Source of the DNA: an uncultured Verrucomicrobia subdivision 3 bacterium
Lineage (GTDB): Bacteria > Verrucomicrobiota > Verrucomicrobiia > Limisphaerales > UBA11358
DNA: 64,000 nucleotides
Assembly (NCBI GenBank): GCA_903889895.1
Contig: CAISYZ010000089.1
Coordinates: 69,274-133,273, forward strand
Direction: 5' to 3'
A model generated the notes under the pieces. The model was not told the DNA's origin and did not search any database. It saw only the letters and a list, made by a program, of their open reading frames with translations. Both the position numbers and the translations under genes were made by a program. Numbering within the stretch: position 1 is the first letter of the stretch; every line of letters begins with the position of its first letter. Of the stretch, positions 1-64,000 are shown piece after piece.

Positions 1-2
1 GC

Positions 3-443
3 CGCTACATTTTGGGCCAGGGCTACACGGCCAATTTCCTTAACGGCGGCGTATTCTTATGGAACGTTCCGCGCAGCCGCGACATCCGCGCAGAAATCGT
101 CGCCCGTGGCCGCGCACATTTTCGCACCATTGCCGACGACCAACATTGCCTTAACGAAGTCATCCAGACGAAGCACATTGACCGGCTGCGCATTTTGCCC
201 TGCCAGTATAATTACCGCTGCCACCTTGCACCGGTTCGTCAACGCGGATGTGCCACGGTTCCGCATTTGGATGGCGTAAAAATTTTCCACAATGCGGCCT
301 GCATGGAAGCAGCCAAAAAACTCCGGTCGGTAAAGGCTGTCGCCGCGCTTCCGGCCTTGCCGGTGGATGCACGACCGCTGACTCCCCGCGAACAGTTTTG
401 GCGCAGGCTGCGGAACCGTTTCCAGCCGTGGATTGTCAAATGA
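3..443 (+). CDS. Glycosyltransferase, GT8-like, C-terminal part (5' truncated by window edge)
   Basis: Frame open to window start (RYILGQGYTANFLNGGVFLWNV...ADDQHCLNEV), resembling the GT8 'FNSGVllinl' and 'DQ' region. Confidence 0.6.
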   Translation, partial: RYILGQGYTANFLNGGVFLWNVPRSRDIRAEIVARGRAHFRTIADDQHCLNEVIQTKHIDRLRILPCQYNYRCHLAPVRQRGCATVPHLDGVKIFHNAACMEAAKKLRSVKAVAALPALPVDARPLTPREQFWRRLRNRFQPWIVK

Positions 444-473
444 TCAATAATCAAAGCCTGCCGCCATCTGAAT

Positions 474-1250
474 ATGAATAAATACGCCCACGCAATGAAG
501 CACGGCATAGCCAGTCTGGTTGGCTGGTTTCGGTTTCGCTCTGTGCATCCTGAATTTGCCGGCGAACTGCTCCGGCGGCGCTGGCGGTATTTTGCCCGCC
601 GTGAATTTATTCCGGGGCTGGTTACACCCGATGGGTTTGTCTTGCAGACACCGGACACGCTGATCGCCTATTGGTCCATGTTTGTTGAGCGCGAACTGTT
701 TGGCCGTGAGTGGATCAACGCATTGCAATCCGCCGATAAGCCGTTGGTGTTGGATGTGGGTGCCAATGCCGGATTGTTTTCGCATCTGGCATTCTGTTTC
801 AACCCGCGCGCCGAAATCATCGCGTTTGAACCGCTCCCGGTGATGGTTGAGCGTGTCAATGGGCAGAAGCAGCGCAACCAAATGAATCTCACCTGTGTCG
901 CGAAAGCCGTCGGGCGCAGCCCCGGCACGGCCACGCTGGAAAGTCCGCACGGCTACGATGGCACTTCGCGCATCTGCGTTTCCGGCAAACCGTCCGGCCA
1001 GACCTTCCAAGTCGAAGTCACCACGCTTGATCAGGAATTGAAAGGACGTTCCGTGCTGGTGATGAAAATTGACGTGGAAGGTTTCGAGGATGAAGTCATC
1101 GCCGGTGGCACCGAAACCTTGTCCCGCACGAAGTTTCTCATCATTGAAGCGCACGACCAAGCCCGTTGCGACCAGCTAACGCGTCTGCTGGGTCCCGGTT
1201 GGCATCGGCAGAAGCTGGGTTCCAGCGATTACCTCTTCTCGCGGGTCTGA
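474..1250 (+). CDS. FkbM family methyltransferase
   Basis: ORF with VLDVGANAGLFSHLA, EIIAFEPLP, VLVMKIDVEGFEDEVIAGG motifs. Confidence 0.85.
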   Translation: MNKYAHAMKHGIASLVGWFRFRSVHPEFAGELLRRRWRYFARREFIPGLVTPDGFVLQTPDTLIAYWSMFVERELFGREWINALQSADKPLVLDVGANAGLFSHLAFCFNPRAEIIAFEPLPVMVERVNGQKQRNQMNLTCVAKAVGRSPGTATLESPHGYDGTSRICVSGKPSGQTFQVEVTTLDQELKGRSVLVMKIDVEGFEDEVIAGGTETLSRTKFLIIEAHDQARCDQLTRLLGPGWHRQKLGSSDYLFSRV

Positions 1251-1300
1251 CAACGCCTGGAAACCACCGGCAGCCAGTGTTTAATTATTTTTGTTAAACC

Positions 1301-1468
1301 GGAAAACTTAATCCTGCCAAGCGGGGGTGAAATTCTCAACTTCCCCGGCCGAACACCTGACCTAATTCCCCCGCCGCTGGAACCGAGGATGGCAATCCCA
1401 GAGCCGGGGATTGTAATTCCAGCCTCATGTATTGGCCGGTTGCAGCCTGGAAAGGCAATCCCCAAGCC
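1301..1468. repeat. Array A: 8 highly degenerate tandem units of 21 bp
   Basis: Units start at 1301,1322,1343,1364,1385,1406,1427,1448; recurrent ...AAT.CC...gCC at the same phase; reverse-strand translation gives a G.GIA.P-like heptad. Confidence 0.6.
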
Positions 1469-1488
1469 TTGTTTTCCATAATTATTTG

Positions 1489-2628
1489 CTAGTCGCCGTT
1501 GATTCCGCCACCGAATCTCCCATTATAGAAAGGCGACATCCCTGGCGCAGGTGTGGGCGGCGGCGGCAGCGGCTGCCCGCCATTTTGGTCAATGCAGACG
1601 GATCTGATTTCGTCAGCGGTAAGCGCGCGATTGTAAATGGCCAACTCATCCATCAGCCCGGAAAAGAACCGGTTGGAAGTCCAGTCGCCGGGATTGCCTG
1701 GCCGGTAGCTCGAAAGCAGACCTTTGGTGAGCAGGGAAAAGCTGCCCCACGGCCGTTGCGCCACAATGCTTCCGTTCACATACAAAATCAGAAGGCCGCT
1801 GTGCTTGTCGTAAGTGACGGCGATATGTTGCCATGCGTTCGCGACCAGCGTGCCGCCCGGCGAGGCGATTTGGACATAATGATTTTCGCTGCTGTCCCTG
1901 CCGCTGTTGTCCATGAAGAATCCGCACAAAACGCCTTGGCTTCCCGGATTTTGACCAATCCAAAATTGAACTCCGCCGGGCTGCCATTCCAGAATCGGAT
2001 GCAGGCCGGTTACATCCGACGGTTTAATCCACGCCGAAATGGTCATCCCATCGCCTTCGCCCACATTCAAAGCCGCGTTCTCTTGAATTTCAAAGTGCGG
2101 TGTGGTGCCGCCGAACGAAAACGCCTGACCCACTTTGCCGTCCGCAAAGGTGATGTCGGTCAAGGTTGCGTCGTTGCCGCCCACCGAATCGTGGCCGTCG
2201 CCCTCGGCGGACCACAGCGCCACCAAGCCGGCGGGCAGCTTGCCCGGAGCGCGGGTCGCAGACACCGTCAGATGCCGGATGGAATTCACCGCCAGCTCCA
2301 CTTTGCCGAAACCGGTTTTTACGCGCAGCGTCTCGCTGTCAAACCAGCCGGTTAGCACATCGCCGCTCGTGGTCGTGAGCTTGGCCGAATTGGTGGTGCC
2401 GCATTCAATGGCGCGGATGTCCTTCACCGCCAGCTTCAAAGTGCCGAGCAACGCCGAATCAAATTTAAGCTGGTCTTCCACGCTTTGGCCCACCACGCGG
2501 GAGCCGTCGCGCAGCTCAACCGTCAGGCGCGGCGACGAATTGTCCGCGGCGGCGGGTTCTGCGTTGGCAATACCAGAAAGCATCAGGGTGGCGATGGGAA
2601 GCAGCAGGAAGCGCAGAAGATTTTTCAT
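1489..2628 (-). CDS. Exported LamG/concanavalin A-like domain protein
   Basis: Signal peptide MKNLLRFLLLPIATLMLSGIANA; LamG features (GLVALWSAEGDGHDSVGGNDATL, MTISAWIKPSD, FFSGLMDELAIYNRALTADEI). Confidence 0.8.
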   Translation of the reverse strand: MKNLLRFLLLPIATLMLSGIANAEPAAADNSSPRLTVELRDGSRVVGQSVEDQLKFDSALLGTLKLAVKDIRAIECGTTNSAKLTTTSGDVLTGWFDSETLRVKTGFGKVELAVNSIRHLTVSATRAPGKLPAGLVALWSAEGDGHDSVGGNDATLTDITFADGKVGQAFSFGGTTPHFEIQENAALNVGEGDGMTISAWIKPSDVTGLHPILEWQPGGVQFWIGQNPGSQGVLCGFFMDNSGRDSSENHYVQIASPGGTLVANAWQHIAVTYDKHSGLLILYVNGSIVAQRPWGSFSLLTKGLLSSYRPGNPGDWTSNRFFSGLMDELAIYNRALTADEIRSVCIDQNGGQPLPPPPTPAPGMSPFYNGRFGGGINGD

Positions 2629-2685
2629 GGTATAATCGAATCTGGGTTTTGTGCCGGCAGCCGTCAAGTGTTTTAAGGACGCAAA

Positions 2686-3906
2686 TTATTTCTGCGCGGC
2701 GGCTAGCAGCTTCTGGAAATTTTCCTGCGCCGTTTCCCAACTCAATTCTTTTTTTAATTTCTCCCCGTCCAGCGCGGCCAGATAATTTTCCCCTGCGCGC
2801 TGTTTACGGATTTCGTCCTCGACCGTTTGCTTAAAAACTTCGGCATCGAACGGCGGCACATATCGCACCGCGTCGCCGAACACCGGCGGATAGCAGTCAA
2901 GCTTATAGGCGACGACCGGGACGCCCGCCACGAGCGCCTCGCCCACGACGATGCCCCAGCTTTCGTAATAACTCGGCATCGCGAACACGCGGCTGCTTTT
3001 GAGTAGACGAAATTTTTCTTCCTCGTTGACCAGCCCGCTGAAAGTCACCTGCTCCGTCAAGCCCAGATCGCGCACGACTGATTCGAGCGCGTCCTTGCTT
3101 TTGCCAATGATCACGGCGCGAAAATCCGGCAGCCGCGCTTTCAGCCAAGTTAGCGTCGCGAGCAAATCGGCGATGCCTTTTTGCGGATGCACGCGGCCAA
3201 CCCAGGCGAGATCGAATTTTTTCGGCTGCGCCGGCACGCGGTTGGCGGTGGCGGTGTCGCTGCCGTTCGGCACGTAACAAAGTTGTTTCGCGTCGTAGCC
3301 GAATTTCAGCAAATAATCGCGCATCTCCGGATGACTGTAAGTGACAAAGCCGTTTTTACATTTGCGAAACTGACGCAGCGAAAACTGCTGGCTCATCCAA
3401 TAATAAAGCGACGCCAGCCGCGTCGGCGTCACGTCCGCGCGGCTCTTGAACAAAACCTGTCGCAGCGTCGGCGCAATCATGCCGAGATACAAAATTTTCA
3501 CGCGCGCGCGGCAGCGCATCAGCGGAATCGTGTCAAACCAGTAATCCGACATCGCGTAGGCAAGGTCATCGGGTTTTACTTCGTCAAGCTGCGCCATCGC
3601 GCCGGCTTGCCGCCGCCGAAAATCTGCCAGCAGGCGGAATTGCCCGGCCAGGCTGCCAACGTCGCCGAGCTTGCCCATGCCGTCGTCCGTCAAAGTCAGG
3701 TTCAGCGGGAACTGGTTTTTTTCCAGATACCGCTTCAGCGCGTGGCCGCCAAAAAAATGAATTGGATAACCCGCCGCCAGCACCGCGCGGGCGATAAAAT
3801 AGAAATAAACATCGCCGCCGCCGATGCCCTCGCCAAAAATCCCGTTGACGAAACACACGACACGCGGAGGTTTTGCGGCGGAAGTTGGAGTGGTGGGTAT
3901 TTCCAT
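2686..3906 (-). CDS. Glycosyltransferase family 4
   Basis: ORF with WVGRVHPQKGIADLL and PSYYESWGIVVGEALVAGVPVVAY; start placed at MEIPTT. Confidence 0.85.
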   Translation of the reverse strand: MEIPTTPTSAAKPPRVVCFVNGIFGEGIGGGDVYFYFIARAVLAAGYPIHFFGGHALKRYLEKNQFPLNLTLTDDGMGKLGDVGSLAGQFRLLADFRRRQAGAMAQLDEVKPDDLAYAMSDYWFDTIPLMRCRARVKILYLGMIAPTLRQVLFKSRADVTPTRLASLYYWMSQQFSLRQFRKCKNGFVTYSHPEMRDYLLKFGYDAKQLCYVPNGSDTATANRVPAQPKKFDLAWVGRVHPQKGIADLLATLTWLKARLPDFRAVIIGKSKDALESVVRDLGLTEQVTFSGLVNEEEKFRLLKSSRVFAMPSYYESWGIVVGEALVAGVPVVAYKLDCYPPVFGDAVRYVPPFDAEVFKQTVEDEIRKQRAGENYLAALDGEKLKKELSWETAQENFQKLLAAAQK

Positions 3907-3907
3907 A

Positions 3908-4945
3908 TTAGCGTTCGGATTTGAGGTTTTGTTCCACCTGTAATTCCGCGATGAGCGACTTGTCCTGCCCGCGACGTTTGTAAGTCCACACGCCCCACGC
4001 ATTGCCGAGGACGCTCGCCGGACACGCCAGCAGATGCCAGAGCCAGCGGAAATCTTGGTCGCGAATAATTCCGCGCGCCGTGTGAAAGACGGGGCCAAAA
4101 AATGTGACGCAATAAACCGCCGCCAGCCACAGCGGCACCGGCGGTTTTTCCTTCATCCAGTTCACCGGCATTTCTTCCTGCACGCGGAGAAAATGCACCG
4201 TGGCACGCCGGCGTTTCTGCACAAATTTCCAGAGCGTTTGAATGTAGTAATGATGCACGCCGCGCCCGCGCAGCCGCAGCCATTCGCGCTGGCCGTTTTT
4301 CATCAGGAACAGCGCGATGTGCGTGTCCTGAAATTTTTCGTTTGCCTGCACCGATTGCAAGTCAGCGCGGCGGAAGACGAAGCCGTTTGCGCCGAGCGGA
4401 TAGGAAAAAGTATCGGGCGGCAGCATCCAGCGTTCCGCCTCGCCGTCGCGCGCGACGAGCAGCGGATTGGAACTCATTAGCCAGCAAACCGGGTCGCTGA
4501 TGTGCAGCAACGCGGTAAGATAGGCGCAGAAGGAAGTCATTTTGGGCGACGCTAAATAATACGCCTCCAGGCCGAGCGCCTGCGGATTTTTGGCGAGCGA
4601 TTCAACGGCGAGCGCAAAATAATCCGCGTGCGTGATTTCATTGTCGGCATCCACAAAAACGACGTATTCGCCGGTGGTGTGCTGGAGCGCGAGGCGTTTG
4701 CCTTCCTCCATATTTTTGCCGTTGTCGTCAAGGATTGTCGCGCCGAATTCTTTTGCGATGTCGCGCGTGCGGTCGGTGGAGTGCGCGTCGGCGAGGATGA
4801 TTTCAATTTGTTCGCGCGGATAATTTTGCCGCGCGATGGAGGCGAGGCAATTTTCCAAAATTGCCGCCGCGTTCAGCGTCGGGATGACGACGCTGATGCG
4901 GGGAAATTTTTTGGAGCCGGACGGCATGGGACAAGTCTGGCGCAA
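3908..4945 (-). CDS. Glycosyltransferase family 2
   Basis: RISVVIPTLNAAAILENCLASIARQ...VVFVDADNEITHADY. Confidence 0.88.
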   Translation of the reverse strand: MRQTCPMPSGSKKFPRISVVIPTLNAAAILENCLASIARQNYPREQIEIILADAHSTDRTRDIAKEFGATILDDNGKNMEEGKRLALQHTTGEYVVFVDADNEITHADYFALAVESLAKNPQALGLEAYYLASPKMTSFCAYLTALLHISDPVCWLMSSNPLLVARDGEAERWMLPPDTFSYPLGANGFVFRRADLQSVQANEKFQDTHIALFLMKNGQREWLRLRGRGVHHYYIQTLWKFVQKRRRATVHFLRVQEEMPVNWMKEKPPVPLWLAAVYCVTFFGPVFHTARGIIRDQDFRWLWHLLACPASVLGNAWGVWTYKRRGQDKSLIAELQVEQNLKSER

Positions 4946-4969
4946 ACGGCGGGCAAATTCAAACCAGCT

Positions 4970-6220
4970 TTATTCGATTGGTTTGTGCCGGCGCAGGACA
5001 TCAAGCCAGATAAGAAATAAAACGGTGAACGCCATGCCGGTGGCAACCGGCATGATGGCCAGCAGCGCGGCCGGTGTTTTACCCATGGCCAGCAAGGCCA
5101 GCCAGTAGGTCAGACCCAGCGCGCCAAAGCACAGGGAAACCTTCGTCCAGCGGCTTGCCAGCGCCCAGGTGCCAACGGCCTGTAGCAGTCCGACAAACAC
5201 CATGGTGGTGGCGAGCGAGCGGAGCATCTCGGCGGCTTCCGGTGTGTCTTTGCCGAGCAACCGCAGACAGAAATGCCGCAGCAGGAGTAGGCAGATAGCG
5301 CCACCGATGAGGGTGCCCGCAAAAAGCACGAGCAATTTTATCTGTTCCCGCAGGGCAGCGGCGGAGTGGGCCACGGAACGGGAGGTAAACAAAACCGTCA
5401 GCAGCGGGCCGACGGTCAGCGGCAGTGACACCGCCAGCCGTTCGGCGGCGGCGTAGGCGTCGCTGTCATTGTTGGAAAAGTAGCGCTGCATCACCATCAA
5501 GTCGCCTTGGGAAAAACAGTAGTTGCCTACGGCGAACGCGCCGCTCACGGTCAGATACAAAATAAATTCATGATTCCAAGGTGACACGGGCGCCAGCTGG
5601 CTGCGCGGCATCAGGTCTTTTTTCCACAGCAATAAAACCAGATACGCAAACAGGGCGACCGTTGACGCCATAACAGCGGTTTCCGGGGACGGCCAGGTGA
5701 GCGTGACAAAATAACCGAACGTTACGCGTAGCACCATGGATAGAAATCCAATCAGCGCGAGTCGCTTGAACCAAGCGAGACCCTGGCATAGGGCCGTCGC
5801 TAGTGAAGCCCACAGGCTGACCAGCGTGCAGATGAGCGTGATCAGCATCAATCCGGAATCGTAATGGAAGAACAGACTCAATGGCTTGACGATAATCACC
5901 GCGAGCAGCGAGCCGACAATGGTCAAGTGGAAGAGAAGCCGGCGACAGCCAGCAATCAGTCCCTGCAATCGTGCAGTATCACCGATGGCATTGAAATGCG
6001 CGATGTAATGAGTGATGGCCATGACGGCGACGGAGGGCAGCAGGCCGAGCAGCGGGATGAAGCCGTTGATGGCGCTGTTGGCATGTGCGTATTGGCCCGA
6101 CTCCTTGAGGTGGTGGCCCATGACGCTTTGAAACGCCAGGTTGCCAAGGCCGGTCAGGAAATTGACCGCTGAAAAGATGAGGCCGCTTTGCAGGATGCTT
6201 CCAATGCCGTTTTTTTTCAT
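4970..6220 (-). CDS. Polysaccharide/lipid flippase-like multi-pass membrane protein (MATE/Wzx-like)
   Basis: Multiple hydrophobic segments, position among glycosyltransferases, N-terminal ILQSGLIFSAVNFLTGLGNLAFQSVMG. Confidence 0.65.
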   Translation of the reverse strand: MKKNGIGSILQSGLIFSAVNFLTGLGNLAFQSVMGHHLKESGQYAHANSAINGFIPLLGLLPSVAVMAITHYIAHFNAIGDTARLQGLIAGCRRLLFHLTIVGSLLAVIIVKPLSLFFHYDSGLMLITLICTLVSLWASLATALCQGLAWFKRLALIGFLSMVLRVTFGYFVTLTWPSPETAVMASTVALFAYLVLLLWKKDLMPRSQLAPVSPWNHEFILYLTVSGAFAVGNYCFSQGDLMVMQRYFSNNDSDAYAAAERLAVSLPLTVGPLLTVLFTSRSVAHSAAALREQIKLLVLFAGTLIGGAICLLLLRHFCLRLLGKDTPEAAEMLRSLATTMVFVGLLQAVGTWALASRWTKVSLCFGALGLTYWLALLAMGKTPAALLAIMPVATGMAFTVLFLIWLDVLRRHKPIE

Positions 6221-6287
6221 TGGTGGGCAATAGGGCAGCTTTGGCTCATTGGCATCTTCATACGCTTTGCTGATCTGGCGGTGACAG

Positions 6288-7055
6288 TTAGCGATTTTGG
6301 GGCGGGAGTGGTTTGCGCGCCTTTAGCATCAGGTAGTGGCCGCGGTTCCTGATGAACATTTCAAGCTGCTGGCTCAAGCCATCCGGCAAGGGTAGGATGC
6401 TGACAGAACGTGCTTCAACAACCTGGAACCCAACCAGTTCAAAAAGTTCCTTTGCCTGTCGCACCGTGAGCACGCGCACGTGGCCGCCGATACCTGAAAA
6501 CGCGGGGTGATCGATCGGCACGGATTCCTCATGGGGTTCCATGTAGTGAAGGCCAAGTGGGTTGCCGAGGTATCGGCCGCAGGTTTGCATCAGCGAAAAT
6601 GGCGTATAGCCGAGAGATAGCGCGCACCAGTTGAGCAGGCTGCAAAGATTTTCCGTGGCGATGATGGTTGTGCCGCCGGGCTTGAGCACGCGGAAGGCTT
6701 CGGCGGCAAACAGCCGAGTATTATGCAAATGCTCAATGACTTGGTTGCCGAACACCACGTCAAACTGGCCATCTTCATAAGGCCAGCGACCATTCAGGTC
6801 AAAACTGGCAACTTTGAGCCCGCGCGCCTCAGCTTTGAGTTTCAACTCCGGTGCACCTTCGACGCCGTGAAAGTTGCACGGTTGATTTTTAAGGTGTCGG
6901 AACAGCAGGCTGCCGTCGCCACAGCCAACATCAAGCAAGCTATCGGGATTCAGGTTTGCCACCTGTTGGCCAGCCCAGGCGTCGCAGCGGTTGATACCCG
7001 CCTGCCGTGACCGAGCCACAGTGGCTTTGAGTTGATTGAGGATGAAATTAGCCAT
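6288..7055 (-). CDS. Class I SAM-dependent methyltransferase
   Basis: SLLDVGCGDGSLLFRHL ... FDVVFGNQVIEHLHNTRLFAAEAFRVLKPGG. Confidence 0.88.
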   Translation of the reverse strand: MANFILNQLKATVARSRQAGINRCDAWAGQQVANLNPDSLLDVGCGDGSLLFRHLKNQPCNFHGVEGAPELKLKAEARGLKVASFDLNGRWPYEDGQFDVVFGNQVIEHLHNTRLFAAEAFRVLKPGGTTIIATENLCSLLNWCALSLGYTPFSLMQTCGRYLGNPLGLHYMEPHEESVPIDHPAFSGIGGHVRVLTVRQAKELFELVGFQVVEARSVSILPLPDGLSQQLEMFIRNRGHYLMLKARKPLPPQNR

Positions 7056-7165
7056 TTAACCCTGACTAAGTATCAAGAAAAAGTCGGCACGGCAAATCCG
7101 AACAAAACAACTTTTCAAAAAAGTTGGCAAGCTCAGCGTTACAGACTAAACTTCTTATTCTCAAA

Positions 7166-8140
7166 ATGAGTAAAATTTTCATCACCGGTGCCGCCGGATT
7201 CATCGGCAGCACGCTAGCTGATCGCCTGCTTGCTGACGGCAAAATCGTCGTCGGCTGGGATAATTTTTCCACCGGCCAGCGGAAATTTCTGGCCGGCGCG
7301 CTGAAGCACAAAAACTTCCAGCTCATCGAAGGCGATAATCTGGATTTGCCCGCGCTCTCGAAAGCGATGGCCGGCTGCGACACCGTCTTCCACCTTGCTG
7401 CCAACGCCGACGTGCGCTTCGGCCTCGAACATCCCTCAAAAGATTTACAGCAAAACACAGTCGCCACATTCAACGTGCTCGAAGCCATGCGCGCCAATGG
7501 GATCAAGCGCATCGCCTTCAGCTCCACCGGCAGCGTTTATGGCGAAGCGGCAGTGATTCCCACCCCGGAGGACGCGCCGTTTCCGATTCAGACCTCGCTT
7601 TACGCCGCGTCCAAAGTTTCTGGCGAAGGCATGATTTCCTCCTACTGCGAAGGTTTCAAATTCGAGGGCTACATTTTTCGCTTCGTCTCAATTCTCGGCG
7701 AACGCTACACGCATGGACACGTTTTTGATTTCTACAAACAGCTTTCCGAGCACCCCGATCGCCTGAAAGTTCTCGGCGACGGTTCGCAGCGGAAAAGCTA
7801 TCTCTACGTTCAAGACTGCGTCAGCGCAATGCTGCACGTCATCAATCTCGGCACGGCGAAAAAGGCGAAGCATGGCGTGGAAATTTACAACCTTGGCTGC
7901 GACGAATACGTTCAGGTCAACAATTCCATCGGTTATATTTGCGGCGCGCTCGGCTTGAAACCAAAATTGGAATATACCGGCGGCGCCCGTGGCTGGGTCG
8001 GCGACAACCCGTTCATTTTTCTCGACACCAAAAAAATTCAAAGCACCGGCTGGAAAACGTCACTGACGATCGAGCAGGGCATCAAGCGCACGCTGGAATG
8101 GCTCCAGCAAAACCAATGGGTTTACGAAACGCGCCAATGA
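7166..8140 (+). CDS. NAD-dependent epimerase/dehydratase (extended SDR)
   Basis: MSKIFITGAAGFIGSTLADRLL...FSSTGSVYGEA...YAASKVSGE; start placed at ATG 7166. Confidence 0.88.
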   Translation: MSKIFITGAAGFIGSTLADRLLADGKIVVGWDNFSTGQRKFLAGALKHKNFQLIEGDNLDLPALSKAMAGCDTVFHLAANADVRFGLEHPSKDLQQNTVATFNVLEAMRANGIKRIAFSSTGSVYGEAAVIPTPEDAPFPIQTSLYAASKVSGEGMISSYCEGFKFEGYIFRFVSILGERYTHGHVFDFYKQLSEHPDRLKVLGDGSQRKSYLYVQDCVSAMLHVINLGTAKKAKHGVEIYNLGCDEYVQVNNSIGYICGALGLKPKLEYTGGARGWVGDNPFIFLDTKKIQSTGWKTSLTIEQGIKRTLEWLQQNQWVYETRQ

Positions 8141-9405
8141 ACGTCACCGTCCTCGGCCTCTGGCATCTCGGCAGCGTTACGGCGGCGTGCTGCGCGAAAC
8201 ATTTTTCCGTGGTCGGACTCGATTTCGATGCCGCGAACGTGGCGAAATTAAATTCAGGTCAAGCACCATTGCTTGAACCCGGCCTGAACGAACTCATTGC
8301 CGCCGGATTGGCGGCAAAAAAACTTTCGTTCACAACGGATCCGAAAATTGCCTGTGCTGGTGCCGACATGCTCTGGCTGACATACGACACGCCGGTCAAC
8401 GACCAAGACGAATCGGATGTGGAATCTGTCCTCGGCAATTTGCGGCGCGCATTACCGAATTTGCCAAACGGCGCGCTCGTTCTGATTTCCGCACAACTGC
8501 CGGTTGGCACGTGCGCAAAATTAGAAAAAGAATATCCGCAGCTTCACTTCGCCAGCTCCCCGGAAAATCTGCGGCTCGGCAAGGCCATTAATTCGTTTGA
8601 AAAGGCCGAGCGCGCCATCGTCGGCATCCGCACCGATGCGAAGAAAGATTTACTGGAACAACTCTTCAAGCCATTCGCCGCGCAGACGATTTTCATGCGC
8701 ACTGAGTCGGCGGAGATGGTCAAGCACGCGCTGAATTCCTTTCTCGCGCTCTCTATCACCTTTATCAACGAAGTCGCGCGTCTTTGCGAATATACCGGCG
8801 CGGATGCGAAGGAAGTTTCGATCGGTCTCAAAAGTGAAGCGCGCATCGGGCCGAAGGCTTATCTTGGACCGGGCGGACCTTTCGCCGGCGGCACGCTGGC
8901 GCGCGATGTGGTGACTTTGTCCAAACTGGCCGAGGCAAACGGCGAAAAAATTTCCGTCATTCCGGCCATCAAGCAAAGCAACGACCTGCATCGCGGCTGG
9001 GCTTTTCGCCGGCTGCAATCGCGCTTAGGCGATTTGCGCGGTAAAAGGATTTCCATCCTTGGACTCACTTACACCACGAATACCGATACACTCCGCCGGA
9101 GCGCCGCCGTGGAATTATGCCAGCAGCTTCTTGCTGCCGGCGCGAAGGTTTCCGCATTTGATCCGGCGGTGAAAAATCTGCCCGAAGATCTTTCCAAAAT
9201 TGAACTCGCTTCAGAAATCTCCGCCGCGTTGTCCGGCGCGGAAGCCGTCGCCGTCTGCACCGAGTGGCCGCAGTTCCGGCAGGCGGACTGGGCGAAAATG
9301 ATTTCGACCATGCGCTTGCCAGTTTTTGTGGATGCAAATCGCTTTTTGGAAAAGGAATTAAAAACCATCACTGGCGTGGAGCATCTTTCCGTCGGTCGTG
9401 CCTGA
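8137..9405 (+). CDS. UDP-glucose/GDP-mannose dehydrogenase family protein
   Basis: MNVTVLGLWHLGSVTAACCAKHF...ILGLTYTTNTDTLRRSAAVEL; ATGA overlap with upstream gene. Confidence 0.85.
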   Translation: MNVTVLGLWHLGSVTAACCAKHFSVVGLDFDAANVAKLNSGQAPLLEPGLNELIAAGLAAKKLSFTTDPKIACAGADMLWLTYDTPVNDQDESDVESVLGNLRRALPNLPNGALVLISAQLPVGTCAKLEKEYPQLHFASSPENLRLGKAINSFEKAERAIVGIRTDAKKDLLEQLFKPFAAQTIFMRTESAEMVKHALNSFLALSITFINEVARLCEYTGADAKEVSIGLKSEARIGPKAYLGPGGPFAGGTLARDVVTLSKLAEANGEKISVIPAIKQSNDLHRGWAFRRLQSRLGDLRGKRISILGLTYTTNTDTLRRSAAVELCQQLLAAGAKVSAFDPAVKNLPEDLSKIELASEISAALSGAEAVAVCTEWPQFRQADWAKMISTMRLPVFVDANRFLEKELKTITGVEHLSVGRA

Positions 9406-9406
9406 C

Positions 9407-10267
9407 ATGAAACTCAAGAATCTCAACGCGCTCATCACCGGCGGCAGCCAGGGCCTCGGCAAAACCATCGCCGAACATTTTCTGCGCGAAGGTGCGAACG
9501 TCGTGCTATGCGCCCGCAGCGAAAAAGAATTGTCGGCCACGCGCGACGAACTCGCCAAACAATTTCCCGCCCAAAAAGTTTCCACGAAAACCTGTGACGT
9601 CGCCAATGAAGCGCAGGTCAACGAACTCGTTGCGTTCGCGCTGCGCGAACTTGGCGCGCTGGACGCGCTCGTTTTGAACGCAGGCATTTACGGGCCGATG
9701 GGGCCGACGGAATCTGTTTCGCTCGACGAATGGCGGCGCGCAATTGATATCAATTTGTTCGGTGTTTTGTTGCCGAGCCGAGCGGTGATTCCGCATTTCA
9801 AAAAAGCCGGTCGCGGCAAAATCGTCGTCTTGAGCGGCGGCGGCGCGACGAATCCGCTGCCGAACATTAGTTCCTATGCGGCGTCGAAAGCCGCCGTGGT
9901 TCGGCTTGGCGAAACCTTGGCCGAGGAATTAAAGCCGTTTCATGTGGATGTAAACATGATTGCGCCCGGCGCGCTCGCGACGCGGCTGGTGGATGAAGTT
10001 TTGGCCGCCGGCCCGGAAAAAGTCGGCGCGGCATTTTTCGAGAAGAACAAAGGCTGGAAGGAAAAAGGCGCGGTGCCGCTGGAACTTGGCGCGAGTCTTG
10101 CAGTTTATCTCGCGAGCGCGGAAAGTGACGGCATCACCGGCAAACTGATCAGCGCGCAGTGGGATCCGTGGAAGGATTTGCAGAAACATTGCGACGAGCT
10201 GGCGAAGTCGGATATTTATTGCCTGCGCCGCATTGTGCCGGAAGATCGCGGCAAGAAATGGAATTAA
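9407..10267 (+). CDS. SDR family oxidoreductase
   Basis: ALITGGSQGLGKTIAEHFL, VLNAGIYG, YAASKAAVVRLGE. Confidence 0.88.
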   Translation: MKLKNLNALITGGSQGLGKTIAEHFLREGANVVLCARSEKELSATRDELAKQFPAQKVSTKTCDVANEAQVNELVAFALRELGALDALVLNAGIYGPMGPTESVSLDEWRRAIDINLFGVLLPSRAVIPHFKKAGRGKIVVLSGGGATNPLPNISSYAASKAAVVRLGETLAEELKPFHVDVNMIAPGALATRLVDEVLAAGPEKVGAAFFEKNKGWKEKGAVPLELGASLAVYLASAESDGITGKLISAQWDPWKDLQKHCDELAKSDIYCLRRIVPEDRGKKWN

Positions 10268-10268
10268 T

Positions 10269-11246
10269 ATGAGCTTACGCGTCGCACTCATCGGTTGTGG
10301 CTTGATTGGGCAAAAGCGGTTAAACCTGCTTCCGCCGGGCAGCGTCACCGTCGCGTGCGATACGCAGCTTGAGCGCGCTAAAAAAATTGCCGCACAAAGC
10401 CCCGGTTGTATTGCCACGGAATCGTTCGAGCAGGCTGTTGGTTCCCCGAATGTGGACGTGGTGATGATTGCCACAATCAATTCTGCGCTCGCGCCCATTG
10501 CGCTGGCGGCGGTGAAAAATGGCAAACATGTTCTCGTCGAAAAGCCGGCTGGCATCAGCGTGGCCGAACTCGAAGAACTTGAAGCCGCTGCAAAAAAATC
10601 CGGCGCGCTCGTCCGTGTCGGCTACAACCACCGGTATCATCCGGCGTGCCTGAAGGCGATGGAAATTTTTCACAGCGGTGCGCTGGGCCCGATGATGTTC
10701 GTGCGCGGGCGTTACGGCCAGGGCGGTCGCGTTGGCTACGAAAAGGAATGGCGCGCGGATGCCAAACTTTCCGGCGGCGGCGAGCTGATTGACCAGGGCG
10801 TCCACCTGATTGACCTCGCGGGGATTTTCCTCGGCGAATTCACGACCGTTGAAGGCCATGCCACGACCTATTTTTGGAAGATGCCGGTGGATGACAATGC
10901 TTTTCTTTCGCTTCGCAATTCAGCTGGCAACACCGCGTGGCTCCACGTCAGTTGCAGCGAATGGAAAAACTTGTTCAGCCTGGAAATCTACGGTCGCGAT
11001 GCGAAGCTGCATTGGGAAGGGCTTGGCGGCAGCTATGGCATTGAACGGTTGACGTATTTTAAAATGCTTCCGCAGATGGGCCCGCCGGAGACGACGATTT
11101 ACGAATTTCCGCGCGGCGACGAATCGTGGAAAATCGAAATGGCGGAATTTTTCGAGGATATAAAATTGAAACGCACGCCGGTGCCGGGCTTGAAGGAAGC
11201 AAAAGCGGCGCTGGCGGTTGTTGAAGAAATTTACCAGCTGAAATAA
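10269..11246 (+). CDS. Gfo/Idh/MocA family oxidoreductase
   Basis: RVALIGCGLIGQKR ... GKHVLVEKPAGIS ... GELIDQGVHLIDL. Confidence 0.9.
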   Translation: MSLRVALIGCGLIGQKRLNLLPPGSVTVACDTQLERAKKIAAQSPGCIATESFEQAVGSPNVDVVMIATINSALAPIALAAVKNGKHVLVEKPAGISVAELEELEAAAKKSGALVRVGYNHRYHPACLKAMEIFHSGALGPMMFVRGRYGQGGRVGYEKEWRADAKLSGGGELIDQGVHLIDLAGIFLGEFTTVEGHATTYFWKMPVDDNAFLSLRNSAGNTAWLHVSCSEWKNLFSLEIYGRDAKLHWEGLGGSYGIERLTYFKMLPQMGPPETTIYEFPRGDESWKIEMAEFFEDIKLKRTPVPGLKEAKAALAVVEEIYQLK

Positions 11247-11298
11247 ATTCCCGCCGGTCTTTGCCGGCACATGATTTAACTCCCTGCCTTCGCGAACC

Positions 11299-12651
11299 AT
11301 GCCCAGCGTCTTTATCAAAACCTATGGCTGCCAGATGAACGAGCGCGACAGCGAAGCCGTTGCCGCGCAGCTAGTCGCCAAAGGCTATTCACTGGCGAAT
11401 TCGGAAGCCGTCGCTGACGTGGTGTTGCTCAATACCTGCAGTGTGCGCGACTTCGCCGAACAGAAGGCCATCAACAAAATGCGCAACGTCATCGGCACTG
11501 CGCGCAGCGAGAAGCGCGAGCAGATTGTCGGCTTCATGGGCTGCATGGCACAGAGTCGGGGCAAGGAACTTGTCGAGAAATTGCCTGACGTGGATTTGGT
11601 GCTCGGCACGCAGAAATTCCATCGCGCGGCGGAATACCTCGATGAACTGCTCGCCGGCAAGCGCGCGAAGATTGTGGACACGGACGCCGAGGCTAAGAGC
11701 GAAGCCGCCATCCGCGAACATCTGCTCAACGGCAGCGCCAAGACTTCCGTCAGCGCGTTCGTCAGCATCATGCAAGGCTGCAACCAGCATTGCACCTTCT
11801 GCATCGTGCCCAGCACGCGTGGCGAAGAGCGCAGCCGCACGATTGATGACATCGTCGCTGAGTGCCGTGAACTCGTTTCGCGCGGCGTGAAGGAAATCAC
11901 CTTGCTCGGCCAGATTGTGACGAGTTTCGGTAAACGTGATTATCCTGCGCTGGATGGCAAATCCGCTTTCGTCCAACTGCTTGATGCCGTCCACGAAATC
12001 AAGGGTTTGGAACGCATCCGTTTCACCTCGCCACACCCAAAGGGTTATGGCGATGATCTCGTTGAGGCTTACGCGCGGTTGCCGAGGCTCTGCGAAAGTG
12101 CGCACATTCCGCTGCAAAGCGGCAGCGACCGCATCCTGAAGCTGATGCACCGCGGCTACACGCGGGAGAAATTTCTCGGCATCATCCAAAAACTGCGCGC
12201 CGCCAAGCCGAACATCGGCATTTACACCGACATTATCGTCGGCTTTCCCGGCGAGACGGAGGAAGATTTCGAACAGACGCTGTCGCTCTGCCGCGAAGTG
12301 CAGTTCGACAACGCCTACATTTTCAAATACTCCGAGCGCCGCGACACGCCGGCCGCGACGATGCCCGACCAGTTGCCGCAAGCCGTCCGCGAGGAGCGCA
12401 ATGAACGCCTGCTGAATCTCGTCAACGAAATCGCCGCGCAGAAATACGATGCCTTCATCGGGCAGCAGGTGCAGATTCTCGTCGAAGGCCCGAGCAAGAA
12501 AAACGCGGCGCGCTACACCGGCCGCACCCGTTGCAACCGCATCGTGCTGTTCGACGGCAGCGCCCGCCATCAAGGCCAGCTCATGGATGTGAAAATTGAG
12601 CGCACCGGCTCCTTCACGCTCTACGGCGACCCGGCGGTGGTGAATTTGTAA
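11299..12651 (+). CDS. miaB: tRNA-2-methylthio-N6-dimethylallyladenosine synthase
   Basis: FIKTYGCQMNERDSE, radical-SAM CNQHCTFCIVPSTRGEERSR, TRAM-like C-terminus. Confidence 0.92.
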   Translation: MPSVFIKTYGCQMNERDSEAVAAQLVAKGYSLANSEAVADVVLLNTCSVRDFAEQKAINKMRNVIGTARSEKREQIVGFMGCMAQSRGKELVEKLPDVDLVLGTQKFHRAAEYLDELLAGKRAKIVDTDAEAKSEAAIREHLLNGSAKTSVSAFVSIMQGCNQHCTFCIVPSTRGEERSRTIDDIVAECRELVSRGVKEITLLGQIVTSFGKRDYPALDGKSAFVQLLDAVHEIKGLERIRFTSPHPKGYGDDLVEAYARLPRLCESAHIPLQSGSDRILKLMHRGYTREKFLGIIQKLRAAKPNIGIYTDIIVGFPGETEEDFEQTLSLCREVQFDNAYIFKYSERRDTPAATMPDQLPQAVREERNERLLNLVNEIAAQKYDAFIGQQVQILVEGPSKKNAARYTGRTRCNRIVLFDGSARHQGQLMDVKIERTGSFTLYGDPAVVNL

Positions 12652-12690
12652 AAGCGTTGCCATTCTTGCCGGCGCGGGCAAAATGGTGGC

Positions 12691-13176
12691 ATGAATTTCC
12701 GCGACAAACTTATCGCGTGGGACCAGTTGCCGGCGTGGCGAAATAAAATTCGCGCCTGCGGCAAAAAGCTCGTCGTTACCAACGGCTGCTTTGACCTGCT
12801 GCACCTCGGCCACGTCACCTATCTGGAGAATGCCCGCAATTTCGGCGACGCCCTGCTTCTCGGCGTGAACAGCGATGTCGCTGTGCGCGGCTTGAAAGGC
12901 GCAGGCCGCCCGGTGAATTCCGAAACTGACCGCGCGTCGGTGCTGGCCGCATTGCAAAGTGTGGACGGCGTCTGCATCTTCACCGCCACGACCGCCACGA
13001 AATTTCTCGCTGCCGCGCAGCCGGACATTTACGTCAAGGGCGGCGATTACACTTTGGAAACCTTGAACCAGGACGAGCGGCGCGCGGTGGAAGCGGCGGG
13101 CGGGAAAATTGTCCTCGTGCCGTTCGTGCCCGGCAAATCCACAACGGGCCTGCTGGAAAAGATTTCGCGGCTGTGA
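12691..13176 (+). CDS. rfaE2: Heptose 1-phosphate adenylyltransferase-like (RfaE domain II/HldE C-terminal type)
   Basis: KLVVTNGCFDLLHLGHVTYLENAR...DIYVKGGDYTLETLN; no kinase domain. Confidence 0.85.
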   Translation: MNFRDKLIAWDQLPAWRNKIRACGKKLVVTNGCFDLLHLGHVTYLENARNFGDALLLGVNSDVAVRGLKGAGRPVNSETDRASVLAALQSVDGVCIFTATTATKFLAAAQPDIYVKGGDYTLETLNQDERRAVEAAGGKIVLVPFVPGKSTTGLLEKISRL

Positions 13177-14237
13177 AGATTCTTGTCATTTCCATGGCCG
13201 GCATCGGCGATACGCTGATCGCCACGCCGCTCATCCATGAGCTCCGCGCGAATTTTCCCGCCGCCGTGATTGACGTTCTGGCGATGTGGCCGGGGTCGAA
13301 GGATTTGCTGGAGAACAATCCGCACGTCAACCGCGTCTTCCAGAAAAATTTGATGAAGTGCGGCAAGCTGGAGGCGGTGCGGTTCCTGTCATCGCTGCGG
13401 CGCGAGCGTTATCAGCTTTCCCTTAACACACATCCGCAGAGCCGCGTTCATTATCGCATCGCGGCGTGGCTCGCCGGCGCGGAAGTGCGTCTGAGTCACG
13501 AATACGAATGCTTCGGCTGGCTCGACCGCGGACTGGTCACCGGCACGCTGTCGCAGGATTACACGCGGCATTCTATTGAGAACAATTTTGATTTTCTGCC
13601 GCTTATCGGCGCGCAAAAAAAACTGCCGGCGCACGCGATGGAGATTTTCCTGTCGGCGGCCGAGGAACGGTTCGCGGACGATTTTTTGGTGAAACAAAAA
13701 TGGTTCGGCCAGAAAATCCTCGGCCTGCACGTCGGTTCCGGCGGCACCAAGAATCTGCCGCTAAAACGCTGGCCGGTAAAAAACTACGCCGGGCTGGTGC
13801 GGCAGTTGAACAAGGAACGCCCAGACCTCCGGGTTTTGCTTTTCGGCGGACCGGAAGAGACGAAGGATCACGAAATCGTGCTGGCGCAGGCGAACCGCGA
13901 ACTGACGCGCGAGGCGAAAACGAAAAATTTGCGCGAGACGGCGGCGCTGATGAAGCGGTGCGGCGCGTTCCTGAGCGTGGACACGGCGCTGATGCATGTG
14001 GCGGCGGCGTTGAAGGTGCCGAATCAGATCGTGATTGAGGCGCCGACGCTGAACGTGACCAACTGGCCTTACGGAAACAATTTCACGCTGGTGAAAAACC
14101 CCGTGGTTAACGGGCGCAATCTGGATTATTACCGCTACGACGGCGGCGATATCAAGGGCACACGCGAGCAACTCCTCGCCGCGATGGAGTCGGTGACGGT
14201 TGCGAACGTGTTCGCAACCGTGACGAAGCTGGTTTGA
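13173..14237 (+). CDS. Glycosyltransferase family 9 (heptosyltransferase-like)
   Basis: MKILVISMAGIGDTLIATPLIHELRANFP ... CGAFLSVDTALMHVAAAL. Confidence 0.85.
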   Translation: MKILVISMAGIGDTLIATPLIHELRANFPAAVIDVLAMWPGSKDLLENNPHVNRVFQKNLMKCGKLEAVRFLSSLRRERYQLSLNTHPQSRVHYRIAAWLAGAEVRLSHEYECFGWLDRGLVTGTLSQDYTRHSIENNFDFLPLIGAQKKLPAHAMEIFLSAAEERFADDFLVKQKWFGQKILGLHVGSGGTKNLPLKRWPVKNYAGLVRQLNKERPDLRVLLFGGPEETKDHEIVLAQANRELTREAKTKNLRETAALMKRCGAFLSVDTALMHVAAALKVPNQIVIEAPTLNVTNWPYGNNFTLVKNPVVNGRNLDYYRYDGGDIKGTREQLLAAMESVTVANVFATVTKLV

Positions 14238-15515
14238 TTAGAGCTTGAATCCCGCCGCCTGCGCGTCCACGGAAAACATCTTCACCGTGTCCAGCGAGAG
14301 CGCCGTCAAATCCATGCCGGTCATTTTCTGCGCTTTCGCGAGGATGTCGTGCGGCACGGTGACGATGTGACAGCCGCAGTCGTCGGCTTGGAAAATGTTC
14401 AGCACTTCGCGCACGCTGGCCCAGAGCAGTTCCGCGTGCGGCAGACCGGCGAGCGCCTTTTTGGATTCGGTCATGATGCTGATAGGATCAACGCCTGTAT
14501 CGGCGATGCGGCCAGCAAAAACCGAGACAATTGCCGGCACCTTGGGATTCAAAGCCGCAGCGACGCCCTTGACTTGTTCCACCGTGAGCAACGCGGTCAC
14601 GTTGAGTTTCACACCTTCGGCGGCCAGTTCCTTGATGAGCGGCAGCGATGATTCGCCGCGTGAATTCGTGATGGGAATCTTGACGTAAACATTTTTGCCC
14701 CAGCCGTTGATTTTCAGCCCTTGGCGCTTCATCTCGGGAAATTCATCCGAGAAAACTTCCAGCGAAAGCGATTTGACCGTGATGCTCTGCAGGATGTCGC
14801 GCGCGAACGCCTCAAAATCCGTGATGCCCGCCTTGCGCATGAGCGAGGGGTTGGTGGTCAGGCCGCGGATGAGCGGGTTGGCGTTCAGATCCAGCATGCC
14901 TTTTTTGTCCGCGCCGTCGGCGTAAAGCTGCACCTTGAGGTCTTTGAGCGATTTTTTCATAAATTTATTTTTGGTTTGCGCCAAGATAATGTCCGCAGCC
15001 TCACCCAAATGGCGAGCGGAAAAATCAGGTTTCTGCTTCAATTCCTCCGCGTAGCCGCGATCGATGAAAATGGTCTGGCAGCCGGCGGCATGGCCGCAAT
15101 CCACGTCGCGCCAGCGGTCGCCGACCATCCAGCTTTGCGCCAAGTCAATATTCAGTTCCTTGGCTGCGAGCAAAAGCATGCCCGGTTTGGGTTTGCGACA
15201 ATCGCAATCGGACAAACCTTTGCCGGGATGATAACACACTTCCACGCGGTCAATCGGCAGTTGGGCCGTCAGGTGCGCGTGGATTTTTTCGACGACTTCC
15301 TTTGCCAGCGTGCCGCGGCCGACGTCCGGCTGGTTGGTGGCGACGATGAGCAGAAAACCGGCGGCTTTCAGTTTGGCGCACGCGGCGGAAACTTCGGGCA
15401 GAATCTCAAACTCGGCCAGGCTGGTGGGGGGATAAGGTTTGGATGCCTTCTCCAGCGCGCGATTGATGACGCCATCACGGTCGAGAAATACCGCGCGTTT
15501 CATTTGGCGTTCCAT
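14238..15515 (-). CDS. Fusion: GmhB-like D,D-heptose 1,7-bisphosphate phosphatase (HAD) + transaldolase
   Basis: Single 425-aa frame: AVFLDRDGVIN with Zn motif CYHPGKGLSDCDC, then QLYADGADKKGMLDLNANPLIRGLTTNPSLMRKAG...VYVKIPIT (transaldolase Schiff-base Lys region). Confidence 0.85.
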   Translation of the reverse strand: MERQMKRAVFLDRDGVINRALEKASKPYPPTSLAEFEILPEVSAACAKLKAAGFLLIVATNQPDVGRGTLAKEVVEKIHAHLTAQLPIDRVEVCYHPGKGLSDCDCRKPKPGMLLLAAKELNIDLAQSWMVGDRWRDVDCGHAAGCQTIFIDRGYAEELKQKPDFSARHLGEAADIILAQTKNKFMKKSLKDLKVQLYADGADKKGMLDLNANPLIRGLTTNPSLMRKAGITDFEAFARDILQSITVKSLSLEVFSDEFPEMKRQGLKINGWGKNVYVKIPITNSRGESSLPLIKELAAEGVKLNVTALLTVEQVKGVAAALNPKVPAIVSVFAGRIADTGVDPISIMTESKKALAGLPHAELLWASVREVLNIFQADDCGCHIVTVPHDILAKAQKMTGMDLTALSLDTVKMFSVDAQAAGFKL

Positions 15516-15534
15516 GATGGCCGTCCGCGAGGAC

Positions 15535-16131
15535 TCACTTGGTGGATTCCCACTTCGTCTGCGCCACTTTCAATTTCGGGTGCGACACGAACAGATGCCA
15601 GATGACGGCTTGAAACGCTTCGCTGTGCGGCGTGACGTGCGTCGGGTTTACCGTCGGCACGATGACACACGCGTTTGCCTGCTGGGCGGTGTAACCGCCA
15701 TCGCGGCCCACGATGCCGATGACCGAAGCGCCAACCGCTTTGGCGACTTGAATCGCGCTCACGAGATTCGGGCTGACGTTTTTTTCGAGGTTGCCGCCGC
15801 CGACGGAGAAAATTAGCAAACCGTCTTTCGCATTGATGCGCGAACCTTTGAGCCACTCGGAAAAAACCGTCGCCCAGCCTTCGTCGTTCGTGCGCGCGGT
15901 GAGTTCGGAAACATTATCCGTCGGCGCGTAGGCTTCGAAGCCGCAAATTTTGCGGAAATCATTCACCGCGTGGCCGGCGTTGCCCGCGCTGCCGCCGACG
16001 CCGAGGATGAACAGGCGGCCGCCGCGCGTGCGGATGGCCGCGAGTTCGTCCGCCGCCTTTTCAATGGCCGCCTCGTTGAGTTGCGCCGTGACCTGCTGGA
16101 CCTCGGCCAGAAATTGTTGGGTAAAGCTCAT
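15535..16131 (-). CDS. gmhA: SIS-domain sedoheptulose-7-phosphate isomerase-like protein
   Basis: GGRLFILGVGGSAGNAGHAVNDFRKICGFEAYAPTDN, next to gmhB-type gene. Confidence 0.82.
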   Translation of the reverse strand: MSFTQQFLAEVQQVTAQLNEAAIEKAADELAAIRTRGGRLFILGVGGSAGNAGHAVNDFRKICGFEAYAPTDNVSELTARTNDEGWATVFSEWLKGSRINAKDGLLIFSVGGGNLEKNVSPNLVSAIQVAKAVGASVIGIVGRDGGYTAQQANACVIVPTVNPTHVTPHSEAFQAVIWHLFVSHPKLKVAQTKWESTK

Positions 16132-16238
16132 GCGAATTTCAAATTACGAATTTCATCTGGCGAAGGGAAGCAAACAAAGTCAGCCGGCGCGCAGCCAAAG
16201 CCGGCCCGCCCGCCGCACGGGCGGGTTGTCTCGCCCCG

Positions 16239-16469
16239 AAAGACTGTCCGCCAGCCACAAAAGACTGCACGCGGACGGGAAAAGACTGCACGCTTTCGCC
16301 GTCAGACTATCATCTTTCCGCATTAGAATGCACGCCAACGGCAATAGCGTGCACGCTTTCCGAAAAAGCATGCACGCTAACGGAAAAAGCATGCACGCTA
16401 ACGCCGCCAGCGTGCACTCTTACGGCGAAAGAATGCACTCTAACGGAAAAAGAATGCACTCTTGCCCGC
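16239..16469. repeat. Array B: 11 tandem degenerate units of exactly 21 bp, consensus ~AAAGaaTGCACgCtaaCGgaa
   Basis: Units start at 16239,16260,...,16449 without indels, e.g. aaagcatgcacgctaacggaa / aaagaatgcactctaacggaa. Confidence 0.93.
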
Positions 16470-16570
16470 AAGAGCGCCTGATTTTAAGCGGGATTTTGCG
16501 AGAAAATGTCCAAATAATAGACACTTTCTCGGTTTTCCGGTAGGGGAAGGGGTATTTTTGGAGAATTTGC

Positions 16571-17290
16571 CTAGTTTGACGATTTGGCCGCCAACAGCCC
16601 CTCCAACTCCGCCAAACCCGCCGGCGAACCCATCTCGTAGAACCGCTCCGGCACCTCGTAGCCGGCGAGCTGTTTTGCGCCGACGAGCTGGCCCATGACT
16701 TCAGCGAGGTCGAATTTTTCATCCGCCGGATAGGCGGCGAACACGGAGGCCTGGAACAGGCTCAAGCCGTAATCAATGTGCCGCATCTCCGGCAGCTTTT
16801 GTTTTTTGTCGTAGATTTTTATTTCGTCGTCGGCAAAGACCACGTTGCTCGCGTCGTATTTGCCTTCGTTACGATAGACGGTCATCAGGCCGAGCTTGCG
16901 GCTGCGATGAAAAAATTCCGCGACCGGCGCGTAGGGAATCGGCAGATACGAATCGCCGTAGAGGATGAAGAATTCCTCACCGAGCTTCGGCAACGCGCGC
17001 TTGATGGCGCCGCCGGTGCCGAGCAATTTTTCGCCATCGAAGGAATACTCCAGTTCAATGCCGTAAGCTTCGCTGCCGAATTCGCGCTGGATCATCTCGC
17101 CGAGAAAGCCGATGCACAGCACGGCGCGGCGGATGCCCTGTGCGTGGAGCATTTCCAGTTGATGCGCGAGAATCGGCCGGCCCGCGACAGGCACGAGCGA
17201 CTTGGGAATTTTTTCCGTGATGGGCCGCAGCCGCGTGGCAAGTCCGCCCGCGAGAATGGCGACGGGGATTTGGGAAAGCGGAAGGCTCAT
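16571..17290 (-). CDS. hddC: Nucleotidyltransferase, HddC-like (D-glycero-alpha-D-manno-heptose 1-phosphate guanylyltransferase)
   Basis: VAILAGGLATRLRPITEKIPKSLVPVAGRPILAHQLE; context with hddA/gmhA/gmhB. Confidence 0.75.
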   Translation of the reverse strand: MSLPLSQIPVAILAGGLATRLRPITEKIPKSLVPVAGRPILAHQLEMLHAQGIRRAVLCIGFLGEMIQREFGSEAYGIELEYSFDGEKLLGTGGAIKRALPKLGEEFFILYGDSYLPIPYAPVAEFFHRSRKLGLMTVYRNEGKYDASNVVFADDEIKIYDKKQKLPEMRHIDYGLSLFQASVFAAYPADEKFDLAEVMGQLVGAKQLAGYEVPERFYEMGSPAGLAELEGLLAAKSSN

Positions 17291-17446
17291 GGAAATTCTG
17301 AAAATTCGTCGTCGTTCAAAATGGCAGACATGGCGTAAATGTTAGCTTTCACGAAACGTGAAGGCAAATCTCGAATCCTTCGGCAACTGAATCTGGTGAA
17401 CCAATCGAACGCTGATTGACGCTGATTCTCTTTCGGCGCAAAATCA

Positions 17447-18232
17447 TTGCATGACCTGATAAAAATTGCCGAAATTCAAACCGCCTTGCTCACGGCGGCG
17501 GGCGTGTCGGACAAAGCCACGAATCATTTGAAGGACTCCGACAAGCGCGAAGCGGTAAGCGGACTCATCAAAAATTTCCTCGAACCCGCTGGCGCAAATT
17601 TTGTCGAGGAGTTGGTTTTTCGTTTCTTACTGACGCGTGGCGACACGCTCGGCGGTTCAATGCGGAATGTTGGTGGATTCATGGCACAGAAGAAACTCAC
17701 GCGGGCAATACTCGCCTGCTTAAAATTGGCCGGTAAAAAATGCCATTGGCTTCACGCGGATACCAAAGCATGGGCTGAACTGCCAGAAGACGACACCGAT
17801 GTTGAATTGTCACTTCGCGGGCTTTCTTGGAACGCGGCACAAGGGCCGAGAACATTACTCTATAATGTCACCGTGCCGCTGGTGAAGAACAATGTGGACT
17901 TGTCATTGTTTAATTGTTCGTTCACCGAAATGAATCGTGAAATTATCAACACGCCGTCCAAATACATCGCGCTCGGCGAACTCAAAGGCGGCATTGATCC
18001 TGCCGGTGCAGATGAGCATTGGAAAACCGCCCGCACCGCGTTGAATCGCATTTACGAAGCGTTTGCGAAACAAAAACTCAAACCTCATACGTTCTTCATC
18101 GGAGCGGCCATTGAAACAAAGATGGCCGGAGAAATTTGGAATATGCTCAAGCAAGGCAGTTTGGAAAATGCAGCGAACCTGACAGACGAGGATCACATTT
18201 CGTCCATCACGAGTTGGATTTGCACGAGATGA
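17447..18232 (+). CDS. AvaI/BsoBI-family type II restriction endonuclease, N-terminally short, solitary
   Basis: [34 protein letters not shown] and [27 protein letters not shown] match my recollection of BsoBI; TTG start, in-frame TGA at 17423. Confidence 0.8.
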
Positions 18233-18306
18233 ATTGTTAAGAATTAAAGCGTGGTCGGAAAGTTGTTTTTCCAGTTCGACCGTCCACCGCGCGCCGTTGA
18301 AAAAAT

Positions 18307-19287
18307 TTACGAGATGACGAGCTTCGTTCCCTCAAAATCGAACCGGAAGCGCACTTCCTTCAAGCCCGCCGTGCGCATGGCGTGGCGCAGCTTGGCCTTG
18401 TCCTCCGCGTAAAACATCAGGAAGCCGCCGCCGCCTGCGCCGATGAGCTTGCCGCCGAGGGCGCCGCTGGCCATCGCAAGGTCATACCATTCGTTGATCT
18501 TGGGATTGCTCATGCCGCCGCTGCGCTGCTTCTTGCGCTGCCAATGCACGTCCATCAGCCGGGCGAACTCGTGCAAGTTGCCAGTCTCCAGGGCAACCTT
18601 GCTTTGCTGGCCGAGGTCTTTGACGAAATGCAAATTCTCAATCATGGACTTGTCATCCGATTTCGATTTTGTGTCCTGCTCCTTCAAGATCGCCGACGCG
18701 CTGCGCGAATAGCCGGTGAAGAAGAGCAGCAGATTGTCTTCCAGATTATCGCGTGTCTCGTCGGAAACTTTCAGCGGCCACGCCTCGACTTTTCCATCCG
18801 GCAAAAAGTTGAAGCACGTCAAACCGCCGTAAGCCGCGATGTATTGATCCTGCTTACCAATCGGCTCTTTCAACCGGTTCAGCTCAATGTCACACGCCTG
18901 CTCGGCGAGTTCGGCAGGATGCACGAGGTTTTTTTTGTGCGCGTGCAATGCCTTCAACAGCGCCGTCGTGAAACTGCCGGACGATCCCAAACCAGTTCCC
19001 GACGGAATGTCCGCCATCGAAGTGAGTTCGAGCGAATGGCCGTCCATGCCGAGCGAGGCGAACGCCTCGCGGATGATCGGATGCTTCAGTCGCGCCGCGT
19101 CGGGCACGCGTTCCAGCTCGGAATACTTCACAATCAGGTCCGGCACGAACGTCTCATGGACCGTGATATAAACATAGCGATCAATTGCGGCGGCAATGAG
19201 GAAGCCGCCGAATTTTTCATAATACGACGGCAAATCCGTGCCGCCGCCGCCGAGGCTGATGCGCAATGGAGAACGGGCGATAATCAT
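18307..19287 (-). CDS. hddA: GHMP-family D-glycero-alpha-D-manno-heptose 7-phosphate kinase
   Basis: MIIARSPLRISLGGGGTDLPSYYEKFGG...IPSGTGLGSSGSFTTALLKAL. Confidence 0.85.
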   Translation of the reverse strand: MIIARSPLRISLGGGGTDLPSYYEKFGGFLIAAAIDRYVYITVHETFVPDLIVKYSELERVPDAARLKHPIIREAFASLGMDGHSLELTSMADIPSGTGLGSSGSFTTALLKALHAHKKNLVHPAELAEQACDIELNRLKEPIGKQDQYIAAYGGLTCFNFLPDGKVEAWPLKVSDETRDNLEDNLLLFFTGYSRSASAILKEQDTKSKSDDKSMIENLHFVKDLGQQSKVALETGNLHEFARLMDVHWQRKKQRSGGMSNPKINEWYDLAMASGALGGKLIGAGGGGFLMFYAEDKAKLRHAMRTAGLKEVRFRFDFEGTKLVIS

Positions 19288-19471
19288 GGCTGGAAATGAA
19301 ATGCGAAAATTCGGCGGGGGGAAAGCTCATTTTTCCGGCGCGTTGGCGGTTCCGGGCCGCCGGGGTTTCAACTCCATGACTTCGGGTTTGGCAAGTGCAA
19401 AGTCGGATGGTCCCTGCGTAACGCACTTGCGGGCGGGCGCGGAAAGGGTATTTTCAGCGGACGGTAAAGGC

Positions 19472-21487
19472 ATGGATAACAATCCTCTGAAGATTCTGCT
19501 AATCAGCGGCGACGAGACAATCTCCCGTCGTCTCGCCGAACTGCTGCGCTGCGCTGCCGCCGAGGTGGATGTGACGGTGGAGCCGACCACCGACGCCGGG
19601 CTGGCGATGGTGGCGACGAATAATTTCCAAGTCATCCTATTCCAAATCGCGCAGGCCAACGCCGCCGCGCTTTTTCAGATCACCTCGCTGACCACGCAGG
19701 CGCAACGGCTGCCGGTGCTGGTGCTGGGCCCGACGCAGGACGAACGCTTTCTTGCCGAGGCGGTGTTCAGCGGCGCGCAGGAATATCTCGGCTTCGACGA
19801 ACTGACCGCCGCCACGCTGGGCCACGCCATCCATTGTTCCATCGCCCGTCAGGAGGAACGGCTGGCGCTCATCGACGCCAAGGAGAATTACTACGGCATC
19901 TTCGACCATCTGGTGGAAGGCATCTTCCGCACCACGCAGGACGGGCATTACCTGCTGGCGAACATCGCGCTGGCGAAAATCTACGGCTACGATTCGCCGG
20001 TGCAGCTGATGTCCAGCATCAAGGATATCGCCGGGAGTCTGTATGTGGAGCCGGGCCGGCGCGAGGAGTTCGTGCGGCTGATGCAGGAGCACGATACCTT
20101 AAGTGGCTTTGAATCGCAGATCTACCGCAAGGACGGCAGCATCATCTGGATCGAGGAAAACTGCCGCGCCGTGCGCGACGCGCAGGGCAAGCTGCTTTAC
20201 TACGAGGGCACCGTTGAGGACATTACCGCGCAACGCGTCATGGCCGAGGCGTTGAAACATTCCGAATCGCTCTACCACTCGCTCGTGGAGACCATGCCGC
20301 AGGGCGTGTTCCGCCGGGATTTGGCAGGGCGCTTCACCTTTGCCAACCAGACCTACTGTAAATATTTCAATCTGGCCCCGGAACTGATCGTGGGCCGGAC
20401 CGATTTCGACCATTTCCCCCAGGAGCTGGCGGAGAAATACTGGCGCGATGACCAGGAGATCATGGCCAAGGGTGAAACCCGCGAAATCATCGAGACCACC
20501 CAGCCCAAGGGCGCGCCGGAAAAGGAATATCACCACGTCATCAAAACCCCGCTGCGTGATGACACCGGCCGGGTCATCGGCCTGCAGGGCATGGTGTGGG
20601 ACATCACCGAGAAAATCCGCATTGAGGAAAAAATCCGGCGCACGACCGCCGAGCTGGCCCGCAGCCGCGAGGAGCTCCGCGCCAAGAACGCCGTCATGGA
20701 GGAGAACCTCCGCACCGCGCGCGAAATCCAGCTCGCCACGCTCCCGCAGCAATACCCCGTCTTCCCGCCCGGCGTGCCGCCGGAGCAGAGCGCCTTCCAG
20801 TTTGTCCACCGCTACGAACCGGCGGAATCCGTCAGCGGCGATTTCTTTTCCGTCACCGCGCTCTCCGGCACCGAGGTGGGTGTATTTATCTGCGATGTCA
20901 CCGGCCACGGCGTCCGCGCCGCGCTGGTCACCGCCATGATCCGCGCCATCACCGAGGAACTGCGGCCCATTGCCCGCGACCCCGCAGATTTTCTCCGCAA
21001 GCTGAACGGCGACCTCTGCGCCATCCTCAAGAATACCGGATCGCCCATGCTCACCACCGCGTTTTATGCCGTGGCCGACTGCCGCACCGGGCGGATGCGC
21101 TTTGCCAACGCCGGCCACCCCAAACCGCTCATCGTGCGGCGCGCGGCCGGCACCATCGAGCCGCTGGTCAACACCTCCGGGCGCAGCCAGCCCGCGCTGG
21201 GCCTGTTTGAGGAACCGCCCTACACCACGAGCGAGGCCCAGCTCGTGCCCGGCGATTTCCTGATGCTCTTCACCGACGGCATCTACGAGGTGCAGGGCAA
21301 CGACGAGGAACTCTATTCGCAGGAACGGCTGGTGCTGGACCTGCGCAGCCGGCTGCACCAGCCCACGGCCGTCCTCTTTGACGAACTGCTGGAAGTCATC
21401 CGCGCCTTTGCCGTCAACGGGGCGTTCGACGATGATGTCTGTCTGGTGGGGATGGATTTTCCAGGGATGCCGGCGGTGAAATCCTGA
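19472..21487 (+). CDS. Receiver-like + PAS/PAC sensor + SpoIIE (PP2C-type) phosphatase
   Basis: N-terminal receiver-like fold, two PAS segments (YYEGTVEDITAQR; GLQGMVWDITEKI), phosphatase SGDFFSVTALSGTEVGVFICDVTGHGVRAALVTAMI. Confidence 0.85.
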   Translation: MDNNPLKILLISGDETISRRLAELLRCAAAEVDVTVEPTTDAGLAMVATNNFQVILFQIAQANAAALFQITSLTTQAQRLPVLVLGPTQDERFLAEAVFSGAQEYLGFDELTAATLGHAIHCSIARQEERLALIDAKENYYGIFDHLVEGIFRTTQDGHYLLANIALAKIYGYDSPVQLMSSIKDIAGSLYVEPGRREEFVRLMQEHDTLSGFESQIYRKDGSIIWIEENCRAVRDAQGKLLYYEGTVEDITAQRVMAEALKHSESLYHSLVETMPQGVFRRDLAGRFTFANQTYCKYFNLAPELIVGRTDFDHFPQELAEKYWRDDQEIMAKGETREIIETTQPKGAPEKEYHHVIKTPLRDDTGRVIGLQGMVWDITEKIRIEEKIRRTTAELARSREELRAKNAVMEENLRTAREIQLATLPQQYPVFPPGVPPEQSAFQFVHRYEPAESVSGDFFSVTALSGTEVGVFICDVTGHGVRAALVTAMIRAITEELRPIARDPADFLRKLNGDLCAILKNTGSPMLTTAFYAVADCRTGRMRFANAGHPKPLIVRRAAGTIEPLVNTSGRSQPALGLFEEPPYTTSEAQLVPGDFLMLFTDGIYEVQGNDEELYSQERLVLDLRSRLHQPTAVLFDELLEVIRAFAVNGAFDDDVCLVGMDFPGMPAVKS

Positions 21488-21573
21488 AGGCCGTGCGCCC
21501 GTGGGTTTGGGCCGAAACTCCGCTACCGTTTGCTGCTTGGTTTCGTAAGTGGACACAGGTCATTTTTCATTCG

Positions 21574-21861
21574 TTACTGTGAGTTTACCATCAGCCTAAA
21601 AAATTGCGACGGTTCTGAAATCGTGTTTGTGTAAGGACTGTTGGCGCCTGCAATATTGGTATAAATGCCAATTGGCGATGGAGCCGCCTGCAAAATACAG
21701 GGCGTGTTCGTCCAAGTTAAAATTACCGTATCTTCACTGAGTCGAATATTTAAAGGAATTGGCATAGGCACGACCGTCGGTGCATAGAACCAATCGTCAC
21801 CAAGGGGAGCGTTATCACGACGATGGTAATTTATGCCCCATTCCGATTTATTCATGCGCAT
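21574..21861 (-). CDS. Short ORF resembling the C-terminal tail of verrucomicrobial extracellular proteins; possible gene remnant
   Basis: ILTWTNTPCILQAAPSPIGIYTNIAGANSPYTNTISEPSQFFRLMV. Confidence 0.5.
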   Translation of the reverse strand: MRMNKSEWGINYHRRDNAPLGDDWFYAPTVVPMPIPLNIRLSEDTVILTWTNTPCILQAAPSPIGIYTNIAGANSPYTNTISEPSQFFRLMVNSQ

Positions 21862-21906
21862 TGGCGGTTGTCCACTGCGGATTTGTTTTTAACCGGTGGC
21901 TGCCCA

Positions 21907-21945
21907 AATAAAAAACCGACCGGAGGGCCAAGGCCTTCCGGTCGG
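21907..21945 (-). terminator. Rho-independent terminator of typA
   Basis: Minus strand CCGACCGGAaggccttggcccTCCGGTCGG followed by TTTTTTATTT. Confidence 0.85.
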
Positions 21946-21961
21946 GAGATGGCGGGATGAT

Positions 21962-23797
21962 TTATTCCTGCACGAACTTGATGGAACGGGATTTTTCGCC
22001 GCGCTTGCGCTTGGTTTCGTCCAGTTCCTTCTTGCGGAGGCGGAGGTTCTTGGGCGTGGCTTCCACGTATTCGTCCACGTCAATATATTCCAGCGCGCGT
22101 TCGAGGGAGAGTTTCATGGGCGGAGCGAGCTGGATGCCCTTGCCGTCGCCCTGGGAGCGCATATTCGTGAGGCGCTTTTCCTTCACGGGGTTCACGGGGA
22201 TGTCATTCTCGCGGGCGTTTTCGCCGACGATCATGCCGGCGTAAACCATGTCGCCGGCCTCAATCATCAGGCGGCCGCGTTCTTGCACCATGTTGAGGGC
22301 GTAGCTGGTGGCTTCGCCGGAATCCATGGAGACGAGGGAGCCGTTCTTGCGCGCGGCGATCTCGCCGCTGTCCGGGCCGTATTCGTGGAAGAGATGGCTC
22401 ATCACGCCCATGCCCTTGGTGGAGTTGACCAGGTCGGTCTCGAAACCAATCAGGCCGCGCATCGGGACGAGCGCCTCGACAGAGACCTGGTTGCCGACGT
22501 GGTTCATGTTCGTGATCTGCGCCTTGCGGTTGGACAGGTTTTCCATGATGGTGCCGAGGCAATCGTTCGGGATTTCCACGAACAACTTTTCAATCGGTTC
22601 GAGGAGTTCGCCGTTCGGGCCTTTCTTCCAGAGAACTTCCGGGCGGGAAACCAAAACTTCGTAGCCTTCGCGGCGCATCTGTTCGACGAGAATGGCAATC
22701 TGCATTTCGCCGCGGCCGCTGACCGCGAAAATCTTCGGGTCGGGCGTCTGCGCGATGCGCAGCGCAACGTTCGTGCGAATCTCTTTCACGAGGCGATCCC
22801 AAATGTGGCGCGCGGTGACGAGCTTGCCGTCCTGACCGGCGAGCGGGCCGTCGTTCACGGCGAATTCCATTTGAATCGTCGGCGGGTCAATCGGGATGTA
22901 GGGCAGGGCGGCGCGGGCTTCGCTGTCGCAAATGGTCTCGCCGATGAACACGTCCTCGAAACCCGCGAGGCCGACGATGTCGCCGGCGTGCGCTTCCTGA
23001 ATTTCGATGCGCTTCATGCCTTCGAAATGGTAGATCATCGTGATCTTGCCCTTGGTGATTTTGCCGTCGCCGTGGCGGCAGATGGCGGGGTCGCCGACTT
23101 TCACCTTGCCCTCGACGATTTTGCCGAACGCGATTCGGCCGACGTAATCGTTGTAATCGAGGTTCGCGACAAGCACCTGGAAACCGTCGCCGGCCTTGGC
23201 GCGCGGGGGCGGAATGTGCTTCACGATGGCGTCGAACAACGGCTCCATGGTGCCGCTGACGTGTTCGAGTTCCACCTTCGCGTAACCGGCCTTGGCCGAG
23301 GCGTAGATGAACGGAAAGTCGAGCTGCTCGTCCGTGGCGTTGAGCGACATGAAGAGTTCGAACACGAGGTCGAGCACCTTCTTCGGGTTGGCGTTCTCGC
23401 GGTCAATCTTGTTGATGACGACAATCGGTTTGGCACCGGCCTCAAGCGCCTTGCGGAGCACGAAGCGGGTCTGCGCCTGCGGGCCTTCGGAGGAATCCAC
23501 GACGAGCAGCACGCCGTCGATCATGTTCATGATGCGCTCCACCTCGCCGCCGAAATCCGCGTGGCCAGGGGTATCAACGATGTTGATGCTGTAATCCTTG
23601 TATTTGAACGCGGCGTTCTTGGCGCGGATGGTGATGCCCTTTTCCTTTTCAAGGTCCATCGAATCCATCAGGCGTTCCTCGGACGATTCGTGCTGGTTGG
23701 CGCGAAAGGTGCCGGACTGTTTAAGCAAACAATCAACCAAAGTTGTTTTGCCATGATCAACGTGGGCGATGATGGCGATGTTGCGGATGTGTAACAT
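21962..23797 (-). CDS. typA: Translational GTPase TypA/BipA
   Basis: [62 protein letters not shown]. Confidence 0.95.
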
Positions 23798-23929
23798 ATC
23801 GTAAAATACCGGAATAGACACGTCGCTCAATATACCAGACGCGACAATGGGCGCGAACGGGAAAAGCGGCGGAAACGCCGGGTTGCGTATAATGGAGATT
23901 TGCCGCCAAAGGTCAAGCGGCGCGTGCAA

Positions 23930-23953
23930 TAAAAAACGGCCGGGAAAGGGCCG
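23930..23953 (-). terminator. Probable terminator of the cytochrome c gene
   Basis: Minus strand CGGCC-loop-GGCCG stem followed by TTTTTTATT. Confidence 0.5.
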
Positions 23954-23962
23954 GCACCGGGT

Positions 23963-24322
23963 TCAGGTCGCCGGTTTGAACGTGCGCACGAAGGCAGCCA
24001 GGGCCTCAATTTGCGCCGCCGAGAGTTTTTTCTCGAACGCAGGCATTTTCTTGATGCCCATTTTGATGGTCTTGGAGATTTCCTCGTCGGTGGTGGCGGT
24101 CTGCCATTTGGTGTCGGTGAAATTTTGGGCGCTGAGGAGCCGGCCGCGGAAGGTTTTGGCCTGGCCATCGGCCCCGTGACATTTCGCACAGCTATCGGCG
24201 AACAGCGTGCGGGTATCCACCTCCACCTTGTCCAGAGCCGGTGCGGACTGGCAGGCAAGGGCGAAGCCGAGGCTGCCAGCTAGAAGGAGCCAACGAAACG
24301 ATTGGGGCATTTTCTTTTGCAT
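23963..24322 (-). CDS. Exported c-type cytochrome
   Basis: Signal sequence, CAKCHG heme motif, KKMPAFEKKLSAAQIEALAAFVRTF. Confidence 0.88.
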   Translation of the reverse strand: MQKKMPQSFRWLLLAGSLGFALACQSAPALDKVEVDTRTLFADSCAKCHGADGQAKTFRGRLLSAQNFTDTKWQTATTDEEISKTIKMGIKKMPAFEKKLSAAQIEALAAFVRTFKPAT

Positions 24323-24397
24323 GTTGCCATTCTCCAAAGATTGAAAAATGACGCCAGCCAAATCTTTCGGCTGAACTTCCCAGCCGATGCCTGACCT

Positions 24398-25573
24398 TCA
24401 GCCGGCGGCCTTGACTTGCTGCTTGAACTGCAAGGCCGCGAGCGCGTAGCCGCCGTCGTTGCCGTCAATGAAGTGGACGTGGCTTTCGCGCCGGAGCGAG
24501 AAGACCACGCACGTCATCAGCGCGCTGCCCGACCGGTGCGCGCCGTAGAATATGGCGCCCCGGCGGTGTTCCGCTTCGAGATAGGCCAGAATGTCCGCGA
24601 CTTTGCCGGCGGGAATGTCCAACACCATCCGCAGCAGGCCGTCAAACTTCCTGAAATCCGAGCGCGGCACGGAGGCGCGCTGGTAGCGGCGCGGATTGAA
24701 CCACGGCGCGGGAATGCCCGTGTTGAAGACGAACGCGCCGCCCAGCGAATGCGCCAGCGTGCGGGTCGCGGCCCAGCACCGCGCCAGCCACCCGCCAGTT
24801 CCGGCATGAGTGCGGGCTTCGAGGTCCAGCGTCTTCGGCGGCCAGCCCGTGTGCAGGGCGGAAACTTTCACCGGATTTAATTTTTCATCCGTCAGGCCGG
24901 TCAGTTCGCGCAGGCGGGCATAAAACTGTTGGTAATAGCGGTCCGCCTCCGCGCCGGCCAGCCGTGTCTGGACGAGCAGCGTCAGGATTTCACCGTTGGT
25001 CGAGGGCAGCGGTTCCCAGCGGCACGAAAGCCCGCTGACATCCGCATCGGGCGCGTCGGCGTCCGGTGGAATCAGGCAGGCGCTGCCGGGCGATTTGGTT
25101 TGCCGCTCGGCTTCGCTCAAGCCGGTGCCGCCGAGCATGGCCAGTTCCACCAAGCCGGCGGCGCGGTATTTCGCCGCTTCCACGGTGAAGCCGGCGGCGT
25201 GCAGTTCGCGCACCGGCACCCGGCCGATGCGCAGTTCGAGGGAAAATTGTTTCGCCGCCATCGCCGCGACGCCTTGCAGGGTCCGCTCGATGACGGGCGC
25301 GAGCGCGGCGGGTGCGGCGAGGGTCGCGCCGTCGCCGCCAAACACGAACGGCACCGACCCGGCGCGGCAGCGGTTCAGCACGGCGACAATGCACGCGGCG
25401 CCGACCATGTTGACCGCGCGATAAAGCCCGCGCGACAGCGCCTCGGTGGAATTGCTCACGTCCGCCACATAAATCACCCAGTCGTCGGGCAGGGGATGAT
25501 AATTGCCGCTGTCGAGGACGTGTTCGAATTCCGTCAGCGCCGGCAAATCCGCAAAGAAGTTCTCGCTGGGCAT
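24398..25573 (-). CDS. DUF3095-type (nucleotide cyclase-like) protein
   Basis: DWVIYVADVSNSTEALSRGLYRAVNMVGAACIVAVLN, FVFGGDGATLAAPA. Confidence 0.75.
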   Translation of the reverse strand: MPSENFFADLPALTEFEHVLDSGNYHPLPDDWVIYVADVSNSTEALSRGLYRAVNMVGAACIVAVLNRCRAGSVPFVFGGDGATLAAPAALAPVIERTLQGVAAMAAKQFSLELRIGRVPVRELHAAGFTVEAAKYRAAGLVELAMLGGTGLSEAERQTKSPGSACLIPPDADAPDADVSGLSCRWEPLPSTNGEILTLLVQTRLAGAEADRYYQQFYARLRELTGLTDEKLNPVKVSALHTGWPPKTLDLEARTHAGTGGWLARCWAATRTLAHSLGGAFVFNTGIPAPWFNPRRYQRASVPRSDFRKFDGLLRMVLDIPAGKVADILAYLEAEHRRGAIFYGAHRSGSALMTCVVFSLRRESHVHFIDGNDGGYALAALQFKQQVKAAG

Positions 25574-25615
25574 GACGAAGATTTGGCCGGTGCGTCAGCG
25601 CGCCGGAAGAATGCG

Positions 25616-26752
25616 CTAAACCAGCTTCTTTAACCGCGGATCTTCCGCGAGCTTCTTGACCAACTCCTTGATTTTCTGTGCCTGCGATTTGTGCGCGAGC
25701 AGCACCGCGTCGTCCGTCTGCACGAGAATCGAATCGCGCAAGCCGACCACGGCGATGGGCGTGCGGTTCTTGGTGCGCGCGTCGTAGATGATGTTCCGCG
25801 CCGCATCCACGTGGATGAAATCGGCGACGGTGGCGTTGCCTTCGGCGTCTTGCTTGATGTGCCGCGCGATGGCTGGCCACGCGCCGAGGTCGTCCCATTC
25901 AAACGCGCCGTCGGCCACAATGACGTTTTGCGCCTTTTCCATGAGCGCAAAATCAATCGAGATTTTTTTGATCTCGGGATATTCCTTCGCCAGGACTTTC
26001 GTCAGCTTGGCGGGATTGGCCGCGACCTTGAACCACCGCTGGCACGCGGCGAACATTTCCGGCTGATGCTTTTCCAAACCGTTCGTCACCGTGACGAAAC
26101 TCCAGACGAACATGCCGGCGTTCCAGCGATACTGGCCGCTGTTCACGTATTCCACGGCAGTTTCGTAATTAGGCTTCTCGACAAACCGTTCCGCCTTGTA
26201 GAAAGTTGTTTTTGTCTTCTTTGCCCCGGCTGGCGTCGGCAATTCCGTGCCCGTGTGGATGTAGCCGTAACCCGTTTCCGGTCCGGTGGGCTTGATGCCG
26301 ATGGTGACAATCGCTTGTCCCTTGGCGGCAATATCAAAGGAGTCGGACAAAATCTGCTGGAACTTCTTTGCGTCGGGAATGACATGGTCCGCCGGCAGCA
26401 CGGCCATCACGCCAGTCGTCGAACGCGCACCGACGAGCGCCGCGCCGAGCGTGACGGCGGCGCAGGTGTCGCGCCCCACCGGCTCGGCGACGACGTTGTC
26501 TTTCGGCAGCTTCGGCAGTTGCCGGCGCACTTCCGGCGCCTGCACGGCGTTGGTGATGATGAAAATGTTTTTGAGCGGCACCAGCGGCAGCACGCGCTCG
26601 ACGGCTTCCTGCAAAAAGGATTTCTTGCCGAGGATGGCGAGGAGTTGTTTGGGCGTCTGCTCGCGGCTCAACGGCCAGAAACGCTCGCCGCGGCCGCCGG
26701 CCATGATGATGACGAAACGATCTGGATTTGATTTGCTGGTGCTCTTTTTCAT
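25616..26752 (-). CDS. Mannose-1-phosphate guanylyltransferase-like
   Basis: FVIIMAGGRGERFWPLSREQTPKQLLAILGKKSFLQEAVERV; VLPADHVI; FVEKPNYETA. Confidence 0.9.
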   Translation of the reverse strand: MKKSTSKSNPDRFVIIMAGGRGERFWPLSREQTPKQLLAILGKKSFLQEAVERVLPLVPLKNIFIITNAVQAPEVRRQLPKLPKDNVVAEPVGRDTCAAVTLGAALVGARSTTGVMAVLPADHVIPDAKKFQQILSDSFDIAAKGQAIVTIGIKPTGPETGYGYIHTGTELPTPAGAKKTKTTFYKAERFVEKPNYETAVEYVNSGQYRWNAGMFVWSFVTVTNGLEKHQPEMFAACQRWFKVAANPAKLTKVLAKEYPEIKKISIDFALMEKAQNVIVADGAFEWDDLGAWPAIARHIKQDAEGNATVADFIHVDAARNIIYDARTKNRTPIAVVGLRDSILVQTDDAVLLAHKSQAQKIKELVKKLAEDPRLKKLV

Positions 26753-26917
26753 GGTGGATGTTTGCCGCCGTGGTTGGTCTGGCCCAAACAACGTCATGCA
26801 GATTTTCCGGCTGGCAACGGCGCAAGGCTAGCACCGTTGAAAAGCGGAAGGCAAGTCTCGGGTTGCCGGCTGATTTTGGCGCATGCGCTTGCGGGTGATG
26901 ATTTTTCAAAAGGGGGG

Positions 26918-26947
26918 TTGACAAAAATCGTGATTAACTTCAATAAT
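26918..26947 (+). promoter_or_regulatory. Sigma70-like promoter (TTGACA-18-AATAAT) upstream of the secreted protein gene at 27073
   Basis: TTGACA at 26918, 18-bp spacer, AATAAT at 26942. Confidence 0.6.
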
Positions 26948-27072
26948 CGGCACATATCCAGCGAGCGTTGGGGGATGGGTCGGCAAACGAGCTGAAGACA
27001 TCAACCAGCGACTGGGTGTGGGATGTGGAAACATTCCTGCAAACAAATCCAACCAACATAAGGAGCAAACAA

Positions 27073-27852
27073 ATGAAACTGACCAAAATTGCGTGTGTGG
27101 CCCTGTCGGCCGCCCTCGTATTCGGAACCAAAACGGCCTCGGCCTACACCATTGTCGGCACCACCACGGACTATTTGAAGTTGTCCTTTAACCTGACGCT
27201 TGGCACTCAGTCGCCCACTAAAGTGGTCGCAGGCAACGATGTCTGGAGCTACTCCAATATGAAGCTCAGCAACAAGGATATTCTCAACGAACTGGCATAT
27301 TTGGCCCAAACCACTTGGCCAGCCGGTGCGCAGTTGGAATATGCTTTTAATGGTTATTACAACGAATCGGTGGTTCCCAAATCCAGCAGCATCTATCAAT
27401 TGATTGTTGCCGACAGCACAGGCACTAACATTCTCTTCTTTGCTGGTGATGGCGTGGATGTTGAAGGTATGTATGGTTATTTTGATTTTGACCCATTTGA
27501 TGTTGATGGCGTCTATTCAGGTCACCAGTCCCTAGAAAATTCTCAAGGTATTGGCTCGGAAGCCTATACCGAATTTTATGGCATCGATTTTGAATTCTAC
27601 ATTGAAGATTACGGTTACGAATATGCCAACTATGAAGATCTCTATGGTGGCGGCACCACCACGGAAAACTACAACGAAAGCTGGACCCCGAAAACAGACA
27701 GCGGTTTTGATGGCATCAACACCACGTTGTTCGGTGGCGGATATTACCAAGACCAAGATTATTCTTACATCACCGGTTCCGTTCTGGGTGCCGAACAGTG
27801 GTCCAATGTGACACCGCGGCCTGCGGTTGCCGTCCGCGCTTCCAGGAAGTAA
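27073..27852 (+). CDS. Exported Tyr/Gly/Asp-rich hypothetical protein
   Basis: RBS aggag at 27061; signal peptide MKLTKIACVALSAALVFGTKTASA; tyrosine/acidic-rich body. Confidence 0.7.
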   Translation: MKLTKIACVALSAALVFGTKTASAYTIVGTTTDYLKLSFNLTLGTQSPTKVVAGNDVWSYSNMKLSNKDILNELAYLAQTTWPAGAQLEYAFNGYYNESVVPKSSSIYQLIVADSTGTNILFFAGDGVDVEGMYGYFDFDPFDVDGVYSGHQSLENSQGIGSEAYTEFYGIDFEFYIEDYGYEYANYEDLYGGGTTTENYNESWTPKTDSGFDGINTTLFGGGYYQDQDYSYITGSVLGAEQWSNVTPRPAVAVRASRK

Positions 27853-27873
27853 TCGTTTAGCCTTTTGCAATGC

Positions 27874-27917
27874 AAGCTGGTTCGATACGGCTCGTCTGTA
27901 TCGAACCAGCTTTTTTT
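27874..27917 (+). terminator. Strong Rho-independent terminator
   Basis: Perfect 15-bp stem AAGCTGGTTCGATAC/GTATCGAACCAGCTT, 9-nt loop, T-tract. Confidence 0.95.
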
Positions 27918-27943
27918 AGGAATAAATTTTCGCCGATTTGAAG

Positions 27944-28468
27944 ATGAGGATTAACACAACATGGCTTTCGGTCATGGCGCTGGGTTTCAGCGTTATGATT
28001 GCCGACGGCGCGGATGCCCCGTCCGCTGTCACCAATGTGGTGGTGGTTCAGAGCAACAGCGTTTCATCCCTGGTCGCCACGAATGACGCGGCTCACCAGC
28101 AATATGTGCACGAAACCATCAGCCGGCTGATGTCTTTGCAGATGAACAATGATGCGGCTTCGCTCGCTGCCATTCTGGCCGAGATGAAGAATCCGAACAA
28201 AGACATCCGCAAGGTCGCGCTCAGTGCCGTCATCCAGTTCAACGACCGCTCGGCGGTGCCGGAGCTGCAGAAGATTGCCGACAACACCCAGGACCCGTTT
28301 GAAAAGGTGGACATCCTCAAGGCCATTGATTACATCAAGCTACCGTCGTTCACCGAATACATGGCTTACAAACGCTCCCTGAAACAGGCCAAGCACCAGA
28401 CCAACGGACTTCCGGCCACGCCGGGAGCGACTACCAACGCACCCGTTGCGCCCGCTGCGCATCCGTGA
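27944..28468 (+). CDS. Exported HEAT-repeat-like protein
   Basis: Signal peptide; ILAEMKNPNKDIRKVALSAVIQFNDRSAVPELQKIADN. Confidence 0.65.
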   Translation: MRINTTWLSVMALGFSVMIADGADAPSAVTNVVVVQSNSVSSLVATNDAAHQQYVHETISRLMSLQMNNDAASLAAILAEMKNPNKDIRKVALSAVIQFNDRSAVPELQKIADNTQDPFEKVDILKAIDYIKLPSFTEYMAYKRSLKQAKHQTNGLPATPGATTNAPVAPAAHP

Positions 28469-28520
28469 AAAAGTCGGACGGTCTTGCCCGAAGAATTTGG
28501 CGGCGGGCCGTGGAAAAGTT

Positions 28521-29201
28521 ATGAGACCTAAATTTGTCATCGCCCTGCTGGTCGTCGCCGGAATCATTTCGGCGGGTGCCTTTTTTTTGAAACGGCATCT
28601 GTCTTCGGCTGTGCCTCCAGCCGCCGTGCCGGTGGTGACCACTGCGTCGGAATCGCCCGCAAAAGATTTGTCTGCCAATCTTCCGCCATTGCCGCCACCA
28701 CCGCCACTGCCTGCGCCCGCCCCGGTTCCCGCGCCGGCTCCGGCACCAACTTTGTCGCCCGAAGATCAGATTGCGGCCATCAATGCTGAGGTTGAGCGGC
28801 TACGCTTGGCCGGCTTGAGCGACAATCCCGCCGACCTGCAAATCATTCTGGCGGATTTGAACAATCCGGAAAAAGAAATCCGCGAAGCGGCCATCAGCGC
28901 CGCCAAGCAGTTCGGCAGCACCAATGCCATTCCGGCGTTGCTGACCGCGGCCACCAACACCGCCGATCCGGCGGAAAAAATCGAATTGCTGGACGCCGCG
29001 AATTTCGTCGCTTTGCCCAGCATCAGTCTGAATTCAAATCCCACCCCGAAAACTCCGGAAGAACTGCAGGCGATCAAAGATCAGGTTTTCCAAAGCCAGC
29101 AAGCCCGGCAGGCAAAGATGCAGAAACGCATGCATGCGTCCGGCCAGGATTCCCCCGCGCCCGCCGATCCCAATGCCGCTCCGCCCGCTGGCGGTCAGTG
29201 A
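28521..29201 (+). CDS. Membrane-anchored Pro-rich HEAT-repeat-like protein (paralogue of preceding gene)
   Basis: N-terminal TM, Pro/Ala linker, ILADLNNPEKEIREAAISAAKQFGSTNAIPALLTAATN. Confidence 0.65.
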   Translation: MRPKFVIALLVVAGIISAGAFFLKRHLSSAVPPAAVPVVTTASESPAKDLSANLPPLPPPPPLPAPAPVPAPAPAPTLSPEDQIAAINAEVERLRLAGLSDNPADLQIILADLNNPEKEIREAAISAAKQFGSTNAIPALLTAATNTADPAEKIELLDAANFVALPSISLNSNPTPKTPEELQAIKDQVFQSQQARQAKMQKRMHASGQDSPAPADPNAAPPAGGQ

Positions 29202-29219
29202 CGCCGGACGGTTACCGTT

Positions 29220-30020
29220 TCACAAAGTCTTCACCGCGTCGGCGAGCGATTTTACAAACGCGCCCACTTTCGCGACCAGCTCCGGCGATTGGCCGTGCGC
29301 GGCAATCTGGTTCACGATGGCGCTGCCCACCACGCAGGCATCGCCTTCCTGGGCCACGGCTTTCGCCTGATCGGGATTGGAAATGCCGAAGCCGATGGCG
29401 ATGGGCAAATCCGTATGCGCGCGAAGCTTGGCAAGCTGCGAAGAAAGATTGCTCGCGACACTGCTTTGCATGCCGGTGACGCCTTCGCGCGAGATGTAAT
29501 AAATAAAACCGCTTCCGCGCTTCACGATTTTTTCCATGCGCGCTTCCGGCGTGGTCGGGGCGACGAGATAAATGTGGCAGATGCCGGCTTTTTTCATCAG
29601 GGCCTCGTAGTTGTCCGATTCCTCCGGCGGCACATCCAGCACGAGCAAACCGTCCACGCCCGCCTGTGCGCAATCGGCAATAAACTTTTCCAGCCCGACC
29701 TTGTGGATGAGGTTGAAATAAATATAGAGGACAATCGGAATCTGCGACTGCTTGCGGATGTCGGCGATAGTCGCCAAAAGTTTCGGCGGCGTCGTCCCTG
29801 ATTCAAGGCCGCGCTGCGCGGCAAGCTGGTTCACCAAGCCGTCGGCCAGCGGGTCGCTGAACGGCGCGCCGAGTTCGAGCACCGCCACGCCGGCCTGATC
29901 GAAGGCCAGCGCGAGGTCGCGCGTGGCTGCCAGGTGCGGATCGCCCGCGCCGATGTAAACGACGAGGCCTTTCTTGCCGGCGGACTTGAGCTGCGCGAAT
30001 TTCGCAACGATGCGGTTCAT
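29220..30020 (-). CDS. trpA: Tryptophan synthase alpha chain
   Basis: [62 protein letters not shown]. Confidence 0.93.
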
Positions 30021-30098
30021 GGGCGGGAAGTTTCGAGTTTCAGGTTTCAAGTTTCAAGGAGATTTGACCGCGCCGCCGAATTTTCGCACACTCACCGC

Positions 30099-31181
30099 AT
30101 GGCAAGCAGCTTTGGACATCTGTTCCGCATCACCACGTGGGGCGAATCGCACGGCGGCGGCGTGGGCGTCGTCGTGGATGGCTGCCCGCCGCGCCTCAAG
30201 CTCTCCGAGGCGGACATTCAGCCCGATCTCGATCGCCGTCGGCCGGGGCAATCCAAAATCGTCACCCCGCGCAAAGAATCCGACACGGTGCATATCGTCT
30301 CCGGCATTTCGGAAAAAGGTCTCACGCTCGGCACGCCGATTTCCATTTGGGTGCGGAACGAAGACCAACGCTCCGAGGCTTACAACGAGATGAAGGACAA
30401 GTTCCGCCCGTCGCATGCGGACTACACTTACTTCGCCAAATACGGCATCCGCGCCTGGCAGGGCGGCGGCCGCGCCAGCGCGCGCGAAACGATTGGCCGC
30501 GTCGCTGCCGGCGCGATTGCGAAAAAGATTTTGCGCGAGCAGTTTGGCGTGGAAGTGCTCGCCTACGTCAAGCAGGTGCAAAAAATCATCGGTGACGTGA
30601 ATCCTGAAAAGGTGAAGTTCAAGGACGTGGAAGCCAACATCGTCCGCTGCCCGGATGCCAAGGCCGCTGAGAAGATGATTCGCCTCATCGAAAAAATCCG
30701 CAACGAAGGCAATACCGTCGGCGGCATCGTCGAAGGCATCGCGCGCGGTGTGCCGGCGGGCTGGGGCGAACCGGTGTTCGACAAGCTCGAAGCCGATCTC
30801 GCCAAGGCGATGTTGAGCCTGCCCGCGTGCAAAGGCTTTGAAAGCGGCGACGGCTTTGCCGGCATTTTGCTGACCGGCCGCGAGCACAACGATTTGTTCC
30901 GCGCGAAGAACGGCAAAGTTTTTACAACCACCAATCGCTCCGGCGGCATTCAGGGCGGCATCTCGAATGGCGAAACAATTTTCTTCCGCACCGCGTTCAA
31001 GCCCGTGGCCACCGTCATGCACGAGCAGGACACCGTGGATGAAGCGCTGCATAATACCACGCTCAAGGGCCGCGGCCGTCACGACCCGTGCGTGTTGCCG
31101 CGCGCCGTGCCGATGGTCGAGGCGATGACCGCGCTCGTGCTCGTGGACCACGCGCTCCGGCAGCGGGCTTTGGGCAGTTGA
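30099..31181 (+). CDS. aroC: Chorismate synthase
   Basis: [48 protein letters not shown]. Confidence 0.95.
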
Positions 31182-31229
31182 TATTTTATCAAGGCGGGCG
31201 AAGTTGTCCGCAGCACCATAAATTTTCTC

Positions 31230-32630
31230 ATGGCCGAAAAACTTCTCAATCAACTGCCGCCGGACCTGCGCCGGCTTTACACCAAGGCGGTCGAGGCCGC
31301 GCAACGGGAGAATCACGACTACGCGCTCACGCTTTTTTGCCAGGTGCTCAAGACCGAGCCGGCGCTGTTCGAGTGCCGCAAGGCGTTGCGCGCGGCGCAA
31401 GCCGTCAAATCGGCGGGTGCCAGCACGGGCTTTTTCAAGAAGATGATGAGCGGCGGCGGTTCCCTGCCGCAAATCACGAAAGCCAAGCTGGCGTTGAAAA
31501 ATAATCCCGCCGAAGCCATGGCCATCGCCGAGGAGGTTTTGAATAGCGACGCGAACAACAGCTCCGCCCACCGCATCATCGTGGATGCCGCGCAGGCGCT
31601 GGGCTTGCCGCAGACGGCGGCGCTGTCGCTCGAGCTGATGGTGCGCAACTCCCCGACGAACAAGGCGCTCGTCGTCGAGTTCGCCGATGCCGTCGCGGCC
31701 AGCGGCGGCAATGCCACCGTCGCCGAGCAGTTTCTCGACGAACTCATCCGCACCTCGCCTTACGACCCGGATTTGCAGCAGGCGCAAAAAAATCTTTCCG
31801 CGCACAAGACGATGGATGAGGGCGGCTACGGCGCGCTCGAGGACGGCCAAGGTTCCTATCGCGACATCCTGAAGAACAAGGACGAGGCCGTATCGCTGGA
31901 GCAGGAGCAACGCTCGCAGAAATCCGAGGACGTGGCGCTGCGGCTCATCGAGGAATACGAGACGCGGCTCATCACCGAGCCGAACAACCTCAAGCTCCTC
32001 CGCTCGCTCGCGGAACTTTATACGCAGAAGAACCAGTTCCCCCGCGCGCTGGCGCTTTACGACCGCATCAAGCAGTCCGACCTCGGCAGCGACGCCTCCT
32101 TGGACCGCGCCATCGCCGAAACGCGGCTGCGGCAGTTCGATTTCCAGGCCGCGCAGTTCAATCCCTTCGACGAAGGCAACGCCGAAATGACCGCGGCCAT
32201 CCAAGCGGAGAAGGCGGCCTTCCAACTGGCCGAATGTCAGAAGCGCGTGGAGAAATATCCCACCGACCTCGCCATCCGGTTCGAGCTCGGGCAGCTTTAT
32301 TTTGCCGCCGGCAAGATTGGCGAGGCCATCGCGGAATTTCAGAAGGCGCAGGGCAACCCCCACAAGCGGCTCGCGGCGATGAGCCTGCTCGCCCAATGCT
32401 TTGCCAAGCGCAAGATGTTCGACCTCGCGGCGCGCACCCTGCAGAACGCCATCAAGGAAAAGCCCGGGTTCGACGAGGAAAAGAAGGACCTCACCTACCA
32501 GCTCGGCTGCGTGCTGGAAGCCATGGGCAAGAAGGACGAAGCCATCGAACAGTTCAAGACCATCTACGAGCTGGACATCAGCTACCAGGACGTCGCCGCC
32601 AAGGTGGATGCCTATTACGCCGGGCAGTGA
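31230..32630 (+). CDS. Tetratricopeptide-repeat protein
   Basis: Repeated TPR-like helices (LRSLAELYTQKNQFPRALALYDRIKQ; FELGQLYFAAGKIGEAIAEFQKAQGNP). Confidence 0.8.
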   Translation: MAEKLLNQLPPDLRRLYTKAVEAAQRENHDYALTLFCQVLKTEPALFECRKALRAAQAVKSAGASTGFFKKMMSGGGSLPQITKAKLALKNNPAEAMAIAEEVLNSDANNSSAHRIIVDAAQALGLPQTAALSLELMVRNSPTNKALVVEFADAVAASGGNATVAEQFLDELIRTSPYDPDLQQAQKNLSAHKTMDEGGYGALEDGQGSYRDILKNKDEAVSLEQEQRSQKSEDVALRLIEEYETRLITEPNNLKLLRSLAELYTQKNQFPRALALYDRIKQSDLGSDASLDRAIAETRLRQFDFQAAQFNPFDEGNAEMTAAIQAEKAAFQLAECQKRVEKYPTDLAIRFELGQLYFAAGKIGEAIAEFQKAQGNPHKRLAAMSLLAQCFAKRKMFDLAARTLQNAIKEKPGFDEEKKDLTYQLGCVLEAMGKKDEAIEQFKTIYELDISYQDVAAKVDAYYAGQ

Positions 32631-32649
32631 ATCCGCCGGAAGGGTGGCG

Positions 32650-32985
32650 GGCTGGCCCGGAAAAATCCCCGGCTGGCGGATTAAATCCTTTGGCTGGCCG
32701 TGAAAATTCTGCGGCTGGGAGTGAAAATTCCCTGGCTGACACACTACCAGCCTCGGCTGGCGCGCTTCCAGTCACGGCTGAAACACCTCCAGTCATGGCT
32801 GACTCACCTCCAGCCCCGGCTGGAACACCACCAACCGCGACTGGAACACTCCAAACTTCGGCTGGAACAGTCCCAGTCGCGACTGGAACACTTCCAGTCC
32901 CGGTTTATTCCGGGCCAGCCGGGGCTGGGACCGTTCAAACCGGGGAAATTTCGCTTCCAACCCGGGTGCAGGCCGGCGGGTTCTT
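32650..32985. repeat. Array C: about 14-16 tandem degenerate units of exactly 21 bp, consensus ~GGCTGGAACACTTCCAGTCSC
   Basis: ggctgg/gactgg-type anchors at 32650,32671,32692,32713,32734,32755,32776,32797,32818,32839,32860,32881,32902,32923; weaker to 32985. Confidence 0.93.
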
Positions 32986-33177
32986 GGGTGTTTCCACATC
33001 AAAATCAACCACTTATGGCATTCCTGCCGCCGTTGGCCCCGCCGAAGCCGGAGCCGGCCGGAAAAGAGGGGTTTGAGGCGAAATTGGGCGGTTTTGCGGC
33101 GGCCCCGGCCTTGGCCCCGGATTTCACAGACGGGTTTTGCAGCCTATCAGCTTGTTAGTCGGCAAAATCCTCATAAC

Positions 33178-33459
33178 TCAAACCTGCTTCGGATGCTTCT
33201 GACGAATAATCGCTGAAACCAAAATCCACAAGCAACAAATCACGCTCAAAAACATCCCAGCGAAAAACAAAATGATGCAGAGAAATGCCGTTGGGTCGAA
33301 TGTGCCGTCCATGCTGTTCCGAACGCCAGTCGGCGGAAAGCGTCGGGACAAATAATCAAAGCCGTGACCGGCAAACCAACCAACCGCCATCATCGCCAGC
33401 GAAATGTATAAAGCTATCCAGCGTGGGCTTCGGTAAGTCTGGATGGTTTCTGGTTTCAT
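33178..33459 (-). CDS. Small two-TM hypothetical membrane protein
   Basis: ORF with two hydrophobic helices. Confidence 0.5.
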   Translation of the reverse strand: MKPETIQTYRSPRWIALYISLAMMAVGWFAGHGFDYLSRRFPPTGVRNSMDGTFDPTAFLCIILFFAGMFLSVICCLWILVSAIIRQKHPKQV

Positions 33460-33584
33460 GTAACGCTCGCTTGCCGCCTAACGAAAAAAGAGCCGCCGCC
33501 GACTCGCGAGGTGAACCGCGACAGCGGAACGGACAGCGCCAACGGCGGTTGGCATTTGGTTGAGCCAAGGAGTATTCATGTTGG

Positions 33585-34010
33585 TCAAATCCGCTTCTCG
33601 TCGGCATCCAGCATGTCCACAAAGCATTTCACATCGTCGCGGTGGCCAATGCCGGCCTGTTCCTTGCGCATCTGCAGGCGGGCCACGGCGGAGGCGTCGC
33701 CGGGCAACGGGCGGCTCAGGACATCCTGCCAGTGCGCGGCCTTTTCCGCCGGCGTGCGCTTCACGTTCTGCCGCACCCAGTCGCAGACCTGCCCGTCGGT
33801 CAGGGAATTTTTCACCACCGCCACGAATTGTTCATGGGTCACACCGGCGGCCTTGAGCCAGAAGCCGTCGAACGCCTTGCCGAGATTTTCCTGGTAGTCG
33901 GCATGGAGCTTGCCCGCGAGGTGCAGGCGGATTTTGTCAACGTAGCGGGGCAGGTAATGCCAGCCGTCCATGGTTTCGCGCGGGCTGCGGGGATAAATGA
34001 TGTCGCTCAT
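33585..34010 (-). CDS. DUF5069-like protein
   Basis: YPRSPRETMDGWHYLPRYVDKIRLHLAGKL. Confidence 0.7.
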   Translation of the reverse strand: MSDIIYPRSPRETMDGWHYLPRYVDKIRLHLAGKLHADYQENLGKAFDGFWLKAAGVTHEQFVAVVKNSLTDGQVCDWVRQNVKRTPAEKAAHWQDVLSRPLPGDASAVARLQMRKEQAGIGHRDDVKCFVDMLDADEKRI

Positions 34011-34124
34011 AGTGCAGAAATAATCGCAGCCCGCCGCCGTGTGTCAACTGCTGGAATGCGGTGAGCCTTTGGTGTCCGGTTTACCGCCGGGCAGGTGCGG
34101 TGGTTCCGTTGGAAAATGAAGGGA

Positions 34125-34553
34125 TTAAGGGCTGATGATGCGTTCGTTTTCCCAGTTGGCAAATTGGCCGTCAATCGCCATGTGCAGTTCGGCGTGTCCA
34201 TCGGCAAACGCATACGTTTTGCCCGGTCGGCCGCCTTGCCATAGCCACGCCTGCTTTTCCCTGAGGATGATGGTGGCATACGGTTTGGCGATGTTGGTGG
34301 CGGCGCCGGTGTAAACGAGATCAAACTGGGCGGTGAGCTGGTTCAAACAATTGGATTTCACCAAACTGGCAAGGGCGGGGATATTGGGCGGGTATTGTCC
34401 GTCGTGACCATCGGCATACATGATGCAGGCCAGCGCCCCTTGCTTGGCCAGATACAGTTTCGCGATGCCCGCGCGGCGTGCTGAGCTGGCACAGCCCGAA
34501 AGTAAGCCGAGGGTAAGCAATAACAGGAGCGGACGTATCCATTGGGGTTTCAT
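34125..34553 (-). CDS. Hypothetical lipoprotein
   Basis: LLLLLTLGLLSGCAS lipobox; YAFADGHAELH reminiscent of H-X9-DG proteins. Confidence 0.6.
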   Translation of the reverse strand: MKPQWIRPLLLLLTLGLLSGCASSARRAGIAKLYLAKQGALACIMYADGHDGQYPPNIPALASLVKSNCLNQLTAQFDLVYTGAATNIAKPYATIILREKQAWLWQGGRPGKTYAFADGHAELHMAIDGQFANWENERIISP

Positions 34554-34717
34554 GGGTCTAGTTTTAAGCCCGAGGAACCGCGTGTCAACTGGTGATTATG
34601 CCGGCTAGTCCCGCGACCCTTTGATTCTTAGCTGAGCCAATCTGGGTTTATCTGTGGCTAAAAATATCGGCAATAATCTGATTTGCATTTCCGCCGCGCG
34701 CTTCCATCTTCTCTGAC

Positions 34718-36151
34718 ATGAAACGCTTTGATTTTGACGTGGCGGTGATCGGCGGCGGCAGCGGCGGCTACGCGGCCGCCCGCACGGCGGCGGCGGCCGG
34801 GCTGAAAACGGTGGTCATCGAGGGCGGCGCGGAGGTGGGCGGCCTGTGCATCCTGCGCGGTTGCATGCCCACGAAGGCGTTGCTCTACGCGGCGGAGGTG
34901 AAACATCTGGCGGAACACGCATCCACCTGGGGCGTGCACGCGGGCCGGGTGACGTTTGATTTCGCCGCCGTGATGGCGCGGAAAGCCGCCCAGATCAAGG
35001 ATTTTGCCGATTTCCGCGCGCAGCAGTTGGGCGACGGGCGGTTCAAGCTCATCCGCGCCAACGCCCGTTTTCTCGATGAACACACGGTGGCCCTCGGTCG
35101 GGCTGACCGGCCGGTCAGCCACGCGGCCGCGCCGCCGCGCACCCCGACCAAGCTGACGGCCAAAAACTTTGTCATCGCCACCGGCTCGCGCGTGTCGCCG
35201 TCGCCCTTGCCGGCGCTGGACGCCGTCGGCTATCTCACGAGCGACGACGCGGTGGCGCTGAAGCAGTTGCCCAAGTCGCTCATCATCCTCGGCGGCGGGG
35301 CCATCGCGTGCGAGTTCGCGCAGTTCTTCCAACGCTTCGGCGTGAAGACCACGTTGATCCAACGCAGCGAAACGATTTTGAAAGAGTTCGACGCGGACGC
35401 CGGGGCGGACATCGCGAAAGTTTTTCGCCGCGAAGGCATGGCGGTGTTCACCGGCACAAAACTTTTGGACGCCGGTCGCAAAGGGAAGCTGAAGACGGTG
35501 ACGTTCGAGCAGACGGGAAAACGCGTGACGGTGGCCGCCGAGGAAATTTTGTTCGCCCTCGGCCGCGTGCCGCACACGGCGTCGCTTGGTTTGCCCAACG
35601 CCGGCGTGAAATTGGCGGACGGCCGCGTGGTGACGAACGCCCGCATGCAGACGAGTGCGCCGCACATCTTCGCGGCGGGCGATTGCTGCGGGCCGCATGA
35701 GATCGTGCACATCGCGATTCAGCAGGGCGAGACGGCGGTGCAGAATATTTTGCAGCCCAAGCGGCCGCGCAAAATGGATTATCGGCTGCTGATCTCCGTG
35801 GTGTTCACCGACCCGCAGGTGGCGACGGTCGGCTTGACGGAAAAAGCGGCGACGGCGCGCGGGATAAAGTTTATCGCGGCGAGTTATCCGTTCAACGACC
35901 ACGGCAAATCGCTGCTCATGGAGGCGAAAGACGGCTTCGTGAAGTTGCTGGCGAATCCCAAAACGGGCGAAATCCTCGGCGGCGCGTGTGTCGGCCCGAG
36001 CGGTGGGGAATTAATCCATGAAATCGTCACCGCGATGGCCAAGCGCATGACCGTTCAGGAGCTCGCAGCCACACCGCACTACCATCCGACGCTCGCGGAG
36101 ATCTGGACGTATCCGGCAGAGGAACTCGCGGAGCAAATCAAGCCGGCATGA
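34718..36151 (+). CDS. Class I pyridine nucleotide-disulfide oxidoreductase (dihydrolipoyl dehydrogenase/mercuric reductase-like)
   Basis: DVAVIGGGSGGYAAART, CILRGCMPTK redox motif, HPTLAE C-terminal motif. Confidence 0.88.
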   Translation: MKRFDFDVAVIGGGSGGYAAARTAAAAGLKTVVIEGGAEVGGLCILRGCMPTKALLYAAEVKHLAEHASTWGVHAGRVTFDFAAVMARKAAQIKDFADFRAQQLGDGRFKLIRANARFLDEHTVALGRADRPVSHAAAPPRTPTKLTAKNFVIATGSRVSPSPLPALDAVGYLTSDDAVALKQLPKSLIILGGGAIACEFAQFFQRFGVKTTLIQRSETILKEFDADAGADIAKVFRREGMAVFTGTKLLDAGRKGKLKTVTFEQTGKRVTVAAEEILFALGRVPHTASLGLPNAGVKLADGRVVTNARMQTSAPHIFAAGDCCGPHEIVHIAIQQGETAVQNILQPKRPRKMDYRLLISVVFTDPQVATVGLTEKAATARGIKFIAASYPFNDHGKSLLMEAKDGFVKLLANPKTGEILGGACVGPSGGELIHEIVTAMAKRMTVQELAATPHYHPTLAEIWTYPAEELAEQIKPA

Positions 36152-37586
36152 ACGATTTTGCGGGCGTCACGGATTCCAGCAGGCGGCGGATGACTTCGGC
36201 GGCCGTGAAGGAGGCGCGGCCCGGTGCCAGGAAACCGGCGACATTGGCGATTTCATTGCCGGCGGTAATCAACGGCAGACCGGAAACATTCTCGGCATTC
36301 ACCTGCGCCAGGCCGATGGTTGCCACGAGTCCGTTGCAAACGCATTCGCGCCCGACGGTTTCCGCCAGCGGTCCGCCTTTGCGGACATAATCTTCCACCG
36401 GTTCGGCCGGACAGCGGTAGCCAATGGTGCCATCGGCGCGGCGATAGGCGTGGCGCAGATAGCCGAGGTCGCAAAGCCGCGCGCGGGGCGGCAGGGATTT
36501 GGATTCCGAAAGCGAACCGGGCAGTTGCACGACCTTGAACGGGAAGCCCGTCGGCGACGCGAGCGGATCGGTGAACACGCGCAGCTTGCCGGCGCGGCTC
36601 AATTGAAAAACCTGTTGCTTGAGGTCGGGCCGGATGCCGGATTCCTCGCAGAAGGCAAACGCGGTGCCGACCTGAATGCCGGCGGCTCCGAGCGCCATGG
36701 CCTCGGTGAGTTTGCCGGGGGCGCCGTAGGAGCCGGCGAGCCAGAAGGGCAGGCCAAGCTCGCGGATCTTATCCAAATCCGGCACGTCGCGCGGACCGTA
36801 AACCGGTTCGCCTTCGGCATTCAATTGCAGCGCGCCGCGCGGCGGGGCGTTATGGCCGCCGGCCGTTTCGCCTTCGACGACAAAGCCGTTGACCGCGCCG
36901 CTGGATTTGCGCGCGAGCGTGATGGCCAGCGTGGCCGACGCGACGATGCCGAGAAAATCCGGGCGCTTGAGTTGCGGGGCCGTGCCACCGCAAAACGCCA
37001 CCGGGTCGAACGTGGCGTTGAATTCTTCGCCGGGCAGCGCGCCTTCGACATCAATCTTCAGCGCGACGGCTTCGCCGCGGGCAAGTTGGTCCAGCACGCC
37101 GGGAATGGCGCGGGGAATGCCCGCGCCCATCAGCACATAATCCACGCCCGCGAGCATCGCGCCGAAGATGGACGGCAGCGTGGGAAACTGGATTTTTTCC
37201 AGGAAGTTAATGCCGACCACGCCGGCGTGGCCTTCCTTGGCGAGAAAAACTTCCACAAAATTTGCGGCCACGGTCAGCGCCACAAAGTCTGGACCGGGAT
37301 TCAAGCCGGGCATGGGCGACAGCTTGAACGGCGCGTCGGCGGGCTTGCCGCCGGGGATGAAATAATCCGCGAGAATTTTTTCTGCGACGCCGGGCACGGG
37401 AAAGTGCGCGAGCGCGTGGCGCATCTGTCCGTCCGGATCGCCGACCTGCAGCCGCCGGCCGAGGATGGCGCCAAGCGCCGTGCCGGAAACGACGCCGAGC
37501 TGGCCGGTTTGCGAAACCGCGCGGGCCAGCCGCCAGTCGGAGACACCGGCACCCATGCCGCCTTGAATAATTTGTGGATGTGACAT
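36138..37586 (-). CDS. Nitronate monooxygenase/2-nitropropane dioxygenase-like FMN protein
   Basis: IIQGGMGAGVSDWRLARAVSQTGQLGVVSGTAL; VEGETAGGHNAPP; LGAAGIQVGTAFAFCEESG. Confidence 0.8.
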   Translation of the reverse strand: MSHPQIIQGGMGAGVSDWRLARAVSQTGQLGVVSGTALGAILGRRLQVGDPDGQMRHALAHFPVPGVAEKILADYFIPGGKPADAPFKLSPMPGLNPGPDFVALTVAANFVEVFLAKEGHAGVVGINFLEKIQFPTLPSIFGAMLAGVDYVLMGAGIPRAIPGVLDQLARGEAVALKIDVEGALPGEEFNATFDPVAFCGGTAPQLKRPDFLGIVASATLAITLARKSSGAVNGFVVEGETAGGHNAPPRGALQLNAEGEPVYGPRDVPDLDKIRELGLPFWLAGSYGAPGKLTEAMALGAAGIQVGTAFAFCEESGIRPDLKQQVFQLSRAGKLRVFTDPLASPTGFPFKVVQLPGSLSESKSLPPRARLCDLGYLRHAYRRADGTIGYRCPAEPVEDYVRKGGPLAETVGRECVCNGLVATIGLAQVNAENVSGLPLITAGNEIANVAGFLAPGRASFTAAEVIRRLLESVTPAKSFMPA

Positions 37587-37775
37587 TTTGATTCGACCGA
37601 ATATCACCGCCCGATCATCGGGTCAGTCGCGGTTGAAACAGGATTTGCCAGTCAGATGCGCTCCAAGTCACACTGGAAGGATATTTCCAACGGAAACAAT
37701 CGCAATGGAACGGTAGTTTTCTGCCGCGCGATTAGCAAGTTTAAGTTTGCTCACGGTGGTGGATTAACCCCCCGG

Positions 37776-38108
37776 CTAAGGCATGCCGGCGGCTAACTTT
37801 TGCGAGACGAACACCGCCGTGAAGCCATGCAGCAAAATGGTTTTGTGACGCGAAGTCTGGCCACGAATCAGCTCCACTTTCCCGCGCGAACAGCTGAGGG
37901 TTTCTGCCAGTAATTCAATCAATGCCTGATTTGCCGCCGCGTCCACCGGCGGCGCGGTGACCTTGATCTTTAACTCGTCACCGAGCGGTGCGCCGATTTC
38001 GTTCTTGGAAGCGCGCGGCTGAAGCTTCACGGAAAGCAAAGTGCCGCCGGCGGTTTCCTTGAGAAAGCTCGCGGGCGGCACGTTGCGAATTTTATTTTCC
38101 ACCGCCAA
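37776..38108 (-). CDS. DUF167 (YggU-like) protein
   Basis: LSVKLQPRASKNEIGAPLGDELKIKVTAPPVDAAANQALIELLAE. Confidence 0.85.
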   Translation of the reverse strand: MAVENKIRNVPPASFLKETAGGTLLSVKLQPRASKNEIGAPLGDELKIKVTAPPVDAAANQALIELLAETLSCSRGKVELIRGQTSRHKTILLHGFTAVFVSQKLAAGMP

Positions 38109-38147
38109 CCGCCAATTGGAATTTGGCGATTGGAAATTGGAAATGAT

Positions 38148-38798
<651 letters not shown>

Positions 38799-38834
38799 TT
38801 AAGCGGACTGTTCGCCGCTTGCGAGCGCAAAACT

Positions 38835-39167
38835 TCAGCCGATGGCGAGCAGTTCCACCTCAAAAATCAAAGTTGAGTTCGGCGGAATCGCTCCGGGATA
38901 GCCGGCGCGGCCGTAGGCGAGTTCCGGCGGGATGGTAAGTTTGACTTTGTCGCCAATCTTCATCTGCGCCACGCCGAGGTCCCAGCCGGCAATGACTTCG
39001 CCCGCGCCGAGCGTGAAGCTGAACGGATCATCTCGGTCCACAGAGCTGTCGAATTTCTTGCCGTCGGTGAACGTGCCGGTGTAATGCACCGTCACGGTGT
39101 CGCCCTTTTTGGGTGCCGCACCGTTGCCGGCGGTGAGTTTTTCAATCTTCAATTCAAGTTGTGCCAT
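38835..39167 (-). CDS. FKBP-type peptidyl-prolyl isomerase
   Basis: [45 protein letters not shown]. Confidence 0.93.
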
Positions 39168-39249
39168 GCGCTAGTTTTGCTGGTCGCGCAACGGGCGTCA
39201 AACAAAGCTTTTATTTCGCGCGAAGGACGCAAGGCGGCGAAGGACTTCA

Positions 39250-39282
39250 AAATAAAAAGCGCACAGCCGGAGCCGCGCGCTT
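39250..39282 (-). terminator. Rho-independent terminator of gnd
   Basis: Minus strand AAGCGC...GCGCTT hairpin followed by TTTATTTT. Confidence 0.75.
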
Positions 39283-39323
39283 TTGGAGTTATTTTGGGCA
39301 AAGCAGCAACTTTGCCCTACCAA

Positions 39324-40796
39324 TCAGACATTGTAAGTGCTGCTGGCGGTCGTGCCGCCGCGACCGGTCCAGTTCGTGTGGAAGAACTCGCCGCGCGGCT
39401 TGTCCACGCGCTCGTAGGTGTGCGCTCCGAAATAATCGCGCTGCGCTTGGAGCAGGTTTGCCGGCAGCACGGCGCTGCGATATTGGTCGAAGAAATTCAG
39501 TGCGGTGCTGAACGCCGGCGTGGGGATGCCTTTCTTTGCCGCCGTCGCGACGATGTTGCGCCAGCCTTTTTGCGAGCGCTTGATTTCGCCACGGAAATAA
39601 TCGTCGAGCAGCAAGTTCGAGAGTTTGGGATTGTTGTCGTAGGCTTCCTTGATCTTGCCGAGGAAACGCGAACGGATGATGCAGCCGCCGCGCCACATCA
39701 GCGCGATGCCGCCGTAGTTCAGGTTCCAGCCGTATTCCTTCGCCGCCGCGCGCATGAGCATGTAACCCTGCGCGTAGCTCACAATCTTTGAGGCGTAGAG
39801 CGCGCTCATGATGTCGTTGATGAACGCCTTTTTCTTTTCCGGATTCGCGGCGATGGCCGTGAGCGCCGGACGCGGGCCTTTCAATTTGCGCGCGGCTTTC
39901 ACGCGTTCGTCCTTCAACGCCGAGACGCAGCGGGAATAAACGGCTTCCGCCATCAGCGTAATAGGGATGCCGAGGTCTTGTGAATTGATGACCGTCCACT
40001 TGCCGGTGCCTTTCTGGCCGGCGGTGTCGAGAATCTTGTCCACGAGCGGCGAACCATCGGTATCTTTCGTGCCGAGAATGTCGCGGGAAATTTCGATCAA
40101 GTAAGAATCCAATTCGCCTTTGTTCCATTCGGCGAAAACTTGATGCATCTCATCGGCGCTCATGCCGAGGCCGTTTTTCATTCTGTTGTAAGCTTCGCAG
40201 ATGAGCTGCATGTCGCCGTATTCGATGCCGTTGTGAACCATTTTCACATAATGACCGGCGCCGGCTTCGCCCACCCAGTCGCAGCAGGGAACATTGCCTT
40301 CCACTTTCGCGGAGACGGCTTGGAAAATTTCTTTGACGTGCGGCCACGCGGCAGGCGAACCGCCGGGCATAATGCTCGGACCCTTGCGCGCGCCTTCTTC
40401 GCCGCCGCTGACGCCGGTGCCGATGTAGAGCAGACCTTTGCTCTCGACATATTTCTGGCGGCGATTGGTGTCATCAAACAGCGAGTTGCCGCCATCAATG
40501 ATGATATCGCCAGGTTCGAGCACGGGGATGAGTTGCTCGATGAAATCGTCCACGGGCTTGCCGGCTTTGACCAGCATCATGACGCGACGCGGTTTCTTGA
40601 GTTTGGAAACCATCTCCGCAATCGAGTGCGCGCCGAGGACTTTCGTGCCCTTGGCTTCGTTCGCGAGAAATTCATCCACCTTTTCGGTGGTGCGGTTGTA
40701 AGCGACGACGACGAAGCCGTGGTCGTTCATGTTGAGGATGAGATTCTGGCCCATTACGGCCAGACCGATGAGAGCAATATCGCCGGTAGGTTGCAT
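39324..40796 (-). CDS. gnd: 6-phosphogluconate dehydrogenase (decarboxylating)
   Basis: IALIGLAVMGQNLILNMNDHGFVVVAYNRT; DGGNSLFDDTNRR; full-length 490 aa. Confidence 0.95.
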   Translation of the reverse strand: MQPTGDIALIGLAVMGQNLILNMNDHGFVVVAYNRTTEKVDEFLANEAKGTKVLGAHSIAEMVSKLKKPRRVMMLVKAGKPVDDFIEQLIPVLEPGDIIIDGGNSLFDDTNRRQKYVESKGLLYIGTGVSGGEEGARKGPSIMPGGSPAAWPHVKEIFQAVSAKVEGNVPCCDWVGEAGAGHYVKMVHNGIEYGDMQLICEAYNRMKNGLGMSADEMHQVFAEWNKGELDSYLIEISRDILGTKDTDGSPLVDKILDTAGQKGTGKWTVINSQDLGIPITLMAEAVYSRCVSALKDERVKAARKLKGPRPALTAIAANPEKKKAFINDIMSALYASKIVSYAQGYMLMRAAAKEYGWNLNYGGIALMWRGGCIIRSRFLGKIKEAYDNNPKLSNLLLDDYFRGEIKRSQKGWRNIVATAAKKGIPTPAFSTALNFFDQYRSAVLPANLLQAQRDYFGAHTYERVDKPRGEFFHTNWTGRGGTTASSTYNV

Positions 40797-40915
40797 AAAA
40801 TAGAGAATCCACGATACGAAATCCGGCGGCGGCGGCGAGGAAAATCACGTTATGAAACGTCCAAATAACTTTGGAAATTATGCAAACGGATCATGGACAG
40901 ATTCCGCCGCGCCGG

Positions 40916-41770
40916 TCAAATCTTGAAATGCTTCAATTCCGCTTCCGTCCGGCGGATGTCGGGGAGCGTGCCGGTCTGGAACCAGCGGCCGTGGTGCGGC
41001 AGGCAGAAGAGGCGGTTCTCGGCGAGCGCTTTCAACCAAAGAATTTTCACAGAAAATTTCCCCCCCGGCGTAGCGCGCAGCACGCGCGGATGAAAAATGC
41101 CGATGCCGGAAATAATGTAAGGCGCGTCCGCCGCGTTCCAGCCGAGCGTGTTATCCGGCTTGATGAACAAATGATCTTCGCCTTTGTCATGCCCGACGGC
41201 GCGTGATTTTGATTGGGCCAGCAGCAGAAAATCCATCTTCGCATCGTCCCAGGTTTGCGCGAGCCGGTTCAGCGCGGTGTCGCCGTCGTCCGTCCAAAGA
41301 ATGTCGCTGTTGATGGCGAAGGCGGGTTCGTCGCCGAGGAAGGGTTCGGCCTTTTTCAGGCCACCGCCGGTTTCCAGCGGCTCAGCTTCCTCGGAAATAG
41401 TCACGTGGAAATTTTTTTCTGCGGCGAAATAATCCACCAGTTGCGCCTTGAGGTGCGAGACGTTGATGACGATTTCCTCAATGCCATAGGCGCGCAGCTT
41501 GTCCAGCGCATATTCGATCATCGGCCGGCCAGCGACCGGCACGAGCGGCTTGGGTGTATGGTCGGTGAGCGGTTTCAGCCGCGTGCCAAAACCGGCGGCG
41601 AGCAGCATCGCTTTTTTAATTTGTGGTGGCTGCGACGCCCTCGTCGCAGTAGGTGAAGGCGACGTCTCGCCGCCGGCAGTAGGCATTTCCAAAACGCGCG
41701 ACGGGGGCGTAGCGGTCACTTTCTGCGACGAGGCGTCGCAGCTACGGTTTTGATCATTCCGTGATGGCAT
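40916..41770 (-). CDS. MurU-like N-acetylmuramate-1-phosphate uridylyltransferase / sugar-1-P nucleotidyltransferase (N-terminus altered by palindromic element)
   Basis: KKAMLLAAGFGTRLKPLTDHTPKPLVPVAGRPMIEYALDKL; downstream of an AmgK-like gene; start uncertain (41770 or an internal ATG). Confidence 0.75.
   Translation of the reverse strand: MPSRNDQNRSCDASSQKVTATPPSRVLEMPTAGGETSPSPTATRASQPPQIKKAMLLAAGFGTRLKPLTDHTPKPLVPVAGRPMIEYALDKLRAYGIEEIVINVSHLKAQLVDYFAAEKNFHVTISEEAEPLETGGGLKKAEPFLGDEPAFAINSDILWTDDGDTALNRLAQTWDDAKMDFLLLAQSKSRAVGHDKGEDHLFIKPDNTLGWNAADAPYIISGIGIFHPRVLRATPGGKFSVKILWLKALAENRLFCLPHHGRWFQTGTLPDIRRTEAELKHFKI
41625..41747. repeat. Palindromic/MITE-like element at the amgK-murU junction
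   Basis: GGCTGCGACGCCCTCGTCGCAG at 41628 and the inverted CTGCGACGAGGCGTCGCAGC near 41723; left part near-identical to the element at 42401. Confidence 0.75.
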
Positions 41771-42749
41771 GGCGTTCCATCCAAGTTTTTACATCGGCGA
41801 GAACCGGATGCTGCAAGGCTTTGTGCAGCAGCTTTTCCACGCGTGGCGAGTGCAGCCGGCGATAATCCAATTTGCCTTCGTGCCGCGCCAGCCGTTCGAA
41901 AATGCCCAGCACGCGCGTGTGCCGTTGAGCAGCGAGAATGGCCAGCGACGTTTCGAACGTCTCGCGGTCGAGCGCGGGAAACGCGGCGAGGTAACGCGCC
42001 AACAGTTTTTTCTGCAAATCCTCCGGCACATCGCGTCGCGCGTCTTCGAGCAGCGAAACCAAATCGTAAGTCACCGGCCCGCGATACGCGTCCTGAAAAT
42101 CCAGCAGCCCGGCCTGCCGCACGCCGTCGCGCGCCGGCAGCAGCATTAGATTGGCGACGTGATAATCGCGCAGCAGCAGCGATTCCGGCACACGCTGCGC
42201 CAGCGGCAAGACCGCCCGCCACGCGGCGCGGAAATCTTCCCGTTCCAGCGCGGTGACGTTCGGCGTGCGCCATTGCACGAACAGTTCGATGTCCTCCAGC
42301 ATTTTCTCCGGATGATACGCGCGCAAATTTTCGGGCACCGCCTGCGGATGCTCGTGCAACGCAATCAAAACATCGGTGGCAAGCGTGAAAAGTTTTTCGT
42401 GTGGCTGCGACGCCCTCGTCGCAGCAGGTGAAGGCGACGAGGCGTTGCCGCCACTTTTTTCCAGCGCTCTGGCAAAGGTATCGTCGCCGAAATCTTCCAG
42501 CAGCAGCAGGCTGTTCGGCTCGTCGTGCAGGTAAAGTTTCGGCGCGCTAAAACCGATTTTCCGAAGATGTTTGGCGATGCGGATAAAGGGCGCGACGGAA
42601 TCCGGCACCTGGGAGGCGTCCATCAGAATTGCGGTCTGGTTTTCCGCGCGCAGGCGGAAATATTTCCGCGCCGAAGCATCGCCGGTGAGCGGCTCGCACG
42701 CGGCGGCTTTCCAGTGCCCAAAGCCGGGAAATGCGCGAGGTTCGGCCAC
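41754..42749 (-). CDS. AmgK-like aminosugar (MurNAc/GlcNAc) kinase, aminoglycoside phosphotransferase fold
   Basis: LTGDASARKYFRLRAENQTAILMDA, SLLLLEDFGDDTF, LLRDYHVANLMLLP, GLLDFQDAYRGPVTYDLVSLLED. Confidence 0.78.
   Translation of the reverse strand: MAEPRAFPGFGHWKAAACEPLTGDASARKYFRLRAENQTAILMDASQVPDSVAPFIRIAKHLRKIGFSAPKLYLHDEPNSLLLLEDFGDDTFARALEKSGGNASSPSPAATRASQPHEKLFTLATDVLIALHEHPQAVPENLRAYHPEKMLEDIELFVQWRTPNVTALEREDFRAAWRAVLPLAQRVPESLLLRDYHVANLMLLPARDGVRQAGLLDFQDAYRGPVTYDLVSLLEDARRDVPEDLQKKLLARYLAAFPALDRETFETSLAILAAQRHTRVLGIFERLARHEGKLDYRRLHSPRVEKLLHKALQHPVLADVKTWMERHAITE
42401..42454. repeat. 54-bp palindromic element inserted in frame in the amgK-like gene
   Basis: GTGGCTGCGACGCCCTCGTCGC-agcaggtgaag-GCGACGAGGCGTTGCCGCCAC; encodes GGNASSPSPAATRASQP. 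Confidence 0.8.
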
Positions 42750-42751
42750 GG

Positions 42752-43258
42752 TCAGGCGGCGTTGCCCAGCTGCAAACGCGAATCGCTTTCGAGCAACGTC
42801 TTCAAATTTGCCCAGCCAGCGGCGTTCATGTCGTTGAACGCGTTCAGATACACCGCGACGGTTTCGTGCGGATATTTGCCGAGCAAAATTTCCACGGCGG
42901 CTTTCAATTTCGCGTCGTCCACCGCGCCGGGCAGGTCTTCCACGACACCGTTTTCATTTTTGATTTCCAGCGCGTTCAGAAAATCAATCAGCATCGCCGC
43001 GTGTTTTTTCACGAGCCACGCGCGGATGAACGCGGCGGCGGCGGGATCGAGATTCGGTTTGGTGAGCGCGGAGAGCATCGCCGTGTGGCGCGCGTCGCGC
43101 GGCTGGCGTTCGAGGAAAATGGGGCGGACGTGCTTCGCCTCCGCGACGGCGGTGAGCGTGGCTTTGTAGGCCGGCTTGTCCGATTCAAAGATGAAGGACA
43201 AAATGTCTTTCGCCAGCGCTGGCGACATGAAACCGAGGAGTGCGTGTGATTTTAGCAT
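42752..43258 (-). CDS. Conserved hypothetical protein
   Basis: ORF tightly packed between amgK-like and lpxI. Confidence 0.6.
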   Translation of the reverse strand: MLKSHALLGFMSPALAKDILSFIFESDKPAYKATLTAVAEAKHVRPIFLERQPRDARHTAMLSALTKPNLDPAAAAFIRAWLVKKHAAMLIDFLNALEIKNENGVVEDLPGAVDDAKLKAAVEILLGKYPHETVAVYLNAFNDMNAAGWANLKTLLESDSRLQLGNAA

Positions 43259-43288
43259 GATTGGAAGTTGGGAGTTGGCAGATGGGAG

Positions 43289-44110
43289 TTAGGAAATAGT
43301 CGTGACGGAAATTTTATTTTTCTGGGCGAGTTCGGTGCAGGCTTCGCGTTCGAGCAAAAGCGATTTGCCGGATTCCAGCGCGAGCACGGAAATTTTCGCG
43401 ACGGCGCAGGTTTCAAACGTTTTCGCGCCGATGCACGGGATGTCGAAGCGCATGTCGTGATTCAGCTTGGCGACTTTCACGGCCACCGCGCCGCCATTTT
43501 TGCCGGCGAGTTCGCCGCCGCGCGCGAGGCATTTGTCCGTGCCTTCAAAACCTTCCACGGCCAGCACCGTGCCGTCTTTCACGACGACAAGCTGGCCGAT
43601 TTCCAGCCGCGAAATTTCCTTGGCAATCTTGAAACCAAATTCCACATCCGCCTTTTGCGCGTCGGAAAGTTTCGGGCCGAGCGCAAAGCCGTTCTGCGGC
43701 ATCAGCGGCGCGAGCCACGGCGTCGCTTCGATGAGTTCCACGCCGTCCTTTTGCAACTCGGTGGCAATCGCACCGAAAATGGAGTGGGCATTTTTTTCTT
43801 TCAGCCGCATCAGGACGCCGAGCGCGCGCAGGTCGGGGCGCAGATCAAAAAGATTTTTCGGCGCGACTTGGCCGGCCATGACGCATTGTTTAACGCCGCG
43901 ACTGGTGAACGCCGAAATCATTTTTCCAAGCTGCCCGACGTTGAGCCAGACGATGTCGTCCACGAGCGATGCGAGCGCGGGATCGGTCTCGCCTTCGACG
44001 GCGGTGGCGACGATGCGCTTGATGCCGGCAGCGCGGGCGAGGCGCGCGAATTCCAGCGGCAGCGTGCGGCTGCCGGCAATGAGGCCGATGGATTCGAGCG
44101 CGAGATTCAT
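43289..44110 (-). CDS. lpxI: UDP-2,3-diacylglucosamine diphosphatase LpxI
   Basis: IGLIAGSRTLPLEFARLARAAG...GEVAPKNLF-like region (MAGQVAPKNLFDLRPD)...CIGAKTFETCA. Confidence 0.85.
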   Translation of the reverse strand: MNLALESIGLIAGSRTLPLEFARLARAAGIKRIVATAVEGETDPALASLVDDIVWLNVGQLGKMISAFTSRGVKQCVMAGQVAPKNLFDLRPDLRALGVLMRLKEKNAHSIFGAIATELQKDGVELIEATPWLAPLMPQNGFALGPKLSDAQKADVEFGFKIAKEISRLEIGQLVVVKDGTVLAVEGFEGTDKCLARGGELAGKNGGAVAVKVAKLNHDMRFDIPCIGAKTFETCAVAKISVLALESGKSLLLEREACTELAQKNKISVTTIS

Positions 44111-44280
44111 GCGAAACGAAGGCGCAGTTTAGGGATTTTCACCGAAGAATCCAGCGGGGAATTGCTGTCCTGTTTTTATGCGCAGTGTCAAATTTGTGTA
44201 ATCGCGCGGTAGCTTGGTTTCAAATTCATCAGGAAATTCAAAATTATTTCTTGGCAAGCTATATGCTTTTTTCCTGTCAA

Positions 44281-44598
44281 ATGTCATCACTCGAAAACAT
44301 CTATATGAAAATGGCGCCAACGCTGGAACCGGCAACCTTGGCGGGTTTGCACCACGAACCGTCGCAGCCTGATACCCAGAAGCAGGTTGGGCGCGAGGTG
44401 GCGCACGAGTTGAATAATATCTTCACCATCATCCGCGGCTACGCCGACCGGATGCTGATCAAGCATGGCGAAAATCCGGCCCTGCGCCCGGAACTCCTGC
44501 TGATCGCCGAGAACGTGAAGCGCGCCGAATCTCTGGTGCGCCACTCCACGCCGCCGCGGTCCCGACCGGCGATGGTGGCTGCCCAAGTGGCGGCCTGA
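44281..44598 (+). CDS. Small protein with an isolated histidine-kinase dimerization/H-box-like segment
   Basis: QKQVGREVAHELNNIFTIIRGYADRMLIKHGENPALRPELLLIAENVKRAESLVR; no ATPase domain follows. Confidence 0.6.
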   Translation: MSSLENIYMKMAPTLEPATLAGLHHEPSQPDTQKQVGREVAHELNNIFTIIRGYADRMLIKHGENPALRPELLLIAENVKRAESLVRHSTPPRSRPAMVAAQVAA

Positions 44599-44687
44599 AC
44601 CTCCGGCCATTCCGTTTCGCTTTGACGCTGCGCGATTCGTCGCGTAGCGTATTCGTTCGTTTTAACCAACCTTACTGAAGGATATTT

Positions 44688-47600
44688 GTGAATTTGTTCA
44701 GAGCGATTTTCGGTTCCAAAAACGACCGCGACGTGAAAAAAATTCGTCCGGTCGTCGCCCGCATCAATGAAATTGAGGTCGGCCTGCAAAAGCTTTCTGA
44801 CGACGAATTGCGCGCCAAGACTGTCGTGTGGAAGGCTGAGCTTTCCCAGATTGAGGACAAGGCTGCACTCGCGGCCAAGCTGGAAGAGATTTTGCCGGAG
44901 GCTTTTGCCGTGGTGAAAAACACCTGCCGCCGCCTGTGCGGTCAGGACGTAATCGTGCGCGAGCGTCCGCTTCGCTGGGAAATGGTGCCATTCGACGTGC
45001 AGCTCATCGGCGGCTATTCGCTGCACCACGGCCACATCGCGGAAATGGCCACCGGCGAAGGCAAAACGCTTGTCAGCACGATGCCGGTTTACCTGAATGC
45101 GCTGACCGGTCGCGGCGTCCACGTCGTGACGGTGAACGATTATCTCGCCGCGCGCGACGCGGAATGGATGGGCGCGGTCTATAAATTTCTTGGCCTCACG
45201 GTCGGCGTGATTTTGCACGATCAGCCGCCGCGCGTTCGCCGCGAGCAATACCAGTGCGACATTACCTACGGCACGAATTCGGAATTTGGCTTCGACTATT
45301 TGCGCGACAATGGCATGGCGCTGCGCAAGGAAGAGCAAGTGCAGCGCGGACATTACTTCGCCATCGTGGATGAAGTGGATTCCATTCTCATTGATGAAGC
45401 GCGCACGCCGCTCATCATCAGCGGCCCGGCGGTTCACACCTTTGACGAGCAATACGCGCAGTGGAAGCCGACCGTGGACGGTTTGGTCCGCGCGCAGCAA
45501 CAACTTTGCAATCGTTTCCTGAAAGAAGCCGAGGAACTCATCAAGAAGCTGCATCCAACCGACGGCAAGCCAGTGCAAAACGCCAACGAGCTGGAAAAAC
45601 AAATCGGCCTGCTGCTGTTTCGCGTCAAGACCGGCCAGCCGCGTTCCGAAGCGTTGATGAAGATTTTAGAGGTTCCCGAAAACGCCGGCATAATGAACCG
45701 CGCCGAGTTGGAACTGCACAAGGATCAGAAGAAAGTGGATCTCTACCGCGAGAAGGAAGAATTGATTTTCGCGATGGACGAGAAAAGTCACGAGGCCGAT
45801 CTCACCGAAAAGGGTCGCAACTTCATCAGCCCGCAAGACCCGGACGCGTTTGTGCTGCCGGATTTGACCACGATGTTGCACGACGTGGATGTCGGACCGG
45901 AAACTGACGCGCGCAAACGGCTCGAAACCAAGGCGAAGATGCAAGCCGACTTTGAGCAAAAGGCTCAGAAAATCCACGCAATCTCCCAATTGCTCAAGGC
46001 TTACAGCCTGTATCAGCTCGATGTGGAATACGTCGTGCAGGAAAACAAAGTCATCATCGTGGACCAGCACACCGGCCGTTTGATGCCCGGCCGCCGCTGG
46101 AGTGACGGTTTGCATCAGGCCGTCGAAGCGAAGGAAGGCGTGACCATCGAACGCGAGACGCAAACGCTCGCGACGATTACGATTCAAAATTATTTCCGCC
46201 TTTACCAAAAACTGGCGGGCATGACCGGCACCGCCGAAACCGAGGCGTCGGAGTTTTTCGACATCTACAAGCTCGGTGTCATGACCATTCCGACGAACAA
46301 GCCGAACATCCGCAAGGATTCGGACGATTCGGTTTACAAGACGCGCCGCGAAAAATTCAACGCCGTCGTCAATGAAATCAAGGCGCTCCATTTGCAGGGC
46401 CGGCCGGTGCTCGTTGGCACCATTTCCGTCGAAACCAGCGAAATGCTTTCGCGCATGTTGAAAAAGGAAGGGCTGATTCACTCCGTCCTCAACGCAAAAT
46501 ATCACCAGCAGGAAGCGGAAATTGTTTCCCGAGCCGGCCAGCGCGGCGCCATCACCATCGCCACCAACATGGCCGGTCGTGGCACGGACATCAAACTTGG
46601 CGAAGGCGTTCCCGCTGTCGGTGGCTTGCACGTTCTCGGCACGGAGCGCCATGAGTCGCGGCGCATTGACCGGCAGTTGCGCGGTCGCTGCTCGCGTCAG
46701 GGCGATCCGGGTTCGTCGCACTTTTTCATCTCGCTCGAAGACGATTTGATGCGTCTCTTTGGTTCCGACCGCATAGTGAAATTGATGGAGCGCATGGGCC
46801 TCGAAGAAGGCGAGGAACTCAAGCACGGTTTGCTCAACCGCTCCATCCAGCAGGCTCAGAAGCGCGTTGAGGGCCACAATTTCCAGCAGCGCAAACGCAC
46901 GCTCGAATACGACGATGTGATGAACAAGCAGCGCGAAGTCATATACGGCTTCCGCAACGAAATCATCAACAGCGACGACGTGCGCGACCGCCTGATGGAC
47001 ATCATCGAGGAAGTGGTGATTCTCAAGATCGAGGAGTTTACTTCCGCCAGCGCGGATCCGGTCGAATGGCGCGTGCGTTCGTTGGCCGACTGGGTGAACT
47101 TGAATTTCCCGCTCGGCTTGCCCGAAGGCGAAATCGTGAAGGCCGCGCAATCCGGCAAGGAAGAGCCGGTGGCCGATTCCATTTACGATGGCTTGAGCCC
47201 GGCGCAGTTTGCCGTATGCAGTTTCATCAGCGACAGCATCCGCAAGGCCTACGAGCTGAAAGTCAGCTTCGAGGAGCCGGAAAAACTCGCGACCGTCGAG
47301 CGCTACACGATTTTGCAGGCGATTGACAAATTGTGGCAGGAGCATCTTTACGAGATGGATTCGTTGCGCCACAGCATCGGCCTGCGCGCGCACGGCCAGC
47401 GTGATCCGCTGCTGGAATACAAGGCCGAGGCGTTCAAAATTTTCGACGAGCTGATGGTCAACGTGAAGACCGAAATTTGTCACAATGTTTTCCGCAGCGC
47501 GTCGAGTCTGCTCGCGTTTGAAAACTTTCTGCGCAGCGCCCCGCAGCAGACGCTGCACACGAACACCAGCGCGTTTGGCGGTGCGCCGGCGGACGCTTCT

Positions 47601-47753
47601 GGCAAAAAGGCCAGCGATGTCGTCAGCGAAGCCGCCTCGGCGGCGGAAGCGCAGGCCAAGGCCAAGCCCGTCCGCACCGGCCCCAAAGTCGGCCGCAACG
47701 ATCCTTGCCCGTGCGGCAGCGGCAAAAAATACAAGCAGTGCTGCGGCAAATGA
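44688..47753 (+). CDS. secA: Preprotein translocase subunit SecA
   Basis: MATGEGKTLVSTMPVYLNALTGRGVHVVTVNDYLA; C-terminal NDPCPCGSGKKYKQCCG. Confidence 0.97.
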   Translation: MNLFRAIFGSKNDRDVKKIRPVVARINEIEVGLQKLSDDELRAKTVVWKAELSQIEDKAALAAKLEEILPEAFAVVKNTCRRLCGQDVIVRERPLRWEMVPFDVQLIGGYSLHHGHIAEMATGEGKTLVSTMPVYLNALTGRGVHVVTVNDYLAARDAEWMGAVYKFLGLTVGVILHDQPPRVRREQYQCDITYGTNSEFGFDYLRDNGMALRKEEQVQRGHYFAIVDEVDSILIDEARTPLIISGPAVHTFDEQYAQWKPTVDGLVRAQQQLCNRFLKEAEELIKKLHPTDGKPVQNANELEKQIGLLLFRVKTGQPRSEALMKILEVPENAGIMNRAELELHKDQKKVDLYREKEELIFAMDEKSHEADLTEKGRNFISPQDPDAFVLPDLTTMLHDVDVGPETDARKRLETKAKMQADFEQKAQKIHAISQLLKAYSLYQLDVEYVVQENKVIIVDQHTGRLMPGRRWSDGLHQAVEAKEGVTIERETQTLATITIQNYFRLYQKLAGMTGTAETEASEFFDIYKLGVMTIPTNKPNIRKDSDDSVYKTRREKFNAVVNEIKALHLQGRPVLVGTISVETSEMLSRMLKKEGLIHSVLNAKYHQQEAEIVSRAGQRGAITIATNMAGRGTDIKLGEGVPAVGGLHVLGTERHESRRIDRQLRGRCSRQGDPGSSHFFISLEDDLMRLFGSDRIVKLMERMGLEEGEELKHGLLNRSIQQAQKRVEGHNFQQRKRTLEYDDVMNKQREVIYGFRNEIINSDDVRDRLMDIIEEVVILKIEEFTSASADPVEWRVRSLADWVNLNFPLGLPEGEIVKAAQSGKEEPVADSIYDGLSPAQFAVCSFISDSIRKAYELKVSFEEPEKLATVERYTILQAIDKLWQEHLYEMDSLRHSIGLRAHGQRDPLLEYKAEAFKIFDELMVNVKTEICHNVFRSASSLLAFENFLRSAPQQTLHTNTSAFGGAPADASGKKASDVVSEAASAAEAQAKAKPVRTGPKVGRNDPCPCGSGKKYKQCCGK

Positions 47754-47891
47754 GCGCCGCTGCGCGGGGTTTCTGATGTCGGGATTTGTCTGTTGGCGGC
47801 GCATGGTTCAATATGCGCCGCCAAAATTCTGTTGCCGTCGGTAACTCTTGGAGTGTCGCTGGCGTCTGCTAGGAAATTCTGCGTGATTCGA

Positions 47892-49784
47892 ATGAAATTT
47901 ATCTTTTGTCCCACCGCACTGCTCGTTGTTGTCCTCAGTCTGCTCGGTGCCTTCCACCTGAAGGCTGCGGAAACGCCTGACGCCGCGCGCGTCCGCGAAA
48001 TTGCTGCGTGGTTGCCGGAGAGTCCCGCCGGTTTTGGCTGGCCGATTTCCGACCGCGCGCACTGGGACAAACTGGCCGCCGAGCCGGCGCTCAAGGGCGT
48101 GATTCAATCCGTCAACAAGCTCCTCGCCAAGCCGCTCGCCGAGGTGCCAGATAGTTTGTATCTGGAATATTCGCGCAACGGCAATCGCACGCACTGGCAG
48201 GATGCCGAGAATGACCGGCGCGGGCGCATCGGCCGTTTCACCGTGGCCGAGGCGTTGGAAAATAAGGGCCGCTTCCTGCCCGCCATTGAAAAAACCATTG
48301 CCGTTTTGTGCGCCGAAAAAACGTGGGTGCTACCGGCACACGACGGCGCGCTGAAAAATTTTAACGGCGAAGAAATTGAGCCTGACCTCGGCGCGACCAC
48401 CGTTGCGGCCGAGCTGGCCGAGCTGGATTTTATTTTGGGCGAAAAACTTTCCCCCGCCACGCGCCGGCTCATTCACGATAATGTCCGCCGTCGCGTGATT
48501 GAACCGTTTCGCGCGATGGTTGAAGGTCGTCAAAAAGAGGCTTGGTGGCTGCATGCAACGATGAACTGGAATGCCGTCTGCGTGGGCAACACCATTTTTG
48601 CTGCGCTCACGCTGGAACCGTCGCGTGCTGACCGCGCGTGGTTCGCAGCGGCGGGCGAATATTTCATCCGCTATTCGTTGCTGGGTTTTACGACGGACGG
48701 TTATTGTGCCGAGGGCATCGGTTATTGGAACTACGGTTATGGCCACGACATATTGCTGTTCGAAACGCTCCGCCGCGCGACGGGCGGGCGGCTGGATATG
48801 TTTGACAGCCAGGCAGCGATTCAGCCGGCATTGTTTTGCCTGCGCGCCGAAATTTTCCCGGAAATTTATCCGACGATTTCCGATTGTGCGCCCGGCACGC
48901 AGGCCTCCTCTTCCCTCAAGGGCTTTGTGTGCCGCCGACTGGGTTTGGCTGGGGATGACAGCTTGATTCCCACCACTTTTTCCGACCTGCACATGGACAT
49001 GATGTTCGTTTCCCTTGAAGAAAATGTGCCGCACGTCCAGCAAATGGTGACGGTGAATGCCAGTCCGCTGCGCAGCTACTTTCCGTTCGGTGGCGTGCTG
49101 ATTACGCGCACGGCGGCGGATGCGCAGCCGCCCGTGGCGGCCGTTTTGAAAGGCGGCAACAATGATGAGCCGCATAATCATAACGACGTTGCCAGCTTCA
49201 GCTTCATCGTCGGCACGAACCTGCTCGTTTGCGATCCCGGCGGCGAAGTCTATACCAAACGCACGTTCGGCCCGCACCGCTACGACAGCGGCGTGCTGAA
49301 TTCCTTCGGCCACGCTGTGCCCGTGGTGGCCGGCGAATTGCAGCGCACCGGTCGCGACGCACACGGCGTGATTCTGGAAACGAATTTCACCGACGCGGCG
49401 GATACTTGGAGGCTGGATTATCATTCCGCTTACGCCGTGAAAACCTTGCAGCAGCTCGAACGCACGTTCGTGTTTGCGCGCGGCGCGGCGCCGTCGCTCA
49501 CCGTGACGGACGCGGTGAAATTTTCCAAGCCGGAAAAGTTTGAGAGCGCGCTGGTGACCTGGGGCACGGTCAAGCAACTCGACGAACACACTTTGGAAAT
49601 CACCGATGGCGGCAGCACGGTGCGCGTGGCGGTGGATACGCAGGGTCGCAGCTACCACCTCAAAGTTGTGAAGATTGACGAGGACGTGCATTCGGAGCGC
49701 AAGCCTTACCATGTTGGCATCGTATTGAACTCAAAGATTTCGGCGGCGACCATCACGCTGCGGATTTTTCCGGTGACGAAATAA
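47892..49784 (+). CDS. Exported heparinase II/III-like polysaccharide lyase
   Basis: Signal peptide; NWNAVCVGNTIFAALTLE; EGIGYWNYGYGHDILLFETL; NNDEPHNHNDVASFSFIVGTNLLVCDPG. Confidence 0.8.
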   Translation: MKFIFCPTALLVVVLSLLGAFHLKAAETPDAARVREIAAWLPESPAGFGWPISDRAHWDKLAAEPALKGVIQSVNKLLAKPLAEVPDSLYLEYSRNGNRTHWQDAENDRRGRIGRFTVAEALENKGRFLPAIEKTIAVLCAEKTWVLPAHDGALKNFNGEEIEPDLGATTVAAELAELDFILGEKLSPATRRLIHDNVRRRVIEPFRAMVEGRQKEAWWLHATMNWNAVCVGNTIFAALTLEPSRADRAWFAAAGEYFIRYSLLGFTTDGYCAEGIGYWNYGYGHDILLFETLRRATGGRLDMFDSQAAIQPALFCLRAEIFPEIYPTISDCAPGTQASSSLKGFVCRRLGLAGDDSLIPTTFSDLHMDMMFVSLEENVPHVQQMVTVNASPLRSYFPFGGVLITRTAADAQPPVAAVLKGGNNDEPHNHNDVASFSFIVGTNLLVCDPGGEVYTKRTFGPHRYDSGVLNSFGHAVPVVAGELQRTGRDAHGVILETNFTDAADTWRLDYHSAYAVKTLQQLERTFVFARGAAPSLTVTDAVKFSKPEKFESALVTWGTVKQLDEHTLEITDGGSTVRVAVDTQGRSYHLKVVKIDEDVHSERKPYHVGIVLNSKISAATITLRIFPVTK

Positions 49785-49852
49785 TTTTCCACTAGCTAAC
49801 TGCGCGGTTGTGTTTTTTGCCGCGTGCCTTCATGCTGCCGGTCGATTTTACT

Positions 49853-50737
49853 ATGAATCGCATCGGCATAGATCTTGGTGGAACAAAAATCGAGGGCGTC
49901 GTGCTCGACGCCAGCGGCAAGGAAATCATCCGCAAACGCATTCCCACGGAACGCGAGCGCGGCTACCAGCACATTTTGCAACGGCTGAAATCCATGCATG
50001 ACGAACTGGTTGCCGCCGTGCCCGGCCAGCCGACCACCTTCGGTATCGGCACGCCCGGCGCGATGTCGCCGCGCACCGGACTGCTCAAAGGTTCCAACAC
50101 CGTCTGCATGAACGGCCAGCCAGTCAAAGCCGATTTAGCTAAACTTCTCGGGCGCAATATTGAAATCCAAAACGATGCCAATTGCTTTGCCATGGCCGAG
50201 GCATTGCTCGGCGCGGGCAAAGGCAAAAAGCTCGTTTTCGGTGTCATCATGGGCACCGGCTGTGGTGGCGGCATCGTTTACAAGGGCGAAGTGTTCACCG
50301 GCCCGCAGGCCATCGCTGGCGAATGGGGCCACATGTCCATTGATCCGCAAGGACCGCTTTGTTACTGCGGCCAACGCGGCTGCATCGAGACCTTTATCAG
50401 CGGCGGCGGTTTGGAAAAGCGCTACGCGGAAAAATTCGGCGTCCAACGTCCGCTGAAAGAAGTCGAGGCTGCGTATTTCGCGGGCGAACCGCAGGCGGTC
50501 GAGTTCATGAACTGGTTCTTCGACCGCTTTGGCCGCGCGATGGCCAACCTCATTGACATCCTCGACCCCGACATCGTGGTGCTCGGCGGCGGCGTCTCCA
50601 ATTTCAAGGCCGTTTACACCGAAGGCGTCGCGGCGGTGAAGAAATACGTCTTCACGGACGAGTTGGAAACACCCATTGTGCGGCACCAACTCGGCGATTC
50701 CGCCGGTGTCCTCGGCGCGGCCCTCGTTGGCATTTGA
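49853..50737 (+). CDS. ROK family sugar kinase
   Basis: MNRIGIDLGGTKIEGVVLD; GTGCGGGIVYKGEVFTGPQAIAGEWGHM; CYCGQRGCIETFISGGG. Confidence 0.9.
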   Translation: MNRIGIDLGGTKIEGVVLDASGKEIIRKRIPTERERGYQHILQRLKSMHDELVAAVPGQPTTFGIGTPGAMSPRTGLLKGSNTVCMNGQPVKADLAKLLGRNIEIQNDANCFAMAEALLGAGKGKKLVFGVIMGTGCGGGIVYKGEVFTGPQAIAGEWGHMSIDPQGPLCYCGQRGCIETFISGGGLEKRYAEKFGVQRPLKEVEAAYFAGEPQAVEFMNWFFDRFGRAMANLIDILDPDIVVLGGGVSNFKAVYTEGVAAVKKYVFTDELETPIVRHQLGDSAGVLGAALVGI

Positions 50738-50789
50738 CGCGGAAAGAAAGTTGCTTGATTCTCCTGCCGATGAGGTAAAATGTCTTGCC

Positions 50790-52217
50790 ATGTCGTCAGA
50801 AAATAATTTGAACCCCGCCGCCCGCCCGCCGCTGGACCTCGCCGCGCTGGTCAAGGAACACGCCGGCCGCAATTACGAGCTGCACGCGGAGCACATCAAT
50901 CCCGCCAACGTCAAAACCCTCAAGACCATCGGCTTTGACCGCTGCTACACGCGCGCCGAGGGGCCGTATTTGTGGGATGTGAAGGGCGACCGGTATCTCG
51001 ATTTGCTTTCCGGCTACGGCGTGTTCGGCCTCGGCCGCAACCATCCCGAAGTCCGCCGCATCCTGAAGGAATTTCTCGACGCCGATTATCCGTCACTCGT
51101 GAAGATGGAGGCGCCGTTGCTCTCCGGGTTGCTCGCCGCCGAATTGAAGAAGCGCATGCCGAACGATCTGGATATGGTGTTCTTCACCAATTCCGGCGCC
51201 GAAGGCGTGGAGACGGCCATCAAATACGCCAAGTGCGCCACCGGCAAACCCGCGCTCATCCATTGCAAAAAATCTTTCCACGGTTTGAGCACCGGCGCGC
51301 TCTCCCTCAACGGCGATGACTCGTTCCGCGACGGTTTTGCGCCGTTCCTGCCCGATTGCCGCGCCATTCCGTTCAATGATTTGGAAGCGTTGGAAAAGGA
51401 ATTGAAGCAAGGCGACGTCGCCGCGTTCATCGTGGAACCCGTGCAGGGCAAAGGCGTGAACATTCCGGCCCCCGGCTATCTGCTGGCGGCGCAACAGCTC
51501 TGCCGCAAGCACGGCGCGCTGTTCATTGACGACGAAGTGCAGTCCGGCATGGGCCGCACGGGCAAATTTTTGGCCATCGAACACGACGGCGCGGTGGACC
51601 CGGACATCGTGATTCTCGCCAAGACGCTGTCCGCTGGTTTCGTGCCCGTGGGCGCGGTGCTCTGCAAGAAGTGGATCCACGAAAAAGTGTTTTCCTCCAT
51701 GTCCCGCTCCGTGGTGCACAGCTCCACGTTCAGCCAGGGCAGCTTTGCGATGGCCGCCGGCCTCGCCGCGCTCGACGTGCTGGACCGCGAGAACCTCATC
51801 GCCAACGCCGCGAAGATGGGCGACCTCATCGGCAAAGGCGTGCAGGCGATGATGCCGAAGTATGAGTTCATGAAAGAAGTCCGGTGGCGCGGTTTGATGG
51901 TCGGCATCGAGTTCGGCTCGCCGAAATCGCTCTCGCTGAAGATCGCGTGGACCACCTGCCACACGCTGGACAAGAGTTTGTTCCCGCAAGCGGCGGTCAT
52001 TCCGCTGCTGGACAAGCACCACATCATCACGCAGGTCGCCGGGCACGCCGTGGACGTGGTGAAATTGCTGCCACCGCTCGTCATCACCGAGACGGACGTG
52101 AATTATTTCCTGGCCGCGTTCGAGGATACGATGGTGCAGATGCACAAATTCCCCGGACCGGCGTGGGACGTGTTGACGGGCATCGGCAAGATGGCCCTGA
52201 CGCAGCGCGCACGGTGA
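50790..52217 (+). CDS. Class III PLP-dependent aminotransferase
   Basis: YLDLLSGYGVFGLGRNHP; FIDDEVQSGMGRTGKFLAIEHDG; ILAKTLSAGFVPVGAVL. Confidence 0.9.
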   Translation: MSSENNLNPAARPPLDLAALVKEHAGRNYELHAEHINPANVKTLKTIGFDRCYTRAEGPYLWDVKGDRYLDLLSGYGVFGLGRNHPEVRRILKEFLDADYPSLVKMEAPLLSGLLAAELKKRMPNDLDMVFFTNSGAEGVETAIKYAKCATGKPALIHCKKSFHGLSTGALSLNGDDSFRDGFAPFLPDCRAIPFNDLEALEKELKQGDVAAFIVEPVQGKGVNIPAPGYLLAAQQLCRKHGALFIDDEVQSGMGRTGKFLAIEHDGAVDPDIVILAKTLSAGFVPVGAVLCKKWIHEKVFSSMSRSVVHSSTFSQGSFAMAAGLAALDVLDRENLIANAAKMGDLIGKGVQAMMPKYEFMKEVRWRGLMVGIEFGSPKSLSLKIAWTTCHTLDKSLFPQAAVIPLLDKHHIITQVAGHAVDVVKLLPPLVITETDVNYFLAAFEDTMVQMHKFPGPAWDVLTGIGKMALTQRAR

Positions 52218-52234
52218 CCGCAGCCCTAGTGCTT

Positions 52235-52380
52235 GAAAATAGCCCACGGCTTTAGCCGTGGGTTGACATCCGCCCCAATCCTAAAGTCCCGCCGGGGACG
52301 AAAGAACCGTTCGGCCGTCCCTTTGGGACTTCGTTTTTTTGTTGATGAGCCGCCCAGCCTTGAAAGGTTGGGCTATTTTC
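52235..52380. repeat. REPIN/MITE-like palindromic element
   Basis: Perfect 12-bp terminal inverted repeats GAAAATAGCCCA (52235) / TGGGCTATTTTC (52369), each with an inner hairpin. Confidence 0.8.
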
Positions 52381-52429
52381 GTGTAAACTATTGGTATTGA
52401 ACAATCCCGGCAGCCGCTCGGCTGAAATT

Positions 52430-52618
52430 GGCGGGTTCCGGGCGGAAGCCGGACGCCTCCGGCTTTAATCCGGACGCTTCCGGACTTGTTCCGGACACCT
52501 CCGGAACTTCCCCGACAGCCTCCGGACTTGTCCCGGACGTCTCCGGAACTTCCCCGACGGCTTCCGGACTTGTTCCGGACGCCTCCGGAACTTCCCCGAC
52601 AGCTTCCGGACTTGTCCC
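52430..52618. repeat. Array D: 9 tandem 21-bp units with 42-bp higher-order structure
   Basis: Units at 52430,52451,52472,52493,52514,52535,52556,52577,52598; three near-identical 42-mers at 52493,52535,52577. Confidence 0.95.
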
Positions 52619-52625
52619 GGAGACG

Positions 52626-52681
52626 TAAAAACTCCGCCCGGAACCGTCCAAACATAGTTTGGACGGTGGCGAAACGGAGTT
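52626..52681 (-). terminator. Two-tier hairpin terminator of the 52699 gene
   Basis: Minus strand AACTCCG..CCGTCCAAAC-TAT-GTTTGGACGG..CGGAGTT followed by TTT. Confidence 0.75.
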
Positions 52682-52698
52682 GGCAGTCGCCGGCCTGT

Positions 52699-53181
52699 TC
52701 AGGGCGTCGGTTTGGCCGGTGCCGGCGCTGGCGTTTCGTGGTGGGCAGCGGGGCGGACGCTTTTGCGCAGGTTGATGGCTTCTTGCGCTTGGGAGCTACC
52801 ACGGCCAAACGCGGTGATGACCATGTCGCAACCGTTGCTGGCGTCGTTGTAAGCCGTCGCGACGGCGTCGTTCACGACGATGGTGGCGTCCTTCAACTGT
52901 GTCTTGATGCCTTCCTGCACATCGTTGGCATCCGACACGGCTTTGGATTCGACCGGGAGCTGGGCGATGATGTCGGTCGGGTCCACCTTCGCGGCAATCA
53001 TCTGCGTTTTATACTTGGCCAGCATCGCCGCCGTGCTGGCACAGAAGCCGACCACTTCGTTGGCCGGATACGTTACTTTTGGTTTGTTCATTTGTATTAC
53101 GGGAGCTTTTTTGGGACCCCAAACAGCGCCCGGCGCATTCCAACACGTTCCGTCGTCATATTTGGGAACAAAAGTGCTCAT
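52699..53181 (-). CDS. Hypothetical protein
   Basis: ORF MSTFVPKYDDGTCWNAPG...; no recognised family. Confidence 0.5.
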   Translation of the reverse strand: MSTFVPKYDDGTCWNAPGAVWGPKKAPVIQMNKPKVTYPANEVVGFCASTAAMLAKYKTQMIAAKVDPTDIIAQLPVESKAVSDANDVQEGIKTQLKDATIVVNDAVATAYNDASNGCDMVITAFGRGSSQAQEAINLRKSVRPAAHHETPAPAPAKPTP

Positions 53182-53338
53182 CTTATTTTTCGTTGTTGTT
53201 TCCCTCCAACCCGGACCGGCGCTGGAGATTGGCATAACAATTACCAGAGTTGGCCGCGTTTGAATAGCTGCCGTAAGCAAGTATAATCTTGGCGAAGGAT
53301 GACTATTAGCCGGATAAAATCGCGAGAATCGCCAATGT

Positions 53339-54280
53339 TTACCGCAGCGATTTCAGTGCGGCCTTGAAATCTTTGGGCAAGGGCGCGGTGAAATGTTTTT
53401 CTTTTTTGGTGCGCGGATGGATGAAGGTCAGTTCCTTGGCGTGCAGCAACACGCGCGGCGCGGCGTAATTTGTCTGTTCCTGCAATTTTTTATTTTGCTT
53501 CGCGCCGTAGGTGGCGTCGCCGACGACCGGAAAGCCGAGGTGCAGGAGGTGCACGCGAATCTGGTGCGTGCGCCCGGTGTGGATTTGCGCCTCCACGTGC
53601 GTGGCCAGGGGCAACCGCTCAAGCACGCGCCAGGTCGTGTGCGCCGCGCGGCCGTCGCCATCCTCGTGGACGGCCATCCGCTTGCGGTGGGTGGGGTGCC
53701 GGGCGATGGCGGCGTGGATTTCGCCAGTGTCGCCGGGGATCACACCGCAGACGAGGGCGTGGTAAAGCTTTTTGACGACGCGCGTGGAAAATTGTTCAGA
53801 GAGCGCGAGGTGTGTGGCGTCGTTTTTGGCGACGACGAGGCAGCCGCTGGTTTCCTTGTCGAGCCGGTGGACGATGCCGGGTCGCGCCACGCCGCCGATG
53901 CCGCTGAGCGAACCGGCGCAATGATGGAGCAGGGCGTTGACGAGCGTGTGTTCCTCGTGCCCGGCGGCGGGATGCACGACCAAGCCGGCGGGTTTGTTGA
54001 TGACGAGCAGCGATTGGTCCTCGAACAAGATGTCCAACGGGATGTCTTCCGGCTGCGCCTCGGCGGGGCGGGCGTCCGGCCAGGTAATTTCAATCGTGTC
54101 GCCGGCGCGGGGATGGTGCGTGGGCTTGGTGGCCTCGCCGTTGACGCGGATGTGACCCTGTTCGATGAGCCGTTGCATCGTTCCGCGCGAGACGGCGTCG
54201 TAACGGCCGCGCAAAAAGATGTCCAGCCGCTCGCCGGGGCGCGATTGTTCGACCGTGAAGGTTTCGGTGCGGGTGGACAT
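53339..54280 (-). CDS. RluA/RluD family pseudouridine synthase
   Basis: S4-like N-terminus, GIVHRLDKETSGCLVVAKND, HTGRTHQIRVHLLHLGFPVVGD. Confidence 0.93.
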   Translation of the reverse strand: MSTRTETFTVEQSRPGERLDIFLRGRYDAVSRGTMQRLIEQGHIRVNGEATKPTHHPRAGDTIEITWPDARPAEAQPEDIPLDILFEDQSLLVINKPAGLVVHPAAGHEEHTLVNALLHHCAGSLSGIGGVARPGIVHRLDKETSGCLVVAKNDATHLALSEQFSTRVVKKLYHALVCGVIPGDTGEIHAAIARHPTHRKRMAVHEDGDGRAAHTTWRVLERLPLATHVEAQIHTGRTHQIRVHLLHLGFPVVGDATYGAKQNKKLQEQTNYAAPRVLLHAKELTFIHPRTKKEKHFTAPLPKDFKAALKSLR

Positions 54281-54290
54281 GCGGTTGGGC

Positions 54291-54815
54291 TCAGGCCGAA
54301 GGCGGTTTCGGCGCGTGTTCGGTCTGCCAGGTGATGAGGAAAATCAGGCCGACGCCGGTGCAGATGGCGGTGTCCGCGATGTTGAAGGCGGGGAAGCCGA
54401 GTTCACCGCCGCCGCGCTGGAGAATGTAGAAGTAAAGAAAATCAATGACCTCGTGGCGGTCGGGCAGGAGGCGGTCGGTGAGATTGCCGGCGATGCCGCC
54501 GAAGATGAGGCCGAAGGCGATCTGGCCCGGGAGCGTGTGGGAATTAAAATGGTGTCGGGTAAGAAAGAGCGCGACGAACGCCAGCAGCGCCACGAAGGCG
54601 AGGGCCCCGTTGTTGCCGCGAAACAGGCTCCACGCGGCGCCGGTGTTGCCCCAGTGGACGAATTTAAAGAAGCCGGGGATGATGATTTTTTCGTCGCCCT
54701 TCTCGAGCAGGTTCAGCACGAGCCATTTGGTGAACTGGTCGAGGATGAACACCACCGCCGCGAGGATGGCGATGTAGCGGTTGGACTTGTTAAAGATGGG
54801 GCCGGCGGGTGCCAT
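54291..54815 (-). CDS. lspA: Lipoprotein signal peptidase
   Basis: LDQFTKWLVLNLL; GGIAGNLTDRLLPDRHEVIDFLYFYI; FNIADTAICTGV. Confidence 0.92.
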   Translation of the reverse strand: MAPAGPIFNKSNRYIAILAAVVFILDQFTKWLVLNLLEKGDEKIIIPGFFKFVHWGNTGAAWSLFRGNNGALAFVALLAFVALFLTRHHFNSHTLPGQIAFGLIFGGIAGNLTDRLLPDRHEVIDFLYFYILQRGGGELGFPAFNIADTAICTGVGLIFLITWQTEHAPKPPSA

Positions 54816-54915
54816 GCGATTTCAAACCATTAAACCGCAAGCCGCGCCAAAGCTAAAGCCATTTCACCGGCGGGAAAATCCTTTGCCGTCGGCGCGGAGC
54901 CACTAAACTAGGCGC

Positions 54916-55383
54916 ATGGCGTTGGTGCGCATCCTGATTGACGGCTATTCGCTGCTCCACAGTTGGCCGGAGCTGGCGGAGGGCGCGCCCCGGCATTCGG
55001 AGACCGCGCGCGATGCGCTGGTGGAACTGCTCCAGCAATATCAAGACGCGTGCGGCACGCCGGTGACCATCTTCTTCGACGGTCGCGGCTCGCGCCGGAA
55101 GCCGAAGAACGAATCCGGCACGGCGGTGGAGGTGCTGTTTTCCAGTTCCGGCCAGACGGCGGATGATTTAATCGAGCGCGCGGCGCATCGTTTCCAACCC
55201 TACGGCGAGGTGCTGGCGGTGACGGACGATTTTGCCGTCCGCGATACGGTGGGCGGCTTCAACGGATCGGTGGCAAGCTGCGGCAATTTCATTGCGATGA
55301 TCCAGAATGCGCTGGCGAACTTGCAGGAAAACCTGAACAATCACAATCGCTCCGAACGAAACCGGTTTTTTCGGTCGCGTTGA
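54916..55383 (+). CDS. NYN-domain (YacP-like) protein
   Basis: LIDGYSLLHSWPEL; VTIFFDGRGS; TADDLIERAA; VTDDFAVRDTV. Confidence 0.82.
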   Translation: MALVRILIDGYSLLHSWPELAEGAPRHSETARDALVELLQQYQDACGTPVTIFFDGRGSRRKPKNESGTAVEVLFSSSGQTADDLIERAAHRFQPYGEVLAVTDDFAVRDTVGGFNGSVASCGNFIAMIQNALANLQENLNNHNRSERNRFFRSR

Positions 55384-55386
55384 AAC

Positions 55387-56502
55387 ATGAAACTGTCGCG
55401 ACAAAACTATTTTTCCATCCTCGCCCGCTGGCAATGGGCGCTGCTGGCGTTGCTGCTGTTGCCCGCCGGTGTGGTCACGTCTGCCGAGGTGCCGGGGCGC
55501 TGGCTGTTCGTCTTCGAACTGTCGCCCGCGATGGAAAAGCGGCTGCCGGCGACGGCGGAAGTTTTGCAAAACCTGCTCGCGAACGAAGGGCGCGTGCATT
55601 TGCAGGAGGGCGACAGTATCGGGGTCTGGACGTGCGGGCCCACGCTGGGTGCCGGCCAGTTTCCGCTGACGACCTGGCGCGCGGCGCAGGCGACGGCGCT
55701 GACGAGCAACCTGCTGGATTTTCTGCAGACGCAAAAATACACAAGCGCGGCGCGGCTGGCGGTGCTGGCACCTACGCTGGAAGGCGTGGTGGCCGATTCG
55801 CCGCGCCTGACGGTGGTGATTTTTTGCGCCGGGGAAAATCCCGTCTCCGGCACGACTTATGATACCGGCATCAACCTGACGCTGCAGGAGGGCCGCGCGG
55901 AGCGGAAGAAAAAAAGCCAGCCGTTCGTGGTCGTGATGCGTTCGCTGGCGGGAAAATACATTGGTTGCACGGTGAGCTTTCCGCCATCCGCCATCAATTT
56001 GCCGCCGTTTCCGCTGCCGCCCGCGCCGCCCAGCAATCCGCCGCCGGTGCGGGTGGCCGCGCCGACGAAGCCGGTGAGTGCGCCGGTGGTGCCAAGCTTG
56101 GTCATTGTCGGCACCAAGGTCACCGGCCCGCTGGCCGAACCGCCCGCGTCGGCAACAGCAGCTGTTAGTCCGCCGCCGGTTGAGCCGCCGAAACTGGTGG
56201 AAGTTGCCGCGCCGGCTCTCGCGCCAGTGGCTGCGGCTCCCATTGCGCCGGTGAAGTCGCTCATCTTGCAGGGACCCGCGCCGGTCCCAGTCAAAGTGGC
56301 GCCACCCTTGCCACCGCCGCCGACCAATTCGCCGGCGGCGGCCACTGAAAAGACCGACCGGGAGTCGCGGCGGTTAATTTACATTGCCGTGGGTTTATTT
56401 GTGGTGGTGGTCATCGTCGGCGTGGTGATCTTCCGTGCCGGGCGGCGGCCGCAGACGAGCCTGATCACGAGTTCGATGCAGGACGACCCGCGCCGGAAAT
56501 GA
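55387..56502 (+). CDS. Hypothetical protein with N-terminal signal, Pro/Ala-rich linker and C-terminal TM helix
   Basis: ORF translation; LIYIAVGLFVVVVIVGVVIF near C-terminus. Confidence 0.6.
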   Translation: MKLSRQNYFSILARWQWALLALLLLPAGVVTSAEVPGRWLFVFELSPAMEKRLPATAEVLQNLLANEGRVHLQEGDSIGVWTCGPTLGAGQFPLTTWRAAQATALTSNLLDFLQTQKYTSAARLAVLAPTLEGVVADSPRLTVVIFCAGENPVSGTTYDTGINLTLQEGRAERKKKSQPFVVVMRSLAGKYIGCTVSFPPSAINLPPFPLPPAPPSNPPPVRVAAPTKPVSAPVVPSLVIVGTKVTGPLAEPPASATAAVSPPPVEPPKLVEVAAPALAPVAAAPIAPVKSLILQGPAPVPVKVAPPLPPPPTNSPAAATEKTDRESRRLIYIAVGLFVVVVIVGVVIFRAGRRPQTSLITSSMQDDPRRK

Positions 56503-56552
56503 TTTTATTCTGCGCGTGACTTTTGGCCGCGCCTGTGGAAAATTTCGCGCTC

Positions 56553-57167
56553 ATGAAAGCCATTTCTTTTCTCTGTGCGCTCGGTCTGTTGACCGCCAGC
56601 GCTTTTGCCGAGGACGCCACCACCAATGCGCCGGCCGCCGCGCCCGCCGCTGCCCCCGCGAAGGCCGCCGACGAGGTCGCCATCATCAAGACGAGCGAAG
56701 GCACGCTGGTCGTGGAGTTTTATCCCGACGTCGCGCCGAACCACGTCGCGAATTTCAAGAAGCTCGCGCGGCAGGGATTTTATGACGGCCAGTGTTTTCA
56801 CCGCGTCATCAAGGGTTTCATGATCCAGGGCGGCGACCCAAACACGAAGGATGACGCGAAGAAGGATTCGTGGGGCCAGGGCGGCCCGGGCTACACCATC
56901 AACGCGGAGTTCAACGCCAAGCATCACGCGCGCGGCATCCTCTCGATGGCGCGCACGCCGGATCCGAATTCCGCCGGCAGCCAGTTTTTCATCTGCCACG
57001 GCGATGCGGGTTTTCTCGACAACCAATACACGGTGTTCGGCAACCTGATCAAGGGCTACGACGTGCTGGACAAGATTGCCAATACGCCGACGGAAGGTCC
57101 CGACCGTCCGGTGAAGCGCGTCAACATTGACAGCGTCAAAATCGTGCCCGCTGACAGCGTTAAATAA
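56553..57167 (+). CDS. Exported cyclophilin-type peptidyl-prolyl isomerase
   Basis: Signal peptide MKAISFLCALGLLTASAFA; FHRVIKGFMIQGGDP; GSQFFICHGDAGFLDNQYTVFG. Confidence 0.92.
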   Translation: MKAISFLCALGLLTASAFAEDATTNAPAAAPAAAPAKAADEVAIIKTSEGTLVVEFYPDVAPNHVANFKKLARQGFYDGQCFHRVIKGFMIQGGDPNTKDDAKKDSWGQGGPGYTINAEFNAKHHARGILSMARTPDPNSAGSQFFICHGDAGFLDNQYTVFGNLIKGYDVLDKIANTPTEGPDRPVKRVNIDSVKIVPADSVK

Positions 57168-57191
57168 TTTTCCCATCAACCAAAATATATT

Positions 57192-57692
57192 ATGAGTGAA
57201 GTTGCCATTCTTACCACCAGCGCCGGCGAAATCGTCCTTGAATTCTGGCCGGACGTTGCGCCGGGCCACGTTAAAAATTTCATCGACCTCGCGAAGAAAG
57301 GTTTTTACGACGGCACGGCTTTTCACCGCGTCATCAAGGGTTTTATGATCCAGGGCGGCGATCCGCTGACGAAAGATGATTCCAAGCAGCGCGCTTGGGG
57401 CACGGGCGGTCCCGGCCACCAAATCAAAGCCGAGTTCAACGACAAGCCGCACGTTCGCGGCGTGCTTTCGATGGCGCGCTCGAATGATCCGAATTCCGCC
57501 GGCTCGCAGTTTTTCATCTGCCACGGCGATCCGCGTTTTCTGGACCGCCAATACACGGCGTTCGGCAAGCTTATCAAGGGCGACGATGTGCTGGAAAAAA
57601 TCGCCACCACGCCCACGGTGCCCGGCGACCGGCCCGTGACGAAGCAGACGCTCATCAGTGTGAAAATCGTCGCGGCCGATGCGGTGAAATAA
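57192..57692 (+). CDS. Cyclophilin-type peptidyl-prolyl isomerase (cytoplasmic paralogue)
   Basis: FHRVIKGFMIQGGDPLTKDD; GSQFFICHGDPRFLDRQYTAFG. Confidence 0.93.
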   Translation: MSEVAILTTSAGEIVLEFWPDVAPGHVKNFIDLAKKGFYDGTAFHRVIKGFMIQGGDPLTKDDSKQRAWGTGGPGHQIKAEFNDKPHVRGVLSMARSNDPNSAGSQFFICHGDPRFLDRQYTAFGKLIKGDDVLEKIATTPTVPGDRPVTKQTLISVKIVAADAVK

Positions 57693-57712
57693 ATTTCATT
57701 TGCGGAATTTTC

Positions 57713-57746
57713 AAGGCGCGGAATTTATTCCGCGCCTTTTTATTTT
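57713..57746 (+). terminator. Rho-independent terminator
   Basis: AAGGCGCGGAAT-tt-ATTCCGCGCCTT followed by TTTATTTTT. Confidence 0.9.
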
Positions 57747-57806
57747 TGGAATCGCCGCGACGTTTCCCGCCTTTACTTGCGACAAAAATGAAGTAGATAT
57801 TTCGCC

Positions 57807-58427
57807 ATGAATAATTCGATCATTCCGTATCCGACCGTCATCGAGCAGACCGCGCGCGGCGAGCGCCAGTTCGACATTTTTTCGCGGCTGTTGGTTGACC
57901 GCATCATCTTTCTCGGCACGCCGGTGGACGACGGCATCGCCAATGTCATTGTGGCTCAGCTTTTGTTTTTACAGATGGCCGATCCTAAGAAAGACATTCA
58001 TTTCTACATCAATTCGCCCGGTGGCAGCGTGTCGGCGGGGCTGGCGATTTACGACACGATGCAATACACCACATGCGACATTAACACTTACTGCATCGGC
58101 CAAGCGGCGAGCATGGGCGCGGTGCTGCTGTCCGGCGGCACGAAGGGCAAACGCTTTGCGCTGCCGAACTCCAACATCATGATTCATCAGGTGCTCGGCG
58201 GCGCGGAAGGCCAGGCGAGCGACGTGGAAATCCGCGTGAAATACATGCTGAAACTCAAGCAGCGCTTGAACACGATTCTCGCTAAGCACAGCGGTCAAAC
58301 TTATGACGTGGTGGAAAAAGCCTGCGACCGCGACAATTTCATGAGCGCCGAGGAGGCCAAGGCCTTCGGCCTCGTGGATCACGTCGTGCAATCGCGCAAG
58401 GATCTGCCGGGTGCGGAAAAAGTTTAA
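57807..58427 (+). CDS. clpP: ATP-dependent Clp protease proteolytic subunit
   Basis: [48 protein letters not shown]. Confidence 0.96.
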
Positions 58428-59014
58428 GGCCGCGAAACGAACGGGTTATCTTTGATGTAAAAGCGGAGCAACCGTTTTGCCCAGTGTTGCGCGTAGTCAA
58501 CGCCAATGCGCGGGCGCTTGACGACGGAAATTCTCTCCGCGACTTCCGGCTCGGCTATGAAAAGCTCATCGCTCAACAAATCATGGCCGTTGAGCCGCCG
58601 GTCAATTTCCATCGCGCGGCACAGCAAGCCCGGCCCACTGGTTTTGCCCGGAAGATTTTTCACTGGTTCAACCGCGCGCAACAAAACCGCCGCGCCGTTG
58701 CCTTCGCGTTCCGTCACGACGTTCATGCAATGGTGCATGCCGTAAATCAAATAGACGTAGGCAAACCCCGGTGGGCCAAACATGATTTTGGTGCGTTCGG
58801 TCCGGCCTTTGGAAGAATGGGCGGCGAGATCGTGTTCGCCGAGATACGCCTCGACCTCGACAATTTTCCCGATGCGCTCGATTTTGGCGGACTGGAGAAC
58901 GAGCAATTTGCCGAGCAATTCCTGCGCGACGATCACGGTGTCGCGGTCATAAAATGGGCGCGGCAGTTTTTGCACGCGCAAGACTGGCGCAATTCCCGGT
59001 TTGACAGGAAGCAA
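58424..59014 (-). CDS. 3-methyladenine DNA glycosylase (AAG/MPG family)
   Basis: [71 protein letters not shown]. Confidence 0.92.
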
Positions 59015-59045
59015 AATGTGCGCAAAATGATTGCCCGTTTCGGTG

Positions 59046-59122
59046 GCCAGCGTAGCTCAGTTGGTTAGAGCGTGGGACTCATAAGCCCGAGGTCAGTGGT
59101 TCGATTCCACTCGCTGGCACCA
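59046..59122 (+). tRNA. tRNA-Met (anticodon CAU), CCA encoded
   Basis: gccagcg acceptor pairs with cgctggc; D-arm gctcagttggttagagc; loop ctCATaa; T-arm ggttcgattcc; CCA. Confidence 0.92.
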
Positions 59123-59131
59123 TTCCGGTTC

Positions 59132-59206
59132 GGGCGCTTGGCGCAGTGGTAGCGCTGCTCCTTTACACGGAGAAGGTCGCAGGTTCGAATCCTGCAGTGC
59201 CCACCA
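59132..59206 (+). tRNA. tRNA-Val (anticodon UAC), CCA encoded
   Basis: gggcgct/agtgccc acceptor; anticodon loop ttTACac; ggttcgaatcc T-arm; CCA. Confidence 0.93.
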
Positions 59207-59207
59207 T

Positions 59208-60359
59208 TCAAATTTTTTCCAGCGTCCCATCGTGGTGCAGCTTCAACTTGGTGCCGCGCCACTCCACCGTGTTACCGGCGAACGCCGCCAGCCAAATCGC
59301 CGCCGCCAGCAAATCCTTTACCGGCACCAGCCACGCGGGGGAAATTAATTTTCCACCCGGCGTGAAACGGCATTGCAAATTTTGCGCCAGAAGAATTCGC
59401 ACCAGCAAAAAGACAATTGCCACCAGTGGCGCATAGAAAGTATTGGCGGTGGTCAATAAAATACCTAGCCACAGCAGCGGCCACAGCGAGGCGTTTGCGA
59501 CAATGCTGAAAAAATACGGCAGCGGCTGGCAGACGCGGATGGTGCGTGCCCAGCGCAGTTGATGCTGCCAGACCTGCCGCCAGTTCATCGGCGCGCTCCA
59601 GCATTCGACGACGACGGGGCAGAGCGCGATGGCGTGGCCGCTTTTGGCGATGCGCTGGCCGAGTTGGTAATCGTCGGCCAGATGGTCGGCAAACGCGGCG
59701 AACCCGCCGATTTGCGCGAGCGCATTGCGGCGCACCAGCAGCGCGGCACCGAGCGCGAAATCAAGCGGCTTCAAGGTTTGCGACTGCAAGACTTGGCTCC
59801 AGAAATCGGCGTTGACGGCGACGGCTTCCCAGCGCATCGCGTTGGTCGTCGGGTTGGCGAGCCGGTAAAAACAATTCACCAGCGCGATTTTTTCAGCGCG
59901 CAATGGCGAAACAAAATTGGTGAGAAAATCCGCTGGCACACGCACGTCGGCGTCGCAGGTGAGAATCAAATCGTGCCGTGCGAGTTTTTCCAATTGGGCG
60001 AGCTTGGCGACCTTGGCATTGGTGCCGGTGAGGTTCTGGCAAATAACCAACCGCGCGTTGGCGGCGGGATGTTCGGCGAGCAGGTTGCGGACGATTTCAT
60101 TAACCGGATCATTTTCATCCGCAACCCCGAAGAGGATTTCCACCGGCCCGGCATAATTTTGCCGGAGCCAGCTTTGCAACGATTCGCGGGTGGTGGCGTC
60201 GCAGCCTTTGAGCGGCTTGAGAATGGAAACTGCCGGGGCAAAATTTTCCCCGGCGGTTTTTTGGTGCAGGGGAAATTTTTGCGCGGCCAGCCATTGCCAA
60301 AACAGGATGCCGCAGCTCAACGCCGCGAGCGCCCCAAAAATAGTTGCCAGAAAAATCAC
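59208..60359 (-). CDS. Family 2 glycosyltransferase, ceramide glucosyltransferase/HpnI-like
   Basis: VSILKPLKGCDATTRESLQSWLRQNY; LTCDADVRVPADFL; QHQLRWARTIR; C-terminal TM helices. Confidence 0.8.
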   Translation of the reverse strand: MIFLATIFGALAALSCGILFWQWLAAQKFPLHQKTAGENFAPAVSILKPLKGCDATTRESLQSWLRQNYAGPVEILFGVADENDPVNEIVRNLLAEHPAANARLVICQNLTGTNAKVAKLAQLEKLARHDLILTCDADVRVPADFLTNFVSPLRAEKIALVNCFYRLANPTTNAMRWEAVAVNADFWSQVLQSQTLKPLDFALGAALLVRRNALAQIGGFAAFADHLADDYQLGQRIAKSGHAIALCPVVVECWSAPMNWRQVWQHQLRWARTIRVCQPLPYFFSIVANASLWPLLWLGILLTTANTFYAPLVAIVFLLVRILLAQNLQCRFTPGGKLISPAWLVPVKDLLAAAIWLAAFAGNTVEWRGTKLKLHHDGTLEKI

Positions 60360-60428
60360 CGCGCAGAGGAAACCGGAATTTCGGTGTTTTAACCAGTGTC
60401 TTTTTTGCGCTGGTTGACGGAGGCTTCC

Positions 60429-60724
60429 GGGTTTTCCGGCGCGCCGGGAAGGTTTTCCGCCCCGGCCTCAAGGTTATTTGCTCCGCCTGCAAGGTTATTT
60501 GGGGCGCCGTCAAGGTTATGCGTTCCGCCGTGGAGGTTATTTGGGCCGGACCCAAGGTTTTGCGGAAGGCAGACAAGGTTATCCGTCCCGCGCTCAAGGT
60601 TTTTTCCTTCGCACTCCAGGTTATTTAAAGCGGACCCAAGGTTATTTGCTCCGCCGAGAAGGTTATTTACGCCGGACTCGAGGTTTTTTGTGATAAATAA
60701 CCTACTCTGCGGAATAAATAACCT
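60429..60724. repeat. Array E: 13 direct 21-bp units (consensus ~AGGTTATTTGcTCCGcCgnCA) plus two 21-bp-spaced inverted copies
   Basis: aggtt anchors at 60429,60450,...,60681 every 21 bp; inverted aaataacct at 60695 and 60716. Confidence 0.95.
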
Positions 60725-60917
60725 ACATTGCGCGCCTCAAAACCGCAAGTATGCCCAACTATTATACACTTTCAGCCGCCAATACCGCATTTTCAGGGTT
60801 TTGACCGGTTCCAGCCCAATTTCCCGGCGGAGGGACCGCCGGGGATGTCAGTCATTTGGCCGAGGCCTTGACGGGCTTGCCGCGAACGGGAGGAGAAGTG
60901 TCGGGTGAATGTGCGCG

Positions 60918-62981
60918 CTATGCCTTCACGTCGGGATGCTCGTCAATGACCAGGACGCCGTGCGCCGGCAGGTCGTAGCTGCTGACGATGTTCTGGCCGG
61001 TGAGGAAGTCGTGCATCGGCTTGTAGAACTGGACGCGCACCGGGGAATTTTGGTGGTTGAGCAGGAAGAACACGCGCGCGCCTTCTTTTTCGCGCATAGA
61101 GACCTCGATGTTTTCCGGCACCTTCAACAGCGGGAACAGCCCGCTCATCTGGCGGAGCCACGCCACAAGGTCGTGGTAAAAATGTTGGTGGCTTTGCGTG
61201 CCGATGTAAATGGCCTTGCCGAGGCCGAAGGTGTTCATCGTGATGGCAGGCTTGCCGGCGTAAAAATCCTTGCCGAAAGTCGCGAGGATCTGGCAACCCT
61301 TGGGCTGAATGAGATCGCACCAGATGCGCGCCGGATGCATGTGGCTGGTCTGGAACGCGCCCTTGAACGTGAGCAGATTGTCCTCGGTCGGCGGCAGCAT
61401 GTCGAATTCCTGAACTTCGAGGCCGAACAAATCCGTGAGGTCGTGCGGAAAACCGGTATCGGGAACAATGTTGTGCTCGTCCACCAGGCCGGTGTTGAAG
61501 GTGCTGATGAGTGTGCCGCCGTTTTGGACGAACAGCTTTAGCCGGTCGGCGTCGCCGGCGGAAAGCAGATGCAGCGACGGCGCGAAAACGATTTTGTATT
61601 TCGACAAATCTTCATTTGGCCGAGCAAAGTCCACGAGGATGTTGCGGTCATGGAGCGAATTGTAAATCAGCTGAATATGTTCGCGCAGATTGAAACACTT
61701 GCTTGGCTGGTTCGGCTGGGACAAAAGCCATTCGTTGTCGTGTGAATAAAGAATGCAGACTTCGGCGGAAACTTTCGTGTCCTTGAGCACCGGCGCGAGC
61801 ACCTTGAGTTCTTCACCGATGTGGGCAATTTCATCGAACACGCGGCGGCTGCCGCTGTCCAGATTGTGCGGCAGCACCGCGCCGTGAAACTGCTCGGTGC
61901 CGACGCGCGGTTGCCGCCAGCGGAAAAACAGGATGGCGTCCGCGCCGCGCGAAATGAGCTGGTAGGTGAACATCCGCAGCACGCCGGGGCGGACGAGCGA
62001 ATTGACCTCCTGCCAGTTCACGTTGCCGGCCTTCTGCTCCATAACCCAGAAACCGCTGTCGCCGTCGGGCGTGCGGATGCCGGTTTTTTTCAGCGAGCGC
62101 AGCATGTCGATTTCGCAGGCGATTTCCGCCGGCTTGGCCTTGATGGCGGCGGTGCTTTCGATGGAGACAAAATCCAGTTGCTCGGCCAAATCAAAATGGT
62201 CGAAACGGTGGCGCAGCGCGCGGAGGTTGGTCGTCACCGGCCGGTCGGGCGTGATTTCGCGCAGCACATCGGCCTGCATTTTGACAAACTGCACGATGGT
62301 GTCGCTGCAAAAACGGTTCCAGTTCAGGACTAGCGCGGGATTGTGAATGGTCGGCGCGGCCATCGGCATCGGCACCTGATTCCAAGCGGAAACTATTTGC
62401 CCCCAGTGGCGCAGACCGAGGCGTTCGTTCAGGCGCTCGATGGTTTCATATTTCGCCTCGAGCCAGAGATGCCAGTCGCGGCGGGTATCTTCATTGAAAG
62501 AAGACTCCGTGAAATGGCCGCCGAGGCTGTTGTCAATCTGCCACGCGACGAGCTGCGGATGGTCGCCAAGCGCGCGCGCCATGGCTTCGACGATGCGCTT
62601 GGAGTGGTTCCAGTAAACTTCGCTGTTGATGCAGACGGCGCGGCGGGTGCCGGCATGCTTGACGCGGCCGTTTTCATCCACCGGCAAAATCTCCGGATAT
62701 TTTTGCGCGAGCCAGACCGGCGGCGCGGCGGTGGGGGTGCCGAGAATGACCTGGATGCCTTTTTCACCGAGCACATCCATCACGCGCTTGAGCCAGTCGA
62801 AATTGAATTTGCCTTCCTCGGCTTCGCAAAGACCCCAGGAAAATTCGCCGATGCGGACGACGTTGAAGCCGGCGGCAGCCATGAGTTCGGCATCGCGCGA
62901 CCATTGCGCCTCGGGGTTTTCAGCTGTGCCAGCAAAGGGGAAAACCCATTGCTCCGGATAATAGTCAACGCCGAAATACAT
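60918..62981 (-). CDS. Beta-galactosidase, GH42 family
   Basis: MYFGVDYYPEQWVFPF; FNVVRIGEFSWGLCEAEEGKFNFDWLKRVMD; LVAWQIDNSLGGH. Confidence 0.92.
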   Translation of the reverse strand: MYFGVDYYPEQWVFPFAGTAENPEAQWSRDAELMAAAGFNVVRIGEFSWGLCEAEEGKFNFDWLKRVMDVLGEKGIQVILGTPTAAPPVWLAQKYPEILPVDENGRVKHAGTRRAVCINSEVYWNHSKRIVEAMARALGDHPQLVAWQIDNSLGGHFTESSFNEDTRRDWHLWLEAKYETIERLNERLGLRHWGQIVSAWNQVPMPMAAPTIHNPALVLNWNRFCSDTIVQFVKMQADVLREITPDRPVTTNLRALRHRFDHFDLAEQLDFVSIESTAAIKAKPAEIACEIDMLRSLKKTGIRTPDGDSGFWVMEQKAGNVNWQEVNSLVRPGVLRMFTYQLISRGADAILFFRWRQPRVGTEQFHGAVLPHNLDSGSRRVFDEIAHIGEELKVLAPVLKDTKVSAEVCILYSHDNEWLLSQPNQPSKCFNLREHIQLIYNSLHDRNILVDFARPNEDLSKYKIVFAPSLHLLSAGDADRLKLFVQNGGTLISTFNTGLVDEHNIVPDTGFPHDLTDLFGLEVQEFDMLPPTEDNLLTFKGAFQTSHMHPARIWCDLIQPKGCQILATFGKDFYAGKPAITMNTFGLGKAIYIGTQSHQHFYHDLVAWLRQMSGLFPLLKVPENIEVSMREKEGARVFFLLNHQNSPVRVQFYKPMHDFLTGQNIVSSYDLPAHGVLVIDEHPDVKA

Positions 62982-63078
62982 ATAATTTTCCTCGGGCTTG
63001 TTAGGGCGACACTAAAAGCAAACCGCCGCGCTGGCAATGAAAATCGCGCAGCGCGGCGGCGGAAATTTTTCGGCGGGT

Positions 63079-63855
63079 TTATTTTCCGAACAGGCCGCCG
63101 AGGCCTTGGCCGATTTTGCCGGCGGTGTTGCCAAGGTTTTTGGCGGCACCGGTGGCGGCATCGGCCGCACCCTTGCCGAGGTTGGCCACGGATTCGCCCA
63201 CGGCCTTGATGGTGGCGGTGGTGATTTCACCGAGAATTTTTTGCGTCAGGTCGCCGGCAGTGATGCCGTCGGGACCGGTGCCCAGATTGCTGAAATGAAT
63301 GTCCGGTAGCGGCAGGGTCGCGCCGTTGAAATGCACCTTCGCGCCGGTGATGAGAAAGTCGTCCACCTCCAATTTTTTGCCTGCCTTCTTCGTCGCCGGC
63401 TGCGCGGGGACGTTCGCGTCGGCGGGTTTGGCGGCACTGCCGCCGGTGAAGGCGTTCACGTTGTCCATGATTTTATTAAGGTTGTTCGCGCCGAACGGAT
63501 TTCCATTGAAGCTGATTTCTGGCGAGCGCACCTCGACGGATTTGATGACGATTTTGTCGGACAGCAACGAGCCGGGCGCGAGGCTGACGACGGCTTTGCC
63601 GACGGTGATGGCGATGGGCGACTGGGATTTGTAGTCGTCAGGATTGCCTAGCACGAGGTTGTCCACGCCGCCGGAGCCGGTGAGGATGCCGACATGCACC
63701 GCGTCAACGGTCAGCGCGGTTTGTGTGACTTTGGGGCCGACGGTTTGCATGCCGGCCTTCACCGCGTCACCGAGGAAAAATCCCACGACAATAACCGTGA
63801 TGATGAAGAGGGCCAGCAGGGTGATGCCGATGCCAACGATAATTTTCTTTTTCAT
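63079..63855 (-). CDS. Membrane-anchored AsmA-like/hypothetical protein
   Basis: N-terminal TM IIVGIGITLLALFIITVIVVGFFLG; VEVRSPEISFNGNPFGANNLNKIMDNV. Confidence 0.6.
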   Translation of the reverse strand: MKKKIIVGIGITLLALFIITVIVVGFFLGDAVKAGMQTVGPKVTQTALTVDAVHVGILTGSGGVDNLVLGNPDDYKSQSPIAITVGKAVVSLAPGSLLSDKIVIKSVEVRSPEISFNGNPFGANNLNKIMDNVNAFTGGSAAKPADANVPAQPATKKAGKKLEVDDFLITGAKVHFNGATLPLPDIHFSNLGTGPDGITAGDLTQKILGEITTATIKAVGESVANLGKGAADAATGAAKNLGNTAGKIGQGLGGLFGK

Positions 63856-63906
63856 AGCGGGAAATTGCCAACGCTGCGGAACTTTGGAAAGAATTTTCCG
63901 ACCCAC

Positions 63907-64000
63907 TCAAGCCGTAATCATGGTGCGAACCATGTCCACCAGCTTGTTCACATCATAAGGTTTGGCAACAAATACATCTGGTTTCACTGCCGCGCCGGCA
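63907..64000 (-). CDS. Response regulator receiver domain, C-terminal end (truncated by window edge)
   Basis: Minus-strand reading ...AVKPDVFVAKPYDVNKLVDMVRTMITA*, with the conserved KPY/KPF motif. Confidence 0.65.
   Translation of the reverse strand, partial: AGAAVKPDVFVAKPYDVNKLVDMVRTMITA

Follow-up and report, generated by a model that had tools for sequence, protein, structure and literature searches.

We have found that arrays of 21-bp tandem repeats are dispersed through the non-coding DNA of a Limisphaerales (Verrucomicrobiota subdivision 3) MAG and of its relatives. The observed parts are the array itself, a fixed pitch, dyad symmetry, A-tract phasing, an association with small-protein genes and a fast turnover of motifs. 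These observations suggest an undescribed DNA-protein system with a length rule that matches the helical twist of DNA, and no known family fits it. We propose, tentatively, that the arrays represent a new class of chromosomal gene-array module in which selection would act on helical pitch (21 bp, or two turns) and dyad symmetry and hardly on sequence. The array would be quickly rewritten or swapped while the W-leader, helical and FN3 families co-diversify as putative array-binding or array-shaping proteins. The finding links a genome-wide 21-bp non-coding signal with small FN3-like families of no assigned function. No such arrays were found in the open-access literature, and degenerate, length-conserved arrays are missed by identity-based repeat finders.

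Five arrays lie in the window, by which we mean the whole stretch of 64,000 nucleotides that was analysed (positions carry no strand unless one is given). A preliminary description had presented them as genuine 21-bp repeats, each with its own consensus and all outside coding sequences, and in these respects it was correct. Scored against dinucleotide shuffles over the boundaries first drawn, arrays 2, 3, 4 and 5 gave z = 19.7, 21.7, 17.6 and 20.8 (18-22 when rounded), and they were recovered by TRF and a lag scan with a period of 21 or 42. Array 1 (1301-1468), a weak, decayed 21-bp array in a convergent intergenic region, gave z = 4.7 (p < 0.001). Its score was reached by just 6 of 1665 array-free intergenic tiles, and it is therefore weak but probably genuine. 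Consensus sequences and GC content differ between arrays, and the gene caller placed 0 of the 5 inside any gene. The arrays had also been placed just past gene 3' ends, which describes part of them; arrays 2 and 5 are also found upstream of a gene, 37-84 bp from its start, and elsewhere the arrays mostly occur at the 5' ends of one gene family.

Array 2 (16174-16472) starts at about 16174, earlier than the 16239 first reported, and consists of ~14 units of 21 bp with the core AAAAGACTGCACGC. An orthologous array in the same register is present in another genome (G016, locus L187), and the corresponding site in G014 and others holds no array. Array 3 (32640-32975) has ~16 units with the dyad core CCAGCCNNGGCTGG; AAAATT recurs every 21 bp in its left units, and its dyad motif recurs at L250, upstream of a family gene. 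Array 4 (52443-52631) comprises 9 units with the core CCGGACNNCTCCGG in a 42-bp higher-order repeat, differs from its orthologue at L040 by exactly 42 bp, and sits directly downstream of the gene at 52699-53181 (minus strand). Array 5 is made of 12 direct units with the core AAGGTTATTT (60443-60694, plus strand) and, after a turn (GGTTTTTTGTGATAAATAACC), two inverted units (AAATAACCTAC; 60695-60736, minus strand). This forward-turn-inverted order also occurs in six arrays from five other genomes, and inverted units were seen only in the AAGGTTATTT type. The flank of array 5 (60767-60845), with T-tracts ~10 and 21 bp apart, is common to same-motif arrays at L216, L217 and L221, and at L221 such a flank sits between array and gene. 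Array 5 matches gene-bearing copies elsewhere; queried against its own genome, it matched only itself. Arrays 1, 2, 3 and 5 are solo, without a family gene, and array 4 retains its gene. No decayed family genes were found beside solo arrays by tblastn.

The dominant lags in the intergenic DNA of the host are 21, 42, 63, 84, 105 and 126. The preliminary description had considered that other periods might be equally common; in the non-coding DNA of this genome none is as common as 21. Separate 7-bp arrays also exist. Dozens of 21-bp arrays occur in the host and its relatives, and 400 kb of a genome from the same genus that lacks the gene family contain zero non-coding arrays. Many arrays, including the four in the window, have no neighbouring family gene. 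A period of 21 equals seven codons, and one lag-42 match in G001 does come from a genuine coding repeat, that of a coiled coil. A reading of the arrays as coding heptad repeats is nonetheless disfavoured and exceedingly improbable, given stops in all six frames of several arrays, no genes found at arrays by the gene caller, and only a modest excess of open frames (42 vs 29 expected). A plasmid or viral origin was also rejected, with no plasmid match, nothing useful from viral scans, and negative PHROGs and PADLOC results for the linked proteins.

Across 50 arrays, 11 of 577 unit steps (1.9%) depart from multiples of 21, to which the remaining 98% conform. The exact, indel-free period claimed earlier holds for the window, where the register is exact, and is relaxed slightly elsewhere. 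Units diverge over their entire length, with 29% substitutions per site and 3774 substitutions vs 11 indels (indel/substitution ratio 0.003). Array copy number changes by whole units, 42- and 63-bp higher-order repeats occur, and near-perfect arrays are found in the genome G306. These last features would suit neutral satellite DNA, made and homogenised by slippage and unequal exchange, with 21 bp as an accident inherited from old copies. We consider this improbable, as a single period is kept by unrelated motifs across families and a class, the indel/substitution ratio is very low, unit length hardly varies, and slippage predicts neither phased A-tracts nor an association with genes.

Dyad symmetry is present in the unit consensus of 38 of the 50 arrays (p <= 0.05); motifs of the array 5 type can be non-palindromic. 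Palindromic units in 5' or 3' untranslated positions could also act as RNA, in the form of UTR hairpin arrays that terminate, stabilise or regulate transcripts. This reading is disfavoured and very unlikely: the sense strand has no G.U bias (G.T 699 vs A.C 704), the arms show no compensatory covariation (z = -1.2), Rfam has no match at the arrays, and an exact spacing of 21 is unnecessary for RNA hairpins.

In the DNA flanking the arrays, A-tract spacing peaks at 10, 20, 30 and 40 bp, and the phasing has a vector strength of 0.5-0.6 vs 0.1-0.2 in controls (0 of 500 permutations), GC-rich order-level copies being excluded for having too few tracts. Two turns of B-DNA span 21 bp. The earlier suggestion of a conserved length with an unconstrained sequence, pointing to the DNA helix, is supported by the scarcity of indels, the unit dyads and the helically phased flanking A-tracts. 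The same phasing would be expected of a sequence-independent structural platform, in which the 21-bp repetition and A-tracts bend DNA or present one face, shape is all that is read, by RNA polymerase or by a general nucleoid protein (HU, Fis or histone type), and the adjacent protein has no part in recognition. Motifs without a common sequence, their widely different GC content and the non-palindromic motifs of the array 5 type would agree with it. We regard this account as somewhat unlikely, since individual arrays retain a specific core that is highly informative column by column, dyad symmetry greatly exceeds chance and would not be required for bending alone, and the association with genes would be left unexplained.

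In a genus search, an upstream 21-bp array was found at 35 of 41 homologues of a family of small W-rich/helical/FN3-like proteins, vs 6 of 400 background genes (Fisher p 2e-39), and homologues from other families and from another class likewise have an array in front of them. In an order-wide sample, an array was found at 14 of 24 family genes, most exceptions being fragmentary matches. A helical-only subfamily instead has the array just downstream of the gene (n = 5). The window gene at 52699-53181 (minus strand) belongs here, encoding a 160-aa protein with a W-rich leader and predicted helices, and in its homologues the stop codon is followed, after 14-22 bp, by a 21-bp array. A structure model of the window protein from two sequences was of low confidence (pLDDT 49). 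The FN3-type and helical proteins linked to arrays had no recognised DNA-binding domain, RHH or HTH (Pfam, NCBIfam). Two arrays adjoin ArsR-like HTH genes.

The pair of array and gene occurs at loci that differ between genomes. Motif similarity tracks protein similarity for close orthologues only, paralogues being near background, and in the G306 trio N-terminal protein divergence does not follow motif identity. Paralogues with unrelated motifs and one invariant pitch provide a natural experiment that separates the needs of a DNA-protein array (geometry) from what it is free to change (sequence). Two G306 copies (L306 and L311) have left flanks 97% identical and downstream DNA 90% identical, but the arrays between them are unrelated, although their register is the same. 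Replacement of a motif between flanks this similar keeps alive the idea of a dedicated diversification or cassette system that writes or swaps arrays, like CRISPR adaptation or diversity-generating elements, with an enzyme setting the 21 bp. Such a system is quite improbable: no common writing enzyme was found beside arrays, orthologues keep their motif, so that writing would be rare, and homologous recombination between paralogous loci could equally swap arrays.

Judged from sequence, it is plausible, if well short of assured, that the arrays are helically phased arrays of dyad binding sites and the putative target of the neighbouring gene's product. They would be the DNA component, acting in cis, of a gene-array module dispersed in Verrucomicrobiota, and each consists of ~8-28 copies, in direct orientation, of a 21-bp site that is mostly dyad-symmetric. 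With 21 bp being two turns of B-DNA, all sites would face the same side of the helix, and phased, intrinsically bent A-tract DNA flanks the array in many copies. A protein dimer, for which the neighbouring gene's product or a partner is the likeliest candidate, may cover the array cooperatively, forming a wrapped filament or solenoid, and work as an operator with many sites or as a centromere-like anchor. Selection would keep the spacing because it sets this geometry, while base sequence would drift or be swapped together with the recognising protein. The window would then hold four solo copies and, in array 4, one still with its gene. What weighs against this reading is that the FN3-type and helical proteins have no recognised DNA-binding domain, that motif similarity goes with protein similarity in close orthologues only, and that many arrays stand without a family gene. 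The preliminary interpretation had the helix and conserved length at its core, which is supported; it had not seen the gene-array module or the motif turnover inside conserved elements.

Among known systems, REP/BIME elements (RAYT transposases) are likewise dispersed intergenic palindromic repeats near gene ends, but REPs have one sequence per genome, whereas the 21-bp arrays have none in common. Conserved and variable parts alternate regularly in L113 and array 5, as in CRISPR/guide arrays; most arrays, however, lack a separate repeat/spacer pattern, and the unit is too short. No cas genes were found among the neighbours read, PADLOC was negative for the linked proteins, and these had no Pfam match to the Nop5-type domain of TIGR-Tas. 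In plasmid iterons, direct repeats lie next to rep at intervals of about two helical turns, and inverted half-copies occur close to its promoter. The arrays resemble iterons in their two-turn direct repeats and, for the array 5 type, in inverted copies near a gene, but they number in the dozens, are chromosomal and have motifs unrelated to one another; no Rep-type Pfam/NCBIfam match was found beside them. In ParR-parC (type II) and other plasmid centromeres, the operon has an array of direct repeats upstream, families differ in the sequence and spacing of these repeats, and 10-, 11- or 20-bp repeats lead to a helical nucleoprotein ring (PMC9426499; PMC5016525). Here too, tandem direct repeats adjoin a gene, mostly upstream and, in the helical subfamily, downstream. 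The linked FN3-type and helical proteins include no RHH/HTH adaptor, and the neighbour genes read include no actin-like (ParM-like) or tubulin-like motor. The arrays described here are instead chromosomal and many per genome, with a single 21-bp pitch, free sequence and dyad units. The TAACTGA heptamers of Beggiatoaceae are also short fixed-length tandem repeats, many per genome and often just upstream of start codons (PMC4679880). Their 7-bp unit has a fixed sequence, whereas the present arrays combine fixed length with free sequence and are linked to specific gene families.

The 21-bp periodicity claimed in the preliminary description is real. Arrays 2-5 (window positions 16174-16472, 32640-32975, 52443-52631 and 60443-60736) were recovered at period 21 or 42 by TRF and by a lag-identity scan. 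Relative to dinucleotide shuffles, using the array limits of that description, they gave z of 17.6-21.7, while for array 1 (1301-1468), already flagged there as weak, the period was supported at a low z of 4.7. The window spans contig positions 69274-133273 of an assembly that comprises 4.14 Mb in 260 contigs and is 76% complete; its relatives, identified via a hemL-type aminotransferase, are Verrucomicrobia subdivision 3/Limisphaerales MAGs. Intergenic self-identity in 530 kb of this genome peaked at lags 21, 42, 63, 84, 105 and 126 (z 8-13), with neighbouring lags far lower. Thirteen strong non-coding arrays were counted in the 530 kb examined, in MAG assemblies where repeats may be collapsed and with genes called by a home-made caller. 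Each had its own motif, in agreement with the earlier claim of differing consensus sequences. In 400 kb of a same-genus genome (G001), zero non-coding 21-bp arrays of such strength were found, the sole strong lag-42 match being a coding coiled coil. Short degenerate arrays of period 7 or 14 with unrelated sequences also occur in the window (30028-30058, AAGTTTC; 38114-38144, AATTGGA; 43261-43295, TTGGGAG; 16132-16164, GCGAATTTCAAATG), and comparable 7-bp arrays occupy intergenic regions of G001 and another genome, G016; these short arrays make up a second class by length, likewise free in sequence. An ARAGORN tRNA-Sec call at 24681-24758(-), within a long protein-coding ORF, is probably false.

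Neighbouring genes revealed a frequent arrangement in which an array precedes the gene for a small protein, helical in its N-terminal part and FN3-like in its C-terminal part; in many cases a W-rich leader comes first (e.g. TWDSG..WDDPNL.WG). One such protein has six full-length paralogues in the window's genome, and an array was located 110-300 bp upstream of all six. In a larger set, 35 of 41 homologues had an upstream array, versus 6/400 other genes of that genome (Fisher p 2e-39, indicative only, since relatedness among the copies makes them statistically non-independent). In a profile search with the family alignment, only 6 of 289 genomes of the phylum yielded members, and a search of G001 gave no match. 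Arrays preceded most members found in G306, G137, G340 and G083, the last from another class, with few other arrays around the sampled member loci. Order-wide, 14 of 24 eligible matches had an array, most misses being fragmentary or broken genes. A second small conserved gene (MPFDPSLPQANTEIDAEQMRDQLNALNDDIQ... or MAYDPNFPPNHQALASAPWRDQFNSLKAL...) follows the family gene at L306, L308 and L311, there at a distance of ~150 bp, and at L241. At L253:637-742, L354:2870-2985 and L355:2560-2690, the 21-bp array of a module is directly preceded by a near-perfect tandem array with a unit of 8 bp (GCGCAACC)n or 17 bp. Two ArsR-like helix-turn-helix genes, L093:13959-14309(+) and L089:3357-3674(-), have 21-bp arrays ~30-40 bp upstream and are candidate array-binding regulators. 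An array also adjoins the gene for a 240-aa protein (L093:4256-4978(-)) whose match to NCBIfam NF052641 'PQLLE family' is weak (E 2e-8, short of the cut-off); no paper on that family was found in the open-access literature.

In the window itself, the product of the module gene (52699-53181(-)) is 160 aa long, carries a W-rich leader and is predicted to contain helices; the single structure model was poor. In five homologues from the genus, a 21-bp array starts within ~22 bp of the stop codon, the place array 4 occupies in the window, and such an array was absent from an intact homologue and from a broken gene. No family gene, intact or decayed, was recognisable beside arrays 2, 3 or 5. The array 3 dyad, CCAGCC/GGCTGG, recurs in the array upstream of a family gene in L250. 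An open frame missing from the gene list, coding for a small membrane protein, lies between array 3 and the DUF5069 gene (32990-33585(-); MKPETIQTYRSPRWIALYISLAMMAVGWFAGHGFDYL...).

Spacing had been described as indel-free. Fifty gene-linked arrays contained 629 units (mean 12.6 per array), in which 28.6% of sites differed from consensus but only 11/577 unit steps departed from multiples of 21, in a parse that penalises such steps and so misses some slips at array ends. The indel deficit is large even with this bias, although strict absence of indels does not hold. The orthologue of array 4 in L040, with flanks ~80-90% identical, differs in length by exactly 42 bp, or two units. Array 2 has a G016 orthologue of identical register and similar core, and its site is empty in other relatives. 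The arrays are thus old enough for different species to have them in common, yet patchy in presence. Array 5 is of a dispersed type: its motif, AAGGTTATTT, was found in six 21-bp arrays of five other genomes, only one at the orthologous place. All AAGGTTATTT arrays run from direct units through a turn to inverted units. Three (L216, L217 and L221) also have in common a downstream segment that matches window 60767-60845. The array is followed by a 231-aa gene in L219 and L221, the two proteins being 68% identical.

Motifs turn over within conserved surroundings. At three paralogous loci of G306, the left flank is 97-98% identical and ~1.27 kb of downstream DNA 87-90% identical; the L306 array is unrelated to that of L308/L311, and register is identical. 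Synonymous sites are saturated, or close to it, in the first 70 codons of these family genes (C-terminal dS 0.13-0.25), and this N-terminal divergence did not track array motif. Across all pairs, motif sharing was restricted to close orthologues.

Consensus units were self-complementary beyond column permutation in 38 of the 50 gene-linked arrays at p<=0.05 (31 at <=0.01). Such dyads could be read as RNA hairpins; because G.T mismatches (699) equalled A.C mismatches (704) and the arms of array units did not covary, that reading is disfavoured, and the symmetry is a property of the DNA, as for dimer sites. Within 110 bp of the arrays, A or T runs of >=4 were spaced at 10, 20, 30 and 40 bp. Among arrays with enough tracts (GC-rich order-level copies have too few), phasing vector strength was 0.5-0.6 on both flanks, also for 20 other arrays (0/500 permutations), versus 0.1-0.2 in array-free controls. 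Phasing of A-tracts is linked to intrinsic curvature of DNA (PMC3940949). Under the strongest rival explanation, the arrays would serve a general nucleoid protein as a platform recognised by shape alone. We favour a dimeric protein, with the linked gene's product as the simplest candidate, that would line up on one array face, with constant selection acting on geometry rather than sequence.

The arrays and linked proteins fail membership in centromere or iteron systems, because no known DNA-binding domain was found in the FN3-type and helical proteins, and neither a motor gene nor a Rep gene was seen among the neighbours. The nearest working analogy is nonetheless an array of the centromere or iteron kind: the repeats of parC similarly adjoin their own operon and differ between families (PMC9426499), and ParR assembles on its repeats into a helical ring (PMC5016525).
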